Positions 1 to 64,000 of a DNA stretch of 64,000 bases are shown here, in pieces. The stretch is taken from positions 558,001 through 622,000 of the forward strand of contig NZ_BSTS01000001.1 in assembly GCF_030269665.1 (NCBI RefSeq). The letters are read 5' to 3'. How positions within the stretch are numbered: position 1 is the first letter of the stretch; each line of letters starts with the position of its first letter. The translations under genes and the position numbers were made by a program. The notes below the pieces were generated by a model. The model saw only the letters and a list, made by a program, of their open reading frames with translations. It ran no database searches and was not told the origin of the DNA. Origin of the DNA: Actinomycetospora sp. NBRC 106375. GTDB lineage: Bacteria > Actinomycetota > Actinomycetes > Mycobacteriales > Pseudonocardiaceae.

Positions 1-156
1 CGCGCCGACCGCCGCGACCGTCAGCCGGCCGCCCGCCAGCAGCGGCAGGCGCCCCTGGATCGCCGGCGGGAACGTCGCGGCCTGGGTGAGGTAGGCGCGG
101 TGGATGCCCTCGACGTAGCCGGCGACGGCCGTGCGCATCGCCATCGGGTCCGGCAC
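1..156 (-). CDS. N-terminal part of an unidentified protein (runs off the window)
   Basis: An open frame of 52 codons runs from a GTG at 156 off the left edge. A strong ribosome binding site (GGAGGAGG, 162-169 on the minus strand) lies a few bases upstream, which decides the start. The peptide begins VPDPMAMRTAVAGYVEGIH and has no signal peptide or membrane segment in the visible part. It diverges from the extradiol dioxygenase operon across a region holding an IclR-type palindrome, so it may belong to the same regulon. I do not recognise the family from 52 residues. Confidence 0.55.
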   Translation of the reverse strand, partial: MPDPMAMRTAVAGYVEGIHRAYLTQAATFPPAIQGRLPLLAGGRLTVAAVGA

Positions 157-183
157 CCCGGCCTCCTCCGTCAAGGGTCGTCA

Positions 184-237
184 TTCCGCATATCGGAACA
201 TGCTGTCTTCCTTCCGGAACGCTAGGGCGGTTAGCGT
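184..237 (+). promoter_or_regulatory. Putative IclR operator and promoter of the meta-cleavage operon
   Basis: Position 184-198 reads TTCCG-CATAT-CGGAA, a perfect inverted repeat with a 5-bp spacer, and 212-219 reads TTCCGGAA, a second palindrome with the same half-site. A TAGCGT hexamer at 232-237 is a plausible -10 element, so the palindromes would cover the -35 region and upstream. IclR-family regulators bind such palindromes and an IclR gene closes the operon at 3220-4038. Regulation by that protein is inference. The same region could serve the divergent gene at 1-156. Confidence 0.5.
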
Positions 238-281
238 CGCGGCGTCAAGGAAGCCGGCCCGCCCCCGGAAGGGCATCTCGC

Positions 282-1196
282 ATGGGAATCCTCCGCCTGG
301 CCCACATCGACGTCCGCACTCCCGACCTGGACCTCTCGACGGCGTACTACACGGAGGTCATGGGCCTCCGGCAGGTGCAGCGCACCGACGACTGCGTCTA
401 CCTCAAGTGCTGGGACGAGGAGGACCACCACTCCCTGCGGATGCGCTACAACCCGCGCACCGGGATGGACTCCTTCACCTTCCGCGTGGAGGAGGAGGAC
501 GACCTCCACGACTTCGAGAAGAAGGTCGAGGCGTACGGCTGCCCCACGACGCGCGTGAGCCGCGGCGGCGCCGTCGGCCAGGGCGAGTCGATCCGGTTCG
601 AGATCCCGTCGGGCCAGATCATGGAGCTGGTCTGGGACATCGAGAAGACCGGCAACCTGCTGGGCAAGCACAACCCGTCGCCGGTCCCACCGCCCGACCT
701 CGCCGGCATCGCCCCGCCGCGCATGGACCACATGCTGGTCAACGCCGAGGAGGTCGCCGAGTCCGCGGCGTTCTTCATCGACGTGCTCGGCATGCGCCTC
801 ACCGAGCAGGTGCTCGACGGCAACGGCCACCAGCTCGGCGTGTGGCTCGCGGGCAACACCCGCTCCCCGCACGACATCGCCATCGTCAACGGCCCGAACG
901 GCGCCCTGCACCACTGGGCGTACTGGCTCGACGACTGGGACCACATCCGCAAGGCGGCCGACACGCTCGCCTACAACGGCGTGCAGATCGACCAGGGCCC
1001 GACGCGCCACGGCGTCACCCGCGGCAACACCATCTACTTCTTCGACCCGCTCGGCATCCGCAACGAGGTCTTCACCGGCGGCTACTGGGTCGACCCCGAC
1101 ACCGAGATCCTCACCTGGACCGAGGACAACTTCGGCAAGGGCCTCTTCTACTACGAGAACGTCATCAGCCAGCGCTTCCTGCGGATGCACACGTAA
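282..1196 (+). CDS. Catechol 2,3-dioxygenase-like extradiol ring-cleavage dioxygenase (VOC family), copy 1
   Basis: A 304-residue type I extradiol dioxygenase with two VOC modules (about residues 5-125 and 145-275). The expected Fe(II) facial triad is visible: H150 in RMDHML, H211 in LHHWAYW and E262 in IRNEVF. Active-site H197, H243 in TRHG and Y252 are also present. Such enzymes open catechol-type rings next to the hydroxyls (meta cleavage). GGAAGGG at 267-273 precedes the ATG. It is first of a four-gene run ending in an IclR regulator and has a full-length paralogue 10 bp downstream. The substrate cannot be told from sequence. Confidence 0.88.
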   Translation: MGILRLAHIDVRTPDLDLSTAYYTEVMGLRQVQRTDDCVYLKCWDEEDHHSLRMRYNPRTGMDSFTFRVEEEDDLHDFEKKVEAYGCPTTRVSRGGAVGQGESIRFEIPSGQIMELVWDIEKTGNLLGKHNPSPVPPPDLAGIAPPRMDHMLVNAEEVAESAAFFIDVLGMRLTEQVLDGNGHQLGVWLAGNTRSPHDIAIVNGPNGALHHWAYWLDDWDHIRKAADTLAYNGVQIDQGPTRHGVTRGNTIYFFDPLGIRNEVFTGGYWVDPDTEILTWTEDNFGKGLFYYENVISQRFLRMHT

Positions 1197-1206
1197 AGGA
1201 CCGATC

Positions 1207-2145
1207 GTGGCCACCACCTCCGACCGGATCATCCGGCTGCAGCACGTCGAGGTCCGGGTCCCCGACCTGGAGCTCGCCACCGCCTACTACACCGAGGTCC
1301 TGGGCCTCGTGGAGACCGCCCGCGACGAGCGCGACGGCGCCCCGCGGGTCTTCCTCAAGTGCTGGGACGAGCGCGAGCACCACTCGGTGATCCTGCGCGA
1401 GGCCCCCACCTACGGCCTCGACCACATGTCGTTCAAGCTCAACGAGAGCTCCGACCTCGACCACTTCACCGAGAAGCTCGAGGCCGCCGGCGTCCCGGTG
1501 AAGCGCTTCGCCCTCCGCGAGCTGGGCCCCGGGTGGGGCGAGGCGATCCGCTTCGAGGCCCCGTCGGGCCACCTCGTCGAGCTCACCCACGGCACCGAGC
1601 GCATCGGCAACATGCTGCCGAAGACCAACCCGCCGCCGCGGCCACAGGACCTCATCGGGATCGCGCCGCCGCGCCTGGACCACCTCTTCGTCATGGCCGA
1701 GGACGTCGAGGCGTTCACGGCGTTCTTCACCGAGATGCTCGAGTTCCGGCTCACCGAGCAGATCCTCGCCAACGACGGGCACCAGCTCGCGACGTTCCTC
1801 GAGCACTCCCACACCCCGCACGACATCGCCGTCATCACGGGACCGAACGGGGCGCTGCACCACTTCGCGTTCTGGATGGACGACTGGAACGGCATCCGCG
1901 AGGCCGCCGACGCGCTCGCCTACCACGGCGTGACGATCGACGTGGCCCCCACGCGCCACGGCGTCACCCGCGGGTACACGACGTACTTCTTCGACCCGGC
2001 CGGCAACCGCAACGAGCTCTTCACCGGCGGCTACTGGGTCGACCCGGACTTCGAGCCGATCACCTGGACCGAGGAGGAGATGGGGCGCGCCATCTTCTAC
2101 TACCACCGCCAGGTCAACGAGCGCTTCTTCACGGTGCACTCGTGA
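1207..2145 (+). CDS. Catechol 2,3-dioxygenase-like extradiol dioxygenase, copy 2
   Basis: A 312-residue paralogue of the upstream enzyme, alignable end to end, with GTG start. The metal triad is H159 (RLDHLF), H219 (LHHFAFW) and E270 (NRNELF); H251 and Y260 are also conserved. Differences concentrate in the N-terminal half and the region just after the triad His, which suggests a different substrate range and not a recent duplication. Its stop overlaps the next start in a GTGA, so it is probably translationally coupled to the phosphatase gene. Confidence 0.88.
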   Translation: MATTSDRIIRLQHVEVRVPDLELATAYYTEVLGLVETARDERDGAPRVFLKCWDEREHHSVILREAPTYGLDHMSFKLNESSDLDHFTEKLEAAGVPVKRFALRELGPGWGEAIRFEAPSGHLVELTHGTERIGNMLPKTNPPPRPQDLIGIAPPRLDHLFVMAEDVEAFTAFFTEMLEFRLTEQILANDGHQLATFLEHSHTPHDIAVITGPNGALHHFAFWMDDWNGIREAADALAYHGVTIDVAPTRHGVTRGYTTYFFDPAGNRNELFTGGYWVDPDFEPITWTEEEMGRAIFYYHRQVNERFFTVHS

Positions 2146-3215
2146 CGGGGGTGGAGGACCGCCCCGACGCCCGCCGCGTCGACCGGTACGAGGCCCCGGA
2201 CTACCTGTCGCGCTACCGCTCGCGCCGCGGTGAGAACAGGGCGCCGGAGGCCACCACGGCCCCCGCGGCTCCCCCGGAGCCCGACGACACCCCGCTCTAC
2301 CTGCGCCGGTTCCGCGAGCGGGGGTCCGCGCCGGTCGAGACGGGGACCGTCTCCTACGAGGGAAAGACGTTCACGCCGGCCCTGGCCGAGGCCAGCCGTG
2401 GCAAGGAGATCGCCGCGCCGGTCGAGCGCCGCGGCTCCGAGAAGATCGTCTGCGAGATCTCGATCATCCGGCACGGCATCACCCAGGGCTACTCCACCGA
2501 CGCCGGCCTGACGCCGATGGGCGGCTGGCAGGCCCACCGCCGCGGCCACGAGCTCGCGCGCCGGTTCGACCACGGCGACAGGGTCCGCCTGGTCTGCGCC
2601 GACACCAACCGCGCGCGCCAGACCGCCGACCAGCTCTACAACGGGGTCACCGACGGCCTCGCGATGTGGGGCATCGACGCCGAGATCACCGAGAAGGAGC
2701 CCATCCCGGAGCTGCGCAACTTCGGGGTGTGGACGCCGGACGGGCTGCGCGACGTCACCTCGGCGTTCCGCCAGTACCAGGCCACCAACGAGACCCTCGA
2801 GCGCCTCGCCGTCGGCGACCGCCCGCGCTGGCTCGTCGAGATCGACCGCTTCTACCGCACGCAGCTGGGCGGGGCGGACCCGATCCAGGAGTGGCTGACG
2901 ATCCCGATGATGTACTTCGAGCCGCCGGCGATGTGCGTGCGCCGCTTCTGGCGCGGGTTCCACCGGCTCATGACCGAGGACGAGCAGCCCGACGGCACGC
3001 TGCGCCACGGCCGCATCCTCGCCGCGACGCACTCCGGGCCGATGCGGGCCTTCGCCACCTGGGCCCACGGCTACGACCCGGGCGAGCCGCTCAACACCGA
3101 GGAGATCCGGATCAAGATGCGCGAGGGCGGTCGCTCCGCGTTCGTCTCGTACCGCAACCGGGTCACCGAGGTGAACGTCCCGCCGCCCGACGAGTTCCCG
3201 CAGTGGGAGGCCTGA
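2142..3215 (+). CDS. Histidine phosphatase superfamily protein in the meta-cleavage operon
   Basis: Read from the GTG overlapping the previous stop, this is 357 residues; a second in-frame GTG lies at 2151. The phosphatase signature RHG is at 110-112 (IIRHGITQG), with H111 the predicted phosphorylated histidine, and the second catalytic histidine is H297 in ATHSGPM. Between them lie about 180 residues, so the cap insertion is large. The N-terminal 100 residues are polar and carry two similar short motifs, YLSRYRSRRG and YLRRFRERG. The substrate is unknown. Its place between dioxygenases and regulator is unusual for this superfamily. Confidence 0.75.
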   Translation: MTGVEDRPDARRVDRYEAPDYLSRYRSRRGENRAPEATTAPAAPPEPDDTPLYLRRFRERGSAPVETGTVSYEGKTFTPALAEASRGKEIAAPVERRGSEKIVCEISIIRHGITQGYSTDAGLTPMGGWQAHRRGHELARRFDHGDRVRLVCADTNRARQTADQLYNGVTDGLAMWGIDAEITEKEPIPELRNFGVWTPDGLRDVTSAFRQYQATNETLERLAVGDRPRWLVEIDRFYRTQLGGADPIQEWLTIPMMYFEPPAMCVRRFWRGFHRLMTEDEQPDGTLRHGRILAATHSGPMRAFATWAHGYDPGEPLNTEEIRIKMREGGRSAFVSYRNRVTEVNVPPPDEFPQWEA

Positions 3216-3219
3216 TCGC

Positions 3220-4038
3220 ATGACCGTGTTGTCACTGCCGCCCCTGGACCTGGACGCGCCGGCCGCCGGCAGCGAGGACGACTCCCCGCTGCGGTCGGTG
3301 TCGACCGCCGTCGCCGTCCTCGACTGCTTCGCCGACGAGGCCGAGCTCGGCGCGACCCGGGTCGCCGCGCGGCTGGGCATCGCCAAGAGCACCGCCTGCC
3401 GGATGCTCGCCGCGCTGTCCACCGGCGGGCTGCTCGAGCGCACCGGGTCCGGCCGCTACCGCCTGGGGCTGCGGCTGTTCGAGTACGGGCAGCTCGCCGT
3501 CGACCGGCTCATGCTGCGCGACGTCGCCCTGCCCGCGATGGGCGAGCTGCGCGAGCTGCTGCGCGAGACCGTCCAGCTCGGCGTCGTCGTCGGCACCGAC
3601 GTCCTCTACGTCGAGCGCGCCGAGGCCGCGAGCATGAACGTCCGCTTCCGCAGCGAGCACCGCCGCAACCCGGCGCACTCGTCGAGCGCGGGCCGGGTGC
3701 TGGCGGCCGGCGACCCGGCGCTGATCACCGCCATCCTCGAGCGGGGCCTCAAGCGCTACACGCCGTTCACGGTGGTCGACCCGATGCGCTACCGGCAGGT
3801 CCTCGCCACCACCCGCGAGCAGGGCTACGCCACGTCGCGCGAGGAGTTCGAGCCCGGTTGGTCGTCGATCGCCGCGCCGATCACGCTCACGCGCGGCGGG
3901 CGGCCCCACCCGGTGGCCGCGCTCTCGGTGGTCGCGCCGACCTCCCGCATCCTCGGGCACCGCAAGCCGGCGGTCGTCCAGGGCGTGCGCCGCGCCGCCG
4001 CCCGCGTCTCCGCCGACCTGGAGCGCGCCCGGGGCTGA
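3220..4038 (+). CDS. IclR family transcriptional regulator
   Basis: A 272-residue regulator with an N-terminal winged helix (about residues 25-85, with the recognition region AKSTACRMLAAL) and an IclR effector domain (about 100-265). It starts 4 nt after the phosphatase stop and is surely part of the same transcript. IclR proteins often sense aromatic intermediates and act locally. The TTCCG-N5-CGGAA palindrome at 184-198 is the natural candidate operator. The effector is unknown. Confidence 0.88.
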   Translation: MTVLSLPPLDLDAPAAGSEDDSPLRSVSTAVAVLDCFADEAELGATRVAARLGIAKSTACRMLAALSTGGLLERTGSGRYRLGLRLFEYGQLAVDRLMLRDVALPAMGELRELLRETVQLGVVVGTDVLYVERAEAASMNVRFRSEHRRNPAHSSSAGRVLAAGDPALITAILERGLKRYTPFTVVDPMRYRQVLATTREQGYATSREEFEPGWSSIAAPITLTRGGRPHPVAALSVVAPTSRILGHRKPAVVQGVRRAAARVSADLERARG

Positions 4039-4051
4039 GCCGGCCGGTGTT

Positions 4052-4117
4052 CGAGCGATGCGGCTTTGCTGGCGTGTGACGCCAGGATCGCCACATGCTC
4101 GGTCGCGCGACACGCCG
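4052..4117 (+). repeat. Dispersed 66-bp intergenic element, copy A
   Basis: This stretch matches the reverse complement of 30332-30397 at 60 of 66 positions with no gap. It contains the hairpin CTGGCGT-GTG-ACGCCAG, and an alternative, mutually exclusive pairing of GCGTGTG with a downstream CACATGC. It lies 13 bp after the IclR stop and 70 bp before the MetE-like start. Neither copy is flanked by recognisable transposon ends. It could be a REP-like element or a cis-regulatory RNA. Confidence 0.7.
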
Positions 4118-4173
4118 CCCCGACCCGTTCGCCGGGCCGGAACATCACGCGTACGGCGCTGCGGGAGCGCTCC

Positions 4174-4179
4174 TAGCGT
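4174..4179 (+). promoter_or_regulatory. -10 element TAGCGT, leaderless promoter of the MetE-like gene
   Basis: TAGCGT ends 7 nt before the ATG at 4187, the spacing expected if transcription starts at the A of the start codon. No Shine-Dalgarno sequence lies between them. Confidence 0.5.
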
Positions 4180-4186
4180 CGTCACC

Positions 4187-5341
4187 ATGCAGCGCAGCAC
4201 CGACCGCGTCCTGACGACCCACGTCGGCAGCCTCGCCCGACCCGAGGCCCTGCTCGACACGATGCGGGAGAAGGAGCACGGACGGCCGTACGACGCCGAC
4301 CTGTTCGCCCGCCAGGTGACCGACGCCGTGGCCGACGTCGTCGCCCGCCAGCGCGAGGTCGGCCTCGACGTCGTCACCGACGGCGAGATGGGCAAGGTCA
4401 GCTTCGCGACCTACGTCCAGCGCCGGCTCGACGGCTTCTCCCCCGACTCCGGCGAGCGGCTGCTCCCGCCGTCGTGGCAGGTCGAGATCGACGCCTTCCC
4501 GGAGTACTACGACGGCTATCTCGGCAAGTACCAGAAGACGGTGGCGCCGATGCAGAGCATCGCCTGCGTCGGGCCCGTCTCCTACACCGGCCAGGAGGAG
4601 CTCGCGACCGACCTCGCCAACCTGCACAAGGCCGTCGCGGGCGTCTCCGGCGTCGTCGAGACGTTCATGCCGTCGACGTCACCGCGCGGCTTCGGGCGCA
4701 ACGAGTACTACGCGAGCGACCGCGAGTACTACGAGGCCGTCGGCGAGGCGCTGCGCGAGGAGTACCTCGCCATCGTCGACGCCGGGTTCCTGCTGCAGGT
4801 CGACGACCCGTGGCTCATCGAGATCCTCTCCGACCCGACCCTCGAGCCCGCCGAGCGCGACCGCACCGCCCGCGAGCACGCCGAGATCGTCAACCACAGC
4901 CTGCGGGGCATCCCGACCGAGAAGATCCGCCTGCACACCTGCTACGGCCTCAACCACGGCCCCCGGATCCACGACATCGGCATGGGCGAGGTCGCCCTGT
5001 ACATGCTCGGCATCCACGCCGGGGCGTACTCGTTCGAGGTCGCCAACCCCCGCCACCTGCACGAGTGGAAGATCTGGCAGGACCTCCCGCTGCCCGACGG
5101 CGCCGTGCTCATCCCGGGCCTGCTCGGCCACGCGCAGAACTACGTGGAGCACCCGGAGCTGATCGCCGACATGATCGGCTGGTACGCCTCGTGCGTCGGG
5201 CGGGAGAACGTCATCGCCGGCGCCGACTGCGGGTTCTCCTCGCGGGCGAGCTACGCGCCGGAGGTGCACCCCACGGTGGTGTGGGAGAAGTTCCGCGCGC
5301 TGTCGCAGGGCGCGGAGATCGCGACCTCGCGCCTGTTCTGA
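4187..5341 (+). CDS. MetE C-terminal-like zinc protein (cobalamin-independent methionine synthase II family)
   Basis: This 384-residue protein corresponds only to the C-terminal catalytic half of MetE. The four zinc ligands of that fold are visible: H250 and C252 in LHTCYG, E284 in SFEVAN and C348 in ADCGFSS. The N-terminal TTHVGSLARP is typical of the stand-alone family, which includes alkyl transferases acting on thiols such as epoxyalkane:coenzyme M transferase. It lacks the folate-binding half, so a true methionine synthase is unlikely. The start is set by a leaderless -10 (4174-4179). Upstream in-frame codons back to 4058 fall inside the dispersed repeat and are not taken as coding. Confidence 0.8.
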   Translation: MQRSTDRVLTTHVGSLARPEALLDTMREKEHGRPYDADLFARQVTDAVADVVARQREVGLDVVTDGEMGKVSFATYVQRRLDGFSPDSGERLLPPSWQVEIDAFPEYYDGYLGKYQKTVAPMQSIACVGPVSYTGQEELATDLANLHKAVAGVSGVVETFMPSTSPRGFGRNEYYASDREYYEAVGEALREEYLAIVDAGFLLQVDDPWLIEILSDPTLEPAERDRTAREHAEIVNHSLRGIPTEKIRLHTCYGLNHGPRIHDIGMGEVALYMLGIHAGAYSFEVANPRHLHEWKIWQDLPLPDGAVLIPGLLGHAQNYVEHPELIADMIGWYASCVGRENVIAGADCGFSSRASYAPEVHPTVVWEKFRALSQGAEIATSRLF

Positions 5342-5346
5342 GCGAA

Positions 5347-5412
5347 CGGGAAGGGGGAGGCAGGCGGCTGTGCGTCCCCCCGGGCGCCGTGCCGTTCCGC
5401 CTCCCCCTCCCG
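5347..5412 (+). terminator. Candidate terminator after the MetE-like gene
   Basis: Arms at 5347-5361 and 5399-5412 (CGGGAAGGGGGAGGC against GCCTCCCCCTCCCG) pair with one bulge across a 37-nt GC-rich loop, starting 6 nt after the stop codon. There is no T-tract, as is usual in actinomycetes. Confidence 0.4.
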
Positions 5413-5598
5413 TCGCGCGCCCGGCCGGCCGGCCGGGGCGGGCGAGGACTCGGAGCGACCCCCTCCCGGTCCCCCGACGACCGTCGTCCCGCCCTCGGAG
5501 GAGAAGCCTGGTCGACAGCGGGACCCGGGGCATCAGCAGAAATGACTAGCCCGGCCGACCGCCTGCGTACGCCGCTGGACGGACGCCCGGGGGCGGCT

Positions 5599-5604
5599 TA
5601 GCGT
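5599..5604 (+). promoter_or_regulatory. -10 element TAGCGT, leaderless promoter of the LuxR-type regulator
   Basis: The hexamer is separated by exactly 7 nt from the GTG at 5612, identical in sequence and spacing to the element at 4174. The rest of the 270-bp gap 5342-5611 holds only the upstream hairpin. Confidence 0.5.
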
Positions 5605-5611
5605 CCTCGTC

Positions 5612-8600
5612 GTGCCAGGTCAGGAGGCGTCGGGGGGCGGCGCAGCGGACGTCGCTGCGGCCCCCGCGGCCCCGGCGCCCTGGCGGGCGGGCGACGCCGC
5701 GGCCCTGGCCCGGTGCTGGGACCGGGCGCGGACCTCGGGGGCCCTCACCGTCGTCGTCACCGGTGACGCCGGCGCCGGCAAGACCCGTCTCGTCCGCGGG
5801 CTCGCCGAGCGGGTGGAGGCCGACGGCGGGGTCGTCGTGTCGGGGGCGGCCGTGGACGTCGGCGAGCAGCTTCCGCTGTGGCCGGTGGCGACGGGCCTGC
5901 GCCGCGTGCTGCGCGCCCCCGACGACGCCCCGGCGCCCACGCTCGCCGCGCGCACCGCCGTGGAGCCGTGGCGCGAGGGGCTCGCGCCCTTGCTCGACCC
6001 CGGTCCGGCCGCGGTGCCGCCGTCGACCGGGCACCTGCTGGAACTGGTCCGCCGGGTGCTGCACGCGGTCGCCGCCGCGGCGCCGGTCCTCGTCGTCGTC
6101 GATGACCTGCACTGGGCCGACCGCACCACCCGCGAGCTGCTGGTCTCCCTCGTGGCGCACCTGGCCGACGAGCGGATCCTCGTCGTCGCCACCGCCCGTT
6201 CCGACGCCCTCGACGCGACCCACCCCCTGCGGCGGATGCTGCCCGAGCTCGCCCGCGACCGGGCCGTGCGCACGGTCGAGCTGGCGCCGCTGCCCCACCG
6301 CGCGGTGACCGGGATCGTGCGCGACGCCGGCGGCGACGACGCGCTGGCCGGGCTCGTCTGGCACCGCTCGGCGGGCAACGCCTTCATCGTCGCCGAGACC
6401 CTGGCCGCGGTCTCCGAGGGCGCCGACGACGGCCTCTCCCCCGGGTTGCGCGGCGTCGTGCTCGGCCGCGTCGCGGGGCTGGGACGGGCGGCGCGGGCGG
6501 CCGTGCAGGCGATCGCGCTGGGCGAGGAGCCCGTGGCCCACGGCCTGCTCGCCGCGGTCGTGGGCGCCGAGGAGTCCGAGCTGGTCGAGGCCCTGCGCGA
6601 GGCCGCCGACGCGGCCGTCGTGGTCGTCGACCCGGACGTCGAGGGCTACGCCCTGCGCCACGGCCTGATGCGCGACGTCGTCGCCGCCGACCTCATGCCG
6701 GGCGAGCGGCGGCGCCTGCACCGCCGGTACGCCCTCGCCCTGGACGCCGCGATGGACCCGGCGGCGGCCCGCGACGCCCTCGGGGCGGTGGGGGCGGTGG
6801 GGGCGGTGGCCGACGACACCGATCCCGCCGTCGCCCTGCGTCGGGCCCACCACTGGGCCCGCGCCGACGACCCGGAGCGCGCGCTGCCGGCCGTGGTGCA
6901 CGCCGCGACCCTCGCCGAACAGATGCACGAGTTCGGCACCGCCCACCGCCAGTGGATGGCCGCCCTCGAGCTCGCCGCGGCCCGCACCGCGCCGCCGTCC
7001 GACAAGCTGCTGCCCGGCCGGCGGGTGCGGGCGCTGCCGCCGGGCGATCCGGAGTCGGGCACGCTGCTGAACAGGGCGGCGGACACCGCGCAGCTCGCCG
7101 GCGAGTACGACGCGGCCGTCGACCTGCTGCGCCGGATCGTCCCGGACCCGGCGTCCGCCGGGGTCGGCGAGCTGCCCGCGGTGGTGCGGCTCGGGCGCTC
7201 GCTGCTCGACGCCGGGCGCACCGGCGACGCCGTCGCCGTGCTCCACGACGCGGGCCGGGCCGGGCGACGCGTCGGGGACGACCCGGCGCTGGCCGCGGTG
7301 CACGCCGCCCACGCCGAGGCCCTGCTGATCACCGGGGACGTGCGCGGCGCGCAGCAGGAGGCCGAGCGGGCGCTCGCGGTCTCGCGCGCCGGCGGCGAGC
7401 AGGCCGAGCAGGCGCCGATGCTCGCGACGCTCGGCTTCGCCCAGGCCTACCTGGAGAACCCCGACGCCGGGCTCGCGTCGGTCGCCGACGGCCTCATGAT
7501 CGCCGAGCGCACCGGGGACGCCGCGGCGGTCGGGCGCGCCTACCAGGCCTGGGCGGACCTGCTCTCCGGCCCGCTCGCCGAGATCCACGAGGGCGTCGAG
7601 ATCGCGCGCCAGGGCGTGGCGCGGATGCGCGACCTCGGGCTGTCGCGCTCGGCGGGCGTGCGGCTGCTCGCCACCGCGGCCAACGGCCTGTTCCGGCTCG
7701 GGCGTTGGGCGGAGGCCTCCGACGCCGTCGACGAGGCCTGGGCGCTCTCCCCCACCGGCGCCGACGCGCTCGAGGTGCGGCTGGCCCGCTGCCGGCTCCA
7801 GGTGGGGCGCGGCGAGTTCGTCGAGGCCGACGAGGACCTCCGGGCGGTGGACCTGCTCGCCCTCGACGGCACGGGCGAGGAGGACCCCGACGACGACCCC
7901 GAGGATCACGACGACCCCGGGGACCACGGCGACCGCGCCCCCCGGCGCGTCACCGTCGCCTCGCGCTACCGGGTCCCGCTGCTCACGCTGCGCTCCGGGG
8001 TCGAGATGTGGCGGGGGCGCCCGGACCTCGCGCGCGGTCTCGTCGCCCGGGGCCTGGACGTCGCCGAGCACACGCCCGACGACGTCTTCCTCATCGCGCC
8101 GCTGGTCTGGCACGGGCTGCGTGCGGAGGCCGAGGCCGCGGGGCGCGGGATGGCGGGAGACCGCGCGACGCTCGACCGGCTCGGGCGCCACGTCGTGCAC
8201 CTCGAGCGCCGGGTCCCGCACACCGTGCCCGCGCTGCGCCGCACCGTCCTGGCCTACGTGCGGATGTGCCGGGCCGAGGCGGGTCGCGCCGCCGGGGCCA
8301 GCGACCCGGCCGCCTGGGGGCAGGTGGCCGAGATGTGGAGCGCCCAGCTCAACCCCTACCCGGCGGCCTACGCCCTGCTGCGCCGCGCCGAGGCCCTGCT
8401 CGCCACCGGCGCGCGGCGCGGGGAGGCCGCCCGGGCGCTGCGCGCCGCCGCCGAGACCGCCCACGCGATGGGCGCCGGGCCGTTCCTCGCCGAGATCGAC
8501 GCCCTCGCCCGGCGCGCCCGTCTCGACGTCGCGCACGCCGGCGACGCCGTCGTCACCACCGCGGACCGCCCGGGCGCCGCGCCCGACGCCGGCGCCGCGA

Positions 8601-8839
8601 CCCGGCGCGCCCCCGAGCTCGCGGCGCTGACGTCGCGGGAGCACGAGGTGCTCGCCGTGCTCGCCGACGGGCTGTCCAACCGCGAGATCGCGCACCGGCT
8701 CTACATCAGCGAGCGCACCGTCGCCGTGCACGTCTCCCGCGTGCTCGCGAAGACCGGCACCCGCTCGCGCACCCAGGCCGCGGCCCTCCTGCAGCGCGTC
8801 CGCGCCCGACCCACCAGCGCCGAGAGAGGCCCGCGATGA
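5612..8839 (+). CDS. LuxR family regulator with AAA ATPase domain (LAL/MalT-like)
   Basis: A 1075-residue regulator of the large ATP-binding LuxR type. Walker A (GDAGAGKT) is at residues 51-58 and Walker B is seen in VLVVVDDLHWAD. A long TPR-like helical middle follows, then a C-terminal LuxR helix-turn-helix (LTSREHEVLAVLADGLSNRE and on, about residues 1008-1065). Two low-complexity spots stand out: a GAVGAVGAV direct repeat and an Asp/His/Gly-rich acidic stretch near nt 7880-7940. Such proteins bind ATP and an inducer and activate nearby operons. The next gene overlaps by ATGA, so the two are co-translated. The inducer is unknown. Confidence 0.88.
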   Translation: MPGQEASGGGAADVAAAPAAPAPWRAGDAAALARCWDRARTSGALTVVVTGDAGAGKTRLVRGLAERVEADGGVVVSGAAVDVGEQLPLWPVATGLRRVLRAPDDAPAPTLAARTAVEPWREGLAPLLDPGPAAVPPSTGHLLELVRRVLHAVAAAAPVLVVVDDLHWADRTTRELLVSLVAHLADERILVVATARSDALDATHPLRRMLPELARDRAVRTVELAPLPHRAVTGIVRDAGGDDALAGLVWHRSAGNAFIVAETLAAVSEGADDGLSPGLRGVVLGRVAGLGRAARAAVQAIALGEEPVAHGLLAAVVGAEESELVEALREAADAAVVVVDPDVEGYALRHGLMRDVVAADLMPGERRRLHRRYALALDAAMDPAAARDALGAVGAVGAVADDTDPAVALRRAHHWARADDPERALPAVVHAATLAEQMHEFGTAHRQWMAALELAAARTAPPSDKLLPGRRVRALPPGDPESGTLLNRAADTAQLAGEYDAAVDLLRRIVPDPASAGVGELPAVVRLGRSLLDAGRTGDAVAVLHDAGRAGRRVGDDPALAAVHAAHAEALLITGDVRGAQQEAERALAVSRAGGEQAEQAPMLATLGFAQAYLENPDAGLASVADGLMIAERTGDAAAVGRAYQAWADLLSGPLAEIHEGVEIARQGVARMRDLGLSRSAGVRLLATAANGLFRLGRWAEASDAVDEAWALSPTGADALEVRLARCRLQVGRGEFVEADEDLRAVDLLALDGTGEEDPDDDPEDHDDPGDHGDRAPRRVTVASRYRVPLLTLRSGVEMWRGRPDLARGLVARGLDVAEHTPDDVFLIAPLVWHGLRAEAEAAGRGMAGDRATLDRLGRHVVHLERRVPHTVPALRRTVLAYVRMCRAEAGRAAGASDPAAWGQVAEMWSAQLNPYPAAYALLRRAEALLATGARRGEAARALRAAAETAHAMGAGPFLAEIDALARRARLDVAHAGDAVVTTADRPGAAPDAGAATRRAPELAALTSREHEVLAVLADGLSNREIAHRLYISERTVAVHVSRVLAKTGTRSRTQAAALLQRVRARPTSAERGPR

Positions 8840-9399
8840 ACGACGACCACACCCTCGCCGGCAACCTCGGGTCGCTGACCGGCCTCGCCCGACCGGCGCT
8901 CACGGACGTCCCGTCCGTCGTGGACCGGCTCACGAGGATCTCCGCGGTGGCGGCCACGCTGCAGCCGCGGGGCGAGGACGACGGGGTCGCCTGCTTCTCG
9001 CGCCTGTACCAGCAGATCACCGAGGACGTCCTCGCGTCCTACGAGAACGGGTCGCTGTTCCGGTGCGGCGACTTCATCATCGAGCTCGACATCGCCTTCG
9101 CCCAGCGCTACCTGGACGCCATGCTCGCCCACGGGACCCCGGGGGCGTCGGTGCCGGGGTGCTGGCAGTTGCTGTTCGACCGGCGCCAGGATGATGGCGT
9201 CGAGCCGTGGCGCTTCGCCGCGACCGGCGTGAACGCCCACGTCAACTTCGACCTCGCCTTCGCCCTGCTCGACGTCTGGGAGCGGCACCCCGACGACCCG
9301 CTGGGCACCACCGACGAGCAGTACGACGACTACCGCGCGATCAACACGATCTTCGAGCGGAACATGGACTCGCTGTGCGGGAAGTTCGACGCCCCGTGA
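8836..9399 (+). CDS. DUF5995-like protein, cut short by an in-frame TGA
   Basis: The frame starts at the ATG overlapping the LuxR stop (ATGA) and gives 187 residues up to TGA at 9397-9399. VNAHVNFDLAFALLDVW and the spacing of acidic and histidine residues resemble the DUF5995 family of unknown function. The same frame stays open for another 65 codons after the TGA and ends at TAG 9595-9597, exactly abutting the convergent gene. The full-length gene is therefore 8836-9597. Either the product is truncated, the stop is read through, or the gene is decaying. Confidence 0.7.
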   Translation: MNDDHTLAGNLGSLTGLARPALTDVPSVVDRLTRISAVAATLQPRGEDDGVACFSRLYQQITEDVLASYENGSLFRCGDFIIELDIAFAQRYLDAMLAHGTPGASVPGCWQLLFDRRQDDGVEPWRFAATGVNAHVNFDLAFALLDVWERHPDDPLGTTDEQYDDYRAINTIFERNMDSLCGKFDAP

Positions 9400-9597
9400 T
9401 CCGACGTCGGCGGCGACGGGTCGCTCTTCGACAGGGCGGGCAACGTGCTCGGCGACCTGCTCGTCGTCGGCACCCGCGACCTCGCCTGGACGTTCGCCGA
9501 GCGCATGTGGCGCCACCACACGACGCCCGGCTACCGCGACGTCCCCACGCGGACGCTGGACCGCGTCGCGACCGGCTTCGCGAGAGCACTGATCTAG
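9400..9597 (+). pseudogene. C-terminal remainder of the DUF5995-like gene beyond the internal stop
   Basis: These 65 codons continue the frame of 8836-9399 without shift. They encode a peptide (LFDRAGNVLGDLLVVGTRD, then LAWTFAERMWRHH) that looks like the normal helical C-terminus of the family, with actinobacterial codon use. No start codon with a ribosome binding site lies near its beginning, so it is not an independent gene. The terminal TAG overlaps the TAG of the convergent methyltransferase by two bases. Confidence 0.65.
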
Positions 9598-10628
9598 CCG
9601 GCCACCCGGACCTCGAGGACGGCGCGCAGCCCGGTCGTCGGGATCGTCGCGACCCGCTCCATGCCGGCCGCGGCGAACAGCCGGTCGTACTCGGCCTCGG
9701 TGCGCTCGCGCCCGCCGACGACGGCCATCATGTGCAGGTCGGAGAGCCCGGCCGTCATGGGTTCCGGGCGTTCGGGCAGCACGATCTCGAGCACGAGCAG
9801 CCGCGCCCGCGGTCCCATCGCCCGCCGGCAGCGCGCGAGCAGTCGCCCGGCCGGCTCGTCGTCAGAGTCGTGGACGATCCACGACAGCAGGTAGAGGTCC
9901 GCGCCCCCCAGCACGTCGGCGAAGAAGTCGCCGACCCGCACCTCGCAGCGCCCGTCGAGGCCGCCGGCCGCCAGCGTCGCCCGGGCCCGCTCGGCGACCG
10001 GACCGGTCTCGACCAGCACGCCCCGGGCGTCCGGGTTGCGCCGGAGCAGGCCGCCGAGCAGCGCGCCGGTACCGCCGCCGAGGTCCACCAGCGTGCGGGC
10101 CCACGTGGTGTCGTAGACCGCCGCGACCTCGTCCGCGGCGACGCCCGTCGATCCCGACATCGTGGCGTCGAAGAGCGCGTTCGTGTCGGGGTGCGCGGCG
10201 AGGTGCTCGAACAGCGGGGCGCCGAAGCGGTGCTCGAACCCGCTGCGCCCGTCGCGCAGCGACGCGAGCAGGCCGTCCCACGACGGGTACCAGAGCCGGC
10301 GCACGAGCAGCGCGCGGGCGTGGATGCCGCCGGGCCGGTCCCGCTCGAGCCAGCGGCCCGCGGGGGTCGTCGCGTAGCGGCCGTCGTCGAGGCCCGCCAC
10401 GAGGCCGAACCCGTCGAGGGCCCGCAGGAGACGCGCGAGCTGCCCGGCGTCGGTGCCGGTGCGCGCGGCCAGCTCGGCGACGTCGCGCGGGCCGTCCGCG
10501 AGCTCGTCGGCCAGACCCAGCTCGGCGGTGAGGCCGACGATCTGGGTGCGCCAGTACGCGGTCAGCAGCTCCAGGAGCCGGTCCCGTTCGGCCGGGTCGG
10601 CGACGGCGGTCGTGTCGGTGCTGGTCAT
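9594..10628 (-). CDS. SAM-dependent O-methyltransferase (family 2, acetylserotonin/hydroxyneurosporene type)
   Basis: A 344-residue class I methyltransferase. An N-terminal dimerisation winged helix (about residues 20-90) precedes the Rossmann core with SAM motif VDLGGGTG (about 187-194) and the post-core SWIVHDSDD, whose His is the usual catalytic base. The ATG is preceded by a GGGAGG-like SD in the G-rich leader. Family members methylate phenolic or polyketide hydroxyls; the substrate here is unknown. It converges on the DUF5995 gene with overlapping stop codons, leaving no room for a terminator. Confidence 0.85.
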   Translation of the reverse strand: MTSTDTTAVADPAERDRLLELLTAYWRTQIVGLTAELGLADELADGPRDVAELAARTGTDAGQLARLLRALDGFGLVAGLDDGRYATTPAGRWLERDRPGGIHARALLVRRLWYPSWDGLLASLRDGRSGFEHRFGAPLFEHLAAHPDTNALFDATMSGSTGVAADEVAAVYDTTWARTLVDLGGGTGALLGGLLRRNPDARGVLVETGPVAERARATLAAGGLDGRCEVRVGDFFADVLGGADLYLLSWIVHDSDDEPAGRLLARCRRAMGPRARLLVLEIVLPERPEPMTAGLSDLHMMAVVGGRERTEAEYDRLFAAAGMERVATIPTTGLRAVLEVRVAG

Positions 10629-10734
10629 CGTGGTCCCCCCTCCCCCAGTGGAGACCGACTGTGGCGGACGCGGCGCCGGGCGCGCCCCGAATTGGTCCGC
10701 TCGGAGCGCGCCGTTCCCCCGCTCGGCCCGCCCG

Positions 10735-10740
10735 TAGGCT
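10735..10740 (+). promoter_or_regulatory. -10 element TAGGCT, leaderless promoter of the pseudouridine synthase gene
   Basis: TAGGCT is followed by 7 nt and then the GTG at 10748. The intervening CGCGGAG could act as a weak SD, but the spacing fits leaderless initiation better. Confidence 0.45.
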
Positions 10741-10747
10741 CGCGGAG

Positions 10748-11680
10748 GTGTCCCGTCGTCGTCCCCCGCCGCTGCCGCCGCGGGACGGGCTCGACCCGGC
10801 GCGGGTGCGGATGCCCGACGACGGGCCCTGGTCGACGCTGCGCGACCACCTCGTGGACCGGCTGCCGGTGCCCTCGGCGCGGGTCGACGCGATGCTCGCC
10901 GAGGGCCGGATCGTCGGCGACGACGGCCCGCTGGGTCCGGACGCCCCGTTCGTCCCGCGGGCGGTGGTGTGGTTCCACCGCGACCTGCCCGACGAGGCGC
11001 CGGTGCCGTTCGCGGTCGAGGTCGTGCACCGCGACGACGAGATCGTCGTGGTCGACAAGCCGCACTTCCTCGCGACGATCCCGCGGGGGCGCCACGTCCG
11101 CGAGACCGCCCTGGTGCGGCTGCGCCACGAGCTCGGGCTGCCCGACCTGAGCCCGGCCCACCGGCTCGACCGCGTCACGGCGGGTCTCGTGCTGTTCGTC
11201 GCCGACCGCGACCGGCGCGGGACCTACCAGAACCTCTTCCGCGACCGGCGCGTCGCCAAGGTCTACGAGGCGGTCGCCCCGTACGACCCGTCGGTCGACC
11301 TGCCGCGGGTGGTGCGGAGCCGGATCGTCAAGGAGCGCGGCGTCGTCACCGCGTACGAGACACCCGGCGAGCCGAACGCCGAGACGCTCGTCGAGCTGAT
11401 CGACGTCCGCGCGGGCCGGGCCCGCTACCGGCTCACCCCGCACACCGGGCGCACCCACCAGCTGCGGGTGCACATGGCCTCGCTCGGGCTGCCACTGCTC
11501 GGCGACCCCTTCTACCCCGCGGTGCGCGACGTCCCGCTCGACGACTTCCGGGCGCCGCTGCAGCTGCTGGCCCGCGAGCTCGCCTTCCCCGACCCCCGCG
11601 GCGGCGTCGGGCGGCGGTTCGTCAGCCGTCGCACGTTGCAGGCGTGGGACGACCCGGACGGCTGGGCGGCCGGACCGTGA
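10748..11680 (+). CDS. RluA-type 23S/tRNA pseudouridine synthase
   Basis: This 310-residue protein has the RluA catalytic motif HRLDRVTAGL, whose Asp attacks the target uridine, preceded by VVVDKPHFL and followed by the substrate-loop region HTGRTHQLRVHM. No S4 domain is obvious; the first 75 residues resemble a degenerate one. It modifies structured RNA in the cytoplasm. The GTG start is favoured by the leaderless -10 at 10735; the frame is open a further 87 nt upstream. It overlaps the next gene by 4 bp (GTGA). Confidence 0.85.
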   Translation: MSRRRPPPLPPRDGLDPARVRMPDDGPWSTLRDHLVDRLPVPSARVDAMLAEGRIVGDDGPLGPDAPFVPRAVVWFHRDLPDEAPVPFAVEVVHRDDEIVVVDKPHFLATIPRGRHVRETALVRLRHELGLPDLSPAHRLDRVTAGLVLFVADRDRRGTYQNLFRDRRVAKVYEAVAPYDPSVDLPRVVRSRIVKERGVVTAYETPGEPNAETLVELIDVRAGRARYRLTPHTGRTHQLRVHMASLGLPLLGDPFYPAVRDVPLDDFRAPLQLLARELAFPDPRGGVGRRFVSRRTLQAWDDPDGWAAGP

Positions 11681-12180
11681 CCGATCCGCTGATCGTCACC
11701 GCGCTCCTCGACACCGCCTCCCAGGACGAGCTCGACGATCGCAGGCGGCGCTGGTTCCCGGCCGGTCGACGCGTCGTGGGCGCGCACCTCACGCTCTTCC
11801 ACGCCCTGCCCGGCGCCCGCTTCGACGCGGTGGCCGACGTGCTCGCCGCGGTCACCGACCGGGCGCCGATCCCGGCGGTGATCGGCGCGCCCGTGTCGCT
11901 GGGGCGGGGCGTGGCGCACCCCGTCGACGCCCCCGGGCTGGCCGCGGTGCACGAGCGCGTCGCCGACCGGTTCACCGGCGACCTCACCCGCCAGGATCGC
12001 CAGCGGCTGCGTCCGCACGTCACCGTGCAGAACAAGGTCGACGCGGCGACCGCCCGCACGACCCTCGCCGAGCTCACCGCCGAGCACGTGCCGTGGACGG
12101 CGACGATCACCGGGCTCGGGCTGTGGCACTACCGCGGCGGGCCGTGGGAGGGCGCGGGCGAGTTCCCGTTCGGCGGCTGA
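11677..12180 (+). CDS. 2'-5' RNA ligase family protein (2H phosphoesterase)
   Basis: A 167-residue two-histidine phosphoesterase: the two HxT motifs are HLTLF (about residue 37) and HVTVQ (about 110), spaced as in LigT/ThpR. These enzymes act on 2',3'-cyclic phosphates or 2'-5' RNA linkages. The GTG overlaps the pseudouridine synthase stop, so an RNA-processing pair is a natural reading, though the cellular substrate is unknown. Confidence 0.8.
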   Translation: MTDPLIVTALLDTASQDELDDRRRRWFPAGRRVVGAHLTLFHALPGARFDAVADVLAAVTDRAPIPAVIGAPVSLGRGVAHPVDAPGLAAVHERVADRFTGDLTRQDRQRLRPHVTVQNKVDAATARTTLAELTAEHVPWTATITGLGLWHYRGGPWEGAGEFPFGG

Positions 12181-12223
12181 CCCGTGCGGCGGCGGCCGGC
12201 CCGCTCGGGCAGGCTGGTCGACC

Positions 12224-12828
12224 GTGCCGGAGCTCCCCCCGCTCGACGTGCCCGTGGTGGCCGCCCCGATGGCGGGCGGCCCGTCGACGCCCGCGCTGGT
12301 GGCCGCCGTCGCCGCCGCGGGCGGGATGGGGTTCCTCGCGGGCGGCTACCTCACGGCGGAGGCCCTCGACGGGCAGCTGACCGATCTCGCGGACCGCAGC
12401 GACCGGCCCTTCGGCGTGAACCTCTTCCTGCCGGCCGGCCCCGATCCGGACCCGGCGGCCCGCGCCGCGGCGATCGCGACCTACGCCGCGAGCCTGCAGG
12501 GCGAGGCCGCGCGCCAGGGCGTGGCGCTCGGCGAGCCCCGCGCCGACGACGACGCGGTCGACGACAAGATCGCGGTGCTCGCGCGGCACCGTCCCGCGGT
12601 GGTGTCGGTGACGTTCGCGCTGCCGTCCGCGGACCGGCTCGGGGCGCTGCGCGCGACGGGCGCCGCGCTCGTGGCCACGGTGACCTCGGAGGCCGAGGCG
12701 CGGGCCATCGGTCGCGGCGCGGACGGCGGGCAGCAGCGTCGCGAGCGGCCACCGGGTGGCAGGCGGTGACCGGGGAACCGGCCGGCGAGATCGTCGCTCG
12801 CCTCGATCGGGAGCGCCGCGCGTCCTGA
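12224..12828 (+). pseudogene. Nitronate monooxygenase remnant with internal deletion and frameshift
   Basis: The N-terminal half from GTG 12224 reads as a nitronate monooxygenase barrel (VPVVAAPMAGGPSTPALVAA, GGMGFLAGGYLT, FGVNLFLPAG, VVSVTFALP) up to about 12715. The frame then runs into unrelated sequence and stops at 12769. In the +1-shifted frame, 12725-12828 encodes the normal C-terminus of the family (ATGWQAVTGEPAGEIVARL). The usual length is about 340-370 residues, so roughly 150 central residues with the FMN-binding part are missing. The putative -10 reads CAGGCT where intact neighbours have TAGGCT. Confidence 0.7.
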
Positions 12829-12838
12829 CCCGGACACA

Positions 12839-12875
12839 CCGACGGCCCGCCACCACGCGGGTGACGGGCCGTCGG
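12839..12875 (-). terminator. Terminator hairpin downstream of the DUF6131 gene
   Basis: CCGACGGCCCG (12839-12849) and CGGGCCGTCGG (12865-12875) are perfect 11-bp arms around a 15-nt loop, 14 bp beyond the DUF6131 stop. It also follows the nitronate monooxygenase remnant and can act in both directions. Confidence 0.7.
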
Positions 12876-12889
12876 GCTGGACCGATCGC

Positions 12890-13045
12890 TCAGAAGTAGG
12901 TCTTGCGGCCACCCACACCGCGGCCGACGGCACCCAGGATCGTGAGCACGAGACCGACGACCGCGAGGATCGCGCCGATCGTGTACAGGATCGAGATGCC
13001 GGTGATGGCCCCGATGATGATCAGGATGACTCCGAGAATGATCAC
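12890..13045 (-). CDS. DUF6131 family membrane micro-protein
   Basis: A 51-residue protein made of two short hydrophobic segments around a Gly-rich turn (start VIILGVILIIIG, end GVGGRKTYF), the typical DUF6131 layout. The GTG at 13045 is chosen over longer frames because AAGGAG lies at the right distance upstream and family members begin at exactly this point. It is predicted to sit in the cytoplasmic membrane; function unknown. A SigB-like promoter upstream suggests stress expression. Confidence 0.75.
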   Translation of the reverse strand: MIILGVILIIIGAITGISILYTIGAILAVVGLVLTILGAVGRGVGGRKTYF

Positions 13046-13092
13046 TGCTACTCCTTGGTCAACATTGCCCGTTGGGGCCGGTGGGCTGCCAG

Positions 13093-13118
13093 ATACCCGA
13101 GCACCTGGTGAAGAACAC
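13093..13118 (-). promoter_or_regulatory. Putative SigB/SigF-type stress promoter of the DUF6131 gene
   Basis: On the minus strand GTGTTC (13118-13113) and GGGTAT (13098-13093) are separated by 14 bp, close to the actinobacterial general-stress consensus GTTT-N14/16-GGGTAT. It would start transcription about 40 nt upstream of the GTG. The rest of the 330-bp gap 13046-13376 has no convincing coding sequence, only this and the hairpin at 13307. Confidence 0.4.
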
Positions 13119-13306
13119 TCGGCAACCGGACCATTCCTACATCCTCCGTTCACGCCACATGCTGGACGACGAACGGACACGTCGTGTCGAAGTTCGCGAC
13201 GCTACCGGGCTACCGCGCGCTCATCTCGGACGTGATCGACCATTAATTCCCGCGACCCCCGTTGCGCGGGCGGGCGAGGCCTGGATGACGGACCACAGGG
13301 ACGAAC

Positions 13307-13349
13307 GAACGGAGCTCTCGCTGCATCCGAAGCAGCGAGAGCTCCGTTC
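13307..13349 (-). terminator. Perfect 18-bp hairpin after the P-domain protein gene
   Basis: Arms at 13307-13324 and 13332-13349 (GAACGGAGCTCTCGCTGC and its exact complement) enclose the 7-nt loop ATCCGAA. It begins 27 bp beyond the stop at 13377 and is the obvious terminator for that minus-strand gene. Confidence 0.8.
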
Positions 13350-13376
13350 ATTCCCCGAGACGCTGGGCCGGACAGC

Positions 13377-14360
13377 TCAGCCGGTCTGGACCGTGAGGCC
13401 CCACCCGGTGATCGCGCCCTGGTCGATGCCGACCGCGTCGACGACGTGCAGACGCCACTCGCCGCCGGCCTCCTGGCCCACGAGCGGGGCGAGCGGGCTG
13501 CCCGGCGCGGTGCTGTCGAGGTTCACGCCCAGGTTCGGGTTGGCGCGGTCGCAGGTCGGCGGGTCGGCCAGCGGGATCTCGGTGCCCTGCGGCGAGATCA
13601 GCGAGACGGTGAGGTCGCAGGTGTAGGGATGCGAGATCGTCACCTCGACGTGCACGCTCTGCACCTGGCCGGACCCGTCGACGACGATCGCGTCGGTGAT
13701 GCCGGCGGGGTTGGCGTCCGGGATCGCCACGCGCTCACCGGAGACGCCGATGTAGGTGCTGCCGCCCGAGAGCAGCAGGACGGCGCCCACGATGCCGATC
13801 ACGAGGAGCAGCGCGACGCCGCCGATCACCCACCCGATCCAGCCGCGCTTGCGTGGCGCCGGAGGCTGCCCCCCGTAGCCCGGCATCCCGCCGGTCGGGG
13901 GCTGGCCGGGGGCGCCGTAGCCGGGCTGGGGATAGCCGGCCTGGCCGTAACCCGGCTGGCCGTAACCCGGCTGGCCGTAGCCCGGCTGGCCGTAGCCCGG
14001 CTGGCCGTAGCCGGGCTGGCCGTAGCCGGGCTGGCCGTAGCCGGGCTGGCCGTAGCCCGGCTGCTGCTGGAAGGGCTGGCCGTACACGGGCGGGCCGTAG
14101 CCGGGCTGCTGCTGGGGCTGGCCGTACAGAGGCTGGTCGTAGCCGGGCTGCTGGCCGGGCACGAGGGTCGGCTGGCCGTGCTGTCCGGACGGATCGGTGC
14201 CGGAGGTGGCGCCCGGTGGGGACACCGCCGGCGCGTCCGTGCCCGGCCCGGGGCCGACCACCGCGGTGGGCTGGGCCGCCTGACCGACGACGGCGGTCGG
14301 CCGGGCGGACGGGTCGCCCTCGGCAACGGGGAACGAACCGGGCGGGGTGGTGGTGCTCAT
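13377..14360 (-). CDS. Membrane-anchored protein with Gly/Tyr/Gln/Pro repeats and an extracellular P/Homo B-type domain
   Basis: A 327-residue protein in three parts. The cytoplasmic N-terminus (about 1-155) is disordered, with two PTAVVG motifs and eight tandem GYGQP/A units. One membrane helix follows ([19 protein letters not shown]). The extracellular C-terminus (about 190-327) resembles a proprotein-convertase P domain: [58 protein letters not shown] domains usually follow a subtilisin protease, but none is present. The ATG at 14360 has a GGGAG about 8 nt upstream. Function unknown. Confidence 0.75.
13934..14062 (-). repeat. Tandem 15-bp repeat encoding GYGQP units
   Basis: A 15-bp unit (CTGGCCGTA plus CCCGG-type spacer on the plus strand) recurs eight times with third-position variation only. 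It lies in the N-terminal coding part of the P-domain protein. Synonymous differences show that the repeat is not freshly expanded. Confidence 0.85.
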
Positions 14361-14543
14361 GGAGGGCTCCCGGGGCGCGCAGGGTGCGGGGGACAACCCG
14401 TCGGGTTCCTCACCCTCCGTGGCTGATGAGACGGAGAGTAACTGAAACTCGCCGCTCGTCGCCCGTGTTCACCCGGAAAGCCTAGTCCACGACGTCGTTG
14501 AGTGAGTGACGTGTGTCGCCCCACGCAAAACGCTTTGACGTCC

Positions 14544-14549
14544 TACTAT
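14544..14549 (+). promoter_or_regulatory. Candidate -10 (TACTAT) for icmF
   Basis: TACTAT is the best -10 match in the 225-bp gap 14361-14585 and would give a leader of about 30 nt containing GCGAGG before the ATG at 14586. No good -35 lies at 17 bp, so it may depend on an activator. Confidence 0.35.
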
Positions 14550-14585
14550 TCGGGGCCGAGGCACCGACCCGGACTGCGAGGACCG

Positions 14586-17500
14586 ATGACGGACGACGAG
14601 CTGTACGTCCCGGAGAACCCCATCCGCTTCGTCACCGCGGCGAGCCTGTTCGACGGGCACGACGCGGCGATCAACATCATGCGGCGGATCCTGCAGCGCC
14701 AGGGCGCCGAGGTCGTGCACCTCGGGCACAACCGCTCGGTCGACGAGGTGGTCTCCGCCGCGATCCAGGAGGACGCCCACGGCGTCGCGATCAGCTCCTA
14801 CCAGGGCGGCCACGTCGAGTACTTCTCGTACCTCGTCGACCTGCTGCGCGAGCGCGGCGCCGGACACGTCAAGGTCTACGGCGGCGGTGGCGGCGTCATC
14901 GTCCAGGACGAGATCGACCGGCTGCACGCCCACGGCGTCGCCCACATCTTCTCCCCGACCGACGGCCAGCGCATGGGCCTGCCGGGGATGATCAACACGA
15001 TGATCCGGGCGTGCGACGCCGACCTCGGCGCGCAGCCCCCGACGAGCTGGGACGGCGTGTTCACCGGCGAGCCGGCGACCCTGGCTCGTGCGCTCTCGGT
15101 CGCCGAGGCCGGCGCCCTGCCCGGCGAGGTCCGGGACCGGGCACGCTCGGCCGTCGAGGGGAAGGCCGTCCCGGTCCTCGGGATCACCGGCACGGGCGGG
15201 TCGGGCAAGTCGTCGCTGACCGACGAGCTGGTGCGCCGCTTCCGCCTCGACCAGGAGGACAAGCTCCGCATCGCGGTCCTCGCCGTCGACCCGACGCGGC
15301 GCAAGGGCGGCGGCGCGCTGCTCGGCGACCGCATCCGCATGAACTCGCTCGGCGGGGCGCAGGTCTACTTCCGCTCGATGGCCTCCCGCGGAGGCGGGGG
15401 CACGCTGCCGGAGAACCTGTCCGACGCGATCCTGCTGCTGCGCGCCTCGGGTGCCGACCTCGTCATCGTCGAGACCCCCGGCATCGGCCAGGGCGACGCC
15501 GGGATCGTCGACTTCGTCGACTCCTCGCTGTACGTCATGACGCCGGAGTTCGGCGCCGCGTCCCAGCTCGAGAAGATCGACATGCTGGACTTCGCCGACG
15601 CCGTCGCGATCAACAAGTTCGAGCGCCGCGGTGCCGACGACGCCCGCCGCGACGTCGCGCGCCAGCTGGTGCGCAACCGCGACGCGTTCGGGGCCTCGTG
15701 GGAGGACATGCCCGTCTTCGGCACCAGCGCCGCCACGTTCCACGACGACGGCGTCACCGCCCTCTACGGCCACCTGCGCGGGATGCTCGGCGGGCACGGC
15801 CTCACCGTCGGCGACGGCCGGCTGACGATCCCGGACTCGAAGGTCTCCACCGACTTCGCGGCCTCGATCCCGCCCGAGCGCGCCCGGTACCTCGCCGACG
15901 TCGCCGGGACGGTGCGGTCGTACCACCAGGACACGGACATGATGGTCACCGCGGCCCGCCGCCGCGCGGCGCTGCGCACCGCCGCCGAGGCCCTCGGCGA
16001 CCGGGACGCGGGCGAGCTGCCGGCCGTGCTGGCCGAGGCCGAGCGCGACCTGCCCGGCGAGGCCGCGGCGCTGCTCGAGGGCTGGCCGCAGACCGTCGAC
16101 GACTACGCGGGCGACGAGATGGTGGTGCACGTCCGCGACAAGGAGCTGCGCACGCAGCTCACCCGCGAGACGCTCTCGGGCACCAAGGTCCACCGGGTCG
16201 CGCTGCCCCCGTTCACGGCCGACGAGGAGGTCCTGCGCTTCCTGCGCCGCGAGAACCTGCCGGGGCACTTCCCGTTCACCGCCGGGGTGTTCGCGTTCAA
16301 GCGCGAGGGCGAGGACCCGGCCCGCATGTTCGCCGGCGAGGGCGACGCGTTCCGCACCAACCGGCGCTTCCACTACCTCTCGGAGGACTCGCCGGCCAAG
16401 CGCCTGTCGACCGCGTTCGACTCGGTGACGCTCTACGGGCACGACCCGGCGACCCCGCCCGACGTCTACGGCAAGGTCGGCACCTCGGGCGTCTCGATCG
16501 CCTCGCTCGACGACATGAAGGTGCTGTACTCGGGCTTCGACCTGACCTCGCCGAGCACGTCGGTGTCGATGACGATCAACGGTCCGGCGCCGGCGATCCT
16601 CGCCTACTTCCTCAACACCGCGGTCGACCAGCAGGTGGACGCGTTCACCACCGAGCACGGACGGGAGCCGGGCGAGGACGAGCGGGCCGAGCTGGCGGCG
16701 CACGCCTACGAGAACGTCCGCGGCACGGTGCAGGCCGACATCCTCAAGGAGGACCAGGGCCAGAACACCTGCATCTTCTCCACCGAGTTCTCGCTGCGGA
16801 TGATGGCCGACATCCAGGAGTGGTTCATCGCGCACAAGGTGCGGAACTTCTACTCGGTGTCGATCTCCGGCTACCACATCGCGGAGGCCGGGGCGAACCC
16901 CATCTCGCAGCTCGCGTTCACGCTGGCGAACGGCTTCACCTACGTCGAGTCCTACCTCGCGCGGGGCATGGACATCGACGACTTCGCGCCGAACCTGTCG
17001 TTCTTCTTCTCCAACGGCATGGACGCCGAGTACTCCGTCATCGGGCGGGTGGCGCGCCGCATCTGGGCGGTCGCCATGCGCGAGCGCTACGGCGCCAACG
17101 AGCGCAGTCAGAAGCTGAAGTACCACGTGCAGACCTCGGGGCGGTCGCTGCACGCGCAGGAGATGAACTTCAACGACATCCGCACGACGCTGCAGGCGCT
17201 CTGCGCGCTCTACGACAACGCGAACTCCCTGCACACCAACGCCTACGACGAGGCGGTGACCACCCCGTCGCAGGAGTCGGTGCGCCGCGCGCTGGCCATC
17301 CAGCTGATCATCAACCGCGAGTGGGGCCTGTCGATGAACGAGAACCCGCTGCAGGGTTCCTTCGTCGTCGACGAGCTGACCGACCTCGTGGAAGAGGCCG
17401 TGCTCAAGGAGTTCGACTCGATCGCCGAGCGCGGCGGTGTCCTCGGCGCGATGGAGACCGGGTACCAGCGCGGCAAGATCCAGGACGAGTCGATGCTCTA

Positions 17501-17822
17501 CGAGTCGCGCAAGCACGACGGCTCGCTGCCGATCGTCGGCGTCAACACCTTCCTGCCCCCGCAGGACGCGGAGCAGGAGGCCCCGGAGCTGGAGCTTTCG
17601 CGGGGCACCGAGGAGGAGAAGAAGGGCCAGCTCGAGCGCGTCGCGGACTTCCAGGCCCGCCACGCCGACTCGGCTCCCGAGGCCCTGCGGCGCCTGCAGG
17701 ACGCGGCGACCTCGGGCGAGAACGTCTTCGCCGCGCTGATGTCCGCGGCCCGCGTCTGCACCCTGGGCCAGCTCACCGACGCCTTCTTCGAGGTCGGCGG
17801 GCAGTACCGCCGCTCGATGTAG
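14586..17822 (+). CDS. icmF: Fused isobutyryl-CoA mutase (IcmF)
   Basis: The 1078-residue length and domain order match IcmF. An N-terminal adenosylcobalamin-binding domain contains SLFDGHDAAINIMRRIL (about residues 20-36) and GGGGGVIVQ. A MeaB-like GTPase chaperone follows, with P-loop GTGGSGKS at 202-209. A mutase TIM barrel then begins around residue 540. The enzyme interconverts isobutyryl-CoA and n-butyryl-CoA (or related branched substrates) using B12, with the GTPase domain protecting the cofactor. The ATG at 14586 is preferred over the open frame to 14502, which lacks homology. A strong convergent hairpin follows directly. Confidence 0.95.
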   Translation: MTDDELYVPENPIRFVTAASLFDGHDAAINIMRRILQRQGAEVVHLGHNRSVDEVVSAAIQEDAHGVAISSYQGGHVEYFSYLVDLLRERGAGHVKVYGGGGGVIVQDEIDRLHAHGVAHIFSPTDGQRMGLPGMINTMIRACDADLGAQPPTSWDGVFTGEPATLARALSVAEAGALPGEVRDRARSAVEGKAVPVLGITGTGGSGKSSLTDELVRRFRLDQEDKLRIAVLAVDPTRRKGGGALLGDRIRMNSLGGAQVYFRSMASRGGGGTLPENLSDAILLLRASGADLVIVETPGIGQGDAGIVDFVDSSLYVMTPEFGAASQLEKIDMLDFADAVAINKFERRGADDARRDVARQLVRNRDAFGASWEDMPVFGTSAATFHDDGVTALYGHLRGMLGGHGLTVGDGRLTIPDSKVSTDFAASIPPERARYLADVAGTVRSYHQDTDMMVTAARRRAALRTAAEALGDRDAGELPAVLAEAERDLPGEAAALLEGWPQTVDDYAGDEMVVHVRDKELRTQLTRETLSGTKVHRVALPPFTADEEVLRFLRRENLPGHFPFTAGVFAFKREGEDPARMFAGEGDAFRTNRRFHYLSEDSPAKRLSTAFDSVTLYGHDPATPPDVYGKVGTSGVSIASLDDMKVLYSGFDLTSPSTSVSMTINGPAPAILAYFLNTAVDQQVDAFTTEHGREPGEDERAELAAHAYENVRGTVQADILKEDQGQNTCIFSTEFSLRMMADIQEWFIAHKVRNFYSVSISGYHIAEAGANPISQLAFTLANGFTYVESYLARGMDIDDFAPNLSFFFSNGMDAEYSVIGRVARRIWAVAMRERYGANERSQKLKYHVQTSGRSLHAQEMNFNDIRTTLQALCALYDNANSLHTNAYDEAVTTPSQESVRRALAIQLIINREWGLSMNENPLQGSFVVDELTDLVEEAVLKEFDSIAERGGVLGAMETGYQRGKIQDESMLYESRKHDGSLPIVGVNTFLPPQDAEQEAPELELSRGTEEEKKGQLERVADFQARHADSAPEALRRLQDAATSGENVFAALMSAARVCTLGQLTDAFFEVGGQYRRSM

Positions 17823-17826
17823 CCCG

Positions 17827-17872
17827 TATGTGAGTAGTTGGCGCCCCGATAGGGGCCCCAACTACTCACATA
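17827..17872. terminator. Bidirectional terminator hairpin of the TGTGAG-foot family (member 1)
   Basis: Arms 17827-17847 and 17852-17872 pair at 20 of 21 positions around a GATA loop. The base of the stem is TATGTGAG, followed by TAGTTGGCGCCCC. It lies between the convergent icmF and WS/DGAT genes, 4 bp after one stop. The TAG stop of the minus-strand gene lies inside the arm. No T-tract is present. Confidence 0.85.
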
Positions 17873-19220
17873 ACGAGGCGAGCTGGGCGTCGAGGGCGGC
17901 GACGAAGCGGTCGACGCCGGCTTCGCCGCCGAGGATCGCCGTGTCGGCCCGGACCCCGAGGCGCACGCGCCCGGCGTAGCTCAGGATCGAGACGCCGAGG
18001 GCGAGGTCCCCGGAGCAGGGCACCCAGAACAGGGCGTCGCGGACGCGCGTGCCGGCGATCGTCAGCGGCGCGACCGGGCCCGGCACGTTCGAGATGATCA
18101 CCGACGAGGTCGTCGCGTAGCGGGCCACGAGCGCCCGGGTCCACTCCGGCCGTCCGTGCCCCGACCCGGCGATCCCCGCGAAGGTGGCCAGGGCCTGGTC
18201 GGTGCGCTTGATCGTCGCCATCGCGGCGTGCACCCGCTCCACGCGCCGCCCCGGGTCGGGCTCGTCGGTGGGCAGGGGCGGGAGCACGAGCCCCACCTCG
18301 TTGCCGAGCTCGTCGGAGATCGGGCGGTCCAGCGGGCGCATGTTGATCGGCATCACGGCGCGCAGGCGCGGGGTGTTCTCGCCGAGGAACTCCCGCAGCG
18401 CCCCGGCGATGGCGGCGCAGAGGACGTCGTTGACGCTGCCGCCGGCGGGCTTGCCGGCGGCCTTCACCGTCTCCAGCGGCACCATCGACGTCCACCGCGC
18501 CGACTTCGCCGGGCCCGGTCGGCCCTGCAGCGCCGAGGGCGGGTCCTGCGGCGGGCGGGTGAGCATCGCCGTCGAGGTCCGCACCGCCCGGCCGGTGGCA
18601 CGCAGCTCGGCGGCCCCCTCCGACGTCCCGGCCGCCCGGACCTTCCCGCGCAGGTCGGCGACCCGCTGGCGCGCCTCCCGGTGCAGCAGGCGCCAGTCGT
18701 GGGCACGGCGCGGGCGGCGGGGGGCCTCGGCGTAGGCGGTCGGTGTCCCCTCGGCGGCCGGCTCGTCGGCGAGCACGTGGAACAGATGGTTCAGCGCGAC
18801 ACCGTCGGCGAGGCCGTGGTGGATGTTGACGAGCAGCGCCGACCCGTCACCCCGGTAGCCCGTCACGAGGTGCAGCGACCACCACGGCCGGTCCGCGGGC
18901 AGCGGCTCGGACATGGCGGCACCGACATGACGGGCGAGGGCGGCGTCGTCACCCGGCGCGGGGAGTGCGACGGTCCGGACGTGCTCGTCCAGGTCCGGCG
19001 CGGCGTCGACCCACCGAGCCGGGCCGAGCTGCCCGACCGTCCACGTCGGCCGCTGCCGCAGCCCGGGATAGGCGGCGACCCAGCGGTCCTGGACGCGCTC
19101 GCGCAGCGCGTCCAGGTCCACCGGCCCCTCGCAGAAGAGGATCCCGTGCACCACCATCCGGTTGGTGGGCTGCTCGAGCTGCAGCCACGCGGTGTCGATG
19201 CCCGACGCCCATCGGTCCAC
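17862..19220 (-). CDS. Wax ester synthase/diacylglycerol acyltransferase (WS/DGAT)
   Basis: A 452-residue member of the bacterial WS/DGAT family with the active-site motif HHxxxDG as HHGLADG at residues 134-140. The C-terminal half contains VNDVLCAAIAGAL and SNVPGP. It esterifies fatty alcohols or diacylglycerol with acyl-CoA to form storage lipid. The GTG at 19220 is preceded by GGAGGACC. The last codons (LCE and the TAG) are encoded inside the shared terminator arm. The promoter region is shared with the divergent gene at 19295 and holds a palindrome at 19250. Confidence 0.9.
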   Translation of the reverse strand: MDRWASGIDTAWLQLEQPTNRMVVHGILFCEGPVDLDALRERVQDRWVAAYPGLRQRPTWTVGQLGPARWVDAAPDLDEHVRTVALPAPGDDAALARHVGAAMSEPLPADRPWWSLHLVTGYRGDGSALLVNIHHGLADGVALNHLFHVLADEPAAEGTPTAYAEAPRRPRRAHDWRLLHREARQRVADLRGKVRAAGTSEGAAELRATGRAVRTSTAMLTRPPQDPPSALQGRPGPAKSARWTSMVPLETVKAAGKPAGGSVNDVLCAAIAGALREFLGENTPRLRAVMPINMRPLDRPISDELGNEVGLVLPPLPTDEPDPGRRVERVHAAMATIKRTDQALATFAGIAGSGHGRPEWTRALVARYATTSSVIISNVPGPVAPLTIAGTRVRDALFWVPCSGDLALGVSILSYAGRVRLGVRADTAILGGEAGVDRFVAALDAQLASLCE

Positions 19221-19249
19221 GGGGGTGGTCCTCCGATCACACGAGAATG

Positions 19250-19268
19250 CCGGTACCGACGGTATCGG
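19250..19268. promoter_or_regulatory. Operator-like palindrome between the WS/DGAT and metal-receptor-like genes
   Basis: CCGGTACC-GAC-GGTATCGG is an inverted repeat with one mismatch (core TACCGACGGTA), placed 27 bp before the ATG at 19295 and 30 bp before the divergent GTG. The size suits a TetR-type dimer site. No TetR gene lies next to it. Confidence 0.45.
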
Positions 19269-19294
19269 ATGTCTCGCGGTGGCACGCTGGGGGC

Positions 19295-20080
19295 ATGAAC
19301 GCCGGCATGTACGTGCGGGACGACGAGGACCGCCGCGTCCCGCTCCCCGAGACCGTCCGGCGCGTGGTCAGCCTCGTCCCCTCGCTCACCGAGGCCGTGG
19401 GCGTCACCGCGCCCGGCCTGCTCGTCGGGGCGACCGACTGGTGCACGCACCCGCCCGACCTCGACGACCACGACGTCACGCGCGTGCGGGGGACGAAGAA
19501 CCCCGACATCGACACGATCGTCGGCCTGCGCCCCGACCTCGTGCTCGCCAACGCCGAGGAGAACAAGCCCGGCGAGCTGGAGAAGCTGCGCGCGGCCGGC
19601 CTCGCCGTCTACGTCACCGACATCCGGACCGTGGACGGGGCGTTGCGCTCGCTGGAGCGGATGCTCGCCGCGTGCGGGCTCGAGCGCCCGGCCTGGATCG
19701 ACGGGGCGCGCGCCGCCTGGGACACCCTCCCGCTGCCCGAGACGCCGCGACGCGCCGTCGTGCCGATCTGGCGCAAGCCGTGGATGGCGGTCGGCTCGGA
19801 CACGTTCACGGGCGCGGTCCTCGACCGCCTGGGCGTGGAGAACGTGCTCGGCGACAGCCCCGAGCGCTACCCGCGCTTCGACCCCGCCGACCTGCCCGCG
19901 CACGACCTCGTCGTGCTGCCCGACGAGCCGTACACGTTCACCGCCGAGGACGGGCCGGAGAGCTTCGCGGCGCCGTCGGCGCTGGTCAGCGGGCGCCTGC
20001 TCACCTGGTACGGGCCCAGCCTGCTCGAGGCCGCCCGGGTCCTGCCCGAGCAGCTCGGGGTGACATCGCTCAGGCCATAG
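19295..20080 (+). CDS. Cytoplasmic helical-backbone metal-receptor-like protein (BtuF/FhuD fold)
   Basis: A 261-residue protein with the fold of periplasmic B12/siderophore-binding proteins (RVVSLVPSLTEAV, TKNPDIDTIVGLRPDLVLAN, then the long helix). It lacks a signal peptide and lipobox, so it should stay in the cytoplasm. No ABC transporter is adjacent. A second in-frame ATG lies at 19307. Cobalamin-related handling is possible given nearby icmF but unproven. The stop lies one base from the convergent SDR stop. Confidence 0.75.
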   Translation: MNAGMYVRDDEDRRVPLPETVRRVVSLVPSLTEAVGVTAPGLLVGATDWCTHPPDLDDHDVTRVRGTKNPDIDTIVGLRPDLVLANAEENKPGELEKLRAAGLAVYVTDIRTVDGALRSLERMLAACGLERPAWIDGARAAWDTLPLPETPRRAVVPIWRKPWMAVGSDTFTGAVLDRLGVENVLGDSPERYPRFDPADLPAHDLVVLPDEPYTFTAEDGPESFAAPSALVSGRLLTWYGPSLLEAARVLPEQLGVTSLRP

Positions 20081-20081
20081 C

Positions 20082-20843
20082 TCAGGTCGTCGTGACGCCG
20101 CCGTCGACGGTCAGCGTGGTGCCCGTGACGTAGGACCCGGCGTCGGACACGAGGAACACCAGGGCCGCCGCGAGCTCCTCCGGATCGCCGATCCGGTTGG
20201 CGAGGACCCGCGGCATCATCGTCTCGAGGTAGCCCTCGTGGTAGCTGTCGGTCATCTCCGAGGTGAAGAAACCGGGCGCGAGGGCGTTGACGCGGATGCC
20301 CTTGCGGCCGGTCCACTGCTGGGCGAGGTCGCGGGTCAGGCCGAGCAGGCCCGCCTTCGACGCCGAGTACGCGGCCTGCGGCAGGGCCGCCGTGGTCAGG
20401 CCCAGGATGCTCGAGACGTTGACGATCGCGCTGCCGGGCGCCATGTGGTGCGCGACGGCCTGCGCCATCCAATAGCAGCCGTTGAGGTTGATGTCGATCA
20501 CCTCGCGGAACTGCTCCGGCGTCTCCTTCGTCGCGGGGTAGGCGGTGCCGATCCCGGCGTTGTTGACCAGGATGTCGAGGCGTCCGAGCTCGTTCACCGC
20601 GGCGTCGGCGAGCGCGCGGCAGTCCTCGGGCGAGGCGACGTCGGTGCGCACGGTGACCGCTCGGCGCCCGCGCTCCTCGACGGCCTTGCGCGTGTCCTCC
20701 AGCTTCTCGGTGCGCCGCGCGCCCAGCACGACGTCGGCGCCGGCCTCGGCCAGCGCGGTGGCGAACACGGCACCGAGCCCGGAACTGGCGCCGGTGATCA
20801 CGGCGACGCGGTCGTCGAGGCGGAAGCGATCGAGGATGCCCAT
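20082..20843 (-). CDS. Short-chain dehydrogenase/reductase (classical SDR)
   Basis: A 253-residue SDR with the NAD(P)-binding TGASSGLG motif near residue 18, NNAG in the middle, the catalytic Ser in NVSSILG, the YSASK pair, and PGFFTSEM after it. The C-terminal VDGGVTTT is typical of the FabG-like group. The ATG is at 20843. Substrate unknown. Confidence 0.85.
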   Translation of the reverse strand: MGILDRFRLDDRVAVITGASSGLGAVFATALAEAGADVVLGARRTEKLEDTRKAVEERGRRAVTVRTDVASPEDCRALADAAVNELGRLDILVNNAGIGTAYPATKETPEQFREVIDINLNGCYWMAQAVAHHMAPGSAIVNVSSILGLTTAALPQAAYSASKAGLLGLTRDLAQQWTGRKGIRVNALAPGFFTSEMTDSYHEGYLETMMPRVLANRIGDPEELAAALVFLVSDAGSYVTGTTLTVDGGVTTT

Positions 20844-20870
20844 GGCCGAGGGACCGTAGCGGTCCGTGCC

Positions 20871-20876
20871 TAGGCT
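20871..20876 (+). promoter_or_regulatory. -10 element TAGGCT upstream of the AEC transporter
   Basis: Six nt after TAGGCT lies GTG at 20883, which opens a four-codon frame (V-V-G-T) whose TGA overlaps the transporter GTG at 20894 as GTGA. The transcript may therefore start on a mini-leader ORF. Confidence 0.4.
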
Positions 20877-20893
20877 CGTCGGGTGGTCGGCAC

Positions 20894-21811
20894 GTGAGCG
20901 GTGTGGTCGAGGGCTTCGTCGTCATCGGCGTCGTCGTCGCCGTGGGGATCCTCGTGGGGCGCCTCGGGGTGCTCCCCGACGGGGCCACGGAGGTCCTGTC
21001 CCGGACGGCGTTCTTCGTGGCGAGCCCCGCGCTGCTCTTCGTCACGCTGCTGCGGGCGGACGTGGCGCGGGTCCTGTCGACGGGGCTCGTCGTCACCGCC
21101 CTCGCGGCGGTGGCGGTGTGCCTGCTCTACGTGCCGATCGGGATGCTGCGGCGCCGGCCGCGCGGCGAGACGGTCGTCGGATCGATGGCGAGCGGCTACC
21201 TCAACGCCGGCAACCTCGGCCTGCCGATCGCCACCTACGCGCTCGGCAGCGCCGCCGAGATCGCGCCGGCCCTGATCTTCCAGCTGGCGGTGCTCACGCC
21301 GGCCTACACGACGCTGCTGGACGCCGTCGCCGCCCGTCGCCGCGGGGAGTCCGCGGGTCTCGGCGGGGCGCTGCTGGCGCCGCTGCGCAACCCGTTGCTG
21401 ATCGCGACGGTGGCGGGCCTCGCGCTGAACGTGGCCGGGGTCCGGGTGCCCGGGAGCCTGCTCGAACCCGTCGAGCTGCTGGCCGACCTGGCGGTGCCGG
21501 CGATGCTGCTGGCCTTCGGGCTCTCGCTGGCCCACGCCCAGCGGCCGGGCCGCGACGACGACCCCGTGTGCCTGGGCGCGGTGATCGTGCTGAAGAACCT
21601 CGCGCATCCCGTCATCGCCTGGGGACTGGGCCTGGCGTTCGGCCTCGCGGGCCCGGCGTTGCTGACCGTCGTGGTCAGCGCCGCCCTGCCCACGGCCCAG
21701 AACGTCTTCGGGTACGCGGTGCGCTTCGACACCGGCGTCGCCCTGGCCCGCGACGCCGCCCTGCTCACGACCCTGCTCAGCGTCCCGGTGCTGCTGGTGG
21801 TGGCGCTGTAG
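20894..21811 (+). CDS. AEC family transporter (auxin efflux carrier type)
   Basis: A 305-residue integral membrane protein with about ten hydrophobic segments and the conserved AEC regions SGYLNAGNLGLPIATYALG and ALPTAQNVFGYA. Bacterial members export or import small carboxylates such as malate. The GTG is chosen by homology start and by overlap with the mini-leader stop. It is followed immediately by a perfect palindromic terminator. Confidence 0.85.
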   Translation: MSGVVEGFVVIGVVVAVGILVGRLGVLPDGATEVLSRTAFFVASPALLFVTLLRADVARVLSTGLVVTALAAVAVCLLYVPIGMLRRRPRGETVVGSMASGYLNAGNLGLPIATYALGSAAEIAPALIFQLAVLTPAYTTLLDAVAARRRGESAGLGGALLAPLRNPLLIATVAGLALNVAGVRVPGSLLEPVELLADLAVPAMLLAFGLSLAHAQRPGRDDDPVCLGAVIVLKNLAHPVIAWGLGLAFGLAGPALLTVVVSAALPTAQNVFGYAVRFDTGVALARDAALLTTLLSVPVLLVVAL

Positions 21812-21859
21812 GTATGTGAGCGAACTTTGGTGCTATAGCACCAAAGTTCGCTCACATAC
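21812..21859. terminator. Perfect 48-bp palindromic terminator, TGTGAG-foot family (member 2)
   Basis: Positions 21812-21835 and 21836-21859 are exact reverse complements (arm begins GTATGTGAGCGAACTTTGG; centre CTATAG). It begins at the base after the AEC stop codon and ends 4 bp before the stop codon of the convergent MFS gene. The TGTGAG base is shared with members 1, 3 and 4 while the inner stem differs completely. Confidence 0.9.
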
Positions 21860-21863
21860 GAAG

Positions 21864-23072
21864 TCAGGCGGGCACCAGCTCGCGGGTCTCATCGGGCGCC
21901 TCGGCGGCCGCCGACCGGCGGCGGCCGCGGACCTCGAGGCCGCCGGACAGCGCCAGGACGGCGAGGCCGACGACGGCGAGGGCGGCGCCGACGATCGTGG
22001 GGGCGAGGTAGCCGAGGCCGGCCGCGATGACCATGCCGCCCAGCCACGCGCCCAGCGAGTTGGCGATGTTCGACGCCGACTGGATGGCCGCCGACGCCAC
22101 GGTGGGCGCCTCGCCGACGAGGTCGAGGATGCGGGTCTGGATCGCCGGGCCGAGGGCCAGCGAGAACATGCCGGCGCCGAACAGCGAGAGCACCGCGAGC
22201 ACCGGGTGGTGCACGGTGACGACGAAGCTCACGAGCACACCGGCCAGCGCGAGCAGGCAGACGTAGAGCGTGCCGAGCGGGGCGCGGTCGGCGGCGCGGC
22301 CGCCGAGCACCGAGCCGGCGGTCATGCCGAGGCCGACGACGGCGAGCAGCAGCGTCACCGTGGCGGTGGAGAACCCGCCGACCTCGGTGAGCATCGGCGT
22401 CACGTAGCTGTAGCAGGCGAACATCGCACCGAAGCCGAACACCACGGCCGCCAGGGAGAGCACGACCTGCGGCTGGCGCAGGGCCGCGACCTCGCCGCGC
22501 AGGGCGCCCTTGCCGGTCGCGGCGGGCGCGGCGGCGGGGACGAACGCGGCGACGGCGCCGAGGGCGACGAGCCCGATCACGCCGACGACGGCGAAGGTGG
22601 CGCGCCAGCCGGCGGCCTGGCCGAGCAGCGTCGCGAGCGGCACGCCGACGACGTTGGCGACGGTCAGGCCGAGGAAGACCCGCGAGACGGCGGTGGCGCG
22701 GCGGTCGCGGCCGACCATGGCCGCGGCGGTCACCGACGCGAGGCCGAAGAAGGCGCCGTGCGGCAGGCCGGTGAGGAAGCGGACGACCATGAGCGACCCG
22801 ATCCCGGGCGCGATCGCCGAGGCGAGGTTGCCGACGGCGAACACGCCCATGAGGGCCATGAGGACGGGGCGGCGGGGCAGCTTGACGGTCGCGCCGGCGA
22901 GCAGGGGTGCGCCGACGACGACGCCGGCGGCGTAGGCGGACACGAGGTGGCCGGCCTCGCTGAGCGGCACACCGAGATCGCCCGCGACCTCGGGCAGCAA
23001 GCCCATGATCACGAACTCGGTGGTGCCGATGCCGAAGGTGCCCAGGGCGAGGGCGAGCAGAGCCAGAGGCAC
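21864..23072 (-). CDS. MFS transporter, DHA1 (AraJ/Cmx-like) family
   Basis: A 402-residue 12-helix transporter. [18 protein letters not shown] in helix 1 and [16 protein letters not shown] in helix 2 are typical of the arabinose/chloramphenicol-type exporters. The C-terminus is short and charged (RGRRRS). It is divergent from a LysR regulator, the classic arrangement for a regulated exporter, and shares a palindromic region with it. Confidence 0.87.
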
Positions 23073-23140
23073 GGGGAGCTCCTCGGGGGTGGACGACTGG
23101 TCTTCATCCGGTCGCCATCCACCGTGCGAGCCCAGGAGCC

Positions 23141-23177
23141 ATAAGTCGAAGTAGCTTCTCGTCAGAAGTCATAAGCT
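23141..23177. promoter_or_regulatory. LysR operator region and leaderless -10 of the regulator
   Basis: Overlapping palindromes GAAG-TAG-CTTC (23148-23158) and CTTCT-CGTC-AGAAG (23155-23168) lie between ATAAG direct repeats at 23141 and 23171. TAAGCT (23172-23177) sits 6 nt before the LysR ATG. LysR proteins bind such T-rich inverted repeats and repress themselves. AT content is clearly above the surroundings. Confidence 0.5.
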
Positions 23178-23183
23178 GAGCTG

Positions 23184-24107
23184 ATGCCGACGCTCCGCCA
23201 GCTCGAGTACTTCCTCGCGGTCGTGGACGAGGGTTCCTTCACGCGGGCCGCCGACCGGCTGTTCGTCACCCAGCCCGGCCTCTCGCAGCAGATCGCGACG
23301 CTCGAGAAGGAGCTGGGTGGATCACTCTTCAGCCGCCTGCCCCGTGCGGTGGCTCTCACCCCGACCGGGCGGGCGCTGCTCCCCCACGCCCGGACCGCGG
23401 TGACGGCCGCCGAGCGCGGCGACGCGGCCGCCCGGGCGGCCACCGGCTCCGAGGGCGGCGAGCTGCGCCTGGCCACCGTGTACTCCGTCAGCCTGGGGCT
23501 CCTCCCCGGCGTGCTGCGGCGGTGGCGCACCGAGAACCCGGACGTGACCGTGCGGCTCTACGAGCACCGGCACGGCGACGCGCTCGCCACCGCGATCGCC
23601 GAGGGCCAGGCCGACGTCGGCGTCGGGCCGGTACCGCCGCAGTGGCGTGGACGACAGCGCAGCCTCGGCACCGAGGAGATGGTCGTGCTCCTGCCGCCCA
23701 ACCTGGGGGCCGACGACCTCATGCGCCCCGCCGCCGGCGAGATCGCCCTGAGCCGGCTCGAGCACGTCCCGTGGGTGCAGTACGCCCCGGACCACGCGCT
23801 GTCGGACGTCCTGCTCGACGCGTGCCGGGAGGTGGGCTATCGGCCCCAGGTGGCCGTCCGGACCGAGCAGACCGCGGTCGCACCGCTGCTCACCGCGGCC
23901 GGGATCGGGCCGTCGCTGGTGCCCGCGGCGATCGTCCCGCCGCAGTTCATCGGCGCGATCGCCCGGCCGGTCCCCCGCGTCGAGCGCGAGCTCGTCGCCT
24001 ACACCGGCGCCGAGCCCGACGCGCTGACCAATCGTTTCCTCGCGCTCGTGTCGCGGGCGGCGGTGCTCATGCCCGATCACGTCTCGTTGGCGCTCGCGCA
24101 GTCGTGA
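23184..24107 (+). CDS. LysR family transcriptional regulator
   Basis: A 307-residue LysR protein. The N-terminal winged helix (TLRQLEYFLAVVDEGSFTRA, then QPGLSQQIATLEKELGG) is followed by a substrate-binding domain from about residue 90. It is divergent from the MFS exporter, which it probably controls. The stop overlaps a GTG at 24104 in the frame of the next gene. Confidence 0.9.
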   Translation: MPTLRQLEYFLAVVDEGSFTRAADRLFVTQPGLSQQIATLEKELGGSLFSRLPRAVALTPTGRALLPHARTAVTAAERGDAAARAATGSEGGELRLATVYSVSLGLLPGVLRRWRTENPDVTVRLYEHRHGDALATAIAEGQADVGVGPVPPQWRGRQRSLGTEEMVVLLPPNLGADDLMRPAAGEIALSRLEHVPWVQYAPDHALSDVLLDACREVGYRPQVAVRTEQTAVAPLLTAAGIGPSLVPAAIVPPQFIGAIARPVPRVERELVAYTGAEPDALTNRFLALVSRAAVLMPDHVSLALAQS

Positions 24108-24160
24108 GTCGTGCTGAGATACCGGCGGCCACACACACGACCCTGGAGGTTCGAGAACTC

Positions 24161-25012
24161 GTGGATGCACGCCCGACGGCCGCGGTCATCGGCGGCGGGA
24201 CGATGGGCGCCGGGATCGCCCACGTCCTGCTCGCCGCCGGATCGCCGGTGGCCCTGGTGGAGGCCGACGCCTCCCGCGTCGACGCGTCGCGGCAGGCGGT
24301 GGAGACGAGCGTCGACGGCGCGGCGTCGCGCGGGAAGCTGCCCGAGGGCACGACGCGCGACGACCTGCTCGCCCGCCTGACCCTCGCCACCGACGTCGCC
24401 GAGCTGACGGACGACGCGGCGATCGTCATCGAGGCCGTCCCCGAGCGGGTCGACCTCAAGCAGACCGTGCTCGGCGGCGCCGCCCGCGCCTGCCCCGGCG
24501 CGGTCCTCGCGTCCAACACGTCGTCGCTCTCGATCGCGGCGATCGCGGCCGACCTGCCCGGCGACCGCGTCATCGGCATGCACTTCTTCAACCCGGTGCC
24601 CGCGCAGAAGCTCGTCGAGCTGGTGGTGCACCCGGGGACGTCGGAGGAGACGACGAGCGCCACCCGCGAGTGGGTGGACGCGCTGGGCAAGACCGCGATC
24701 GTCGTCAACGACGCCCCCGGCTTCGCCACCTCGCGCCTCGGGCTGACCGTCGGCCTCGAGGCCATCCGGATGGTCGAGGAGGGGGTCGCGAGCCCGGAGG
24801 ACATCGACACCGGGATGCAGCTCGGCTACCGCTGGCCGATGGGCCCGCTGCGGCTGACCGACGTGGTCGGGCTCGACGTGCGGCTCGCGATCGCCGAGCA
24901 CCTCACGACGGAGCTCGGCCCGCGGTTCACACCCCCGCAGCTGCTGCGGGACAAGGTGGAGCGCGGCGAGCTCGGGCAGAAGTCCGGGCGCGGTTTCTAC
25001 GACTGGAGCTGA
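24161..25012 (+). CDS. 3-hydroxybutyryl/3-hydroxyacyl-CoA dehydrogenase
   Basis: From GTG 24161 the product is 283 residues, the usual length of monofunctional HBDH. The Rossmann motif is VIGGGTMGAGIAHVL; SNTSSLSI and MHFFNPVPAQKLVELV carry the catalytic Ser and His; the C-terminal domain ends in KSGRGFYDWS. It oxidises (S)-3-hydroxyacyl-CoA with NAD in beta-oxidation or aromatic acid catabolism. GGAGG lies 11 nt upstream. An alternative GTG at 24104 overlaps the LysR stop and would add 19 residues. Confidence 0.9.
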   Translation: MDARPTAAVIGGGTMGAGIAHVLLAAGSPVALVEADASRVDASRQAVETSVDGAASRGKLPEGTTRDDLLARLTLATDVAELTDDAAIVIEAVPERVDLKQTVLGGAARACPGAVLASNTSSLSIAAIAADLPGDRVIGMHFFNPVPAQKLVELVVHPGTSEETTSATREWVDALGKTAIVVNDAPGFATSRLGLTVGLEAIRMVEEGVASPEDIDTGMQLGYRWPMGPLRLTDVVGLDVRLAIAEHLTTELGPRFTPPQLLRDKVERGELGQKSGRGFYDWS

Positions 25013-25015
25013 GCC

Positions 25016-25819
25016 GTGGACCTGGGACTGGGCGGGCGCGTCGCCGTCGTCACCGGCGCGTCGCGCGGCATCGGGCTGTCGTGCGCGCGGGTGCTGGCCA
25101 CCGAGGGCGCGCACGTCGTGCTCGTGGCCCGCGACGCCGAGGCGCTGGAGGCCGCGGCCGGGCGCGTGCGCGCGGCCGGCCCGGCGTCGCGGGTGCTGAC
25201 GATCGTCGCCGACACCACCGACGACGCGTCGGTGCGGGCGATGGTCGCCCGGGTGGTCGACGAGCTCGGCGGCGTGGACGTGCTGGTCAATGCCGCCGCG
25301 CGCCCGGCGGGCGGCTCGCCGATCCCGCCGCTGACCGAGCTGACCGACGACGCGGTGCTCTCCGAGGTCGACACCAAGGTGCTCGGCTACCTGCGCACCG
25401 CCCGCGCGGTCGCCCCGCACATGACCGCGCAGGGCTGGGGCCGCATCGTCAACATCTCGGGGCTCAACGCGCGGCGCACCGGCTCCATCGCCGGGACGAT
25501 CCGCAACGTCGGCGTCGCGGCGCTGACCGCCAACCTCGCCGACGACCTCGGCCCGCACGGTGTCGGCGTCGTCGTCGTGCACCCGGGCTACACCGAGACC
25601 GAACGGACGCCGGGGATGGTCGCGTCCCGCATGGAGTCGACGGGGCGGTCCGAGGACGAGGTCCGGGCGGAGCTCGCGGCGGGCACCAGCCTGCGGCGGA
25701 TCATCACCGCGGACGAGGTCGCCGACGTCGTCGTGTTCCTCGCCTCGCCCCGCGCCGTCGCGGTCACCGGCGACACCGTCGCGGCCGGCGGCGGCGAGCG
25801 GGGCGTCGTGCACTACTGA
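25016..25819 (+). CDS. Divergent SDR family protein lacking the YxxxK pair
   Basis: A 267-residue protein with a sound cofactor motif (TGASRGIG), N-A-A and NISG, but the catalytic region reads TIRNVGVAALT where classical SDRs have YxxxKAALT. Alignment on the AAL places Arg at the Tyr position and Val at the Lys position. It is 3 nt downstream of the 3-hydroxyacyl-CoA dehydrogenase, so one operon. It may still bind NAD(P) but probably uses other chemistry or is non-catalytic. Confidence 0.75.
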   Translation: MDLGLGGRVAVVTGASRGIGLSCARVLATEGAHVVLVARDAEALEAAAGRVRAAGPASRVLTIVADTTDDASVRAMVARVVDELGGVDVLVNAAARPAGGSPIPPLTELTDDAVLSEVDTKVLGYLRTARAVAPHMTAQGWGRIVNISGLNARRTGSIAGTIRNVGVAALTANLADDLGPHGVGVVVVHPGYTETERTPGMVASRMESTGRSEDEVRAELAAGTSLRRIITADEVADVVVFLASPRAVAVTGDTVAAGGGERGVVHY

Positions 25820-26231
25820 GGTCCGGGGTCTGTTGCAGCGAACGGGTATGTCACTGCTTCTAGGCGTCGGAAGTCCCCGTTGATCACTGCGATCGACCGA
25901 ACCCCCACATGCACGAACCGGCGCCCCGTGATCGGGACGCCGGTTCGTGATCTGGGAGGAAGTGTCAGCTCGGGACCCGCACGGTCCCGGTCGTCCCACC
26001 GACCGCCTGCATGCGCTCAGCGGCGTGGAGTCTGCTGTCGATCAGCTCCCGTGCGCGGTGCGGCGCCGGGTCGACCGGGTCCTCGTGATGCGGTGCGGGG
26101 TGTTCCCTGCGTCCAATCCATCACCTCGATCCGGTCGGAGACCATCGGTCGTGACTGCGGCGGATCAGCCCTCAGCTCGTGTGATCGTCACCACAACGAC
26201 ACGACCGAACATACTCCCGTGACCGGGCCGG
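25820..26231. other. 412-bp gene-poor stretch
   Basis: Composition here is visibly less GC-rich than the neighbours. It contains a 16-bp-arm hairpin (25912-25949). A minus-strand frame ends at TGA 25965-25967 and reads coding-like (RARELIDSRLHAAERMQAV) but has no start codon before an upstream stop. I see no intact gene; a decayed gene is possible. Confidence 0.5.
25912..25949. terminator. Hairpin in the gap after the SDR gene
   Basis: CACGAACCGGCGCCCC (25912-25927) pairs with 25934-25949 with one mismatch around a 6-nt loop. It is 93 bp beyond the SDR stop and can terminate from either side. Confidence 0.6.
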
Positions 26232-26723
26232 TCAAGGGTCGCGGCGCTCCAGCGACAACAGCAAACGCTTGCGTCGTATCCCCGGTCCCCCACCCGAGGG
26301 ACGCCCCGCCGCGGACAGGACGCGGTGACAGGGAACGAGAAGGCTGATCGGATTACGAGCATTCGCCGTCCCGACGGCTTGCGCCGCGCGCGGGCTCCCG
26401 ATCGCCGCCGCGAGCGTCCCGTAGGTGGTCGTCGCGCCGTACGGGACGTCGCGCAGCGCGGCCCACACCGATCGCGCGAAAGGGGTGCCCGGCGGCTCGA
26501 CGGGCAGCGTGAACCGGCGCCGCTCCCCCGCGAAGTACTCGTCGAGCTCGCCCGCGAGGTCGTCGAGGGCGCCGCAGCGACCGTCGTCGGGCGCGCCGAA
26601 GGACGGGTCCGGGTCGCGGTCACGCTGGTCGTGGACGTGCAGCCCGCGCACGGCGCTCGCGGCGGCGTCCCAGGTGAGGGTGAGCGGGCCGATCGGGCTG
26701 TCGACGACGCGGAAGCAGCGCAC
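26232..26723 (-). CDS. ogt: Methylated-DNA--protein-cysteine methyltransferase (Ogt), copy 1
   Basis: A 163-residue suicide repair protein. The active-site PCHRV sits within NPISLLVPCHRVL, preceded by the DNA-binding helix region YGATTTYGTLAAAIGSPRAAQAVG. It transfers alkyl groups from O6-alkylguanine to its cysteine. The GTG at 26723 (VRCFRVVDSPIGPL) is chosen because longer starts would overlap the divergent reductase gene. A second ogt lies in the urease operon of this window. Confidence 0.88.
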   Translation of the reverse strand: MRCFRVVDSPIGPLTLTWDAAASAVRGLHVHDQRDRDPDPSFGAPDDGRCGALDDLAGELDEYFAGERRRFTLPVEPPGTPFARSVWAALRDVPYGATTTYGTLAAAIGSPRAAQAVGTANARNPISLLVPCHRVLSAAGRPSGGGPGIRRKRLLLSLERRDP

Positions 26724-26746
26724 GCGTCCCGGTCTACCCCACCGGG

Positions 26747-26752
26747 TAGGCA
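26747..26752 (+). promoter_or_regulatory. -10 element TAGGCA of the quinone reductase gene
   Basis: TAGGCA is 6 nt from the GTG at 26759, and no SD precedes the start. It lies in the 35-bp divergent gap with ogt. Confidence 0.4.
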
Positions 26753-26758
26753 CGACAC

Positions 26759-27697
26759 GTGCGAGCCATCGGAGTGAACTCATACGGAGGGCCCGACGCC
26801 CTCGAGGTCGTCGAGCTGCCCGAGCCCCACGCCGGGCCCGGCGAGGTGCGGCTGCGGGTGCGTGCGGCCGCGGTCAACCCGACCGACACGCTCGCTCGGG
26901 ACGGGTCGCGGGCCGAACGCCAGCGCAAGGACCCGCCGCCCTACGTGCCGGGCATGGACGCGGCCGGCGAGGTCGACGAGATCGGCGAGGGCACCGACAC
27001 CGAGCTGCACGTCGGCGACGCCGCGATGGCGATCGTCGTCCCCGACGGCAGCCACGGCGCGTACGCCGAGCAGGTCGTGGTGCCGGCCGGGTCAGTGGTG
27101 CGGGCGCCGGCCGGTGCGTCGGCGGCGGAGGCGGCGACGCTGCCGATGAATGCGCTGACCGCGCGCCTGGCCCTCGACACCCTGGCGCTGCAGCCGGGCG
27201 CCACGGTCGCGGTGACGGGGGCGGCGGGGGCGCTCGGTGGCTACGTGGTGCAGCTCGCGAAGGCCGACCGGCTCACCGTCGTCGCGGACGCGTCGGAGGC
27301 CGACGAGTCGCTGGTGCGCGGGCTCGGCGCCGACGTCGTCGTGCGCCGCGGCGACGACGTGGCCGCCCGCATCCGCGAGAGCCAGCCCGGCGGCGTGGAC
27401 GCGCTGGTCGACGGATCGCTGCAGGGCGACGCCCTGCTCGACGCCCTCCGGGACGGGGGCGGGATCGCCACGGTCCGCGGCCACCGGGGCGCCGACGAGC
27501 GGGGCATCACGTGGCACCCGGTGCTCGTGCGCGACGTCGCCACCGACCACGCCGCACTCGACCGGCTGCGGCGCCAGTGCGACGAGGGCGCGCTGACCCT
27601 GCGCGTCGCGGACACGATCCCCGCCGAGAAGGCGGCCGAGGCCCACCGCCGCCTCGAGGCCGGCGGCGTCCGCGGCCGGCTCGTCCTGACGTTCTGA
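26759..27697 (+). CDS. NADPH:quinone reductase-like zinc-independent MDR oxidoreductase
   Basis: A 312-residue medium-chain reductase: GroES-like half (YGGPDALEVVELPEP, AAAVNPTDTLARDG, VPGMDAAGEV), then a Rossmann domain with VTGAAGALGGYVVQLAK near residue 145. No zinc-ligand pattern is present. Such enzymes reduce quinones or enones with NADPH. It ends 8 bp before a member of the terminator family. Confidence 0.85.
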   Translation: MRAIGVNSYGGPDALEVVELPEPHAGPGEVRLRVRAAAVNPTDTLARDGSRAERQRKDPPPYVPGMDAAGEVDEIGEGTDTELHVGDAAMAIVVPDGSHGAYAEQVVVPAGSVVRAPAGASAAEAATLPMNALTARLALDTLALQPGATVAVTGAAGALGGYVVQLAKADRLTVVADASEADESLVRGLGADVVVRRGDDVAARIRESQPGGVDALVDGSLQGDALLDALRDGGGIATVRGHRGADERGITWHPVLVRDVATDHAALDRLRRQCDEGALTLRVADTIPAEKAAEAHRRLEAGGVRGRLVLTF

Positions 27698-27705
27698 GGT
27701 CCCTC

Positions 27706-27745
27706 GTGAGCAGTTGCGTGCCCTACGGGGCCCGCAACTGCTCAC
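27706..27745. terminator. Bidirectional terminator hairpin, TGTGAG-foot family (member 3)
   Basis: Arms 27706-27723 and 27728-27745 pair at 17 of 18 positions around TACG. The right-hand foot continues as CTCACATG while the left is CGTGAG. It separates the convergent reductase and Nramp-like genes. Confidence 0.8.
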
Positions 27746-27752
27746 ATGGGCC

Positions 27753-29045
27753 CTAGCCGAAGGTGTCCATCAGCTCGGTCACGCAGAGCACGAGGAACAG
27801 GACCGCGGCGCCGACGAGCAACGTCGTCGAGAGCCACCCGTTGCGCCACTCCCGTGGGGCGCGGCTGCTGCCGAGCAGCCACAGCAGCGTGATCGCCAGG
27901 AACGGCATGAAGAACGCCCCGAGCGCGCCGTAGGCGACGACCAGCGCGAACGGCCGGCCGAGGAACAGCAGCAGCATCGGCGGGAACGTCAGCCACAGCA
28001 GGTAGGCGCGGAACGGGAGGCTGCGCTCGGCGTCCTCGTGGAGCTGGCCCGCGGCGGCCAGCTCGTCGGGGGTCCTCGCGACGGCCTCGCGCCGGGTCCG
28101 CACGAAGTCGGTGACCATGAGGCTCACGCCCTGCCAGACCCCGAGCAGCGACGAGAACGACGTCGCGAAGAACCCGACGAGGAACAGCGTCGCGATCACC
28201 GGGCCGAAGCGCTGGGAGAGGATCGCGTCGAGGTCGAGCAGGCCGCGGTCGCTCTCGACGAGCGCGATGTTGGCCGTGTAGAGCAGCTCGGCGCCGACGA
28301 CCAGCATCGCGGCCACGAAGATCCCCGTGGTGATGTAGGCGACGCGGTTGTCCAGGCGCATGACCTTCATCCACGAGCTGTCCCGCCAGCCCTTGGCGTT
28401 GACCCAGTAGCCGTACGCGGCCATCGTCACCGTGCCGCCGACGCCGCCGACCAGCCCGAGCGTGTAGATCCCCGAACCCGCCGGCAGCTTCGGGACCAGG
28501 CCGGCGAGCATGGCGGGCACGTCGGGCAGCACGAGGATCGCGAGGCCCACCACGACGACGAACATGACGCCCACCAGGACCGTCATGATCTTCTCGAACA
28601 GCGGGTACGAGCCGAACCACACGAGCACGAGCCCCACCAGCCCGCACGGGATGCCCCACGCCGGGATCGAGCCGCCGAACATCGCCGCGAGCGGCAGCGC
28701 CGAGGACGTCATCGCCGTCGCGCCGTAGACGAAGCCCCAGATGGCCACGTAGACGACGAAGTACACCGTCGTCCACGGGCCGAGCGAGCGCCAGCCCGCG
28801 AAGATCGTCGAGCCGGTCGCGAGGTGCCAGCGTCCCGTGGCCTCGGCCAGCGCGATCTTGACGATCACACCGACGACCACGGCCCACAGCAGCGTGTAGC
28901 CGTACTCCGAGCCGGCGACGAGCGTCGCGACGAGATCGCCCGCGCCGACACCTGTCGCCGCGACGACGATCCCCGGCCCGACGATGCTCCAGCGCCGTCG
29001 CGGCGTCTCGGTGGTGTCCGCGGCGTCGACCTCACGATCGGTCAT
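27753..29045 (-). CDS. Nramp-like metal ion transporter with non-canonical metal site
   Basis: A 430-residue protein with about eleven membrane helices and the Nramp signature regions. Helix 1 reads VGAGDLVATLVAGSEYGYTL where canonical Nramp has DPGN, and helix 6 reads TVTMAAYGYW where canonical has MPHN. The ligands for Mn/Fe are therefore not conserved, and the substrate may be another ion or metabolite. The upstream esterase gene, 32 bp away on the same strand, may be co-transcribed. Confidence 0.75.
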   Translation of the reverse strand: MTDREVDAADTTETPRRRWSIVGPGIVVAATGVGAGDLVATLVAGSEYGYTLLWAVVVGVIVKIALAEATGRWHLATGSTIFAGWRSLGPWTTVYFVVYVAIWGFVYGATAMTSSALPLAAMFGGSIPAWGIPCGLVGLVLVWFGSYPLFEKIMTVLVGVMFVVVVGLAILVLPDVPAMLAGLVPKLPAGSGIYTLGLVGGVGGTVTMAAYGYWVNAKGWRDSSWMKVMRLDNRVAYITTGIFVAAMLVVGAELLYTANIALVESDRGLLDLDAILSQRFGPVIATLFLVGFFATSFSSLLGVWQGVSLMVTDFVRTRREAVARTPDELAAAGQLHEDAERSLPFRAYLLWLTFPPMLLLFLGRPFALVVAYGALGAFFMPFLAITLLWLLGSSRAPREWRNGWLSTTLLVGAAVLFLVLCVTELMDTFG

Positions 29046-29077
29046 ACGGGGCAGTTCACCACGGAGTGCTCATCCGG

Positions 29078-30187
29078 TCACGGTGTGCGCGTGCCGACGT
29101 GCTCGGCGAGGAACGCGGCGACCTGCGGGCGCGTCATCTGCGCGCCGGGGCTGCCGAAGGGGAAGTCGAAGACGTGGTCGGCGTGGGGCACCTCGACCAG
29201 CCGGCCGGGGACGCCGGCGGCGCGCAGGGCGCGGTCGTAGGCGCGGACGCGGTCGGGGAAGACGAAGTGGTCGGCGGCGCCGAGCACGAGCAGGGTCGGC
29301 GGGAGGTCGGGGCGCACGAGGTCGGCGGGGGATCCGTCGCGGGTCCGTGCCGGGTGCTGCGCGGCGGGCCCGCCCAGCACCGCGTCCTGGAGCTGCGGGG
29401 CGATCGCGCGCAGGTCCGTCACCGGGTAGTGGGCGACGACGGCGCGGGGTCGCGGGCCGGTGAGCTCGCCGGCGAGGATCCCGGCGGTCGTGCTCAGCGC
29501 GAGCGTCGCCCCGGCGGACTGGCCGGCGAGGACGACCCGGTCCGGGTCGAGGTGCTCCTCCGCGGCGTGCTCGACGGCCCACGACGCGGCGGCGGCCACG
29601 TCGCGGCGCTGCCCCTCCCCCACCGGCGCGGGCGGCGGCAGGCGGTACTCGACGGCGACGACGGCGTGGCCCCGGTCGGCGAGCCAGCGGCACAGCGCGG
29701 TGCGGTCCGTGCGCTCGCCCCGCACCCAGCTGCCGCCGTGCACCCAGACGACGACGGGGTGCGGTCCGGGGCCGGTGGGCCGGTAGAGGTCGAGGTGCAG
29801 GGGTCGCCCGTCGGCGTCGACGCCGTACTGGTCGGTGCGATCGGGGTGCCCGTCGGGCTGCCCGGTGACGGTCAGCGCCGCCCACCAGTCGATCGTCGTG
29901 TCGGCGGCGCGCGCCTGGGAGATCACGACGCCGACGAGGGCGACCGTCGCGAGCAGGGCGATCACCAGCATCGGCGGCCCGTCGCGGCGGGCGCCGAGGT
30001 TCCACGCGAGACCGGCGAGCCCGACGCCGACGACGCCCGCCAGCGCGGCGTGCAGCGGGTACTGCCCGGTGACGAACGACCCGAGGAACCCGATCACCGG
30101 CAGCCGCGGCGCGTACGTGCCGACGGCGACGACCAGCACCGCGAGGAGCCAGACCACCGCCCCTGCGCGCACGAGCCACACCAGCAC
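29078..30187 (-). CDS. Membrane-anchored alpha/beta hydrolase (esterase/lipase, HSL type)
   Basis: A 369-residue protein from GTG 30187. Three or four hydrophobic helices fill the first about 110 residues. A hydrolase domain follows, with oxyanion motif HGGSW, nucleophile elbow GQSAGAT and a C-terminal HADHVFDF carrying the catalytic His. The catalytic domain probably faces outside or sits at the membrane. Substrate unknown. The upstream gap holds the second copy of the 66-bp element, in the same relative orientation as copy A to its downstream gene. Confidence 0.78.
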   Translation of the reverse strand: MLVWLVRAGAVVWLLAVLVVAVGTYAPRLPVIGFLGSFVTGQYPLHAALAGVVGVGLAGLAWNLGARRDGPPMLVIALLATVALVGVVISQARAADTTIDWWAALTVTGQPDGHPDRTDQYGVDADGRPLHLDLYRPTGPGPHPVVVWVHGGSWVRGERTDRTALCRWLADRGHAVVAVEYRLPPPAPVGEGQRRDVAAAASWAVEHAAEEHLDPDRVVLAGQSAGATLALSTTAGILAGELTGPRPRAVVAHYPVTDLRAIAPQLQDAVLGGPAAQHPARTRDGSPADLVRPDLPPTLLVLGAADHFVFPDRVRAYDRALRAAGVPGRLVEVPHADHVFDFPFGSPGAQMTRPQVAAFLAEHVGTRTP

Positions 30188-30331
30188 GTGATCACCTCAC
30201 CACGCGGGCGGGTGCGGCGCCGGGTGCGGCGGGCCGGAGTGCCGAGGGGCACGGTGGACATGATCAACGGGGTGCGGGACCTGCGGAGCGTGCCCTTCGC
30301 GCGTCGGCTCGCCGGCACCCGGCCACGTTCC

Positions 30332-30397
30332 CGGCGTGTCGCCGCACCGAGCGTGTGGCGATCCTGGCGTCACACGCCAGGAAAGCCGCATTGCTCG
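30332..30397 (-). repeat. Dispersed 66-bp intergenic element, copy B
   Basis: Read on the minus strand this matches 4052-4117 at 60 of 66 positions without gaps. The core hairpin CTGGCGT-GTG-ACGCCAG is unchanged, and here the alternative stem GCGTGTG/CACACGC is perfect. It lies 145 bp upstream of the esterase start. The remainder of the 333-bp gap 30188-30520 shows no gene. Confidence 0.7.
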
Positions 30398-30520
30398 CAC
30401 ACCCCGTGTGCGCCCGGGACCGCCGGTGATCGTGGTGGGTTACCTGACGGTGAACGCCGGCGCGGACGCCAGGCAGACACCACCCCGGACCTCGCCTCCC
30501 CCCCGGCCCGCGCGCACCCC

Positions 30521-31300
30521 TCAGCCGAAGGCGGCGGGGAGGCGGGTGGCGGGTGGGGCGACGAGGACGCGGCGGGCCAGGACGGCGAGGACGGCGACGA
30601 GGGCCGCGAGCGCCGCCAGGGTGACGGGCAGGGGCGGGACCATGGCGACGATCGCGCCCAGCGCCCACACCACGGACGCCGCGAACGGGAGCGCCCCGCC
30701 GCAGCGGCCGACGACGACGCCGGCGATCGCGCCGGTGACCAGCAGGACCAGGGTGCCGAGGACGGTCGCCACGCCGCCGGCCCCCGGTGCGCCGAGGAAC
30801 GTGCCGGTGGTGGCCGCGCCGACCACGGTCGCGACGCTCACCCACCCCGCGTAGAGGGCGACGGGGCCGTGCAGCAGCAGGCGGTCGGCCGGGCCCTCCG
30901 CCCGGTACGCCGACAGCTGCGCCAGCGCCACGGCGAGCACCACGAGCAGCCCGACGATGATCACCTGGGCGATCACCACCAGCTGCGCGGAGAACGCGAG
31001 GATCCAGCCCGCGTTGAGCAGCGTCGACGCGACGAGCCACCAGCCCGTGGCCCGGTGCACGGCGCGCGCGGGCTGACCGGGCAGGGCCTGCCGCACGGCG
31101 AGGAGCAGCAGCGCCGCGTAGATCACGCCCCAGATCGAGAACGCCGCCGGCACGGGCATGACGACGGTGGTGTTCTCCCTCGCCACCACGCCGACCGACA
31201 GGCCGAAAGCCCCGGAGCCGCCCAGCCCGCCGACCACGAGCTGCAGCAGGGTCCCGGCGAGCAGGGCGCCGGCGCGGACGCGGTCAGCCGGAGTCGTCAC
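30521..31300 (-). CDS. TspO/MBR-related membrane protein
   Basis: A 259-residue membrane protein with about seven to eight hydrophobic helices. PVPAAFSIWGVIYAALLL and WILAFSAQLVVIAQ resemble the TspO-related bacterial group that carries extra helices; function unsettled (tetrapyrrole or light/oxygen signalling in the family). The GTG at 31300 is preceded by GGAGGAGAAACC. It is divergent from a MarR regulator with a palindrome between them. Confidence 0.65.
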   Translation of the reverse strand: MTTPADRVRAGALLAGTLLQLVVGGLGGSGAFGLSVGVVARENTTVVMPVPAAFSIWGVIYAALLLLAVRQALPGQPARAVHRATGWWLVASTLLNAGWILAFSAQLVVIAQVIIVGLLVVLAVALAQLSAYRAEGPADRLLLHGPVALYAGWVSVATVVGAATTGTFLGAPGAGGVATVLGTLVLLVTGAIAGVVVGRCGGALPFAASVVWALGAIVAMVPPLPVTLAALAALVAVLAVLARRVLVAPPATRLPAAFG

Positions 31301-31323
31301 GGTTTCTCCTCCACGATCGAATG

Positions 31324-31338
31324 TCTCGACGGTCGAGA
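31324..31338. promoter_or_regulatory. MarR-type operator in the divergent promoter
   Basis: TCTCGAC-G-GTCGAGA is a perfect inverted repeat centred between the TspO-like and MarR genes. It lies where the MarR -35 would be. Binding by the adjacent MarR protein is inferred. Confidence 0.55.
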
Positions 31339-31354
31339 TTACTCGGTGTGTCGC

Positions 31355-31360
31355 TAGCAT
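31355..31360 (+). promoter_or_regulatory. -10 element TAGCAT, leaderless promoter of the MarR gene
   Basis: Six nt (GCAGGC) separate TAGCAT from the GTG at 31367. The operator at 31324-31338 is 16 bp further upstream. Confidence 0.5.
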
Positions 31361-31366
31361 GCAGGC

Positions 31367-31834
31367 GTGGCGGACCGCGCACACCTCGTGGAGCTCCTCC
31401 AGGCCTACGCCGACGAGTCCGGGCGGCTCGGTCAGGCCTTCGCCGCCGAGCACGGGCTGCACCGCACGGACGCCCAGGCGCTGCTCGCGGTGCTGCGGGC
31501 CGAGCGGGACGGCGACGCGCTCACCCCCGGCCGCCTCGGCGCCGAGGTCGGCCTGTCCTCGGGGGCCACCACGGCCGCGGTCGACCGGCTCGAGCGGCTC
31601 GGGCACCTCCACCGGGTGCGCGACGACGTCGACCGCCGGCGCGTGACCCTGCACCACGACGCCGCGGGTGCCGACGTCGGCCGCGCCTGGTTCGGCCCGC
31701 TGGCCGCCCGGCTCGACGCGGTGCTCGCCGACTACACACCGGACGAACTGGCCGTCATCGATCGTTTCCTCACCGAGGTCGTCGCGTCGGTCGCCGAGCA
31801 CCGCGCGCAGATGTCCGGAGAGGACGCATCCTGA
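31367..31834 (+). CDS. MarR family transcriptional regulator
   Basis: A 155-residue winged-helix regulator. The recognition region is LGAEVGLSSGATTAAVDRLE, followed by the wing VRDDVDRRRVTL. Probably autoregulated through the palindrome upstream and controlling the divergent membrane protein. The stop codon overlaps the predicted CTG start of the next gene. Confidence 0.88.
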   Translation: MADRAHLVELLQAYADESGRLGQAFAAEHGLHRTDAQALLAVLRAERDGDALTPGRLGAEVGLSSGATTAAVDRLERLGHLHRVRDDVDRRRVTLHHDAAGADVGRAWFGPLAARLDAVLADYTPDELAVIDRFLTEVVASVAEHRAQMSGEDAS

Positions 31835-32673
31835 GCACCCCGTTCGCCGCCCGCGCCCGGTTGGGCGTGGCCGTCGTCGCCGTCCTCGCCGTGCTCGCGC
31901 TGGTGATCACGCTGATCGTCGTCCTGTCCCGGAGCTCCCCGTTGGCCACCCCGCGCTGCACGATCACCGCGCCGCCCGACTCCCCCGGCCTGCCCGCGAC
32001 CTGGACGCTCTCGCCGGGCCAGGCCGACAGCGCCGCGACGATCGTCGGCGTCGGCCGCCGGCTCGGCGTCCCCGACCGTGCCGTCACCATCGCGCTCGCG
32101 ACCGCGGTGCAGGAGTCCGGCCTGGCCAACCTGCGCGGCGGCGACCGCGACTCGGTCGGGCTGTTCCAGCAGCGCCCGAGCCAGGGCTGGGGCTCACGGG
32201 ACGAGATCCTCGACCCCGTCTACGCCACGACGGCGTTCTACACCGCGCTCCTGCAGGTGCCCGGCTGGGCGAGCATGGACGTCACGGCCGCGGCGCAGCG
32301 CGTGCAGCGCAGCGGCTACCCGGAGGCCTACGCCGACCACGAGCCCGAGGCGCGCCTCATGGCGGTCGCCCTGCTGGGGCAGGCGCCGGCCTCGTGGACC
32401 TGCACCGACCTGCCCTCGACCCCGCCCGCCGACCCCTCGACCGCGCCGATCGCCGAGCTGGCCGCCCAGGAGATCGGGACGCGGCGGCTCTCGGGCGAGC
32501 AGACCGAGCAGGCCGGCTGGGCGCTCGCGACCTGGCTCGTGGCGCACGGCGAGCGGCTCTCGCTCGAGAGCGTCACCTACGACGGGCGCACCTGGACGGT
32601 CGCGTCGGGGACCTGGACGCAGACCGGCCCCGCCGACGGCCGGCTCGCGCTGCGCCGGCTCGGCCAGGTCTGA
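31831..32673 (+). CDS. Membrane-anchored lysozyme-like protein
   Basis: A 280-residue protein with one N-terminal helix (LGVAVVAVLAVLALVITLIV) after a basic stretch, then an extracellular domain with AVQESGLANL and GDRDSVGLFQQRPSQGWG. This is the lysozyme-like fold seen in many actinobacterial secreted proteins; the Glu of QES is the candidate catalytic acid. No ATG or GTG lies at a sensible position. CTG at 31831, overlapping the MarR stop (CTGA) and 8 nt after GGAGAGGA, is the best start; TTG 31861 is the alternative but removes the basic residues. Confidence 0.7.
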   Translation: MSTPFAARARLGVAVVAVLAVLALVITLIVVLSRSSPLATPRCTITAPPDSPGLPATWTLSPGQADSAATIVGVGRRLGVPDRAVTIALATAVQESGLANLRGGDRDSVGLFQQRPSQGWGSRDEILDPVYATTAFYTALLQVPGWASMDVTAAAQRVQRSGYPEAYADHEPEARLMAVALLGQAPASWTCTDLPSTPPADPSTAPIAELAAQEIGTRRLSGEQTEQAGWALATWLVAHGERLSLESVTYDGRTWTVASGTWTQTGPADGRLALRRLGQV

Positions 32674-32690
32674 CCGGTGATCGACGTCCC

Positions 32691-32747
32691 GATACGGACG
32701 CTCAGCGTCCGTATCCCATCGAGCACGCCGATAGGGGCGCTTCGCTG
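32691..32747. terminator. Double hairpin between convergent genes
   Basis: GATACGGACGCT (32691-32702) and its exact complement (32704-32715) form a tight hairpin. A second imperfect stem-loop at 32720-32742 has a GATA loop and GGGGCGC arm like terminator member 1, and an ACTCAC foot follows at 32749. It may combine an ordinary terminator with an eroded member of the TGTGAG-foot family. Confidence 0.6.
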
Positions 32748-32751
32748 ACAC

Positions 32752-33792
32752 TCACCGCAGCGCGAGCACCACGCCGGCACCGGCGAGCACGAGCACGGCG
32801 AGCACGACCAGCGCGATCCCGAGGCGCCGCACCGCCGACCAGGGCTCGCGCTCGCCGGGTTCGGGACCCGTCACGGGGTCGGTCCGGTACGCAGGCGCCG
32901 GGTCGGGCCGGGTGGCCGGCACGGCGCCGCCGTTGCGCGAGGTGATCACCTCGGTGCGCTGTGCCGGGTCGAGTGCGCCGCAGCGGCGCAGGTCGTCGGC
33001 GAGCTCGCGGGCGTCGCGGTGGCGGCCCGCGGGGTCGAGGGCCATCGCCCGCAGCACGAGGGCGTCGAGGTCGGCGGGCACGTCGCGAGCGATCTCCCGC
33101 GGCGGCACCGGCGACTCCCGCAGCCGCTGCGAGGCGACCTCGACCGAGCTGGGGCCGCGGAACGGGACCTGCCCGGTGAGCAGCTCGTAGAGCGTGCACC
33201 CGACGGCGTAGAGGTCCGACCGGCCGTCCAGCGGGTCGCAGCGGACCTGCTCGGGCGAGAGGTAGGCCGCGGTGCCCACGACGACCCCGGTGTGGGTGAA
33301 GCCCTCGACGTCGGCGACGCGGGCGATGCCGAAGTCCATCAGCTTGACGGTGCCGTCATGGCAGCGCATGACGTTGCCGGGGTTCACGTCGCGGTGCACG
33401 ATCCCGCGCTCGTGCGCGGCGGCGAGGGCCTCGCAGACGGGCACGAGCAGCGCCGCGGCCTCCGCGGGCCGCAGGCGGCCGCGGTCGCGGAGCTCCTCGC
33501 GCAGGGTGCGTCCGTCGACGCACTCCATGACGACGAACACCTCGCCACCGTCGGCGAACCCGACGTCGTGCACGGCGACGACGTGCGGGTGGTCGATCAC
33601 CGCGGCCGCGCGGGCCTCGTCGCGCAGGCGCCCGCCGTACTCCGCGTCGCCGCGGTGCTCGGCGGGCAGGAGCTTCACCGCGACGGTGCGCCCGAGGTCG
33701 CGGTCGAGCGCGCGGTGCACCTCGGCCATGCCACCGCGCCCGATGAGCCCGCGCAGCTCGTAGCGGTCGGCGAGGACGCGGGTCTCGCTCAC
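32752..33792 (-). CDS. Ser/Thr protein kinase (PknB type) with altered catalytic loop
   Basis: A 346-residue kinase: kinase domain about residues 10-270, then a Pro-rich linker and one C-terminal helix (LGIALVVLAVLVLAGAGVV) with almost nothing outside. GRGGMAEV, VAVKLL, DFGIAR and GTAAYLSPEQ are intact. The catalytic loop reads HRDVNPGN, with Asp135 kept but Asn137 where the conserved Lys should be. The GTG overlaps the stop of the upstream gene (GTGA). Activity may be reduced or unusual. Confidence 0.85.
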   Translation of the reverse strand: MSETRVLADRYELRGLIGRGGMAEVHRALDRDLGRTVAVKLLPAEHRGDAEYGGRLRDEARAAAVIDHPHVVAVHDVGFADGGEVFVVMECVDGRTLREELRDRGRLRPAEAAALLVPVCEALAAAHERGIVHRDVNPGNVMRCHDGTVKLMDFGIARVADVEGFTHTGVVVGTAAYLSPEQVRCDPLDGRSDLYAVGCTLYELLTGQVPFRGPSSVEVASQRLRESPVPPREIARDVPADLDALVLRAMALDPAGRHRDARELADDLRRCGALDPAQRTEVITSRNGGAVPATRPDPAPAYRTDPVTGPEPGEREPWSAVRRLGIALVVLAVLVLAGAGVVLALR

Positions 33793-34352
33793 ATCCGCCG
33801 CGTCCTGGCCGCGTCGCCACCGCCGAGCAGGGCGTCGAACAGGTAGCGCTGGTCGACCATGGCCTGGCGCATGTCCTCGGTGTCGGCGGTGCCCTCCTCG
33901 ACCTCGGTGGAGGTGCGGTGGGCGGCGCGGTAGCGCTCGACGAGGTCCGGGTGGTCGACCGAGATCATCTTGGCGCGCTCCTCGAACCTCTCGGTCGGGT
34001 AGCCGCGCTCGCGCATCACCTGCTGCACGAGCAGATCCGCGTCGCGCAGGCCGGTCGACGGGTTCTCGACGAACGACGACTGCGCCGACTCCCACGCCTG
34101 GCCGAAGCGGTCGCGCTCCCCGCCGTCGAGCTCGCGCACCTCCAGCTCCCGGCGCCGGGACAGGCGTGCCCGCAGCTCGCGCTCCCCGTCGCGCCGCCCG
34201 TACTCGGAGACCACGCGGTCGTACTCGTCGCCGAACTGGCTGCGCAGCGCGGCGCGCCGCGACTGCGAGCGCTTGCGGGCGACCAGGACGAGCACGACGC
34301 CCAGGACGAGGACGACGGCAGCGACCACGACGACGATGAGGACCGGATCCAT
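33789..34352 (-). CDS. Single-pass membrane protein of unknown function, coupled to the kinase
   Basis: A 187-residue protein with an N-terminal helix (LIVVVVAAVVLVLGVVLVLV), a basic patch, and a charged helical domain (about 40-187: FGDEYDRVV, ERFEERAKMISVDHPDLVERYR). Similar proteins are common in actinobacteria without known function. Its 4-bp overlap with the kinase gene suggests it could be the kinase substrate or partner. ATG start at 34352; a 117-bp gap separates it from the permease gene. Confidence 0.7.
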   Translation of the reverse strand: MDPVLIVVVVAAVVLVLGVVLVLVARKRSQSRRAALRSQFGDEYDRVVSEYGRRDGERELRARLSRRRELEVRELDGGERDRFGQAWESAQSSFVENPSTGLRDADLLVQQVMRERGYPTERFEERAKMISVDHPDLVERYRAAHRTSTEVEEGTADTEDMRQAMVDQRYLFDALLGGGDAARTRRM

Positions 34353-34469
34353 GCACCCCTCCGTGATCGATTACCGACGATCACACCACTCCGGTACCCG
34401 GAACGCCGCCGGCGACGAGCGGGTGCACGGCAAGTGCCGTCGAACGGGCCTACCCGATCACACCGGTGC

Positions 34470-36188
34470 CTATCCCGCGACCACCATCCAGCCCAGCACC
34501 GGTGTCGACTGCAGGAGCACGAGGACACACATGCCCGCGAGGAACACGAGGCTCCAGAGCAGCACGCGGCGCAGGATCTCCCCCTCGCGCCCGGCCATGC
34601 CGACCGCGGACGCGGCGATGGCGAGGTTCTGCGGCGAGATCATCTTGCCGAGCACGCCGCCGGAGCTGTTCGCCGCCGCCAGCAGGATCGGGTCGAGCCC
34701 GGCGCCCTTGGCCGCCGTGACCTGGAGCGCGCCGAACAGCGAGTTGGACGACGTGTCCGAGCCGGTGACCGCCGTCCCCAGCCACCCGAGCACCGGGGAG
34801 AGCACCGCGAAGAACCCGCCGGTCCCGGCCAGCAGGGCGCCGAGGGTGAGCGTCTGCCCCGAGTCGTTCATGACGTAGGCCAGCGCGAGCACGGCCATGA
34901 CCGTCGGGATCGCGGTGCGCAGCTGCACGAGCGTCCGCCCGTAGGCCGCGACGGCGGACCCTGGCCGCAACCGCAGCACGAGCGCGGTGATGACGCCGGC
35001 GATGAGCAGGATCGTGCCGGCGGCCTCGAGCCAGTTGAGGTTGAAGGCGACGGTGGAGACGGGCTTGCCGGCCGCAGTGCGCACGTCGAGGCCCGGCCAG
35101 TTGAACTTCACCGTCACCGCCTTGAGCGCCTTGCTCACCGGCGGGATCTGCTGGATGCCGAACAGCACGATGATGATCACGTATGGCGTGTACGCGAGGA
35201 CCGTGTCCCGGCGGCTGTCCTGACGGTGGTCGTCGGCGTCGGCCCCCTCGGCGGGCACGCCACCGGTCGCGTCGCCACCCGTCCCGTCGCCACCCGTCCC
35301 GTCGCCACCACCGACGCCCACCGGCGTCCGGGTGGCGGCGGTCTCCTCGGCCGTCGCGTCCGTCGCGACCGCGGCCCGGCGCGGCGGACGGGCCCGCACC
35401 AGCAGCACCACGGCGCCGGCGGAGAGCAGGGCGGCGACGATGTCGGTCAGCGGGAGCGACAGGTAGTTCGACGTCGCGAACTGCGCGAGACCGAACACGA
35501 GGCCGGCGACCAGCGCGACCGGCCAGGTCTCCCGCAGCCCCTTCCAGCCGTCGACCAGCCCGACGAGGACGAACGGCACGAACAGCGCCAGGATCGGCGT
35601 CTGGCGCCCGACCATCGCGCCGAGGGCGTCCTCCGGCAGGCCGGTGACCTGCGCGAGCGTGGTGATCGGCACGGCGATGGCCCCGAAGGCCACCGGGGCG
35701 GTGTTGGCGACCAGGGCGACCACCGCGGCCTTGAGCGGGTGGAAGCGCAGCGCGATGAGCATGATCGTGCAGATCGCCACCGGGGTGCCGAACCCGGCCA
35801 GCGCCTCGAGCAGCGCGCCGAAGGCGAACGCGATGATGACCGCCTGCACCCGCGGGTCGTCGGACACCGACCCGAACGACCGGCGGAGCACGTCGAAATG
35901 CCCCGACGTCACGGTCATCTGGTAGATCCACAAGGCGTTGATCACGATCCAGAGGATCGGGAAGAAGCCGAACGCCGCGCCCTCGATCCCCGCGAGGACG
36001 GCCTGCCCCACCGGCATGCCGTACACGAGGATCGCCACGAGCAGCGCGACCGCCAGCCCGATCAGCGACGCGAGCCACGCCCGGACCCGCAGACCGCCCA
36101 GCAGGACGAACAGGACCAGCAGCGGGAGCACGGCGACCAGCGAGCTCAGCGCCAGCGAGCCGAGCGGGGTGTCGTTCTGGACGTACAC
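34470..36188 (-). CDS. lctP: L-lactate permease (LctP family)
   Basis: A 572-residue permease with 12-14 helices, conserved GAAFGFFPILWIVINALWIY, LLEALAGFGTPVAI and SPVLGWLGTAVTGSDTSSN. It imports lactate or glycolate with protons. GTG 36188 is preceded by GGAGGTGG; upstream open frame has no homology. A Gly/Thr/Asp-rich loop with GGDGTGG repeats (about nt 35240-35340) is inserted between two helices and looks recently expanded. Confidence 0.88.
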   Translation of the reverse strand: MYVQNDTPLGSLALSSLVAVLPLLVLFVLLGGLRVRAWLASLIGLAVALLVAILVYGMPVGQAVLAGIEGAAFGFFPILWIVINALWIYQMTVTSGHFDVLRRSFGSVSDDPRVQAVIIAFAFGALLEALAGFGTPVAICTIMLIALRFHPLKAAVVALVANTAPVAFGAIAVPITTLAQVTGLPEDALGAMVGRQTPILALFVPFVLVGLVDGWKGLRETWPVALVAGLVFGLAQFATSNYLSLPLTDIVAALLSAGAVVLLVRARPPRRAAVATDATAEETAATRTPVGVGGGDGTGGDGTGGDATGGVPAEGADADDHRQDSRRDTVLAYTPYVIIIVLFGIQQIPPVSKALKAVTVKFNWPGLDVRTAAGKPVSTVAFNLNWLEAAGTILLIAGVITALVLRLRPGSAVAAYGRTLVQLRTAIPTVMAVLALAYVMNDSGQTLTLGALLAGTGGFFAVLSPVLGWLGTAVTGSDTSSNSLFGALQVTAAKGAGLDPILLAAANSSGGVLGKMISPQNLAIAASAVGMAGREGEILRRVLLWSLVFLAGMCVLVLLQSTPVLGWMVVAG

Positions 36189-36353
36189 GGGGCCACCTCC
36201 GGGAACGGGCGGCGCCGCCCGTGTGGTGGCGCAGCGTGCCCGTTCCGTCGCCCGGTGTCGACACGAAACGGTGACCCTCTTTCGCCATCCGGACGGGTCC
36301 GCGCCGCGTGTCCACTCTGGCGGTCGCACTCCGCGAGGAGCACGCTGCACCCC

Positions 36354-37820
36354 GTGACGACCCCGACCACCGAGCACGTGCCCTCGACCGACCGTCGGTT
36401 CTTCGGGCACCCCCTCGTCCTCGGCAGCCTGTTCTCGGTCGAGCTGTGGGAACGCTTCTCGTTCTACGGGATGCAGACCGTCATGGCGTACTACCTGTAC
36501 TACGCCGTGACCGAGGGCGGGCTGGGCCTGGAGAAGGCGTCCGCCACCAGCATCATCGGCGCCTACGGCGGCCTGGTGTACCTGGCCGCCGTGGTCGGGG
36601 CGTGGGTCGCCGACCGGGTCCTCGGCGCCGAGCGGACGCTGTTCTTCTCCGCGATCACGGTGATGGCGGGCCACATCGCCCTCGCCGTGATCCCGGGCCT
36701 CACCGGCGTCGCCGTCGGCCTCGTCCTGGTCGCCCTGGGCAGCGGCGGGGTGAAGACCTCGGCGACGAGCGTCGTCGGCTCGCTCTACGCCCGCGACGAC
36801 CCGCGCGCCGACGCCGGCTTCTCGATCTTCTACATGGGCGTCAACATCGGTGCGCTCGTCGGGCCCCTGCTCACGGGCCTGACCCAGCAGCAGATCGGGT
36901 TCCACTGGGCGTTCGGCCTCGCCGCGATCGGGATGGCGATCGGGCTGGGCATCTACGCGGTCGGCCGCCGGGGCCTCCCGGACACCGCGGCCGTCGTGCC
37001 CGACCCGCTGCCCCCGGGCGCGTGGGTCCGCCCGGCGCTCGTCGCGGTCGGCGTCGTCGTCGTCGTGCTGATCGGCTTCGCCACCGGCGTGCTCGAGCCG
37101 GGCACGCTCTCGACCGCGGTCGCGATCGTCGTCGCCGTGATCTCCATCGTGATCTTCACGATCATGCTGACCAGCCCGAAGGTCGACGACGACGAGCGCA
37201 GCCGCGTGCGCGCCTTCATCCCGATGTGGCTGGGCAGCGTCGTGTTCTGGTCGCTGTTCCAGCAGCAGTTCACCGTCGTCGAGCTCTACTCCGACGAGCG
37301 GCTCGACCGGAACCTGTTCGGCTGGGAGATGCCGGTCAGCTGGCCCAACTCGATCGAGCCGTTCTGGGTGATCGTCCTGGCGCCGCTGTTCGCGGTGCTC
37401 TGGACGAAGCTCGGCACCCGCGCGCCGTCGACGCCCGCGAAGTTCGCGATCGGCGCCACCGGCATGGGCATCGCGTTCCTGCTCTTCCTGCCCTGGGCGG
37501 GCGGCGTCGGCAACTCCACGCCGGTGCTCGCACTGGTGCTGATCCTGCTGGTGTTCGCCCTGGCCGAGATGAACCTCTCGCCGGTCGGGCTCTCGGTGTC
37601 GACCCGGATCGGGCCCGCGGCGTTCCGGAATCTCACCGTCGCGCTGTTCTACCTCACGGTCTCGCTGGGCTCGGCGCTCTCGGGAACCCTCGCGGGCTTC
37701 TACGCCCCCGAGCACGAGGGCGCCTACTTCGGGATCACCGGCGCCGCCGCGATCGTGCTCGGGCTCGTGCTGTTCGCCCTCACCCCGTGGATCCGGCGCG
37801 CGATGCGGGGCGTGCGGTGA
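36354..37820 (+). CDS. POT/PTR family proton-coupled peptide transporter
   Basis: A 488-residue transporter with the ExxER motif (ELWER) of helix 1 followed by FSFYGMQTVMAYYL, and the second signature GVNIGALVGPLLTG. It imports di- or tripeptides. GTG 36354 begins VTTPTTEHVPSTDRRFFGHP; GAGGAG lies 12 nt upstream. Divergent from lctP with a 165-bp gap in which I see no clear operator. Confidence 0.88.
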   Translation: MTTPTTEHVPSTDRRFFGHPLVLGSLFSVELWERFSFYGMQTVMAYYLYYAVTEGGLGLEKASATSIIGAYGGLVYLAAVVGAWVADRVLGAERTLFFSAITVMAGHIALAVIPGLTGVAVGLVLVALGSGGVKTSATSVVGSLYARDDPRADAGFSIFYMGVNIGALVGPLLTGLTQQQIGFHWAFGLAAIGMAIGLGIYAVGRRGLPDTAAVVPDPLPPGAWVRPALVAVGVVVVVLIGFATGVLEPGTLSTAVAIVVAVISIVIFTIMLTSPKVDDDERSRVRAFIPMWLGSVVFWSLFQQQFTVVELYSDERLDRNLFGWEMPVSWPNSIEPFWVIVLAPLFAVLWTKLGTRAPSTPAKFAIGATGMGIAFLLFLPWAGGVGNSTPVLALVLILLVFALAEMNLSPVGLSVSTRIGPAAFRNLTVALFYLTVSLGSALSGTLAGFYAPEHEGAYFGITGAAAIVLGLVLFALTPWIRRAMRGVR

Positions 37821-37842
37821 GCCGCGCGGGCATGATGGCGGG

Positions 37843-38718
37843 GTGACCGCCGAGGCGCCGCCCACCGAGGAGCACCGCGCCCACCTGCTCGCCGTCGGCT
37901 ACCGCCTCACCGGGTCGCGCGCCGACGCCGAGGACGCCCTGCAGGAGGCGTGGCTGCGCTGGGACCGGCTCGGGGACGTCGGCCGCGCGCAGGTGCGGGA
38001 CGTCCGCGCGTGGCTGGCGACCGCGGTGGGGCGGCTCTGCCTCGACCGGGTCCGCTCCGCACCGGCCCGGCGCGAGCAGTACGTCGGGCCGTGGCTGCCC
38101 GAGCCGCTGGTCACGACAGGCGCCGACGACGTGCTCGACGCCGTCGTCGCCCGCGAGGACGTGCGGATCGCCGCTCTGCTCGTGCTCGAGCGCCTCTCCC
38201 CCGACCAGCGGGTGGCGCTCGTCCTGCACGACTCCGCGGGGCTCCCGTTCGACGACATCGCCGACGTCCTGGGCTGCACCACGACGACCGCGCGCCAGCA
38301 CGCCTCCCGTGCCCGGCGCACGGTCGGCGCCGCCGCGGCGGACGGCGAGCTGCCCGACCCGGTGCCGGAGCCCGACCAGCGCCGGGTGCTCGACGCGTTC
38401 GTCGCCGCCCTCGCCGCGGGCGACGTCGCAACGCTGGTGACGCTCCTGCACCCCGACGCCGCCCTGCGCACCGACGGCGGCGGCATCGTCAAGGCCGCGC
38501 GCCGGACCGTCGTGGGCGCGGAGAAGATCGCGCGGCTGCTCGTCGCGCTGCTCGAGGAGGGCGACCCGGAGATCCTGTCCGCGGCGCGTCCGGTCATGGT
38601 CAACGGCGAGGCCGGCCTGCTCGTGTCGTTGGGGCCGACGTCGGCCGTGCTGGTCCTCACCGTCGCGGACGGGCGCGCCCGGGCGGTGCACGCGGTGCTC
38701 AACCCGGAGAAGGTCTGA
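37843..38718 (+). CDS. ECF41-type RNA polymerase sigma factor with SnoaL-like C-terminal domain
   Basis: A 291-residue sigma factor: region 2 (about 10-75), region 4 (about 105-165), then a SnoaL-like C-terminal domain. The ECF41 hallmarks are present: DGGG at 211-214 and the near-terminal NPEKV (family NPDKL). In ECF41 the C-terminal domain takes the place of an anti-sigma factor. The neighbouring convergent gene is a CMD-family protein, the classic ECF41 partner, and has a matching promoter. The 3' end overlaps that gene by 20 bp. Confidence 0.9.
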   Translation: MTAEAPPTEEHRAHLLAVGYRLTGSRADAEDALQEAWLRWDRLGDVGRAQVRDVRAWLATAVGRLCLDRVRSAPARREQYVGPWLPEPLVTTGADDVLDAVVAREDVRIAALLVLERLSPDQRVALVLHDSAGLPFDDIADVLGCTTTTARQHASRARRTVGAAAADGELPDPVPEPDQRRVLDAFVAALAAGDVATLVTLLHPDAALRTDGGGIVKAARRTVVGAEKIARLLVALLEEGDPEILSAARPVMVNGEAGLLVSLGPTSAVLVLTVADGRARAVHAVLNPEKV

Positions 38719-39277
38719 CCGGGACCTCGCACGACGCGGCGAAGCCCTGCGCGCGCACCCCGAGCGCGGCGTTCGACCGCGCCCGCTGGTTCTCCACGGC
38801 GATCAGGTGGGTCAGCTCGACGAGGCCGGCGTGCCCGAGGCGCGCGTCGAGGTCGGCGACCTGGGCGTCGGTGACCGCGATCGGCTGGGCGCTCACGGCG
38901 TCGGCGTAGGCGAGGACCGCGCGCTCGTCGGCGTCGAAGCGCTCGTCGTGCGGGGCGTCGTCGGCGGCGGCGCGGCGCAGGTGGTCGGCGTCGAGGCCCT
39001 CGCGGACCCAGAGCATCTCGCCGAAGTCGACGCACCAGGAGCACCCCACCCGGGTCGCGGTGCGGTAGACGGCGAGGTCGCGCAGCCGGGCCGGCAGGAC
39101 CGTCGCGACCTTCTCGGTGAGCGACTCGGACACCGCCGCGGTCCAGAACAGGCCGGGGTGGTGGCGCAGCACCGTGAACGGCTCGGGCACGTCGCCGAAG
39201 CGCCGGCGCGCGAACCGGTAGGCGAGGCGGCCGAGGACGCCGGCGTCGCGGTCGTCGACGACGGGGATGCGGGCCAT
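38699..39277 (-). CDS. Carboxymuconolactone decarboxylase/AhpD-like protein, ECF41 target
   Basis: A 192-residue AhpD-fold protein with the redox CxxC in VGCSWCVDFGEML followed by the conserved proton-relay region. Probably an alkylhydroperoxidase-like reductase. ATG 39277 has GGAGGAG a few nt upstream. The ECF41 promoter match 35-61 bp upstream indicates control by the adjacent sigma factor. The physiological substrate of ECF41-linked CMD proteins is unknown. Confidence 0.87.
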   Translation of the reverse strand: MARIPVVDDRDAGVLGRLAYRFARRRFGDVPEPFTVLRHHPGLFWTAAVSESLTEKVATVLPARLRDLAVYRTATRVGCSWCVDFGEMLWVREGLDADHLRRAAADDAPHDERFDADERAVLAYADAVSAQPIAVTDAQVADLDARLGHAGLVELTHLIAVENQRARSNAALGVRAQGFAASCEVPVRPSPG

Positions 39278-39311
39278 GGTTTCTCCTCCTGGACGCGGGT
39301 GGTGACCGGTG

Positions 39312-39338
39312 GACGGCGGGGCCCCGCCGAACGTGACA
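39312..39338 (-). promoter_or_regulatory. ECF41-type promoter of the CMD gene
   Basis: On the minus strand TGTCACG (39338-39332), 16 bp, then CGTC (39315-39312). The published ECF41 consensus is TGTCACA-N16-CGTC, so only one base differs. The spacer contains a GGCGGGGCCCCGCC palindrome. Confidence 0.8.
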
Positions 39339-39348
39339 CGGTGAGGTC

Positions 39349-40506
39349 ATGGAGGCCTCCGACTTCGCCGACGTCCTGTCCTCGGTCCGCGCGTTCGTCC
39401 GCGAGGAGGTGGTGCCGCGCGAGGACGAGATCGAGGCGACCGACGAGGTCCCGGAGAAGCTGCGCGAGGCGTGCAAGGCGATGGGCCTCTACGGCTTCGC
39501 GATCCCCGAGGAGTTCGGCGGCATCGGGCTGTCGATGGCCGAGGAGGTGGAGCTGGCCATGGAGCTCGGCTGGACCACGCCGTCGCTGCGCTCGCTGTTC
39601 GGCACCAACAACGGCATCGCCGGGCAGGTCCTGCTCACCGGCGGCACCCCGGAGCAGCAGAACGAGTGGCTGCCGCGGCTGGCGAGCGGCGAGGTCGTCG
39701 CCTCCTTCGCGCTCACCGAGCCCGACGCCGGCTCCGACCCGTCGTCGCTGACCACGAAGGCCGTGCGGGACGGCGAGGAGTTCGTGATCACCGGGCAGAA
39801 GCGCTGGATCACCAACGCGCCGCTGGCCGACGTGCTCATGGTCTTCGCGCGCACCGATCCGGACGCCCCGCCGGCCAAGGGCATCTCGACGTTCCTCGTC
39901 CCGACGTCGGCACCCGGGGTCTCGTTCACCGAGCACGACGCGAAGATGGGCCAGCGCGGCTCGTGGACCTGCGAGGTCTACCTCGACGAGGTCCGCGTCC
40001 CGGCCGCCCACCTCGTCGGCGGCGAGGAGGGCCTGCACCGCGGGTTCGTCACCGCGATGCGCTGCCTCGCGCACGGCCGGCTGCACATCGCGGCGCTGTG
40101 CATGGGCATGGCGGCGCGGCTGGTCGAGGAGATGCGCCTGTTCGCCACCGAGCGCGAGCAGGGTGGGCACAAGATCGCCGCCTACCAGCTCGTGCAGGGC
40201 CTCGTGGCCGACTCGGTGACCGACTGGCACGCCGGGCGCGCCCTGGTCCGCGAGGCCGCGCGGGCCTACGACGACGGCTCGGACACCACGCTCGGCCCGT
40301 CGACGGCGAAGTACTTCTGCTCCGAGGCCGTCGGGCGCATCGCCGACCGCGCCGTGCAGGTGCACGGCGGCTCGGGCTACATGCGCGGCGTGCCGGTCGA
40401 GCGCCTCTACCGCGACGCGCGCCTGTTCCGGATCTACGAGGGCACGAGCCAGATCCAGCAGGTGATCATCGCCCGGGGCCTGCTCGGGAGCGCCGCGCGG
40501 GGCTGA
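39349..40506 (+). CDS. Acyl-CoA dehydrogenase
   Basis: A 385-residue flavoprotein with FALTEPDAGSDPSSL, FVITGQKRWITNA and the C-terminal RIYEGTSQIQQ, whose Glu is the catalytic base position of the short/medium-chain group. It forms the alpha-beta double bond of an acyl-CoA and passes electrons to ETF. ATG start with weak SD. The CoA-transferase gene follows by 13 bp, suggesting a short acyl-CoA pathway. Confidence 0.9.
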   Translation: MEASDFADVLSSVRAFVREEVVPREDEIEATDEVPEKLREACKAMGLYGFAIPEEFGGIGLSMAEEVELAMELGWTTPSLRSLFGTNNGIAGQVLLTGGTPEQQNEWLPRLASGEVVASFALTEPDAGSDPSSLTTKAVRDGEEFVITGQKRWITNAPLADVLMVFARTDPDAPPAKGISTFLVPTSAPGVSFTEHDAKMGQRGSWTCEVYLDEVRVPAAHLVGGEEGLHRGFVTAMRCLAHGRLHIAALCMGMAARLVEEMRLFATEREQGGHKIAAYQLVQGLVADSVTDWHAGRALVREAARAYDDGSDTTLGPSTAKYFCSEAVGRIADRAVQVHGGSGYMRGVPVERLYRDARLFRIYEGTSQIQQVIIARGLLGSAARG

Positions 40507-40519
40507 CAGACTGCCGATC

Positions 40520-41704
40520 ATGGCCCTGGACGGCGGCATCCTCGCCGGTCTCGTGCGCCCCGGGGCGCGCATCGCGCTCGCCGACGGCTGCGGCAGCCCG
40601 CGTGCGGCCTACCCGCTGCTCTCCGCGCTCGCCCGGGAGCGGGGCGACCTGCGCCTGGTCACCGGCTGGCTGCCCGGGCCCGCCAACGGCCTCGACCTCG
40701 CCGCCTTCGCCGACGCCCGCACCGTGATGCCCGGCTGGGGCCTGCGCGCGGCCGCGGAGGCCGGGCACGTGCACGCCGTGCCGGCGCGCCTGTCCGCGGT
40801 GCCGGCGCTGGTCGCCGGGCCGCTGCGCCCCGACGTGCTCGTGGTCGCCGCCGCGCCGGGCCCGGTCGGTCCGGTGCTCGGCGCCGAGGTGTCGTGGATC
40901 CGCGCGGTGGTCGACCTCGGGGTCCCGCTGGCCGTCGTCCTCGATCCCGCCCTGCCCCGCGCGGCGGCCGGCCCGCCGCTGCCCGACGAGCAGGTCTTCG
41001 TCCTCGGCGAGGAGGCGACCGGACCGCACGCCCCGACGCCGCCGCCCGCGCCCAGCCCGGAGCACGAGGCGATCGGGCGCCACGTCGCGGGCCTGCTCGC
41101 CGACGGGGTCCGCCTGCAGTGGGCGCCCGGTCAGCTCGGCGAGGCCGTCGTGGGCGCGGTGCGGGCCGCCGGGATCCGGGTGCACGCGGACTCCGGCCTG
41201 CTCGGTGACGGGGTCGTCGCCCTCGACGAGGCCGGGCTCCTGCTCTCCGACCCCGTCGCGACCTACCTCGTCGGCAGCCCGGCGCTCTACGCCTGGGCCG
41301 ACGCCCGGGGCCGCGCCGGGCACCCCGTCGTCCACCGCATCGAGCACACCCACGAGCCCGCGCGCCTCGCCGCGGACCCGCCCCTGGTGTCGGTGAACAC
41401 GGCCGTGGAGATCGACCTCGACGGCCAGGTGAACGTCGAGGGCACCGCGACCGCGCTGGTCGGCGGCATCGGTGGGCACCCGGACTACGCCGCGGCCGCC
41501 GCCAGATCGGCGCGCGGTCTCTCGGTCGTCGCCCTGGCCTCGCAGCACCGGGGACGCTCGACCCGCGTCGACCGGCTCTCCCGTCCGGTGACGACGGCCG
41601 CCCACGATGTCGACGTCGTCGTCACCGAGCACGGGCACGCCGACCTGCGCGGGCTCGACCGCGACGAGCGCCGTCGCGCGCTCGACGGGCTGTTCCCGGG
41701 CTGA
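40520..41704 (+). CDS. Acetyl-CoA hydrolase/CoA-transferase family protein
   Basis: A 394-residue member of the AcetylCoA_hydro family. VNTAVEIDLDGQVNVE carries the Glu that forms the glutamyl-CoA intermediate, followed by GGIGGHPDYAAAAARS and the VVVTEHGHADLRGL end. It likely transfers CoA between acetate and a short acid such as butyrate or 4-hydroxybutyrate. It follows the acyl-CoA dehydrogenase in one operon. The N-terminal half is shorter and more Pro/Ala-rich than usual. Confidence 0.78.
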   Translation: MALDGGILAGLVRPGARIALADGCGSPRAAYPLLSALARERGDLRLVTGWLPGPANGLDLAAFADARTVMPGWGLRAAAEAGHVHAVPARLSAVPALVAGPLRPDVLVVAAAPGPVGPVLGAEVSWIRAVVDLGVPLAVVLDPALPRAAAGPPLPDEQVFVLGEEATGPHAPTPPPAPSPEHEAIGRHVAGLLADGVRLQWAPGQLGEAVVGAVRAAGIRVHADSGLLGDGVVALDEAGLLLSDPVATYLVGSPALYAWADARGRAGHPVVHRIEHTHEPARLAADPPLVSVNTAVEIDLDGQVNVEGTATALVGGIGGHPDYAAAAARSARGLSVVALASQHRGRSTRVDRLSRPVTTAAHDVDVVVTEHGHADLRGLDRDERRRALDGLFPG

Positions 41705-41828
41705 GCGCGCCCGGCGTCCGAGGAGCTTCCCTGGACGATCCATCACGGTCCGGCAACCTGAGCCGCCTAGGGTGGGTACGCCCGCACGACAGCACCCGTT
41801 CATCCCGCCGACCCCGCGAGGACATCCC

Positions 41829-42218
41829 ATGGCCGACGGCACCGCCGGATCCCCGACCGCCTCCCGCGCGCACCTCGCGGCCGTGCCCGACGGCACGGCG
41901 GCGACGGTGACGCAGACCCCGCCCCTGCCCTCGGAGACCGCGCCGGAGCCGGAGCAGGCGCCCGACCTGCTCGCGGCGCTCGACCGCGGCGACGAGGAGG
42001 CGGTGAAGCTCTGGGTGCGCGCGCACACTCCCGAGGCCGGGAGCCTCGTGCTCTACGCGCTGTACGCCGGAGCCGGGATCCTCGGTCTCGTCGAGTGGCC
42101 GTCGGTCCTGCTCGCGGTGCTCGGCCAGCTGGTGGTCGACCGCCGCTTCGGCGGTGTCGAGGCCCTCGCCGCGGAACTGCGCCGCCGCGTCGACAGCGCC
42201 GTGGCCGCGCGGGCGTAG
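41829..42218 (+). CDS. Small protein of unknown function with hydrophobic C-terminal half
   Basis: A 129-residue protein from ATG 41829: a disordered Ala/Pro/Thr-rich first half and a helical second half with GSLVLYALYAGAGILGLVEWPSV-like hydrophobic stretches and a basic end. Probably membrane-associated. A TAGGGT hexamer at 41769 suggests its own promoter. No family recognised. It ends 4 bp from the convergent csoR. Confidence 0.55.
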   Translation: MADGTAGSPTASRAHLAAVPDGTAATVTQTPPLPSETAPEPEQAPDLLAALDRGDEEAVKLWVRAHTPEAGSLVLYALYAGAGILGLVEWPSVLLAVLGQLVVDRRFGGVEALAAELRRRVDSAVAARA

Positions 42219-42222
42219 GAGC

Positions 42223-42531
42223 TCACGACCGGACGAGGCGGGCGATGGCCGCCGAGGCCTCCTGGACCTTCTCGGCGGCCTCCGCGTCGCCCGCCTTCGC
42301 CGCGTCGACCACGCAGCCGCCCATGTGCTCCTCGAGCAGGCCGAGCGCCACGTTCTGCAGCGCCCGCGTCGCCGCGGAGACCTGCGTGAGCACGTCGATG
42401 CAGTACTTGTCGTCCTCGATCATCCGGGCGATGCCGCGGACCTGGCCCTCGATGCGGCGCAGTCGCCGCAGGTGGTCGTCCTTGTTCCCGGCGTAGCCGT
42501 AGCCGTGCTCGGGTGCCTGCTCCGTCTCCAT
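42223..42531 (-). CDS. csoR: CsoR family copper-sensing repressor
   Basis: A 102-residue all-helical DUF156 protein. The Cu(I) ligand set is complete: C44 (DKYCIDV), H69 and C73 (EEHMGGC), which is the CsoR and not the nickel (RcnR) pattern. It releases DNA when copper binds. GGGAGG precedes the ATG. The TACCCC-CTA-GGGGTA palindrome in front of copA at 44496 is its probable operator; the beta-lactamase-fold gene lies between. Confidence 0.9.
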   Translation of the reverse strand: METEQAPEHGYGYAGNKDDHLRRLRRIEGQVRGIARMIEDDKYCIDVLTQVSAATRALQNVALGLLEEHMGGCVVDAAKAGDAEAAEKVQEASAAIARLVRS

Positions 42532-42561
42532 GACCCTCCCGAAGCCGCCTCCCCGGTCACG

Positions 42562-44421
42562 TTACCCGGCGCGGGCGGCGTCCCCGAGGTCCCGACGGAC
42601 GGAGGAGGCGGCGGCGTCGACCACCTGGCGGGCCGCGTCGTACCCGGGCGGCTCGTCGGTCAGCACCGCGACGAGGAAGCGCCCGTCGAGGACGGCGACC
42701 GAGTGCAGGTTGGCCCGCGAGCCCAGGCAGCACAGCCAGCCCTGCTTGACCGGCACGTGGGTGCCGTCGAGGAAGCCGAAGCCCTGATCGAACCCGTCGC
42801 CGGCGATGCGCTGCGCCTGGGACATGGTGCCCAGCAGCAGGTCGCGGTCGGGGGCGGGCAAGTCGACCTGGATGTGGCGCAGCAGCTTCACCATGTCGCG
42901 CGCCGAGGTCTGCACCTCGCCCCACTGGGACGTGTCGTCCGGCGCGGTCGTGTCCTCCAGGCCGACCGAGCGGGAGACGCGGGTGATCGCGCTCGGCCCG
43001 TCGTACTGGGTCCAGAGCGCGTTCATGGCCGGATCGCTGCTGACGGTGAGCGCGGCGTGGAGCAGGCGCAGGTCGCGGTCGCCGAGGGTCAGCTCGCCGT
43101 CGCGCTGGCGCTGCAGCATGTCGACGGCCACGAAGAGCTTCGCCAGCGACGCTGTGTAGAAGGTCTCGTCCGGGTTCGACCCCGGGGCGACGTCACCGGT
43201 CGCGGCGTCCCCGACGGCGACGCTGAGGTTGAAGCCGTCGCGCGCCCCCGCCTGCTCCGCCTGCGAGACGGCGCCCGCGAGGTCGACCTCCGGGGCGCTC
43301 GGCTGGGCGGGCGGGGCCAGGTGCTCGGTCCCGCTCGTCGGCAGGTTCAGCGCGCGGGCCGACGCGGCCAGCGGGTTGGCGGGTGCCCCGTTGAGCGTCT
43401 CGATCGTGATCAGCGTGCCGGCCATGAGCGCGCCGACGACCGCCGCGCCCACGCCCAGCGGAAGCCCCCGGTTGCGACGCGGCTCGCTGTCGGCCGGGGC
43501 CTGGCGGCGGGCGGCGCGGTTCGGCGGCGGGGCCTGCGACCGGCTCGCGGCCCGGCCGCCCGCGCGGTGCGACGAGCGCTCCGGAGCGGTGACGCGACTC
43601 GCCGGGGCCGGCCGGGACGTCGTCCCCCGCTCGCCCGGGGCGCGCCGCGTGCCCGTGGTCGCCCCCGGGCGCTCGGCGCCGGCCCGTGAGGCGCGACGGG
43701 CGGCGGCGCGGTCGCTCGTGCCGCCCTCGGCGCGGTCGGCACGGTCGGTTCGGTCGGCGGACGGCGGCGTGGAGCAACGCGCCGCCGACGGCTCGTCCCC
43801 GCCGGCCGGGCCGGGACGGGTCGCGGGACGCGCGACGACGCCGGTCCCCCGGGGAGGGCTCGCGGGCGGTGGCACCGGGCCGCGGGGCGGCACACCACCG
43901 GCGGGGCGACCGGGCGGCGGGGGTGCCGGAGGCGCCGGAGGCGCGGCGCCGGCGGGCGCGAGGCCCGGAGGAGGTGGCGGGACGCGCTCGGGGTGCCCGG
44001 GGCCGGGCGGGCGTCCCGGCGGGGCGTCCCGGCGAGGGGCTCCGGGGTGGGACCCGGTGTGGGCGCCGGTGCGCGGGCCGGGAGGTCCGGGGTACGCCCC
44101 GGTCGGCGGCCCCGGGTAGACCCCGGTGTGCGTCCCCCGGTGGGCGCCGGTCTGCGGGCTCGGGTACGCCCCGGTCGGCGGCCCCGGGTGGGCGCCCGTG
44201 CGCGTTCCCGGGTAGCCCCCGGTGTGCGCTCCCGTGTGTGCTCCGGTCCGGGGCGGGGCGCTGAGCAGGCCCACGCCGCCGCCGGCAGCGGGCGCGTCGA
44301 CCTCTCCGACCGGCGCGCGGTGGCGTGCCGGTGCGGCGACGGGCCCGGCGGAGCCGGGCGGGCGGGGATGTCCCGATGGTCCGTCCGGCCCCGACCGCGG
44401 CGGCGGCCGGTGCGAGGTCAC
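42562..44421 (-). CDS. Membrane-anchored beta-lactamase-fold serine hydrolase with long Pro/Gly-rich tail
   Basis: A 619-residue protein from GTG 44421. Residues about 1-340 are Pro/Gly/Arg-rich and disordered, with TGAHPG/TGAYPG-like repeats. One helix follows (LGVGAAVVGALMAGTLI). The class-A-like domain has SxxK as S425-L-A-K428; the SDN position reads SDP and KTG reads KQG. The fold fits a penicillin-recognising enzyme, but the altered motifs argue against a normal beta-lactamase. It shares the region upstream of copA and may be cotranscribed with csoR, 30 bp downstream. Confidence 0.72.
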   Translation of the reverse strand: MTSHRPPPRSGPDGPSGHPRPPGSAGPVAAPARHRAPVGEVDAPAAGGGVGLLSAPPRTGAHTGAHTGGYPGTRTGAHPGPPTGAYPSPQTGAHRGTHTGVYPGPPTGAYPGPPGPRTGAHTGSHPGAPRRDAPPGRPPGPGHPERVPPPPPGLAPAGAAPPAPPAPPPPGRPAGGVPPRGPVPPPASPPRGTGVVARPATRPGPAGGDEPSAARCSTPPSADRTDRADRAEGGTSDRAAARRASRAGAERPGATTGTRRAPGERGTTSRPAPASRVTAPERSSHRAGGRAASRSQAPPPNRAARRQAPADSEPRRNRGLPLGVGAAVVGALMAGTLITIETLNGAPANPLAASARALNLPTSGTEHLAPPAQPSAPEVDLAGAVSQAEQAGARDGFNLSVAVGDAATGDVAPGSNPDETFYTASLAKLFVAVDMLQRQRDGELTLGDRDLRLLHAALTVSSDPAMNALWTQYDGPSAITRVSRSVGLEDTTAPDDTSQWGEVQTSARDMVKLLRHIQVDLPAPDRDLLLGTMSQAQRIAGDGFDQGFGFLDGTHVPVKQGWLCCLGSRANLHSVAVLDGRFLVAVLTDEPPGYDAARQVVDAAASSVRRDLGDAARAG

Positions 44422-44485
44422 GAAACAATCACACCACTTCGCTCCGCGTGACCGACGACCCACCCGTCCGCCACGCCGTGGCGGT

Positions 44486-44514
44486 TTGACAGCCATACCC
44501 CCTAGGGGTACTAA
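44486..44514 (+). promoter_or_regulatory. copA promoter with CsoR operator in the spacer
   Basis: TTGACA (44486-44491) and TACTAA (44509-44514) are spaced by exactly 17 bp. The perfect palindrome TACCCC-CTA-GGGGTA (44496-44510) fills the spacer and touches the -10. This is the form of known CsoR boxes, so bound CsoR would block polymerase. A GGGAGGAG leader then leads to the ATG at 44538. Confidence 0.8.
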
Positions 44515-44537
44515 CGGGGAGGAGAGAGGGAGGCCGC

Positions 44538-46862
44538 ATGACCGCACCGCCCGCGTCGCCCACGCCGGCGTCCGACACCGAGCGCGCCGGGACCGCAGGC
44601 GCGACGGCGGACACCGGCCGCGTCGAGCTGGCGATCACCGGGATGACCTGCGCCTCCTGCGCCGCCCGCATCGAGAAGCGCCTCAACAAGGTCGACGGCG
44701 TCGCGGCGGGGGTCAACTTCGCGACCGGCACGGCCTGGGTCGACCGCACCGGGCCCGTCGATCCCGCGGAGCTCGTCGCGGCGGTCGAGAAGCTCGGTTA
44801 CGGCGCGTCGGTCCCGGGGCCCGCCGTCCCGGGCGGCAGCGAGGAGCACCCGGCGGACGGCCCCGCCGACGTCCTGCGGCGGCGCCTGCTCGTGAGCGTG
44901 GCCCTGACGCTGCCCGTGATCGTGCTGGCCATGGTGCCGCCCTGGCAGTTCACGAACTGGCAGTGGCTCTCGGCGATCCTCGCCGCCCCCGTGGTGGTGT
45001 GGGGCGGGCAGGACATCCACCGGGCGACCTGGACCAACCTGCGCCACGGCGCCGCGACCATGGACACCCTGGTCTCGGTGGGCACGCTGGCCGCGCTCGG
45101 CTGGTCGTTCTACGCCCTCTTCCTCGGCGGCGCGGGCATGCCGGGCATGACCCACGAGCTCTCGCTGACCGCCGCCGGCGGCCCCGACGCCATCTACCTC
45201 GAGGCCGCCGCCGGCGTCACGACCTTCGTGCTGGCCGGCCGGTACTTCGAGGCCCGCGCGCGGCGCCGCGCCGGCGACGCCCTGCGGGCCCTGCTCGACC
45301 TCGGCGCGAAGGACGTCGCCGTCCGCCGCGACGGGCGCGAGGAACGCATCCCGGTCGAGCGGCTGGCGCTCGGCGACGAGTTCGTCGTGCGGCCCGGCGA
45401 GACGGTGGCGACCGACGGTGTCGTCGTCGAGGGGCGCTCCGCGATCGACGCGAGCGCGATGACCGGCGAGTCGGTGCCGGTGGACGTCGAGCCCGGCGAC
45501 GAGGTCAGCGGGGCGACGGTCGCGGTCGGCGGGCGCCTCGTGGTGCGCGCGACCGCGGTCGGCGCCGACACGCGCCTCGCCCGCATCGCGCGCCGCGTGG
45601 CGGAGGCGCAGAACGGCAAGGCCGCCGTCCAGGCGCTGGCCGACCGCGTGTCCGCGGTGTTCGTGCCGATCGTCATCGTGCTCGCGCTCGGCACGCTCGC
45701 GGTCTGGCTGCTCGTCGGCGCGGGCGCCTCGGCCGCGTTCACCGCCGCGGTCGCGGTCCTCATCATCGCCTGCCCGTGCGCGCTCGGGCTCGCGACGCCG
45801 ACCGCGCTGATGGTCGGCACCGGGCGCGGCGCCCAGCTCGGCATCCTGCTGCGCGGGCCCGAGGTGCTCGAGTCCACGCGCCGCGTCGACACCGTCGTCC
45901 TCGACAAGACCGGCACCGTCACCACCGGCGAGATGCGCCTCACCGGCGTCACCCCGCTCGCCGGTTTCGACGGGAGCGACCTGCTGCGCCGCGCGGGCGC
46001 CCTCGAGGACGCGCTGACCCACCCGGTCGCCCGCGCCGTCGCCGACGCCGCCCGCGAGCGGCTCCCCGAGCTCCGGGGGGACCTCCCCGCGGCCGTCGAC
46101 GTCGCCGCCCGCGACGGGCTCGGCGTCACCGGCACCGTCGAGGGGCGCGCGGTCGTCGTGGGGCGGCTCCGGCTGCTCGACGAGCTCGGCGTCCCGACCG
46201 ACGCGCTGCGCGAGGCCGTCGCCGAGGTCGAGGCCGGCGGGTCGACCCCGGTCGTCGTGGCCTGGGCCGACCCCGGGGATGCCCCGGAGGTGCGGGGTGT
46301 CCTGGCCGTCGCCGACACCGTGCGCGACAGCTCCGCCGGCGCGATCGTGGCGCTGCACGGGATGGGGCTGCGCACCGTCCTGCTCACCGGCGACCACGAG
46401 ACCGTCGCGCGCGCCGTCGCCGACGAGGTCGGCATCCCGACCGTGATCGCCGGGGTGCTGCCCGAGCAGAAGGCCGACGAGGTCGCCCGTCTGCAGGACG
46501 CCGGCGCGGTGGTCGCCATGGTCGGCGACGGGGTCAACGACGCCGCCGCGCTCGCCCGCGCCGACCTGGGCCTGGCGATGGGCACCGGCTCGGACGCCGC
46601 CATCGAGGCCGGCGACCTCACGCTCGTGCGCGGCGACCTGCGCGTCGTCCCCGATGCCCTGCGCCTCGCCCGGCGCACCCTGCGCACCATCGAGGGCAAC
46701 CTGTTCTGGGCGTTCGCCTACAACGTCGCCGCCCTGCCGCTGGCGGCCCTCGGCCTGCTCAACCCCGTGCTCGCCGGCGCCGCGATGGCGTTCTCCAGCG
46801 TGTTCGTCGTGGCCAACAGCCTGCGCCTGCGCCGCTTCACCCCCGCCGGGGAGAGCCGATGA
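44538..46862 (+). CDS. copA: Copper-exporting P1B-type ATPase (CopA)
   Basis: A 774-residue P-type ATPase. One N-terminal heavy-metal domain has GMTCASC (C38, C41); the transmembrane metal site is CPC at 412-414 (ACPCALGLATP); the phosphorylated Asp is D456 in DKTGTVT; HP appears in LTHPVARA and GDGVNDAAAL completes the hinge. It pumps Cu(I) out of the cell. The stop overlaps the DUF4396 start (ATGA). Induction by copper through CsoR is strongly suggested. Confidence 0.95.
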   Translation: MTAPPASPTPASDTERAGTAGATADTGRVELAITGMTCASCAARIEKRLNKVDGVAAGVNFATGTAWVDRTGPVDPAELVAAVEKLGYGASVPGPAVPGGSEEHPADGPADVLRRRLLVSVALTLPVIVLAMVPPWQFTNWQWLSAILAAPVVVWGGQDIHRATWTNLRHGAATMDTLVSVGTLAALGWSFYALFLGGAGMPGMTHELSLTAAGGPDAIYLEAAAGVTTFVLAGRYFEARARRRAGDALRALLDLGAKDVAVRRDGREERIPVERLALGDEFVVRPGETVATDGVVVEGRSAIDASAMTGESVPVDVEPGDEVSGATVAVGGRLVVRATAVGADTRLARIARRVAEAQNGKAAVQALADRVSAVFVPIVIVLALGTLAVWLLVGAGASAAFTAAVAVLIIACPCALGLATPTALMVGTGRGAQLGILLRGPEVLESTRRVDTVVLDKTGTVTTGEMRLTGVTPLAGFDGSDLLRRAGALEDALTHPVARAVADAARERLPELRGDLPAAVDVAARDGLGVTGTVEGRAVVVGRLRLLDELGVPTDALREAVAEVEAGGSTPVVVAWADPGDAPEVRGVLAVADTVRDSSAGAIVALHGMGLRTVLLTGDHETVARAVADEVGIPTVIAGVLPEQKADEVARLQDAGAVVAMVGDGVNDAAALARADLGLAMGTGSDAAIEAGDLTLVRGDLRVVPDALRLARRTLRTIEGNLFWAFAYNVAALPLAALGLLNPVLAGAAMAFSSVFVVANSLRLRRFTPAGESR

Positions 46863-47317
46863 GCTGGCGCGACGTCCCCTGGTCGGCCGCCGCCCAGGCC
46901 ACCGCCCACTGCCTCACCGGCTGCGCGATCGGCGAGGTCCTCGGCATGGTCATCGGGACGGCCGCTTCGCTCTCCACCGCCGTCACGGTCGTGCTGTCGA
47001 TCGTGCTGGCGTTCGTCTTCGGCTACGCGCTCACCATGCGCGGCGTCCTGCGTGCCGGCGCGGACCTGCGCACGGCGCTGCGCGTCGCCCTCGCCGCGGA
47101 CACGGTCTCGATCGCCGTGATGGAGGTCGTCGACAACGGCGTCGTCCTCGCCGTGCCCGGCGCGATGGACGCCGGCCTCGGCTCGGTGCTGTTCTGGGCG
47201 TCGCTGGCCGTCTCGCTCGCGATCGCGTTCGTCGTCACGACGCCGGTCAACCGCTTCATGATCAGCCGCGGACGGGGCCACGCCGTCGCGCACGCGTACC
47301 ACCACGCGGATCACTAG
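46859..47317 (+). CDS. DUF4396 membrane protein coupled to copA
   Basis: A 152-residue protein with four helices. Its first helix, TAHCLTGCAIGEVLGMVIG, is the DUF4396 hallmark with His and two Cys able to bind metal, and the C-terminus HAVAHAYHHADH is His-rich. The 4-bp overlap with copA suggests a role in copper handling, such as a metallochaperone-like or export partner, but the family has no established function. Confidence 0.8.
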   Translation: MSWRDVPWSAAAQATAHCLTGCAIGEVLGMVIGTAASLSTAVTVVLSIVLAFVFGYALTMRGVLRAGADLRTALRVALAADTVSIAVMEVVDNGVVLAVPGAMDAGLGSVLFWASLAVSLAIAFVVTTPVNRFMISRGRGHAVAHAYHHADH

Positions 47318-47320
47318 CCT
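47315..47320 (+). promoter_or_regulatory. -10 element TAGCCT, leaderless promoter of the aminotransferase gene
   Basis: The TAG of this hexamer is also the stop codon of the DUF4396 gene. CGCGGGC (7 nt) separates it from the GTG at 47328. Confidence 0.45.
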
Positions 47321-47327
47321 CGCGGGC

Positions 47328-48338
47328 GTGCGCCACGCCTTCGGCACGACGTTCGACGTCGAGGACATCTACCTCAACACCCCCTCGATCGGGGTCCCGC
47401 CCGGGCCGGTGGTGGACGCGGTGTCCGCCGCGGTCACCGCGTGGGGCCGGGCGGAGACCTCGGCGCCGGGGTTCGACGGCGTCGTCGCCACGGGACGGGA
47501 GGCGTTCGCGCGGCTCGTCGGCGTGCCCGTGTCCTCGGTGGCGCTGGGCACCGTGGTGTCGGGCATGGTCGGGCTGATCGCGACCTCGCTGCCCGCCGGG
47601 TCGCGCGTGCTCACCGCCGACCGCGAGTTCACCTCGGTGAGCTTCCCGTTCGCCGCCGCCGGGCACGATGTCGTCGAGGTGCCCCTCGAGGAGCTGCCCG
47701 AGCGCGCCCGCGCCGCCGACGTCGTCGCCGTCAGCGTGGTGGCCTCCGCGGACGGGGCGCTGCTCGATCTCGCGGCCCTGCGGGCCGAGGTCGGTCCGGA
47801 CACGCTCGTCGTCCTCGACGCGACCCAGTCGCTGGGCTGGCTCCCCGCCGACCTCGCGTGGGCCGACGCCGTGGTGGCCGGCGGCTACAAGTGGCTGCTC
47901 GCCCCGCGCGGCGCGGCGTGGATGGCGCTCTCGGACCGGCTCGCCGAGCGCCTCACCCCCGCCCTCGCCGGCTGGTACGCCGGGGGCTGGGACGCGATCT
48001 ACGGCCTGCCCCTGCGCCTCCACGACGACGCGCGGCGCTTCGACCTCTCCCCCGTCTGGCTCGCGCACGTCGGCGCCGCGGTCGCCCTGCCCTGGCTCGC
48101 GTCGCTCGACGCCGCCGCGGTGCACGATCACGCCGTCGGGCTCGCGAACCGCGTGCGCACGGGGCTCGGGCTGCCACCGGGCGAGTCCGCGATCGTCTCG
48201 GTGCGCCACGACGGCGCGGTCAACCGCCTCGCCGCCGCCGGCGTGCGCGCGGCGGTCCGCGACGGCGCCGCGCGCCTGGGCTTCCACCTGCACAACGCCG
48301 ACGCCGACGCCGACGCGGTGCTCGAGGCGCTCGCCTAG
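47328..48338 (+). CDS. Class V aminotransferase-fold PLP enzyme
   Basis: A 336-residue fold-type I enzyme. The PLP lysine lies in VVAGGYKWLLAPRG, preceded by the Asp/His-type DATQSLGW. NTPSIGVPPGPVV at the start is typical of the kynureninase/isopenicillin-N epimerase-like branch. It may act as an epimerase, desulfurase or lyase; the substrate is unknown. Its TAG overlaps the convergent exporter stop within CTAG. Confidence 0.8.
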   Translation: MRHAFGTTFDVEDIYLNTPSIGVPPGPVVDAVSAAVTAWGRAETSAPGFDGVVATGREAFARLVGVPVSSVALGTVVSGMVGLIATSLPAGSRVLTADREFTSVSFPFAAAGHDVVEVPLEELPERARAADVVAVSVVASADGALLDLAALRAEVGPDTLVVLDATQSLGWLPADLAWADAVVAGGYKWLLAPRGAAWMALSDRLAERLTPALAGWYAGGWDAIYGLPLRLHDDARRFDLSPVWLAHVGAAVALPWLASLDAAAVHDHAVGLANRVRTGLGLPPGESAIVSVRHDGAVNRLAAAGVRAAVRDGAARLGFHLHNADADADAVLEALA

Positions 48339-49849
48339 GACCGCGGGTACTGCTGCGGGGCGGTGACGCCGCAGTGGGTGCAGACCTCGGTGGGGAAGCG
48401 CTCCGGGGCATGATCGTCCGGGTCCTCCGGCGCGGTCGTCGCCGGCGTCCTCCGGGGCCGCAGCAGCACCGCCGAGAGGACCGCGCCGACCGCGAGCAGG
48501 CCGGCGGCGATCGCCATCGCGATCCGGTAGCCCGCCGCGAACGACGGCGGGTCGGTGTAGTCCTGCCCCGAGATACCGGCGACGGCGGGGATCAGCGCGA
48601 CCGCGAGCAGCCCGGCGGCGCGGGCGATCGCGTTGTTGACCCCGGAGGCGATGCCGACGTGGCGGTCGTCGGCGGCGTCGAGGACGGTCGCGGTCAGCGG
48701 TGCGACGGTGCCCGCGAGGCCGAGCCCGAACAGCGCCACCGGCGGGAGGACGTCCACGAAGTAGGACGCGTCCGGCCCGATCCGCCGCAGCAGGAGCATC
48801 GCCGTCGCCGCGAGCAGCAGCCCGATCGTCATCGGCCACCGCGGGCCGATCCGCTGCGCGAGGCGCCCCGAGCGCGCCGAGAGCACGAGCATGATGAGCG
48901 TGATCGGCAGCGTCGCCATGCCGGCCGCCAGCGGGCTGAAGCCCGCCACGACCTGCAGCTGGAGCACGACGAGCAGGAAGTTCACGCCGAGCGCCCCGTA
49001 CACGAGCAGCGTGATGATGTTCGTGCCCGTGAAGCGCGGGTTGGCGAAGAGCTCGCCGGGCACCAGCGGGGCCCGCGCACGGCGCTCGACGAGCACGAAG
49101 GCGATCAGCGCCAGCACCCCGATCGCGCCCGCGACGACGGCCGAGGCCGTCGAGCCCTCCTCCCCGGCCGCGGTGAGCGCCCACGTCAGCGCGGCGAGCC
49201 CGGCGACGGCGAGCACCGTGCCCGGGACGTCGAGGTGCGTCGCGGCCTGCGGGTCGCGGGACTCGGGGACGTGGCGCAGCGCGACGACCACCACGACGGC
49301 GGCCAGCGGCAGGTTGATGAGGAAGACCGCACGCCAGGTCCACTCGACCAGGAACCCGCCGAGGAACGGCCCGACCGCCCCGGCCACGCCGCCCAGACCG
49401 GACCACGCCCCGATGGCCGCGGCCCGGTCCTCGCCGTGGAACGACGCCGAGATCAGCGCGAGGCTGCCCGGCGTCAGCAGCGCGCCGCCGACGCCCTGCA
49501 GAGCGCGCCCGGCGATGAGCAGCTCCACCGAGGGCGCGAGCCCGCACAGCGCCGAGGCGACCGCGAACCAGACCACGCCGACCAGGAAGATCTTCCGGCG
49601 CCCGAACCGGTCGCCCAGCGACCCGCCGAGCAGGATGAGCCCGGCGAGCGTGAGCGTGTAGCCGTTGATCGTCCACTGCAGTGCGGCGAAGCTCGCGTCG
49701 AACTCCGCGCCGATCCGCTCGAGGGCGATGTTGACCACTGTCGAGTCGAGCATCGCGAGGCCCGACCCGAGCACGGTGGTCAGCAGGATCCAGCGGCCCC
49801 GGGCCGTCCCCATCCGGATGGTCTCGGCGGCCCCCGCGGTGTCGGTCAC
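48335..49849 (-). CDS. MFS exporter, DHA2 (EmrB/QacA) family, with CxxC tail
   Basis: A 504-residue 14-helix drug:proton antiporter: LDSTVVNIALERIG in helix 1, GGSLGDRFGRRKIF in loop 2-3, and GVGGALLTPGSLALI. The cytoplasmic C-terminus ends EVCTHCGVTAPQQYPRS, a knuckle-like CxxC not usual for the family. GTG 49849 is chosen from the homology start; a much longer open frame upstream is an antisense artefact. Confidence 0.87.
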   Translation of the reverse strand: MTDTAGAAETIRMGTARGRWILLTTVLGSGLAMLDSTVVNIALERIGAEFDASFAALQWTINGYTLTLAGLILLGGSLGDRFGRRKIFLVGVVWFAVASALCGLAPSVELLIAGRALQGVGGALLTPGSLALISASFHGEDRAAAIGAWSGLGGVAGAVGPFLGGFLVEWTWRAVFLINLPLAAVVVVVALRHVPESRDPQAATHLDVPGTVLAVAGLAALTWALTAAGEEGSTASAVVAGAIGVLALIAFVLVERRARAPLVPGELFANPRFTGTNIITLLVYGALGVNFLLVVLQLQVVAGFSPLAAGMATLPITLIMLVLSARSGRLAQRIGPRWPMTIGLLLAATAMLLLRRIGPDASYFVDVLPPVALFGLGLAGTVAPLTATVLDAADDRHVGIASGVNNAIARAAGLLAVALIPAVAGISGQDYTDPPSFAAGYRIAMAIAAGLLAVGAVLSAVLLRPRRTPATTAPEDPDDHAPERFPTEVCTHCGVTAPQQYPRS

Positions 49850-49963
49850 GCGATCAGCATGGCCGCCGTCGCGACGCTCGGCGAGCGCGACACCGGGGCG
49901 CGACGGGGCGTGGACGGGGCGCGGACGGGGAACGGACGGCGGCCCTACTACCGTGCCCCCATC

Positions 49964-50698
49964 GTGACGACCGGCCTCCCGACCTCGCTGCCGTCGCCCT
50001 TCGACGGCCTCGACCAGCTCAGCACCGGCCAGACGCAGGCCACGCTCGTCATCCTCGGTGGTCTCGTGGCCCTGCTCGTCGTCGCCGTTCACGGCAGCTG
50101 GCGGCTCGCCCGCAACGTCGTCACGATCGCGCACGAGGGCGGGCACGCCCTGGTCGCGATCCTCTCCGGGCGCACGCTGACCCGGATCCTCCTGCACTCC
50201 GACACCTCCGGCGTCACCGTCTCGAAGGGACGCCGTGACGGGCCGGGCATGGTCGCCACCGCCGCCGCCGGCTACGCGACGCCGCCGCTGCTCGGGATCG
50301 GCGCGTCGGTGCTGGTGGCCGCCGACGCGATCTCGGCGATGCTGGTCGTCGCCGTGGTCCTGCTGCTCGCGACGCTGATCCTCATCCGCAACGCCTACGG
50401 CGTGCTCTCGGTGGTGCTCACCGGCGCGGTGTTCGTCGTCGTCGCCGCGTACGGGTCGGCGAACGTCCAGTACGGCTTCGCCTGCTTCGTGACCTGGTTC
50501 CTCATCATCGGTGGTCTGCGCACCGTGATGGAGGTGCAGCGCAAGCGGTCCCGCCGCCGCGCGCCGGACTCCGACGCCGACCAGCTCGAACGCCTCACCG
50601 GGGTCCCGGGCGGGATCTGGGTGGCGATGTTCGCGCTGGTCGGGGTGTTCGCGCTGATCGGCGCGGGGCGCCTGCTCGTGGTCTGGCCGCCGGTCTAA
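49964..50698 (+). CDS. M50 family membrane metallopeptidase (M50B-like)
   Basis: A 244-residue integral membrane protein with about six helices and the zinc motif HEGGH in TIAHEGGHALVAI, within the second hydrophobic region. M50B proteins cleave within the membrane or are structural relatives. GTG 49964 is preceded by a TACCGT hexamer 9 nt upstream. Stops overlap with the convergent Fe-S gene. Confidence 0.8.
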   Translation: MTTGLPTSLPSPFDGLDQLSTGQTQATLVILGGLVALLVVAVHGSWRLARNVVTIAHEGGHALVAILSGRTLTRILLHSDTSGVTVSKGRRDGPGMVATAAAGYATPPLLGIGASVLVAADAISAMLVVAVVLLLATLILIRNAYGVLSVVLTGAVFVVVAAYGSANVQYGFACFVTWFLIIGGLRTVMEVQRKRSRRRAPDSDADQLERLTGVPGGIWVAMFALVGVFALIGAGRLLVVWPPV

Positions 50699-51516
50699 CG
50701 GGCCGCCCGACGACCCGGCTGCAGCACGCAGTCGCCGCACTTCCCGCCACCGGGCACCTGGTAGTAGAGGCAGCACGTGGTGCGCGCGAACCCGAGGCCG
50801 CTGGGGTGGTCGGGATCGGCGACGAAGCTCCCGAGCCCGGCGAAGGGCGGCTGGGCGAGCACGCCGCGGGCAAGGGCGAGGGCGGCGTCGTGGAGGTCCG
50901 GGCGCGCGGAGCCCAGCACCCGCACGGCCCCGCCGAGGGCCCCCGCGGCGTTGCCCCACAGCACGCGCTCGGAGACCGACGCCCGCGCCCGCATGGCCGC
51001 CACGACCGGCGCGACGTGGTCCTCGGCCAGCGCCCGGGCGAGGGCGGCGGCCGTCTCCGGCTCGTCCGGCGCCCCGAGCAGGACGCCGTCGAGCCGCTCC
51101 GGGTCCGCCCACAGCGGCATCGGCCCGCCCGGCCAGGCCCGCGCGTGCAGGACGGACGTCGGGGAGAGGGCGGGCAGGACGCCCTGGGCCGCCGCGGCGA
51201 GCAGGACCGAGAGCGACCGCGACGCCAGCGACTGCCCCAGCAGCGACGCCGCCACGCGACGGGGCGCGCCGAGGCCCGCGGCCACCTGCTCGAGCCGGTC
51301 GGCGAGCGGGTCGGCGCCCTGCTCGGGGACGGCGAGAAAGCGCGCGAGCGGTCGCCACGAGGGGTCGGCCGCCTCGACGTCGCGGGTCGAGATCGCGAAG
51401 AACCCGTCGACCGCGTCGCAGGCCGCGAGGACCGTCCGGACACGGTCGGGCCCGGCGTTCGGGGCAGCACCCGCCCCGGGGATGTTCCTCCGTCGGCCGG
51501 TCGTCCCGCTGCTCAC
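50695..51516 (-). CDS. FhuF-like (2Fe-2S) ferric reductase family protein
   Basis: A 273-residue protein whose C-terminus carries the FhuF cluster motif: CC in TTCCLYY, then CGDC after ten residues, followed by a short basic tail. Such proteins reduce ferric siderophores in the cytoplasm. No siderophore transporter is nearby. GTG at 51516; the first 25 residues are low-complexity. Confidence 0.8.
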   Translation of the reverse strand: MSSGTTGRRRNIPGAGAAPNAGPDRVRTVLAACDAVDGFFAISTRDVEAADPSWRPLARFLAVPEQGADPLADRLEQVAAGLGAPRRVAASLLGQSLASRSLSVLLAAAAQGVLPALSPTSVLHARAWPGGPMPLWADPERLDGVLLGAPDEPETAAALARALAEDHVAPVVAAMRARASVSERVLWGNAAGALGGAVRVLGSARPDLHDAALALARGVLAQPPFAGLGSFVADPDHPSGLGFARTTCCLYYQVPGGGKCGDCVLQPGRRAAR

Positions 51517-51524
51517 GGTGAACC

Positions 51525-51869
51525 ATGCTGGCGGACGTGACCGCCGCGAGCACGGGCGGCCGACCCCGCAGACCCGTTCGGCCCGCCCGCCCCCGCCGTC
51601 CCGCCCGGCCTCCCCGCCTCACGTTCTGGGTCGATCGCGGCGGCACCCTCGGCCCGACCCTGCTCCGCTACGACCCCCGGGGTTCCGGCGTCCACCGGGG
51701 CGCCCGGCTGGGGGTCGACGGTCGGTGGCACGCCAGCACCCAGCCCGAGGAGCTCTGGTGGACCGGTCGGGGCACGGCCGAGGAGATCGGCCTCGACGAG
51801 GCCCGGCGCATCGCCCGTGATCTGGGCCTCGGTGACGCCGACCTCCGCGACCCCCACGTCCTGCCGTGA
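51525..51869 (+). CDS. Small basic protein of unknown function
   Basis: A 114-residue frame from ATG 51525: a Pro/Arg-rich start ([15 protein letters not shown]), then LTFWVDRGGTLGPTLLRYDP and an ordered acidic C-terminus ending DPHVLP. The coding bias is consistent with translation. It is divergent from the FhuF-like gene with an 8-bp gap. No family recognised. Confidence 0.5.
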   Translation: MLADVTAASTGGRPRRPVRPARPRRPARPPRLTFWVDRGGTLGPTLLRYDPRGSGVHRGARLGVDGRWHASTQPEELWWTGRGTAEEIGLDEARRIARDLGLGDADLRDPHVLP

Positions 51870-51883
51870 CGCCGGCGGTCACG

Positions 51884-51926
51884 CCGTCATCACCCCGTCA
51901 TCACCCCGTCATCACCCCGTCATCAC
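51884..51926. repeat. Four tandem copies of an 11-bp unit
   Basis: CCGTCATCACC is repeated three times in full and once to ten bases, between the small basic protein and the acidic repeat protein. The copies are identical, implying recent slippage. Confidence 0.9.
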
Positions 51927-51987
51927 GCCGGGGCATCCACGATCCGTGCTGCGGAGGTCAATGCTCCGCCGTTCGGTCCCGTTCCGT

Positions 51988-51993
51988 TAGGTT
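51988..51993 (+). promoter_or_regulatory. -10 element TAGGTT, leaderless promoter
   Basis: CGTCGCC (7 nt) lies between TAGGTT and the ATG at 52001, and there is no SD. Confidence 0.5.
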
Positions 51994-52000
51994 CGTCGCC

Positions 52001-53731
52001 ATGCTCGACTCCGGCGCCCGACTCGCCGCCGCCTTCCTCCCCGCGGGCGTGCCGATCATCGTCGGTCTCGTGGTGGCCGTGCTGCGCCGCCGCGAGCTGC
52101 CCGCCGTCTCGGGCCCGGCCATCGCCGGCCTGGCGGTGCAGCTGGTCGCCCTGCTGATCCCGGCGTACCTCATCGCCGAGGCGACGCTGCACCTGTTCGG
52201 CCTGGCGCCGGAGTCGCTGGCGTCCGTCGCGAGCGCGCTCGGCCTCCTCGCGATCGTGCTGCAGGTGGTGTCCTGGACGCTGATCCTCATCGCCCTGTTC
52301 CGACGCCTGCCGAAGAAGCCCGAGGACCGCACGCCGACCGGCCGGCACGCCCTCGTCGACGACCGCGGCGACCAGGTGGTCGCCGAGGCCGGCACCACGC
52401 TGCTCCCGGTCGGCGCGGCCGCCGCCGGCGCAGGCGCCGGGATCGGCCTCGGCGCGGCCGCGACCCGGCCCGCCGGCCCGCCCTCGCCGGGCATGCCCGT
52501 GGCCCCGCACGGCACCCCGCCCTGGGGCACGGGGCCCGCGGCCTCCCCGCCGGCCGGGACGCCCTCGCGCCCCGTCCCGTCGTTCCCGATCCCTCAGGCC
52601 GGTGACGAGGAGCACGACGACCACGCGGACACCGAGACCTTCGCCGCGGTGACCGAGGCCGGGGCCGCTCCTGACGAGGAGGTCGCCGAGCCGGCCTCCG
52701 AGCCAGCCTCCGAGCCGGACGTCGAGTCGCCCGAGGTGTCGGCGGAGGAGTCGACCGAGGAGGCCGACGGGCGGCTCCACGACCCCGACGCCGACCGCTA
52801 CCCCGGCTACCTGCAGGGCTCGGGACGCGGCGGCGTCGTCCCGCCGCCCCCGGCCGCGCCCGAGGAGGACGAGACCACCGAGTACCCGGGATACCTCCAG
52901 GGCGACGCGGCGTCCAGGGACGGTGAGTCGGCCGAGGACGCCGCAGCCGAGGAGGGCGCCGAGGGTCCTGGAGACGCTGCGGAAACCGAAGCATCTCCAT
53001 CGGCTCCGGGCGCGCGCGCCGCGGCCGGGGAGGACGGCGAAGATGCCGGAGATGCTTCGGGACCCGGAGCATCGCCGTCGGCTCCGGACGCGCGGGCCGC
53101 GGCCGGGAGGAACGCCGAGGTCCCGGGCAAGGCTTCGGGAACCGAAGCATCTGCGTCGGCTCCTGCCGCGAGGCCCGGCGGCCCCGCCGGTGCCGCCGGC
53201 TCCGCCACCGGGTCCGCCGCCGGCACGCGGCCCGTGACGGCGGCCGCGACCTTCGTGCCGGGGCGCTCCGCCGCCGACGCCACGCCCGCCAGCTCCACGC
53301 CGGGCAGCTCCACGCCCGGCAGCTCCACGCCCGGCAACGCCGCACCCGGTAACTCCACGTCCGCCAGCACCGGGACCGGCGGTCAGGACGCCGGTGCGGC
53401 CCCCGCCCACGGGACGGACGGCGCGGACGAGGCCCACGCTCGCGAGGACGCCGACGACGCCGACGCCGACGCCGACGAGACCGGCGACGGCGCGGACGTC
53501 ACCGGCGACCCCGAGGACCACGACACCGACACGTCTGAAGCCCAGGACGGCGCCGACGACGCCGACGCCGCGGGCCCGGACGACGACGGGGCCGACGCGG
53601 GCGGCGGAGCGCCGAGCCGGCCGGGCACCTCGCCCACCCCGCCGACGTCGCGGGGCGGCCACCCGTGGTTCGACCCGGACGGCGTCGCGGCTCAGGACGC
53701 CCGGGTCCCCCGGTCGCCCGAGCACCGCTGA
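52001..53731 (+). CDS. Membrane protein with long acidic repeat-rich tail
   Basis: A 576-residue protein with three hydrophobic helices in the first about 105 residues, then an about 470-residue disordered tail rich in Asp, Glu, Ala, Pro and Ser. The tail contains two YPGYLQG motifs, three imperfect copies of a SPSAPxARAAAG module and a run of SSTPG units. The last residues (GHPWFDPDGV) look ordered. No enzyme domain recognised; scaffold or surface-layer functions are possible. The 3' end overlaps the convergent ureD by 40 bp. Confidence 0.65.
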   Translation: MLDSGARLAAAFLPAGVPIIVGLVVAVLRRRELPAVSGPAIAGLAVQLVALLIPAYLIAEATLHLFGLAPESLASVASALGLLAIVLQVVSWTLILIALFRRLPKKPEDRTPTGRHALVDDRGDQVVAEAGTTLLPVGAAAAGAGAGIGLGAAATRPAGPPSPGMPVAPHGTPPWGTGPAASPPAGTPSRPVPSFPIPQAGDEEHDDHADTETFAAVTEAGAAPDEEVAEPASEPASEPDVESPEVSAEESTEEADGRLHDPDADRYPGYLQGSGRGGVVPPPPAAPEEDETTEYPGYLQGDAASRDGESAEDAAAEEGAEGPGDAAETEASPSAPGARAAAGEDGEDAGDASGPGASPSAPDARAAAGRNAEVPGKASGTEASASAPAARPGGPAGAAGSATGSAAGTRPVTAAATFVPGRSAADATPASSTPGSSTPGSSTPGNAAPGNSTSASTGTGGQDAGAAPAHGTDGADEAHAREDADDADADADETGDGADVTGDPEDHDTDTSEAQDGADDADAAGPDDDGADAGGGAPSRPGTSPTPPTSRGGHPWFDPDGVAAQDARVPRSPEHR

Positions 53732-54438
53732 GCCGACAGAGCCCCCAGAGCCCCGTCCAGCACCCCGGACACCGCCCGGGGCGTGCCGAGCGCCGTCAGC
53801 AGGGAGCCCGGCCCGGCGAGCGGGCTGCGCGCCCAGAGGACGTCCGAGCCGCCACCGGTCGCGTCGTCGCCCGCGACGTCCGGGCCGGCGCGCAGGACCG
53901 TCCCCACCGACCGGGCGCCGGCGGTGCCGCCCGGTCCGGTCAGGGCGGGGTCGGCGCCGTCGAGGTGCGTGGTGGTGACGAGCAACGGGCGGCCGCCGAC
54001 CCGCACGTCGAGGGTGCTGGCGACGCGCCCGCCGTCCTGCCCGGCGCGGCCGAGCACGACCTGCTCGACGACGGTCGCCGCGGCGTCCGCGGCGAGGTCG
54101 AGGCGCAGGCGGACGTCCCACGCCGCGCCGTCGATGACGACGGTGGGCTCCGGGCGCCAGACGAGGCTCCCGCCGTCCGCCACGCTCGCGGTCACGACGA
54201 ACGTCGCCGCGGCGCCGGGCTCGCGGCCGGGCTGCACGACCGTGGCGGCGGCGCTGCGGAGCTCCAGGTGCTGGCCGGGCCCGACGACGACCTCGAGGCC
54301 CAGCTCGTCGCCGCCGAGCGGGCCCCCGCCGACCTGGACGAGGTGCACCCGTGCCGTCCCGGTGCGCCGGAGGACGACCGGCGGGCGGGAGGTCCACGTG
54401 ACGCGCCCGGCGTCGACGGCCAGGTGGGCCGGGATCAC
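53692..54438 (-). CDS. ureD: Urease accessory protein UreD
   Basis: A 248-residue Ure[22 protein letters not shown] near the start and [16 protein letters not shown] in the centre are family features. UreD scaffolds UreF and UreG on apo-urease during nickel loading. The GTG overlaps the ureG stop. Last gene of the urease operon; the 3' end runs 40 bp into the convergent gene. Confidence 0.9.
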
Positions 54439-55109
54439 GCCGCGGGGGCCCGCGCGGCGACGCGGGCGCGCACCCAGTCGGCGATCTCGGTGACCTCGGG
54501 TCGGGTGCGCACCGAGGTCAGCACGGTCGGGCGGCCCTCGCGCACGCGGGCGGCGTCGGCGGCCATCCGGTCGACGTCGGCGCCGACGAGCGGGGCGAGG
54601 TCGATCTTGTTGACGACCAGCAGATCGGCGCCGGCGACGCCCGGCCCGCCCTTGCGCGGCACGTCGTCCCCGCCGGCGGTGTCGACCACGAAGATCTGGC
54701 GGTCGACGAGGCCGTAGCTGAACGTCGCGGTGAGGTTGTCGCCGCCGGACTCGACGAGCACGAGGTCGGGGTCGAAGCGGGCGGTGAGGTCCTCGACGGC
54801 GTCGAGGTTGGCGGTGATGTCGTCGCGGATCGCGGTGTGCGGGCAGCAGCCGGTGCGCACGGCGACGATCCGGTCGGGGTCGAGGACGGCCTCGCGGCGC
54901 AGGAAGTCGGCGTCCTCGGTGGTGTAGATGTCGTTGGTGACGACGGCGACCGAGAGCTCGTCGCGCAGCGCCCGACACAGGGCGGCGGTCAGCGCCGTCT
55001 TCCCGCAGCCGACCGGCCCGCCGATGCCGATCCGCACGGCGTGGTCGTGGCGGTGGGGCACGTCGACCGCTCCCCCGGAGAGGTCCGTCTCGTGCAGCTC
55101 ATGACGCAA
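54435..55109 (-). CDS. ureG: Urease accessory GTPase UreG
   Basis: A 224-residue SIMIBI GTPase: P-loop [11 protein letters not shown], switch [12 protein letters not shown], the nickel/zinc-binding CPH in [19 protein letters not shown] and NKIDL. A His-rich N-terminus (HRHDH) can bind nickel. No ATG or GTG precedes homology, so TTG 55109, inside the end of ureF, is taken; GTG at VPHRHDHA is the alternative. Confidence 0.92.
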
Positions 55110-55839
55110 AGAGGGCTCCCTCGGCTCGGGCGTGGAGGACGGCGAGCACCTCGGGACGCGGGGTGGTCGCGGCGGGCAGGAGGTCGGGGTCGTCGGCGCT
55201 CGCCGCGGCGGCACCGGCCGCGGCGGCCCGCGCGACCGTCGGCACGGCGGCCTCGAGCGCGCGGGCGTGGACGCCGGCCAGGGCGAGCGGGTCGAGACCG
55301 AGCAGGCGCACCGCGGCGGTGGTGGCCTGGCCGACGAGGTGGTGCACGGCGAGCGCGGCGGCGTCGTCGGGGCCCGCGCCGGCGGCGGCCGTCGCGACGC
55401 CGAGGACCAGCGCCTGGTGCGGGCGCGCACCCAGACCGTCGAGGCTGGCCTCGGGCCAGACCCGGCGCACGGTGCGCACGAGCGCCCGCCCCTGCGCCCG
55501 CGACACCTCGCGCAGCGCGGCGACCGGGGTCCGCGCGTCGAGCGCGTCCTCCCAGCGCGCCCACCCCGGCGCGCCCGCCGGGAGCGAGGGACGCCCTGGC
55601 TGCGCCCCACGCGGCGAGGGTGACCCTCGCTCCTCCCCCGCCAGCGCGCACGCCGCCGCCGCGCACGCCGCGGCGACGAGACCCGTGGTGGGCACGCGGG
55701 CCGCGAGGAAGGCCGCAAGGTCCGGCGGGCCGGTCACGTCACCGTGCCGCACGGCCTCCTCGACGCCACCGGAGTGGGCGTGCCCGCCGGTGGGCAGGCG
55801 GGAGTCGGCGAGCAGCAGCAGGCCGGGCGCGAGGGTCAC
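55099..55839 (-). CDS. ureF: Urease accessory protein UreF
   Basis: A 246-residue all-helical protein: [24 protein letters not shown] is the UreF N-terminal signature. It couples UreG GTP hydrolysis to nickel insertion. An Arg/Gly/Pro-rich insertion at nt 55560-55630 lengthens one loop. The GTG overlaps the ogt stop by 4 bp. Confidence 0.9.
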
Positions 55840-56330
55840 AGGGTGAGCACCCCCGTCTCGAGGTCGAGCAGCGCGCGCTTGCGCTCCGTGCCGCCGCCGT
55901 AGCCCGTGAGCGCGCCCGTGGACCCGACCACCCGGTGGCAGGGCACGACGATGCTGATCGGGTTGCGGCCGTTGGCGAGCCCGACCGCGCGGGAGGCCGA
56001 CGGCGCCCCGATCGACGCCGCGAGCTCGCCGTAGGTCGAGGTGGCGCCGTACGGGATCTCCCGCAGCGCCGCCCACACCCGCTCCTGGAACGCCGTCCCC
56101 CGCAGGGCCAGCGGCAGGTCGAAGTCCTTCAGGTCGCCCGCGAAGTACGCCGCGAGCTGCTCGCGCACCGCGGGCAGGCCGTCGTCGTCGCGCGGGCCCA
56201 GCGTCTCGGCCGCGGGGCCGTGGCGGTGGTCGGTCATGTAGAGCCCGGAGAGCACGCCGTCGTCGGCGCGCAACGTCAGGGGACCGAGCGGGCTCGCGGT
56301 CACCGTGTGGGAGGTCGTCACGCGCTCCAT
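55836..56330 (-). CDS. ogt: Methylated-DNA--protein-cysteine methyltransferase (Ogt), copy 2, inside the urease operon
   Basis: A 164-residue Ogt with the active-site PCHRV in NPISIVVPCHRVVGS and YGATSTYGELAASIGAPSASRAVG before it. It sits between ureC and ureF, 17 bp after one and overlapping the other by 4 bp, so it must be translated from the urease mRNA. The link between DNA alkyl repair and urease is unexplained. Compared with copy 1 the C-terminus is regular (GYGGGTERKRALLDLE). Confidence 0.92.
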   Translation of the reverse strand: MERVTTSHTVTASPLGPLTLRADDGVLSGLYMTDHRHGPAAETLGPRDDDGLPAVREQLAAYFAGDLKDFDLPLALRGTAFQERVWAALREIPYGATSTYGELAASIGAPSASRAVGLANGRNPISIVVPCHRVVGSTGALTGYGGGTERKRALLDLETGVLTL

Positions 56331-56347
56331 GGAAGCAGCACCCCCCG

Positions 56348-58396
<2,049 letters not shown>

Positions 58397-58428
58397 GGTC
58401 GAGCTCCGCTGCGCTCCGTCTCCCGGGC

Positions 58429-58731
58429 TCATGCGATCGGGTCGTGCACGGTGACGAGCTTGGTGCCGTCCGGGAACGTCGCCTCGACCGCGACCGTCGG
58501 CAGCATCTCGGGCACGCCGTCCATGACGTCCTCGCGGGTGAGGACCTTCTGCCCGTCGCTCATGAGGTCGGCGACGCTGCGACCGTCGCGGGCCCCTTCG
58601 AGGATCCAGGAGGTCAGCAGCGCCACCGTCTCGGGGTGGTTGAGCCGCAGTCCCCGGGCGCGGCGGTCGCGGGCGAGGCCCGCGGCGACGTGCACCAGGA
58701 GCTTCTCCTGCTCGTGGGGGGACAGCAGCAC
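58429..58731 (-). CDS. ureA: Urease gamma subunit
   Basis: Exactly 100 residues from GTG 58731, the standard UreA length: [18 protein letters not shown], then [21 protein letters not shown] and [25 protein letters not shown] (58737-58741) lies 5 nt upstream and decides this start over GTG 58746. It is first in the operon. Confidence 0.92.
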
Positions 58732-58783
58732 GGGGACCTCCGGCACGGCGGGGAGAGCAGCAGGGTCAGCGGCGGGTCACCGC

Positions 58784-58815
58784 ACGCTAGGCGCCCCGTG
58801 TTACCGGGATGTTGA
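58784..58815 (-). promoter_or_regulatory. Urease operon promoter with GlnR-like box
   Basis: On the minus strand TAGCGT (58789-58784) is a good -10. TCAAC-N6-GTAAC (58815-58800) lies just upstream and resembles the half-site spacing of GlnR boxes (GTnAC-N6-GAAAC). Nitrogen control of urease by GlnR is known in actinomycetes. The match is imperfect. Confidence 0.35.
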
Positions 58816-58816
58816 A

Positions 58817-59398
58817 TCACACGACGAACGCGAGGAGCAGCACGGCCACGCCGGCGGGCACGTCGAGCGCCACGCAGGCCTCGGCCAGCGACGGCGAGAC
58901 GTCGCCACGGTGGCTGCGCAGGTGCCAGAGATCCCACGCCCCGTGCCCGAGGAGGGCGAGCGCCGCGACGGCGAGTCCGGGCCCGGGCGGGACGCTGAGG
59001 GCCACCAGGACGAGAGCTCCGTAGAGCACCAGGCCCGCCGTCTGGCGGGCCAGTGCCGGGCGTGCGGCACCGCGCACGATCCCGACGCCCACCAGCACCA
59101 CGGCGGCCACCCCGTTGGTCAGCAGCGGCGGGACGTCGAGCAGCCGCGACGCCACGACCAGCCCGGTCCCGACCAGGCACCACGCCCAGGCCATCCAGGG
59201 CCGGGAGAAGGCGACGGCGGCGAGGTAGCAGGACACGGCGATCGCGACCCCGACCGCGACGTCGTCGGGCCCGAGCGGGCCGGTCAGCACGATCGCGGCG
59301 GCGGCGAGGAGCCCGACCGCGATCGGCCAGCGGCGCCGGAGGACGGCCGGCACGCGGTGGAGGCGGGTGGGGCGGGCGGTGGTGCTGTGGGTGCTCAC
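58817..59398 (-). CDS. Multi-pass membrane protein of unknown function
   Basis: A 193-residue protein with about six hydrophobic helices (WPIAVGLLAAAAIVL, VAVGVAIAVSCYLAAV, LLGHGAWDLWHLRS) from GTG 59398. It is separated from ureA by 85 bp containing the urease promoter, so it is transcribed separately. A small-molecule channel or scaffold cannot be distinguished; no family assigned. Confidence 0.6.
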   Translation of the reverse strand: MSTHSTTARPTRLHRVPAVLRRRWPIAVGLLAAAAIVLTGPLGPDDVAVGVAIAVSCYLAAVAFSRPWMAWAWCLVGTGLVVASRLLDVPPLLTNGVAAVVLVGVGIVRGAARPALARQTAGLVLYGALVLVALSVPPGPGLAVAALALLGHGAWDLWHLRSHRGDVSPSLAEACVALDVPAGVAVLLLAFVV

Positions 59399-59495
59399 GG
59401 CCGCGACGATGGACCCGCGACGAATACCCCCGGGGCGTATCCGACAGGCTGGTCCGGATTCCTGCGCACCCCGTCCGGACGGACCGGCCCGGCGC

Positions 59496-59501
59496 TAGGC
59501 T
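59496..59501 (+). promoter_or_regulatory. -10 element TAGGCT, leaderless promoter of the GlxA-like regulator
   Basis: GCGGGCC (7 nt) separates TAGGCT from GTG 59509, the same layout as at 10735. Confidence 0.5.
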
Positions 59502-59508
59502 GCGGGCC

Positions 59509-60471
59509 GTGGACCCGAGCGTGGCGGTCATCGCCTACGAGGACGCGGAACTGCTCGACGTCTCCTGCGTGACGACGACGTTCTCGGTGGCCGGCGACCT
59601 CGGTGCCACCCCGCGCTACGCGGTGCGCCTGCTCACGCCGGGCGGGCGCACGGTCACCTGCCGGCCCGGGCTGCGCCTCGAGGCGCACGGCGCGCTCGAG
59701 CGGCACACCGCGCCGGTCGACACGCTCGTCGTGGTCGGCGGGATGGGCAGCGACGCCGCGGCGGGCGACGAGACCCTCGTGGCCCACGTCCGGCGTCTCG
59801 CCCGTGATGCGCGCCGGGTGGCGTCGGTGTGCACCGGCGCCAGCGTCCTCGCCGCCGCGGGCCTCCTCGACGGGCGCCGCGCCACGACCCACTGGGGGTT
59901 CGCCGCCCGCCTCGCGCGCGAGCACCCCGCGGTCGCCGTCGACCCGGGACCGATCTTCGTGCGCGACGGCCGCATCGCCACCTCGGCCGGCGTCACCAGC
60001 GCGCTGGACCTCACGCTCTCGTTCGTCGCCGAGGACCACGGCCCCGCGCTCGCGCGGCGGGCGGCGCAGGCGCTCGTCACCTACCTGCAGCGTCCGGGCA
60101 CCCAGGCGCAGATGAGCCTCCACGTCGCGGCGCCGGCCCCCGCCGACGACGTGGTGCGCGGCGTCGTCGAGCACGTCGCGGAGCACCTCGACGGCGACCT
60201 CGGCGCACCGGCCCTGGCCGCGCTCGCGGGCGTCAGCGAGCGTCACCTCACGCGGCTGTTCCGGGCCCACCTGGACCGCACCCCGGCCGAGCACGTGCGC
60301 CGCACGCGCACCGAGGCCGCGGCCCACCTGCTGGCCACCACCGAGGTGCCGCTGGCCCGGGTCGCGGCGCGCTGCGGCTTCCGGTCGACCGAGACGATGC
60401 GCACCGCGTTCCTCGATGCCTTCGGCCGCACGCCCTCCGAGCACCGGCGCGCCTTCGCGGTCGCGTCCTGA
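59509..60471 (+). CDS. GlxA-type AraC family regulator with DJ-1/PfpI domain
   Basis: A 320-residue regulator: an N-terminal class I glutamine amidotransferase-like domain (SVAVIAYEDAELLDVSC, VASVCTGASVLAAAGLL, TTHWGF) and a C-terminal double AraC helix-turn-helix (LAALAGVSERHLTRLFRAHL, VARVAARCGFRSTETMRTAF). The cysteine of VCTGA is present, though related regulators are not enzymes. It may sense a quaternary amine or similar metabolite. GTG chosen by the leaderless -10. Confidence 0.88.
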   Translation: MDPSVAVIAYEDAELLDVSCVTTTFSVAGDLGATPRYAVRLLTPGGRTVTCRPGLRLEAHGALERHTAPVDTLVVVGGMGSDAAAGDETLVAHVRRLARDARRVASVCTGASVLAAAGLLDGRRATTHWGFAARLAREHPAVAVDPGPIFVRDGRIATSAGVTSALDLTLSFVAEDHGPALARRAAQALVTYLQRPGTQAQMSLHVAAPAPADDVVRGVVEHVAEHLDGDLGAPALAALAGVSERHLTRLFRAHLDRTPAEHVRRTRTEAAAHLLATTEVPLARVAARCGFRSTETMRTAFLDAFGRTPSEHRRAFAVAS

Positions 60472-60473
60472 TC

Positions 60474-61424
60474 TCAGCCGAGCGCGGACCCGCCGGCGCG
60501 CAACGGCCGCGGCGGCTCGCAGGCCTGCTCGTGGTCGGCGTGCTCGGGCGCCTCGACCTGCAGCGTGCTGTGGTGCAGGCCGAAGCGGTCACGGAGCAGG
60601 GTCGTCGCGCGGTCGAGCACCCCGTGCTCGCCGCAGTCGGCGGTGGTGCAGCCCTCGTCGGAGATGACGAGGTGCGCCGAGACGGCGGGGCTGCGGTCGT
60701 TGATGGACCAGACGTGCAGGTCGTGGACCTCGGCGACGCCCTCGACCTCGAGCAGCACGGCGTGCACCTCGTCGACGTCGATGCCGGCCGGCGTGCCCTC
60801 GAGCAGGACGTGGCCGGTCTCGCGCAGCAGGGCCACAGTGCGGGGCAGCAGGATCGCGACGATCACGAGCGAGGCGATCGTGTCGGCGTAGGCCCAGCCC
60901 GTCGTGAGCGTCACGGCGGCCGCGGCGAGCACCGCCACCGAGCCGAGCGCGTCGCCCAGCACGTGCAGGGCCGCGCCGCGCACGTTCATCCCGCCGCTGC
61001 CGCGCTGCAGCACGACGAGCGCGACGAGGTTGCCGACCAGGCCGACGAGACCGTAGAGCAGCAGGCCACCGCCGGGCACCTCGGTGGGCGTGACGAGGCG
61101 CTCGACCGCCTCGATCGCGACCCACACGGTGACGCCGAGCAGCAGCACCGCGTTCAGCGCGGCGCCGAGCACCTCGGCGCGCCCGAGCCCGAAGGTGCGG
61201 CGCCGGCTCGGGGGGCGGGCCGCGAGCGCCGAGGCGGCGAGCGCGGTGGCGAGGGCGACGACGTCGGTGCCGACGTGCCCGAGGTCGGCGAGCAGGGCCA
61301 GGGAGCCGGTGACGACCGCCCCGACGGCGCCGACCACGAGGACCAGGGCGGTGATGCCCAGGGCGAGCCCGAGCCGGCGGCGGTCGTCGCCGCCGTGCCC
61401 GCCGTGTCCGTGCCCGTGTCCCAC
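60474..61424 (-). CDS. Cation diffusion facilitator (CDF) metal exporter
   Basis: A 316-residue CzcD/ZitB-like exporter: a His-rich start (GHGHGHGGHGG), six helices with LLADLGHVGTD (the HxxxD zinc site) and HVLGDALGSVAV, and a cytoplasmic ferredoxin-like domain with VHDLHVWSI. It exports Zn(II) and related ions. GTG 61424 begins at the His-rich motif; the frame is open to 61454 through an AT-rich palindromic region that is more likely operator. Confidence 0.87.
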   Translation of the reverse strand: MGHGHGHGGHGGDDRRRLGLALGITALVLVVGAVGAVVTGSLALLADLGHVGTDVVALATALAASALAARPPSRRRTFGLGRAEVLGAALNAVLLLGVTVWVAIEAVERLVTPTEVPGGGLLLYGLVGLVGNLVALVVLQRGSGGMNVRGAALHVLGDALGSVAVLAAAAVTLTTGWAYADTIASLVIVAILLPRTVALLRETGHVLLEGTPAGIDVDEVHAVLLEVEGVAEVHDLHVWSINDRSPAVSAHLVISDEGCTTADCGEHGVLDRATTLLRDRFGLHHSTLQVEAPEHADHEQACEPPRPLRAGGSALG

Positions 61425-61432
61425 GTCCCGGA

Positions 61433-61454
61433 CAATACATGCAGACATTCGCAT
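61433..61454. promoter_or_regulatory. Metal-sensor operator-like sequence upstream of the CDF gene
   Basis: AATACATGCAGACATT (61434-61449) is an imperfect palindrome in an AT-rich patch, extended by CGCATA. It resembles the alternating A/T half-sites of ArsR/SmtB metal sensors. It lies 10 bp from the CDF start. No ArsR gene is in the window. Confidence 0.35.
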
Positions 61455-61494
61455 ACGGCGGCCGGTGTGCGGCGTGCCTCGGTTCCGCCGGTCC

Positions 61495-61500
61495 TAGAGT
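61495..61500 (+). promoter_or_regulatory. -10 element TAGAGT of the methyltransferase gene
   Basis: Six nt separate TAGAGT from GTG 61507. GTG 61501 follows it directly, so the -10 position favours the later start. Confidence 0.45.
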
Positions 61501-61506
61501 GTGCCG

Positions 61507-62142
61507 GTGACCGAGAACCCCTGGCTCGCCGTCACCGGCGGGACCGCCGGACCGGGGTACGCCCAGCGGTTCGCCGCGCTCGAGGCGCAGGGCGAGGACC
61601 TGCACGGGGAGGCCCGGCGCGTCCAGGCCCTGCTCGGTGAGCGGCCCTCCGACGTCCTCGACGCCGGGTGCGGCACCGGGCGCGTCGCCATCCACCTCGC
61701 CCGTCTCGGGCACCGGGTCGTGGGCGCCGACCTCGACCCCTCGATGCTCGCCGAGGCACGTGCGGCGGCCCCCGGGATCGAGTGGCACCTCGTGGATCTG
61801 GTCGACCTGCACCTCGGGCACCCGGTCGACGCCGTCGTCGCCGCGGGCAACCTGTGGCCGCTGCTGACCCCGGGCACCCACGCGCGCGTGATCGCCGTCC
61901 TCGCCCGGCACCTGCGTCCCGGCGGGCTCCTCGTCGCCGGGTTCGGGCTCGACGCCGCGCACGTGCCGTTCACCCTGCCCGACGGCGTCGCCTTCCCGAC
62001 GCTCGACGACTACGACGGCGCCTGCCGCGGCGCCGGCCTCGTCCGCACCCACCGCACCGCCGACTGGGACGGCGCCGAGCCCTACGCCGGCGGGGGCTAC
62101 GCGGTCAGCGTGCACGCCCGGACCGGAGGGACCGCGCCGTGA
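61507..62142 (+). CDS. Class I SAM-dependent methyltransferase
   Basis: A 211-residue methyltransferase: SAM motif VLDAGCGTGRVAIHLA near residue 51, acidic loop VGADLDPSML, then PGGLLVAGFGL. The compact size fits small-molecule methylation. GTG 61501 would add two residues. Its TGA overlaps the antiporter GTG (GTGA), so the pair is coupled. Confidence 0.85.
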   Translation: MTENPWLAVTGGTAGPGYAQRFAALEAQGEDLHGEARRVQALLGERPSDVLDAGCGTGRVAIHLARLGHRVVGADLDPSMLAEARAAAPGIEWHLVDLVDLHLGHPVDAVVAAGNLWPLLTPGTHARVIAVLARHLRPGGLLVAGFGLDAAHVPFTLPDGVAFPTLDDYDGACRGAGLVRTHRTADWDGAEPYAGGGYAVSVHARTGGTAP

Positions 62143-63728
62143 CCGAGACCGACCCGCGCGCCCTCCTGCTGGTCTTCGTCCTCGCCCTCGCCGTCACCGC
62201 CGTCGCGCGCCGGTTCTCGCTCTCGGCGCCGCTGCTGCTCGTCGTCGTCGGGCTCGCGGTCTCCTTCGTGCCCGGCATGCCCGCGGTGCCCCTCGACCCC
62301 GACCTCGTGCTGTTCCTCGTCCTGCCGCCGCTGCTCTACTCGGCCTCGCTCGAGAGCTCGACGCTGCGGCTGCGGGAGAACATCAAGCGGATCAGCCAGC
62401 TGGCGGTCGGGCTGGTCGTGTTCTCCACCGCGGTGGTCGGGGTGGCGGCGTGGTTCCTCGTGCCCGAGCTGCCGCTGGCGAGCGCCCTCGTGCTCGGGGC
62501 CGTCGTCGCGCCGCCGGACGCGGTGGCGGCCGCATCCATCGGCCGCAGGCTCGGGCTCCCCCGGCGGATCATGGCGATCCTCGAGGGCGAGAGCCTGCTC
62601 AACGACGCGACCGCCCTGACCCTGTTCCGGGTGCTGCTCGCCGCCGCGATGTCGACGACCACGGTCAGCACCGGGGCGACGGTCCTCGAGGGGCTCGGGG
62701 AGTTCGCGCTCGCGGCCGTGGGCGGGGTCCTCATCGGCGCGGCCGCGGGCTGGCTGCTCCACCAGGTGCGCCTGCGGCTGCACGACGGCGTGCTGGAGAG
62801 CTCGGTCGGCCTGCTCGTCCCGTTCGTGATCTACCTGCTCGCCGAGGAGCTGCACACCTCCGGGGTGCTCGCCGTCGTCGTCGCCGGGCTCTACCTCGGG
62901 CACAAGGCCACCGAGGCCGGCTACGCCACGCGGCTGCAGGACCAGGCGGTGTGGAAGGCGCTCGACACGCTGCTCGAGGCGCTGGTGTTCGGCCTCATCG
63001 GGCTCCAGCTGCGGATCGTCGTCGACGGCCTCGGCACCGACGCCGGCCGGATCCTGCTGGTCTCGCTCGCCCTGCTCGTCGTGACGATCCTGGCCCGGTT
63101 CGTCTTCGTGTTCCCCACGATCTACCTGTCCCGGCTGATCCCGCAGGTCCGGCGGCGCGGCCCCGCGCTGTCCTGGCGGGGCCCGTTCGTCATCTCGTGG
63201 GCCGGGATGCGCGGGGTGGTCACGCTGGCGGCCGCCTTCGCGATCCCGGCGGGCGTCGACGGCATGCCCGGGCGCGACGTCGTCGTGTTCGCGGCCTTCG
63301 TCATCACCGTCGGGACGCTGCTGGTCCAGGGCCTCACCCTGCCCGCGCTGATCCGCCGCCTGCGCGTCCGCGACCAGGGCGGCCAGCGCGACGTCCTCGA
63401 CGAGGCCGCGGTGAAGCAGGCGGCCGCCGAGGCCGCCATCGCGCGGCTCGACGACCTCGCCGACGACGGCACCCCGGCCCACGTCACCGAGCAGCTGCGC
63501 ACGTGGGCGCAGCACCGGTCGAACGGCGCGTGGGAACGCCTCGGGCGCTCCGACGACGAGATCGGCGAGGCCCCGTCGGTGGCGTTCACCCGCCTGCGCC
63601 GCGAGATGCTCACCGCCGAGCGCGCGACGTTCGTGCGCTTCCGCGACATGGGGCGGATCGACGAGGGCATCCTGCGCGACATGCTCCGCGAGCTGGACTA
63701 CGAGGAGGCCATGCTCGACCGGGGCTGA
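62139..63728 (+). CDS. Na+/H+ antiporter, CPA1 family
   Basis: A 529-residue antiporter with 12-13 helices: GAVVAPPDAVAAASIGRRLG and ILEGESLLNDATALTLFRV carry the ion-binding Asp and ND motif, and SWAGMRGVVTLAAAFAIP lies near the end of the membrane domain. A cytoplasmic helical tail of about 110 residues (from VRDQGGQRDVLDEAAV) may be regulatory. It exchanges sodium or potassium for protons. Confidence 0.9.
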   Translation: MTETDPRALLLVFVLALAVTAVARRFSLSAPLLLVVVGLAVSFVPGMPAVPLDPDLVLFLVLPPLLYSASLESSTLRLRENIKRISQLAVGLVVFSTAVVGVAAWFLVPELPLASALVLGAVVAPPDAVAAASIGRRLGLPRRIMAILEGESLLNDATALTLFRVLLAAAMSTTTVSTGATVLEGLGEFALAAVGGVLIGAAAGWLLHQVRLRLHDGVLESSVGLLVPFVIYLLAEELHTSGVLAVVVAGLYLGHKATEAGYATRLQDQAVWKALDTLLEALVFGLIGLQLRIVVDGLGTDAGRILLVSLALLVVTILARFVFVFPTIYLSRLIPQVRRRGPALSWRGPFVISWAGMRGVVTLAAAFAIPAGVDGMPGRDVVVFAAFVITVGTLLVQGLTLPALIRRLRVRDQGGQRDVLDEAAVKQAAAEAAIARLDDLADDGTPAHVTEQLRTWAQHRSNGAWERLGRSDDEIGEAPSVAFTRLRREMLTAERATFVRFRDMGRIDEGILRDMLRELDYEEAMLDRG

Positions 63729-63733
63729 CCTGA

Positions 63734-63781
63734 CCATGTGAGTGGTTGGCGCCCCCATAGGGGCGCCAACCACTCACGTGG
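63734..63781. terminator. Bidirectional terminator hairpin, TGTGAG-foot family (member 4)
   Basis: Arms 63734-63755 and 63760-63781 pair along 22 positions with one U-G wobble, around a CATA loop. The stem reads ATGTGAGTGGTTGGCGCCCC; compared with member 1 it shows an A-T to G-C compensated change (GTAG/CTAC to GTGG/CCAC). The stop codon of the minus-strand gene (TGA 63776-63774) is inside the foot. Confidence 0.88.
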
Positions 63782-64000
63782 CGGCCGGCACCAGGTCCTC
63801 CCGGCGGCTCAGGACCGCGGGTTCGCGGGCCGGGCGCGCGAGGGCGACGACGACGAAGGCCAGCAGCGACGCCGCGAAGCCGAGGAAGGTCGGGTAGCCG
63901 TCGAAGCCGGGGCCGACGAGGTCGTTCGGCACGTAGAGCAGCGTGTTGTCCGCGCCGAAGATCGTCGGGGTGAGCGCGAAGAGCGTCAGGCGCACGACGA
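63774..64000 (-). CDS. C-terminal part of a membrane protein (runs off the window)
   Basis: The frame is open from the right edge and ends at TGA within the terminator foot. The visible 75 residues contain two hydrophobic segments (LTLFALTPTIFG and FLGFAASLLAFVVVALA) and a basic cytoplasmic end (REPAVLSRREDLVPAAT). The true start lies outside. Family not recognised. Confidence 0.6.
   Translation of the reverse strand, partial: VVRLTLFALTPTIFGADNTLLYVPNDLVGPGFDGYPTFLGFAASLLAFVVVALARPAREPAVLSRREDLVPAAT

What the first reader, a model, noticed from the sequence alone, without database searches (positions are those of the whole stretch)
17827..63781. A family of four convergent-gene hairpins with identical geometry and a constant TGTGAG foot
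Hairpins at 17827-17872, 21812-21859, 27706-27745 and 63734-63781 each have 20-nt arms (counted from the ATGTGAG-type foot) and a 4-nt loop (GATA, TATA, TACG, CATA). All four sit between convergent genes. The foot (GTGAG on one side, CTCAC on the other) is constant, while the inner stem varies with compensatory changes: GTAG/CTAC in member 1 versus GTGG/CCAC in member 4, and an unrelated stem in member 2. None has a T-tract. A plain terminator does not need a conserved foot, so a protein or polymerase may read this sequence, or the hairpins may spread as a short element. I know of no described family with this foot.
Basis: partly seen in the sequence, partly recalled or inferred. Interest (0 to 1): 0.8.

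Follow-up and report, generated by a model that had tools for sequence, protein, structure and literature searches.

The report
Stop-codon-tagged 40-base hairpin repeats
Scattered through an actinobacterial genome are more than a hundred 40-base hairpins that sit at the very ends of genes, often supply the gene's stop codon, and tend to keep their place between species while their sequence is swapped, which looks like a new branch of the bacterial 'REP' repeats.

Summary
In this genome (an Actinomycetospora, Pseudonocardiaceae) GTGAG-N30-CTCAC occurs 139 times against 0 for the reversed pattern. In 2.12 Mb of five species only spacer 30 stands out: 47 matches, 46 palindromic. Of 54 copies, 30 lie between convergent and 17 between tandem genes; 48 lie within 15 nt of a stop codon, and in 27 the stop IS the TGA of the foot. 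No T-tract follows. At orthologous convergent junctions the site is mostly kept (9 of 9 and 7 of 8 genomes at hairpins 2 and 3), but both arms change together: orthologues are as unlike as random same-genome copies (0.52), the best same-genome copy 0.86. Other hairpins are a mixed control. Twelve of 46 family genera have 30 or more copies. An IS-like insert enters six hairpins of different stems at the same position. Best reading: a stop-codon-tagged, REP-like family without RAYT (0 of 18), kept as a two-way gene-end hairpin at convergent junctions. How it spreads is unknown.

The parts
17827..17872 (.). Hairpin 1 (core 17830-17869), arm GTGAGTAGTTGGCGCCCC (type A with one change), loop GATA, 17 of 18 pairs. 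The minus-strand gene ends at a TAG inside the arm (17862-17864).
21812..21859 (.). Hairpin 2 (core 21816-21855), stem type B (GTGAGCGAACTTTGGTGC, loop TATA), 18 of 18 pairs. Stops lie 4 nt (+) and 8 nt (-) away.
   Evidence: orthologous hairpin in 9 of 9 genomes compared
27706..27745 (.). Hairpin 3, A-like arm (GTGAGCAGTTGCGTGCCC, loop TACG), 17 of 18 pairs. Stops lie 8 nt (+) and 7 nt (-) away.
   Evidence: orthologous hairpin in 7 of 8 genomes
63734..63781 (.). Hairpin 4 (core 63738-63777), A-like arm (GTGAGTGGTTGGCGCCCC, loop CATA), 18 of 18 pairs. The minus-strand gene's TGA stop (63774-63776) is the TGA of the foot.
14586..17822 (+). Gene converging on hairpin 1: B12-dependent mutase/MeaB fusion
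   Evidence: gene call; Pfam MM_CoA_mutase, MeaB, B12-binding
17862..19220 (-). Gene converging on hairpin 1: wax ester synthase/DGAT
20903..21811 (+). Gene converging on hairpin 2: Mem_trans membrane transport protein
21864..23072 (-). Gene converging on hairpin 2: MFS transporter
26774..27697 (+). Gene converging on hairpin 3: zinc-type alcohol dehydrogenase family
27753..29045 (-). Gene converging on hairpin 3: Nramp family
62139..63728 (+). Gene converging on hairpin 4: sodium/hydrogen exchanger

Best explanation
The four hairpins belong to a dispersed, REP-like family of palindromic repeats: 40-nt core, GTGAG tag paired at both ends, conserved apex, variable middle. The family is shared by a subset of genera of the Pseudonocardiaceae. 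Copies spread within a genome as sub-families and settle at gene 3' ends. There the foot can supply a TGA stop on either strand, so an insertion into the last codons of a gene, or between two convergent genes, is cleanly closed. At convergent junctions a hairpin is then often kept as a two-way gene-end element, most likely limiting read-through or protecting mRNA 3' ends from both sides, while its stem is overwritten or replaced by whichever sub-family is active in that lineage. Shown here: architecture, dispersal, stop-codon overlap, site retention at convergent junctions, stem replacement. Inferred: mobility as the source, the RNA-level job, and in-place overwriting rather than loss and re-insertion.
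For: Number and length: 139 vs 0 control; only spacer 30 stands out, 46 of 47 palindromic; of 38 forty-nt palindromes (>=16/18 pairs) in 2.12 Mb, 33 begin GTGAG and 2 GTGCG. Placement: of 49 intergenic copies 45 lie within 15 nt of a stop and in 25 the stop is the foot's TGA (48 and 27 of all 54); other intergenic hairpins 32 of 80 and 0 of 80; background 261 of 2018 genes end in a GTGAG context. Site kept: convergent syntenic comparisons 24 both, 11 one only, 169 neither; 9 of 9, 7 of 8 and 5 of 9 genomes at hairpins 2, 3 and 1. Stem not kept: 27 orthologous pairs, inner-arm identity 0.52, random same-genome pairs 0.52, best paralogue 0.86, higher than the orthologue in 23 of 27. Turnover: 9 of 12 comparable sites are polymorphic; at junction 569 the element sits just before a former stop codon. 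Bursts: 4 to 147 copies within one genus, 15 to 406 in another. Printed REP behaviour matches: most conv-REPs lie <20 bp from both ORF ends in two species, and GTAG termini often provide a stop (PMC3733652 section 15). An IS-like insert targets these hairpins (6 sites, all after base 27), as some IS do with REPs (PMC1525189 abstract).
Against: No mobiliser found: Y1 transposases absent in 18 of 18 genus genomes and unrelated to copy number in 20 family genomes. No clear target-site duplication seen (by eye). The control by other hairpins is mixed: where both genomes have one, 11 of 21 pairs are nearly identical (0.89-1.0) but 10 of 21 differ as much as class I pairs (0.49-0.71); class I 26 pairs, mean 0.65, 5 of 26 at 0.85 or more. 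So change of stem is not unique to class I. The hairpin lies where a terminating ribosome would sit, a poor place for a terminator (established knowledge), and no U-tract follows. Several copies have the next start 16-20 nt away, where a strong terminator would be harmful. Stem mismatches show no clear excess of G-U on the sense strand (6 GU, 4 AC, 19 other in tandem copies). Orthologous pairs are slightly more alike than random cross-genome pairs (0.52 vs 0.43), and B, D and E stems resemble one another, so part of the change may be gradual. Pair counts are not independent.
Confidence: 0.55

Rival explanations
1. Purely selfish REP/MITE-like elements: an enzyme of unknown type inserts them; they survive only where harmless, i.e. 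at gene ends. Shared sites between species are insertion hot spots, refilled after loss.
For: Presence/absence and sub-family bursts; decayed copies with 13-15 of 18 pairs exist (11 of 54); empty sites such as G017 at hairpin 3 and G004 at hairpin 1.
Against: At convergent junctions co-occupancy is far above the occupancy rate (24 both, 11 one only, 169 neither), and no two of the 54 copies lie within 300 nt of each other, which repeated insertion at a hot spot would be expected to give now and then (G015 does have two, around an extra gene). No transposase identified.
Confidence: 0.25
2. Double-stranded protein-binding sites: a dimeric host protein (nucleoid protein, gyrase, regulator or recombinase) binds the two GTGAG half-sites at fixed spacing; hairpin formation is incidental.
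For: Foot and total length are constant across genera with unrelated stems; in G090 8 of 14 loci have four or more mismatches in the first 19 pairs, and listed G086 copies are often mismatched. Foot and apex carry the information, the middle little.
Against: In the window's genus the variable middle is mostly paired: 111 of 117 inner-pair cells at hairpin 2, 81 of 91 at hairpin 3 (rows chosen with at least 13 of 18 pairs), which a protein contacting only the feet would not need.
Confidence: 0.12
3. Ordinary bidirectional intrinsic terminators conserved by descent, with compensatory stem evolution.
For: Stable GC-rich hairpins between convergent genes; site often conserved in sister species. 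Some other hairpins of the same stretch also change stem between species (10 of 21 pairs).
Against: The same 18-nt arm recurs at unrelated loci (one sequence as 14 arms of 8 copies in the own genome); orthologues are no more alike than random same-genome copies; T-runs after the stem never exceed 2 in 108 flanks; half overlap the stop codon.
Confidence: 0.08

Closest known systems
GTAG-tagged REPs / REPINs with RAYT transposases (Di Nocera 2013, PMC3733652: abstract, passages and section 15 seen; REPIN/RAYT papers only as listings)
   Same: Short palindromes in high copy, several sub-families per genome, located downstream of genes and between convergent genes, often <20 bp from ORF ends; the tag often supplies a stop codon (TAG there, TGA here).
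   Different: Tag is GTGAG, base-paired and present at both ends instead of one unpaired GTAG; fixed 40-nt core with 4-nt loop; no Y1/RAYT gene in 18 of 18 genus genomes; Actinomycetota host.
CGTC-tagged REPs (same paper)
   Same: Dispersed palindromes that apparently lack a dedicated transposase, according to the abstract.
   Different: Tag differs; the abstract reports CGTC repeats mainly in Alphaproteobacteria.
REPs as targets of REP-recognising IS (Tobes and Pareja 2006, PMC1525189: abstract and outline seen)
   Same: An IS-like insert enters these hairpins at one fixed position (6 of 6 places found).
   Different: The insert here was seen only by its first ~120 bases; its transposase and family are unknown.
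TRIT motif of Mycobacterium (RNIE paper, not held; recalled, plus one mention of a 'TRIT model' in PMC3526491, passages only)
   Same: As recalled: dispersed conserved gene-end hairpins in a related actinobacterial family.
   Different: Could not be compared: neither its sequence nor its model was available.
Stem-loop families in mycobacteria and other bacteria (PMC2267715, passages only)
   Same: High-copy stem-loop families in high-GC Gram-positives.
   Different: No foot or fixed length described in the passages I saw.

Membership tests
REP (broad: short dispersed extragenic palindromes) | 20-40 bp palindrome in high copy, mostly extragenic | tested here: met
   40-nt core, 139 exact-pattern copies in the own genome; 49 of 54 sampled copies outside called genes
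REP (broad: short dispersed extragenic palindromes) | Located downstream of genes, near ORF 3' ends, in convergent and tandem gaps | tested here: met
   30 convergent, 17 tandem, 2 divergent, 5 in genes; 48 of 54 within 15 nt of a stop
GTAG-tagged REP super-family | Unpaired GTAG tag at one end | tested here: not met
   Tag is GTGAG, paired, at both ends
GTAG-tagged REP super-family | Associated RAYT (Y1_Tnp, PF01797) | tested here: not met
   0 of 18 genus genomes; 3 of 20 chosen family genomes, with 123, 4 and 2 hairpins
CGTC-tagged REP super-family | CGTC tag | tested here: not met
REPIN | Pair of REPs in inverted orientation moving as a unit | tested here: inconclusive
   Elements are single palindromes in the window's genus; mismatched arms in G090 and G086 could be read as paired halves
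Intrinsic terminator | GC-rich hairpin followed by a U-tract | tested here: not met
   Longest T-run in the 12 nt beyond the foot is 2 or less in 108 of 108 flanks
Intrinsic terminator | RNA 3' ends map to the hairpin | not testable with these tools
   No transcript data available
TRIT (RNIE) | Match to the published covariance model | not testable with these tools
   Paper not held; the one Rfam gathering-level match in the window lies elsewhere

The most novel reading that the evidence does not exclude
The elements form a third tagged REP super-family in which the tag is a stop codon carried on both strands (G-TGA-G), spread by something other than a RAYT. At convergent gene ends existing hairpins are overwritten in place: one arm of an active sub-family is copied in through the shared foot, and the other arm is made by fold-back synthesis. 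This would give near-perfect palindromes of fixed length whose site is conserved but whose stem undergoes concerted evolution. On this view the foot is conserved because it is a stop codon and a crossover point, not because a transposase reads it.
Probability: 0.2. Interest if true: 0.82.

Novelty: new variant of a known kind. Interest (0 to 1): 0.6.

Why it matters
The tagged REPs surveyed in print are mostly from Proteobacteria, and the GTAG kind has its own transposases. Here is a high-copy family in Actinomycetota with a paired stop-codon tag, no RAYT, one fixed length across genera, and a telling split: the place at convergent gene ends tends to be inherited, the sequence much less so. 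That makes two questions testable: how tiny palindromes copy themselves without a known transposase, and whether such repeats become working gene-end signals. It also warns that 'compensatory changes' in bacterial hairpins can come from replacement of whole elements rather than from selection on base pairs. An IS-like insert that picks out the hairpin whatever its stem is a handle on how such palindromes are recognised.

Tried and rejected
Canonical intrinsic terminator: no T-tract, wrong distance, stem not conserved by descent. RAYT/Y1-mobilised REP: 0 of 18 in the genus, 3 of 20 chosen family genomes without relation to copy number. Terminal repeats of a larger IS: a half-site search (16-nt arms, up to 2 mismatches) gave many matches that look like coding chance, decayed hairpins and contig-end copies, and no pair of half-sites facing each other across a gene that I could recognise by eye; other transposase families were not searched. 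Integron-type attC cassettes (recalled): stop-hugging is similar, but the sites lie singly at syntenic junctions; not tested further. Rfam: the only gathering-level match in the window is elsewhere. A covariance model was not built, because the stems are unrelated between sub-families and the fixed foot-plus-spacer pattern with its reversed control was the sharper test. Junction 294 is a chance match (foot not self-complementary); I dropped it, leaving 21 sites, 12 with a comparison genome (28 of 46 genome-site cells filled, counted by hand).

One search, run for the re-check, shows the control is mixed (11 of 21 pairs nearly identical, 10 of 21 not), so that argument is weakened; I left the odds as they were because the within-genome versus orthologue comparison does not rest on it. 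The insert in six hairpins was also found on re-check.

Limits: gene calls are my own (codon-usage script), not curated annotation. The 54 copies were selected by foot and by at least 13 of 18 pairs; the unfiltered check is. Genus comparisons share branches and are not independent. Searches for the family in print covered one library; the stem-letter search found two papers whose titles are on human and mouse/chicken subjects. Outside the family, (looser spacer, 16 genomes of other families of the order) shows small excesses over the control in some, e.g. 54 vs 20 in G036.
Full report
What was checked. The four hairpins are present at the stated coordinates with the stated loops and feet. Each has a 40-nt core: GTGAG + 13 nt + 4-nt loop + 13 nt + CTCAC, with 17, 18, 17 and 18 of 18 pairs. 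My codon-usage gene caller puts all four between convergent genes. In one window the loose pattern is not rare (4 found, 2.48 expected), so the test had to be genome-wide.

Genome scale. The window is C1:558001-622000 of a 6.79-Mb genome. GTGAGN{18,46}CTCAC: 283 against 47 for the reversed pattern. N{26,32}: 178 against 10. N30 exactly: 139 against 0. I then read 1.12 Mb of this genome and 160-311 kb each of four congeners, G012, G009, G005 and G011, 2.12 Mb in all. Scanning every spacer from 10 to 60, spacer 30 has 47 matches, 46 of them palindromic (at least 8 of 13 inner pairs), and no other spacer exceeds 8 matches. Turned round: of 40-nt palindromes with a 4-nt loop and at least 16 of 18 pairs, 33 of 38 begin GTGAG and 2 GTGCG. 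So foot and length are properties of the family, not of the search.

Anatomy. Fifty-four copies of 38-41 nt were collected with a GTG[ACT]G foot and at least 13 of 18 pairs. In the 50 forty-mers the information per position is high in the foot beyond the searched letters (C at position 6 in 79%, always purine at 7), low in the middle (0.08-0.69 bits at positions 10-16) and high again at the apex (C at 18 in 92%, then mostly TA). Outside the foot the sequence is YAY and then near background beyond -5, so the unit is about 46 nt. Stem types recur at unrelated loci: GTGAGCAGTTGGCGCCCC occurs as 14 arms of 8 copies in the own genome. Pairing is 18 of 18 in 22 of 54 and 13-15 of 18 in 11 of 54, so there are fresh and decayed copies.

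Place. 30 copies lie between convergent genes, 17 between tandem genes, 5 inside called genes, 2 divergent. Convergent placement exceeds the share of junctions (30 of 49 vs 16%, p 1e-12) and the share of stops (30 of 47 vs 32%, p 9e-6). 48 of 54 lie within 15 nt of a stop codon, and in 27 of 54 the stop is the TGA of the foot. Like for like, among intergenic hairpins, the figures are 45 and 25 of 49 for this family and 32 and 0 of 80 for the others. Tandem copies lie by the stop of the upstream gene; the next start can be 100 nt or more away, or only 16-20 nt. In the window, hairpin 4 supplies the TGA of the minus-strand gene and hairpin 1 its TAG. No flank has a T-run longer than 2.

Comparison between species. 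Median protein identity between the own region and its congeners is 85-87%. At the orthologue of hairpin 2, 9 of 9 genomes hold such a hairpin; at hairpin 3, 7 of 8; at hairpin 1, 5 of 9. At hairpin 2, 111 of 117 inner-pair cells are Watson-Crick and 12 of 13 inner pairs show two or more pair types, but inner-arm identity averages only 0.48; by eye five stem types occupy the one site. Over 27 orthologous pairs inner-arm identity is 0.52, equal to random pairs within one genome (0.52, 414 pairs), somewhat above random pairs between genomes (0.43, 1017 pairs) and well below the best same-genome copy (0.86; higher than the orthologue in 23 of 27). In the own lineage type A or A-like stems sit at junctions 411, 548, 558 and 623, where relatives carry other types.

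A control that is mixed. Other hairpins of the same syntenic stretches: where both genomes of a pair have one, 11 of 21 pairs are nearly identical (0.89-1.0, from four junctions such as 433, 453 and 556) and 10 of 21 are not (0.49-0.71); mean 0.77. The GTGAG family scored the same way: 26 pairs, mean 0.65, 5 of 26 at 0.85 or more. Occupancy of both against one only: 26 and 24 for the family, 21 and 51 for the others. So the family holds its sites better and its sequence worse than other hairpins, but the contrast is one of degree.

Presence and absence. Of 21 sites with a copy (one chance match dropped), 12 have a comparison genome, and 3 of these 12 are filled in all genomes compared. For convergent junctions the pairwise table is 24 both, 11 one only, 169 neither; for tandem 3, 15, 888; divergent 1, 4, 254. 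No two of the 54 copies lie within 300 nt of each other; in G015 two copies stand around an extra gene at the orthologue of hairpin 1. Junction 569 shows a filled site in one species against short gaps in two others: the gene ends in the element's TGA, and the former TAG follows the element.

An insert that finds the hairpin. Both ends of contig C1 break off inside such hairpins at the same foreign sequence. Searching for that sequence within 5-35 bases after GTGAG gave six places in the own genome, at the ends of the two contigs whose length or start shows it (C1 and, by coordinate, C3 and C46) and in two more contigs, and none in 17 congeners. In all six the insert begins after base 27 of the hairpin, five bases past the loop, although the stems differ. 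In the loci held, its end occurs twice, both times in these hairpins. I read this as a multi-copy IS-like element that recognises the hairpin by structure, as described for REPs and certain IS (PMC1525189 abstract); its inside could not be read.

Range. G009 is Actinomycetospora lemnae: the named contig matches it at 100% and at identical coordinates, and the own genome matches at 82%; NCBI places the genus in Pseudonocardiaceae. In 150 genomes of this family from 46 genera, 31 genomes in 12 genera have 30 or more exact-length copies, up to 481, while the reversed control never exceeds 12 (counted by hand). Congeners differ strongly (4 to 147 in one genus, 15 to 406 in another). In three other genera the foot and length are the same but the stem is unrelated: GTGAGYCTTTTTGGTGGC-TATA in G046, GTGAGTGGTAAGGACGGTT-AG in G086 (partial listings), GTGAGTGCGCACACGAGTT-AG in G090 (partial listing). 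In G090, 8 of 14 loci have four or more mismatches in 19 pairs. In 128 genomes of the rest of the phylum, only four of them from the same order, the highest count is 13.

What it is. The pattern matches what Di Nocera and colleagues describe for REPs: in two species most conv-REPs lie less than 20 bp from both ORF ends, uni-REPs near the upstream gene's end, and GTAG termini often give a stop codon (section 15 of PMC3733652). Membership in their two super-families fails: the tag is GTGAG, is paired and is at both ends, and no Y1 transposase was found in 18 of 18 genus genomes. I therefore call it a REP-like family of a new, stop-codon-tagged type. That two REP tags, GTAG and GTGAG, both embed a stop codon after G suggests that the tag is shaped by tolerance at gene ends; this is inference.

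How it most likely works. Shown: fixed architecture, dispersal, stop-codon overlap, site retention at convergent junctions, replaced stems. Inferred: copies spread, insert at gene ends and are tolerated because the foot can close the frame; at convergent junctions the hairpin is useful in both directions and tends to be kept, its sequence refreshed from the active sub-family. I cannot say whether refreshment is by loss and re-insertion or by copying into the existing palindrome. The lack of clear G-U excess in stem mismatches and the tandem copies close to the next start speak against a strong terminator under RNA-level selection, so the RNA role is the weakest step.

Novelty. In the held library I found neither this foot nor this family (with the wider searches); the RNIE/TRIT paper is not held, and the TRIT comparison is open. 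I rate it a new variant of a known kind, of more than routine interest because of the site-kept, stem-swapped behaviour, the missing mobiliser and the insert that picks out the hairpin.

Noticed in passing
own genome, six places incl. both ends of contig C1 (outside the window): An IS-like insert beginning TGTCTAGTCCCATGAG sits in six GTGAG hairpins with different stems, each time after hairpin base 27; none in 17 congeners. Its transposase is unknown.
   Followed up: partly
window 13303-13353: Copy of a second dispersed palindrome family (ACGAACGGCGCTCTCGCTGC-loop-GCAGCGAGAGCGCCGTTCGT), found in several places of the own genome at varying distances past gene ends.
   Followed up: partly
window 25912-25949: Hairpin CACGAACCGGCGCCCCGTGATCGGGACGCCGGTTCGTG in a 412-nt convergent gap is identical in G012 and G011 and close in G009; in G005 another hairpin scores higher there.
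   Followed up: yes
window 57612-57907 (+): Rfam 5_ureB_sRNA match (46.4 bits) lies antisense to the minus-strand gene 56348-58396; it may reflect that gene's coding sequence rather than an sRNA.
   Followed up: no
own genome C1:184289, 488366, 553152, 553476: 37-nt imperfect GTGAGCG...CGCTCAC palindromes away from stops, two of them 324 bp apart in a near-duplicated stretch; may be a different element or operator.
   Followed up: no
own junction 612; G005 region positions 14135 and 72928: Another palindrome type, CGGTTACTGGCTCGTATCGCTCG, dispersed in the genus; it stands in place of the GTGAG hairpin at the orthologue of hairpin 1 in G005.
   Followed up: no
L201-L215 (G090), L223 and L229 (G086): In these genera the two arms of the 40-nt element often do not match in the middle, like mosaics of half-palindromes joined at a TTAGAA/TTCTAA centre.
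   Followed up: partly
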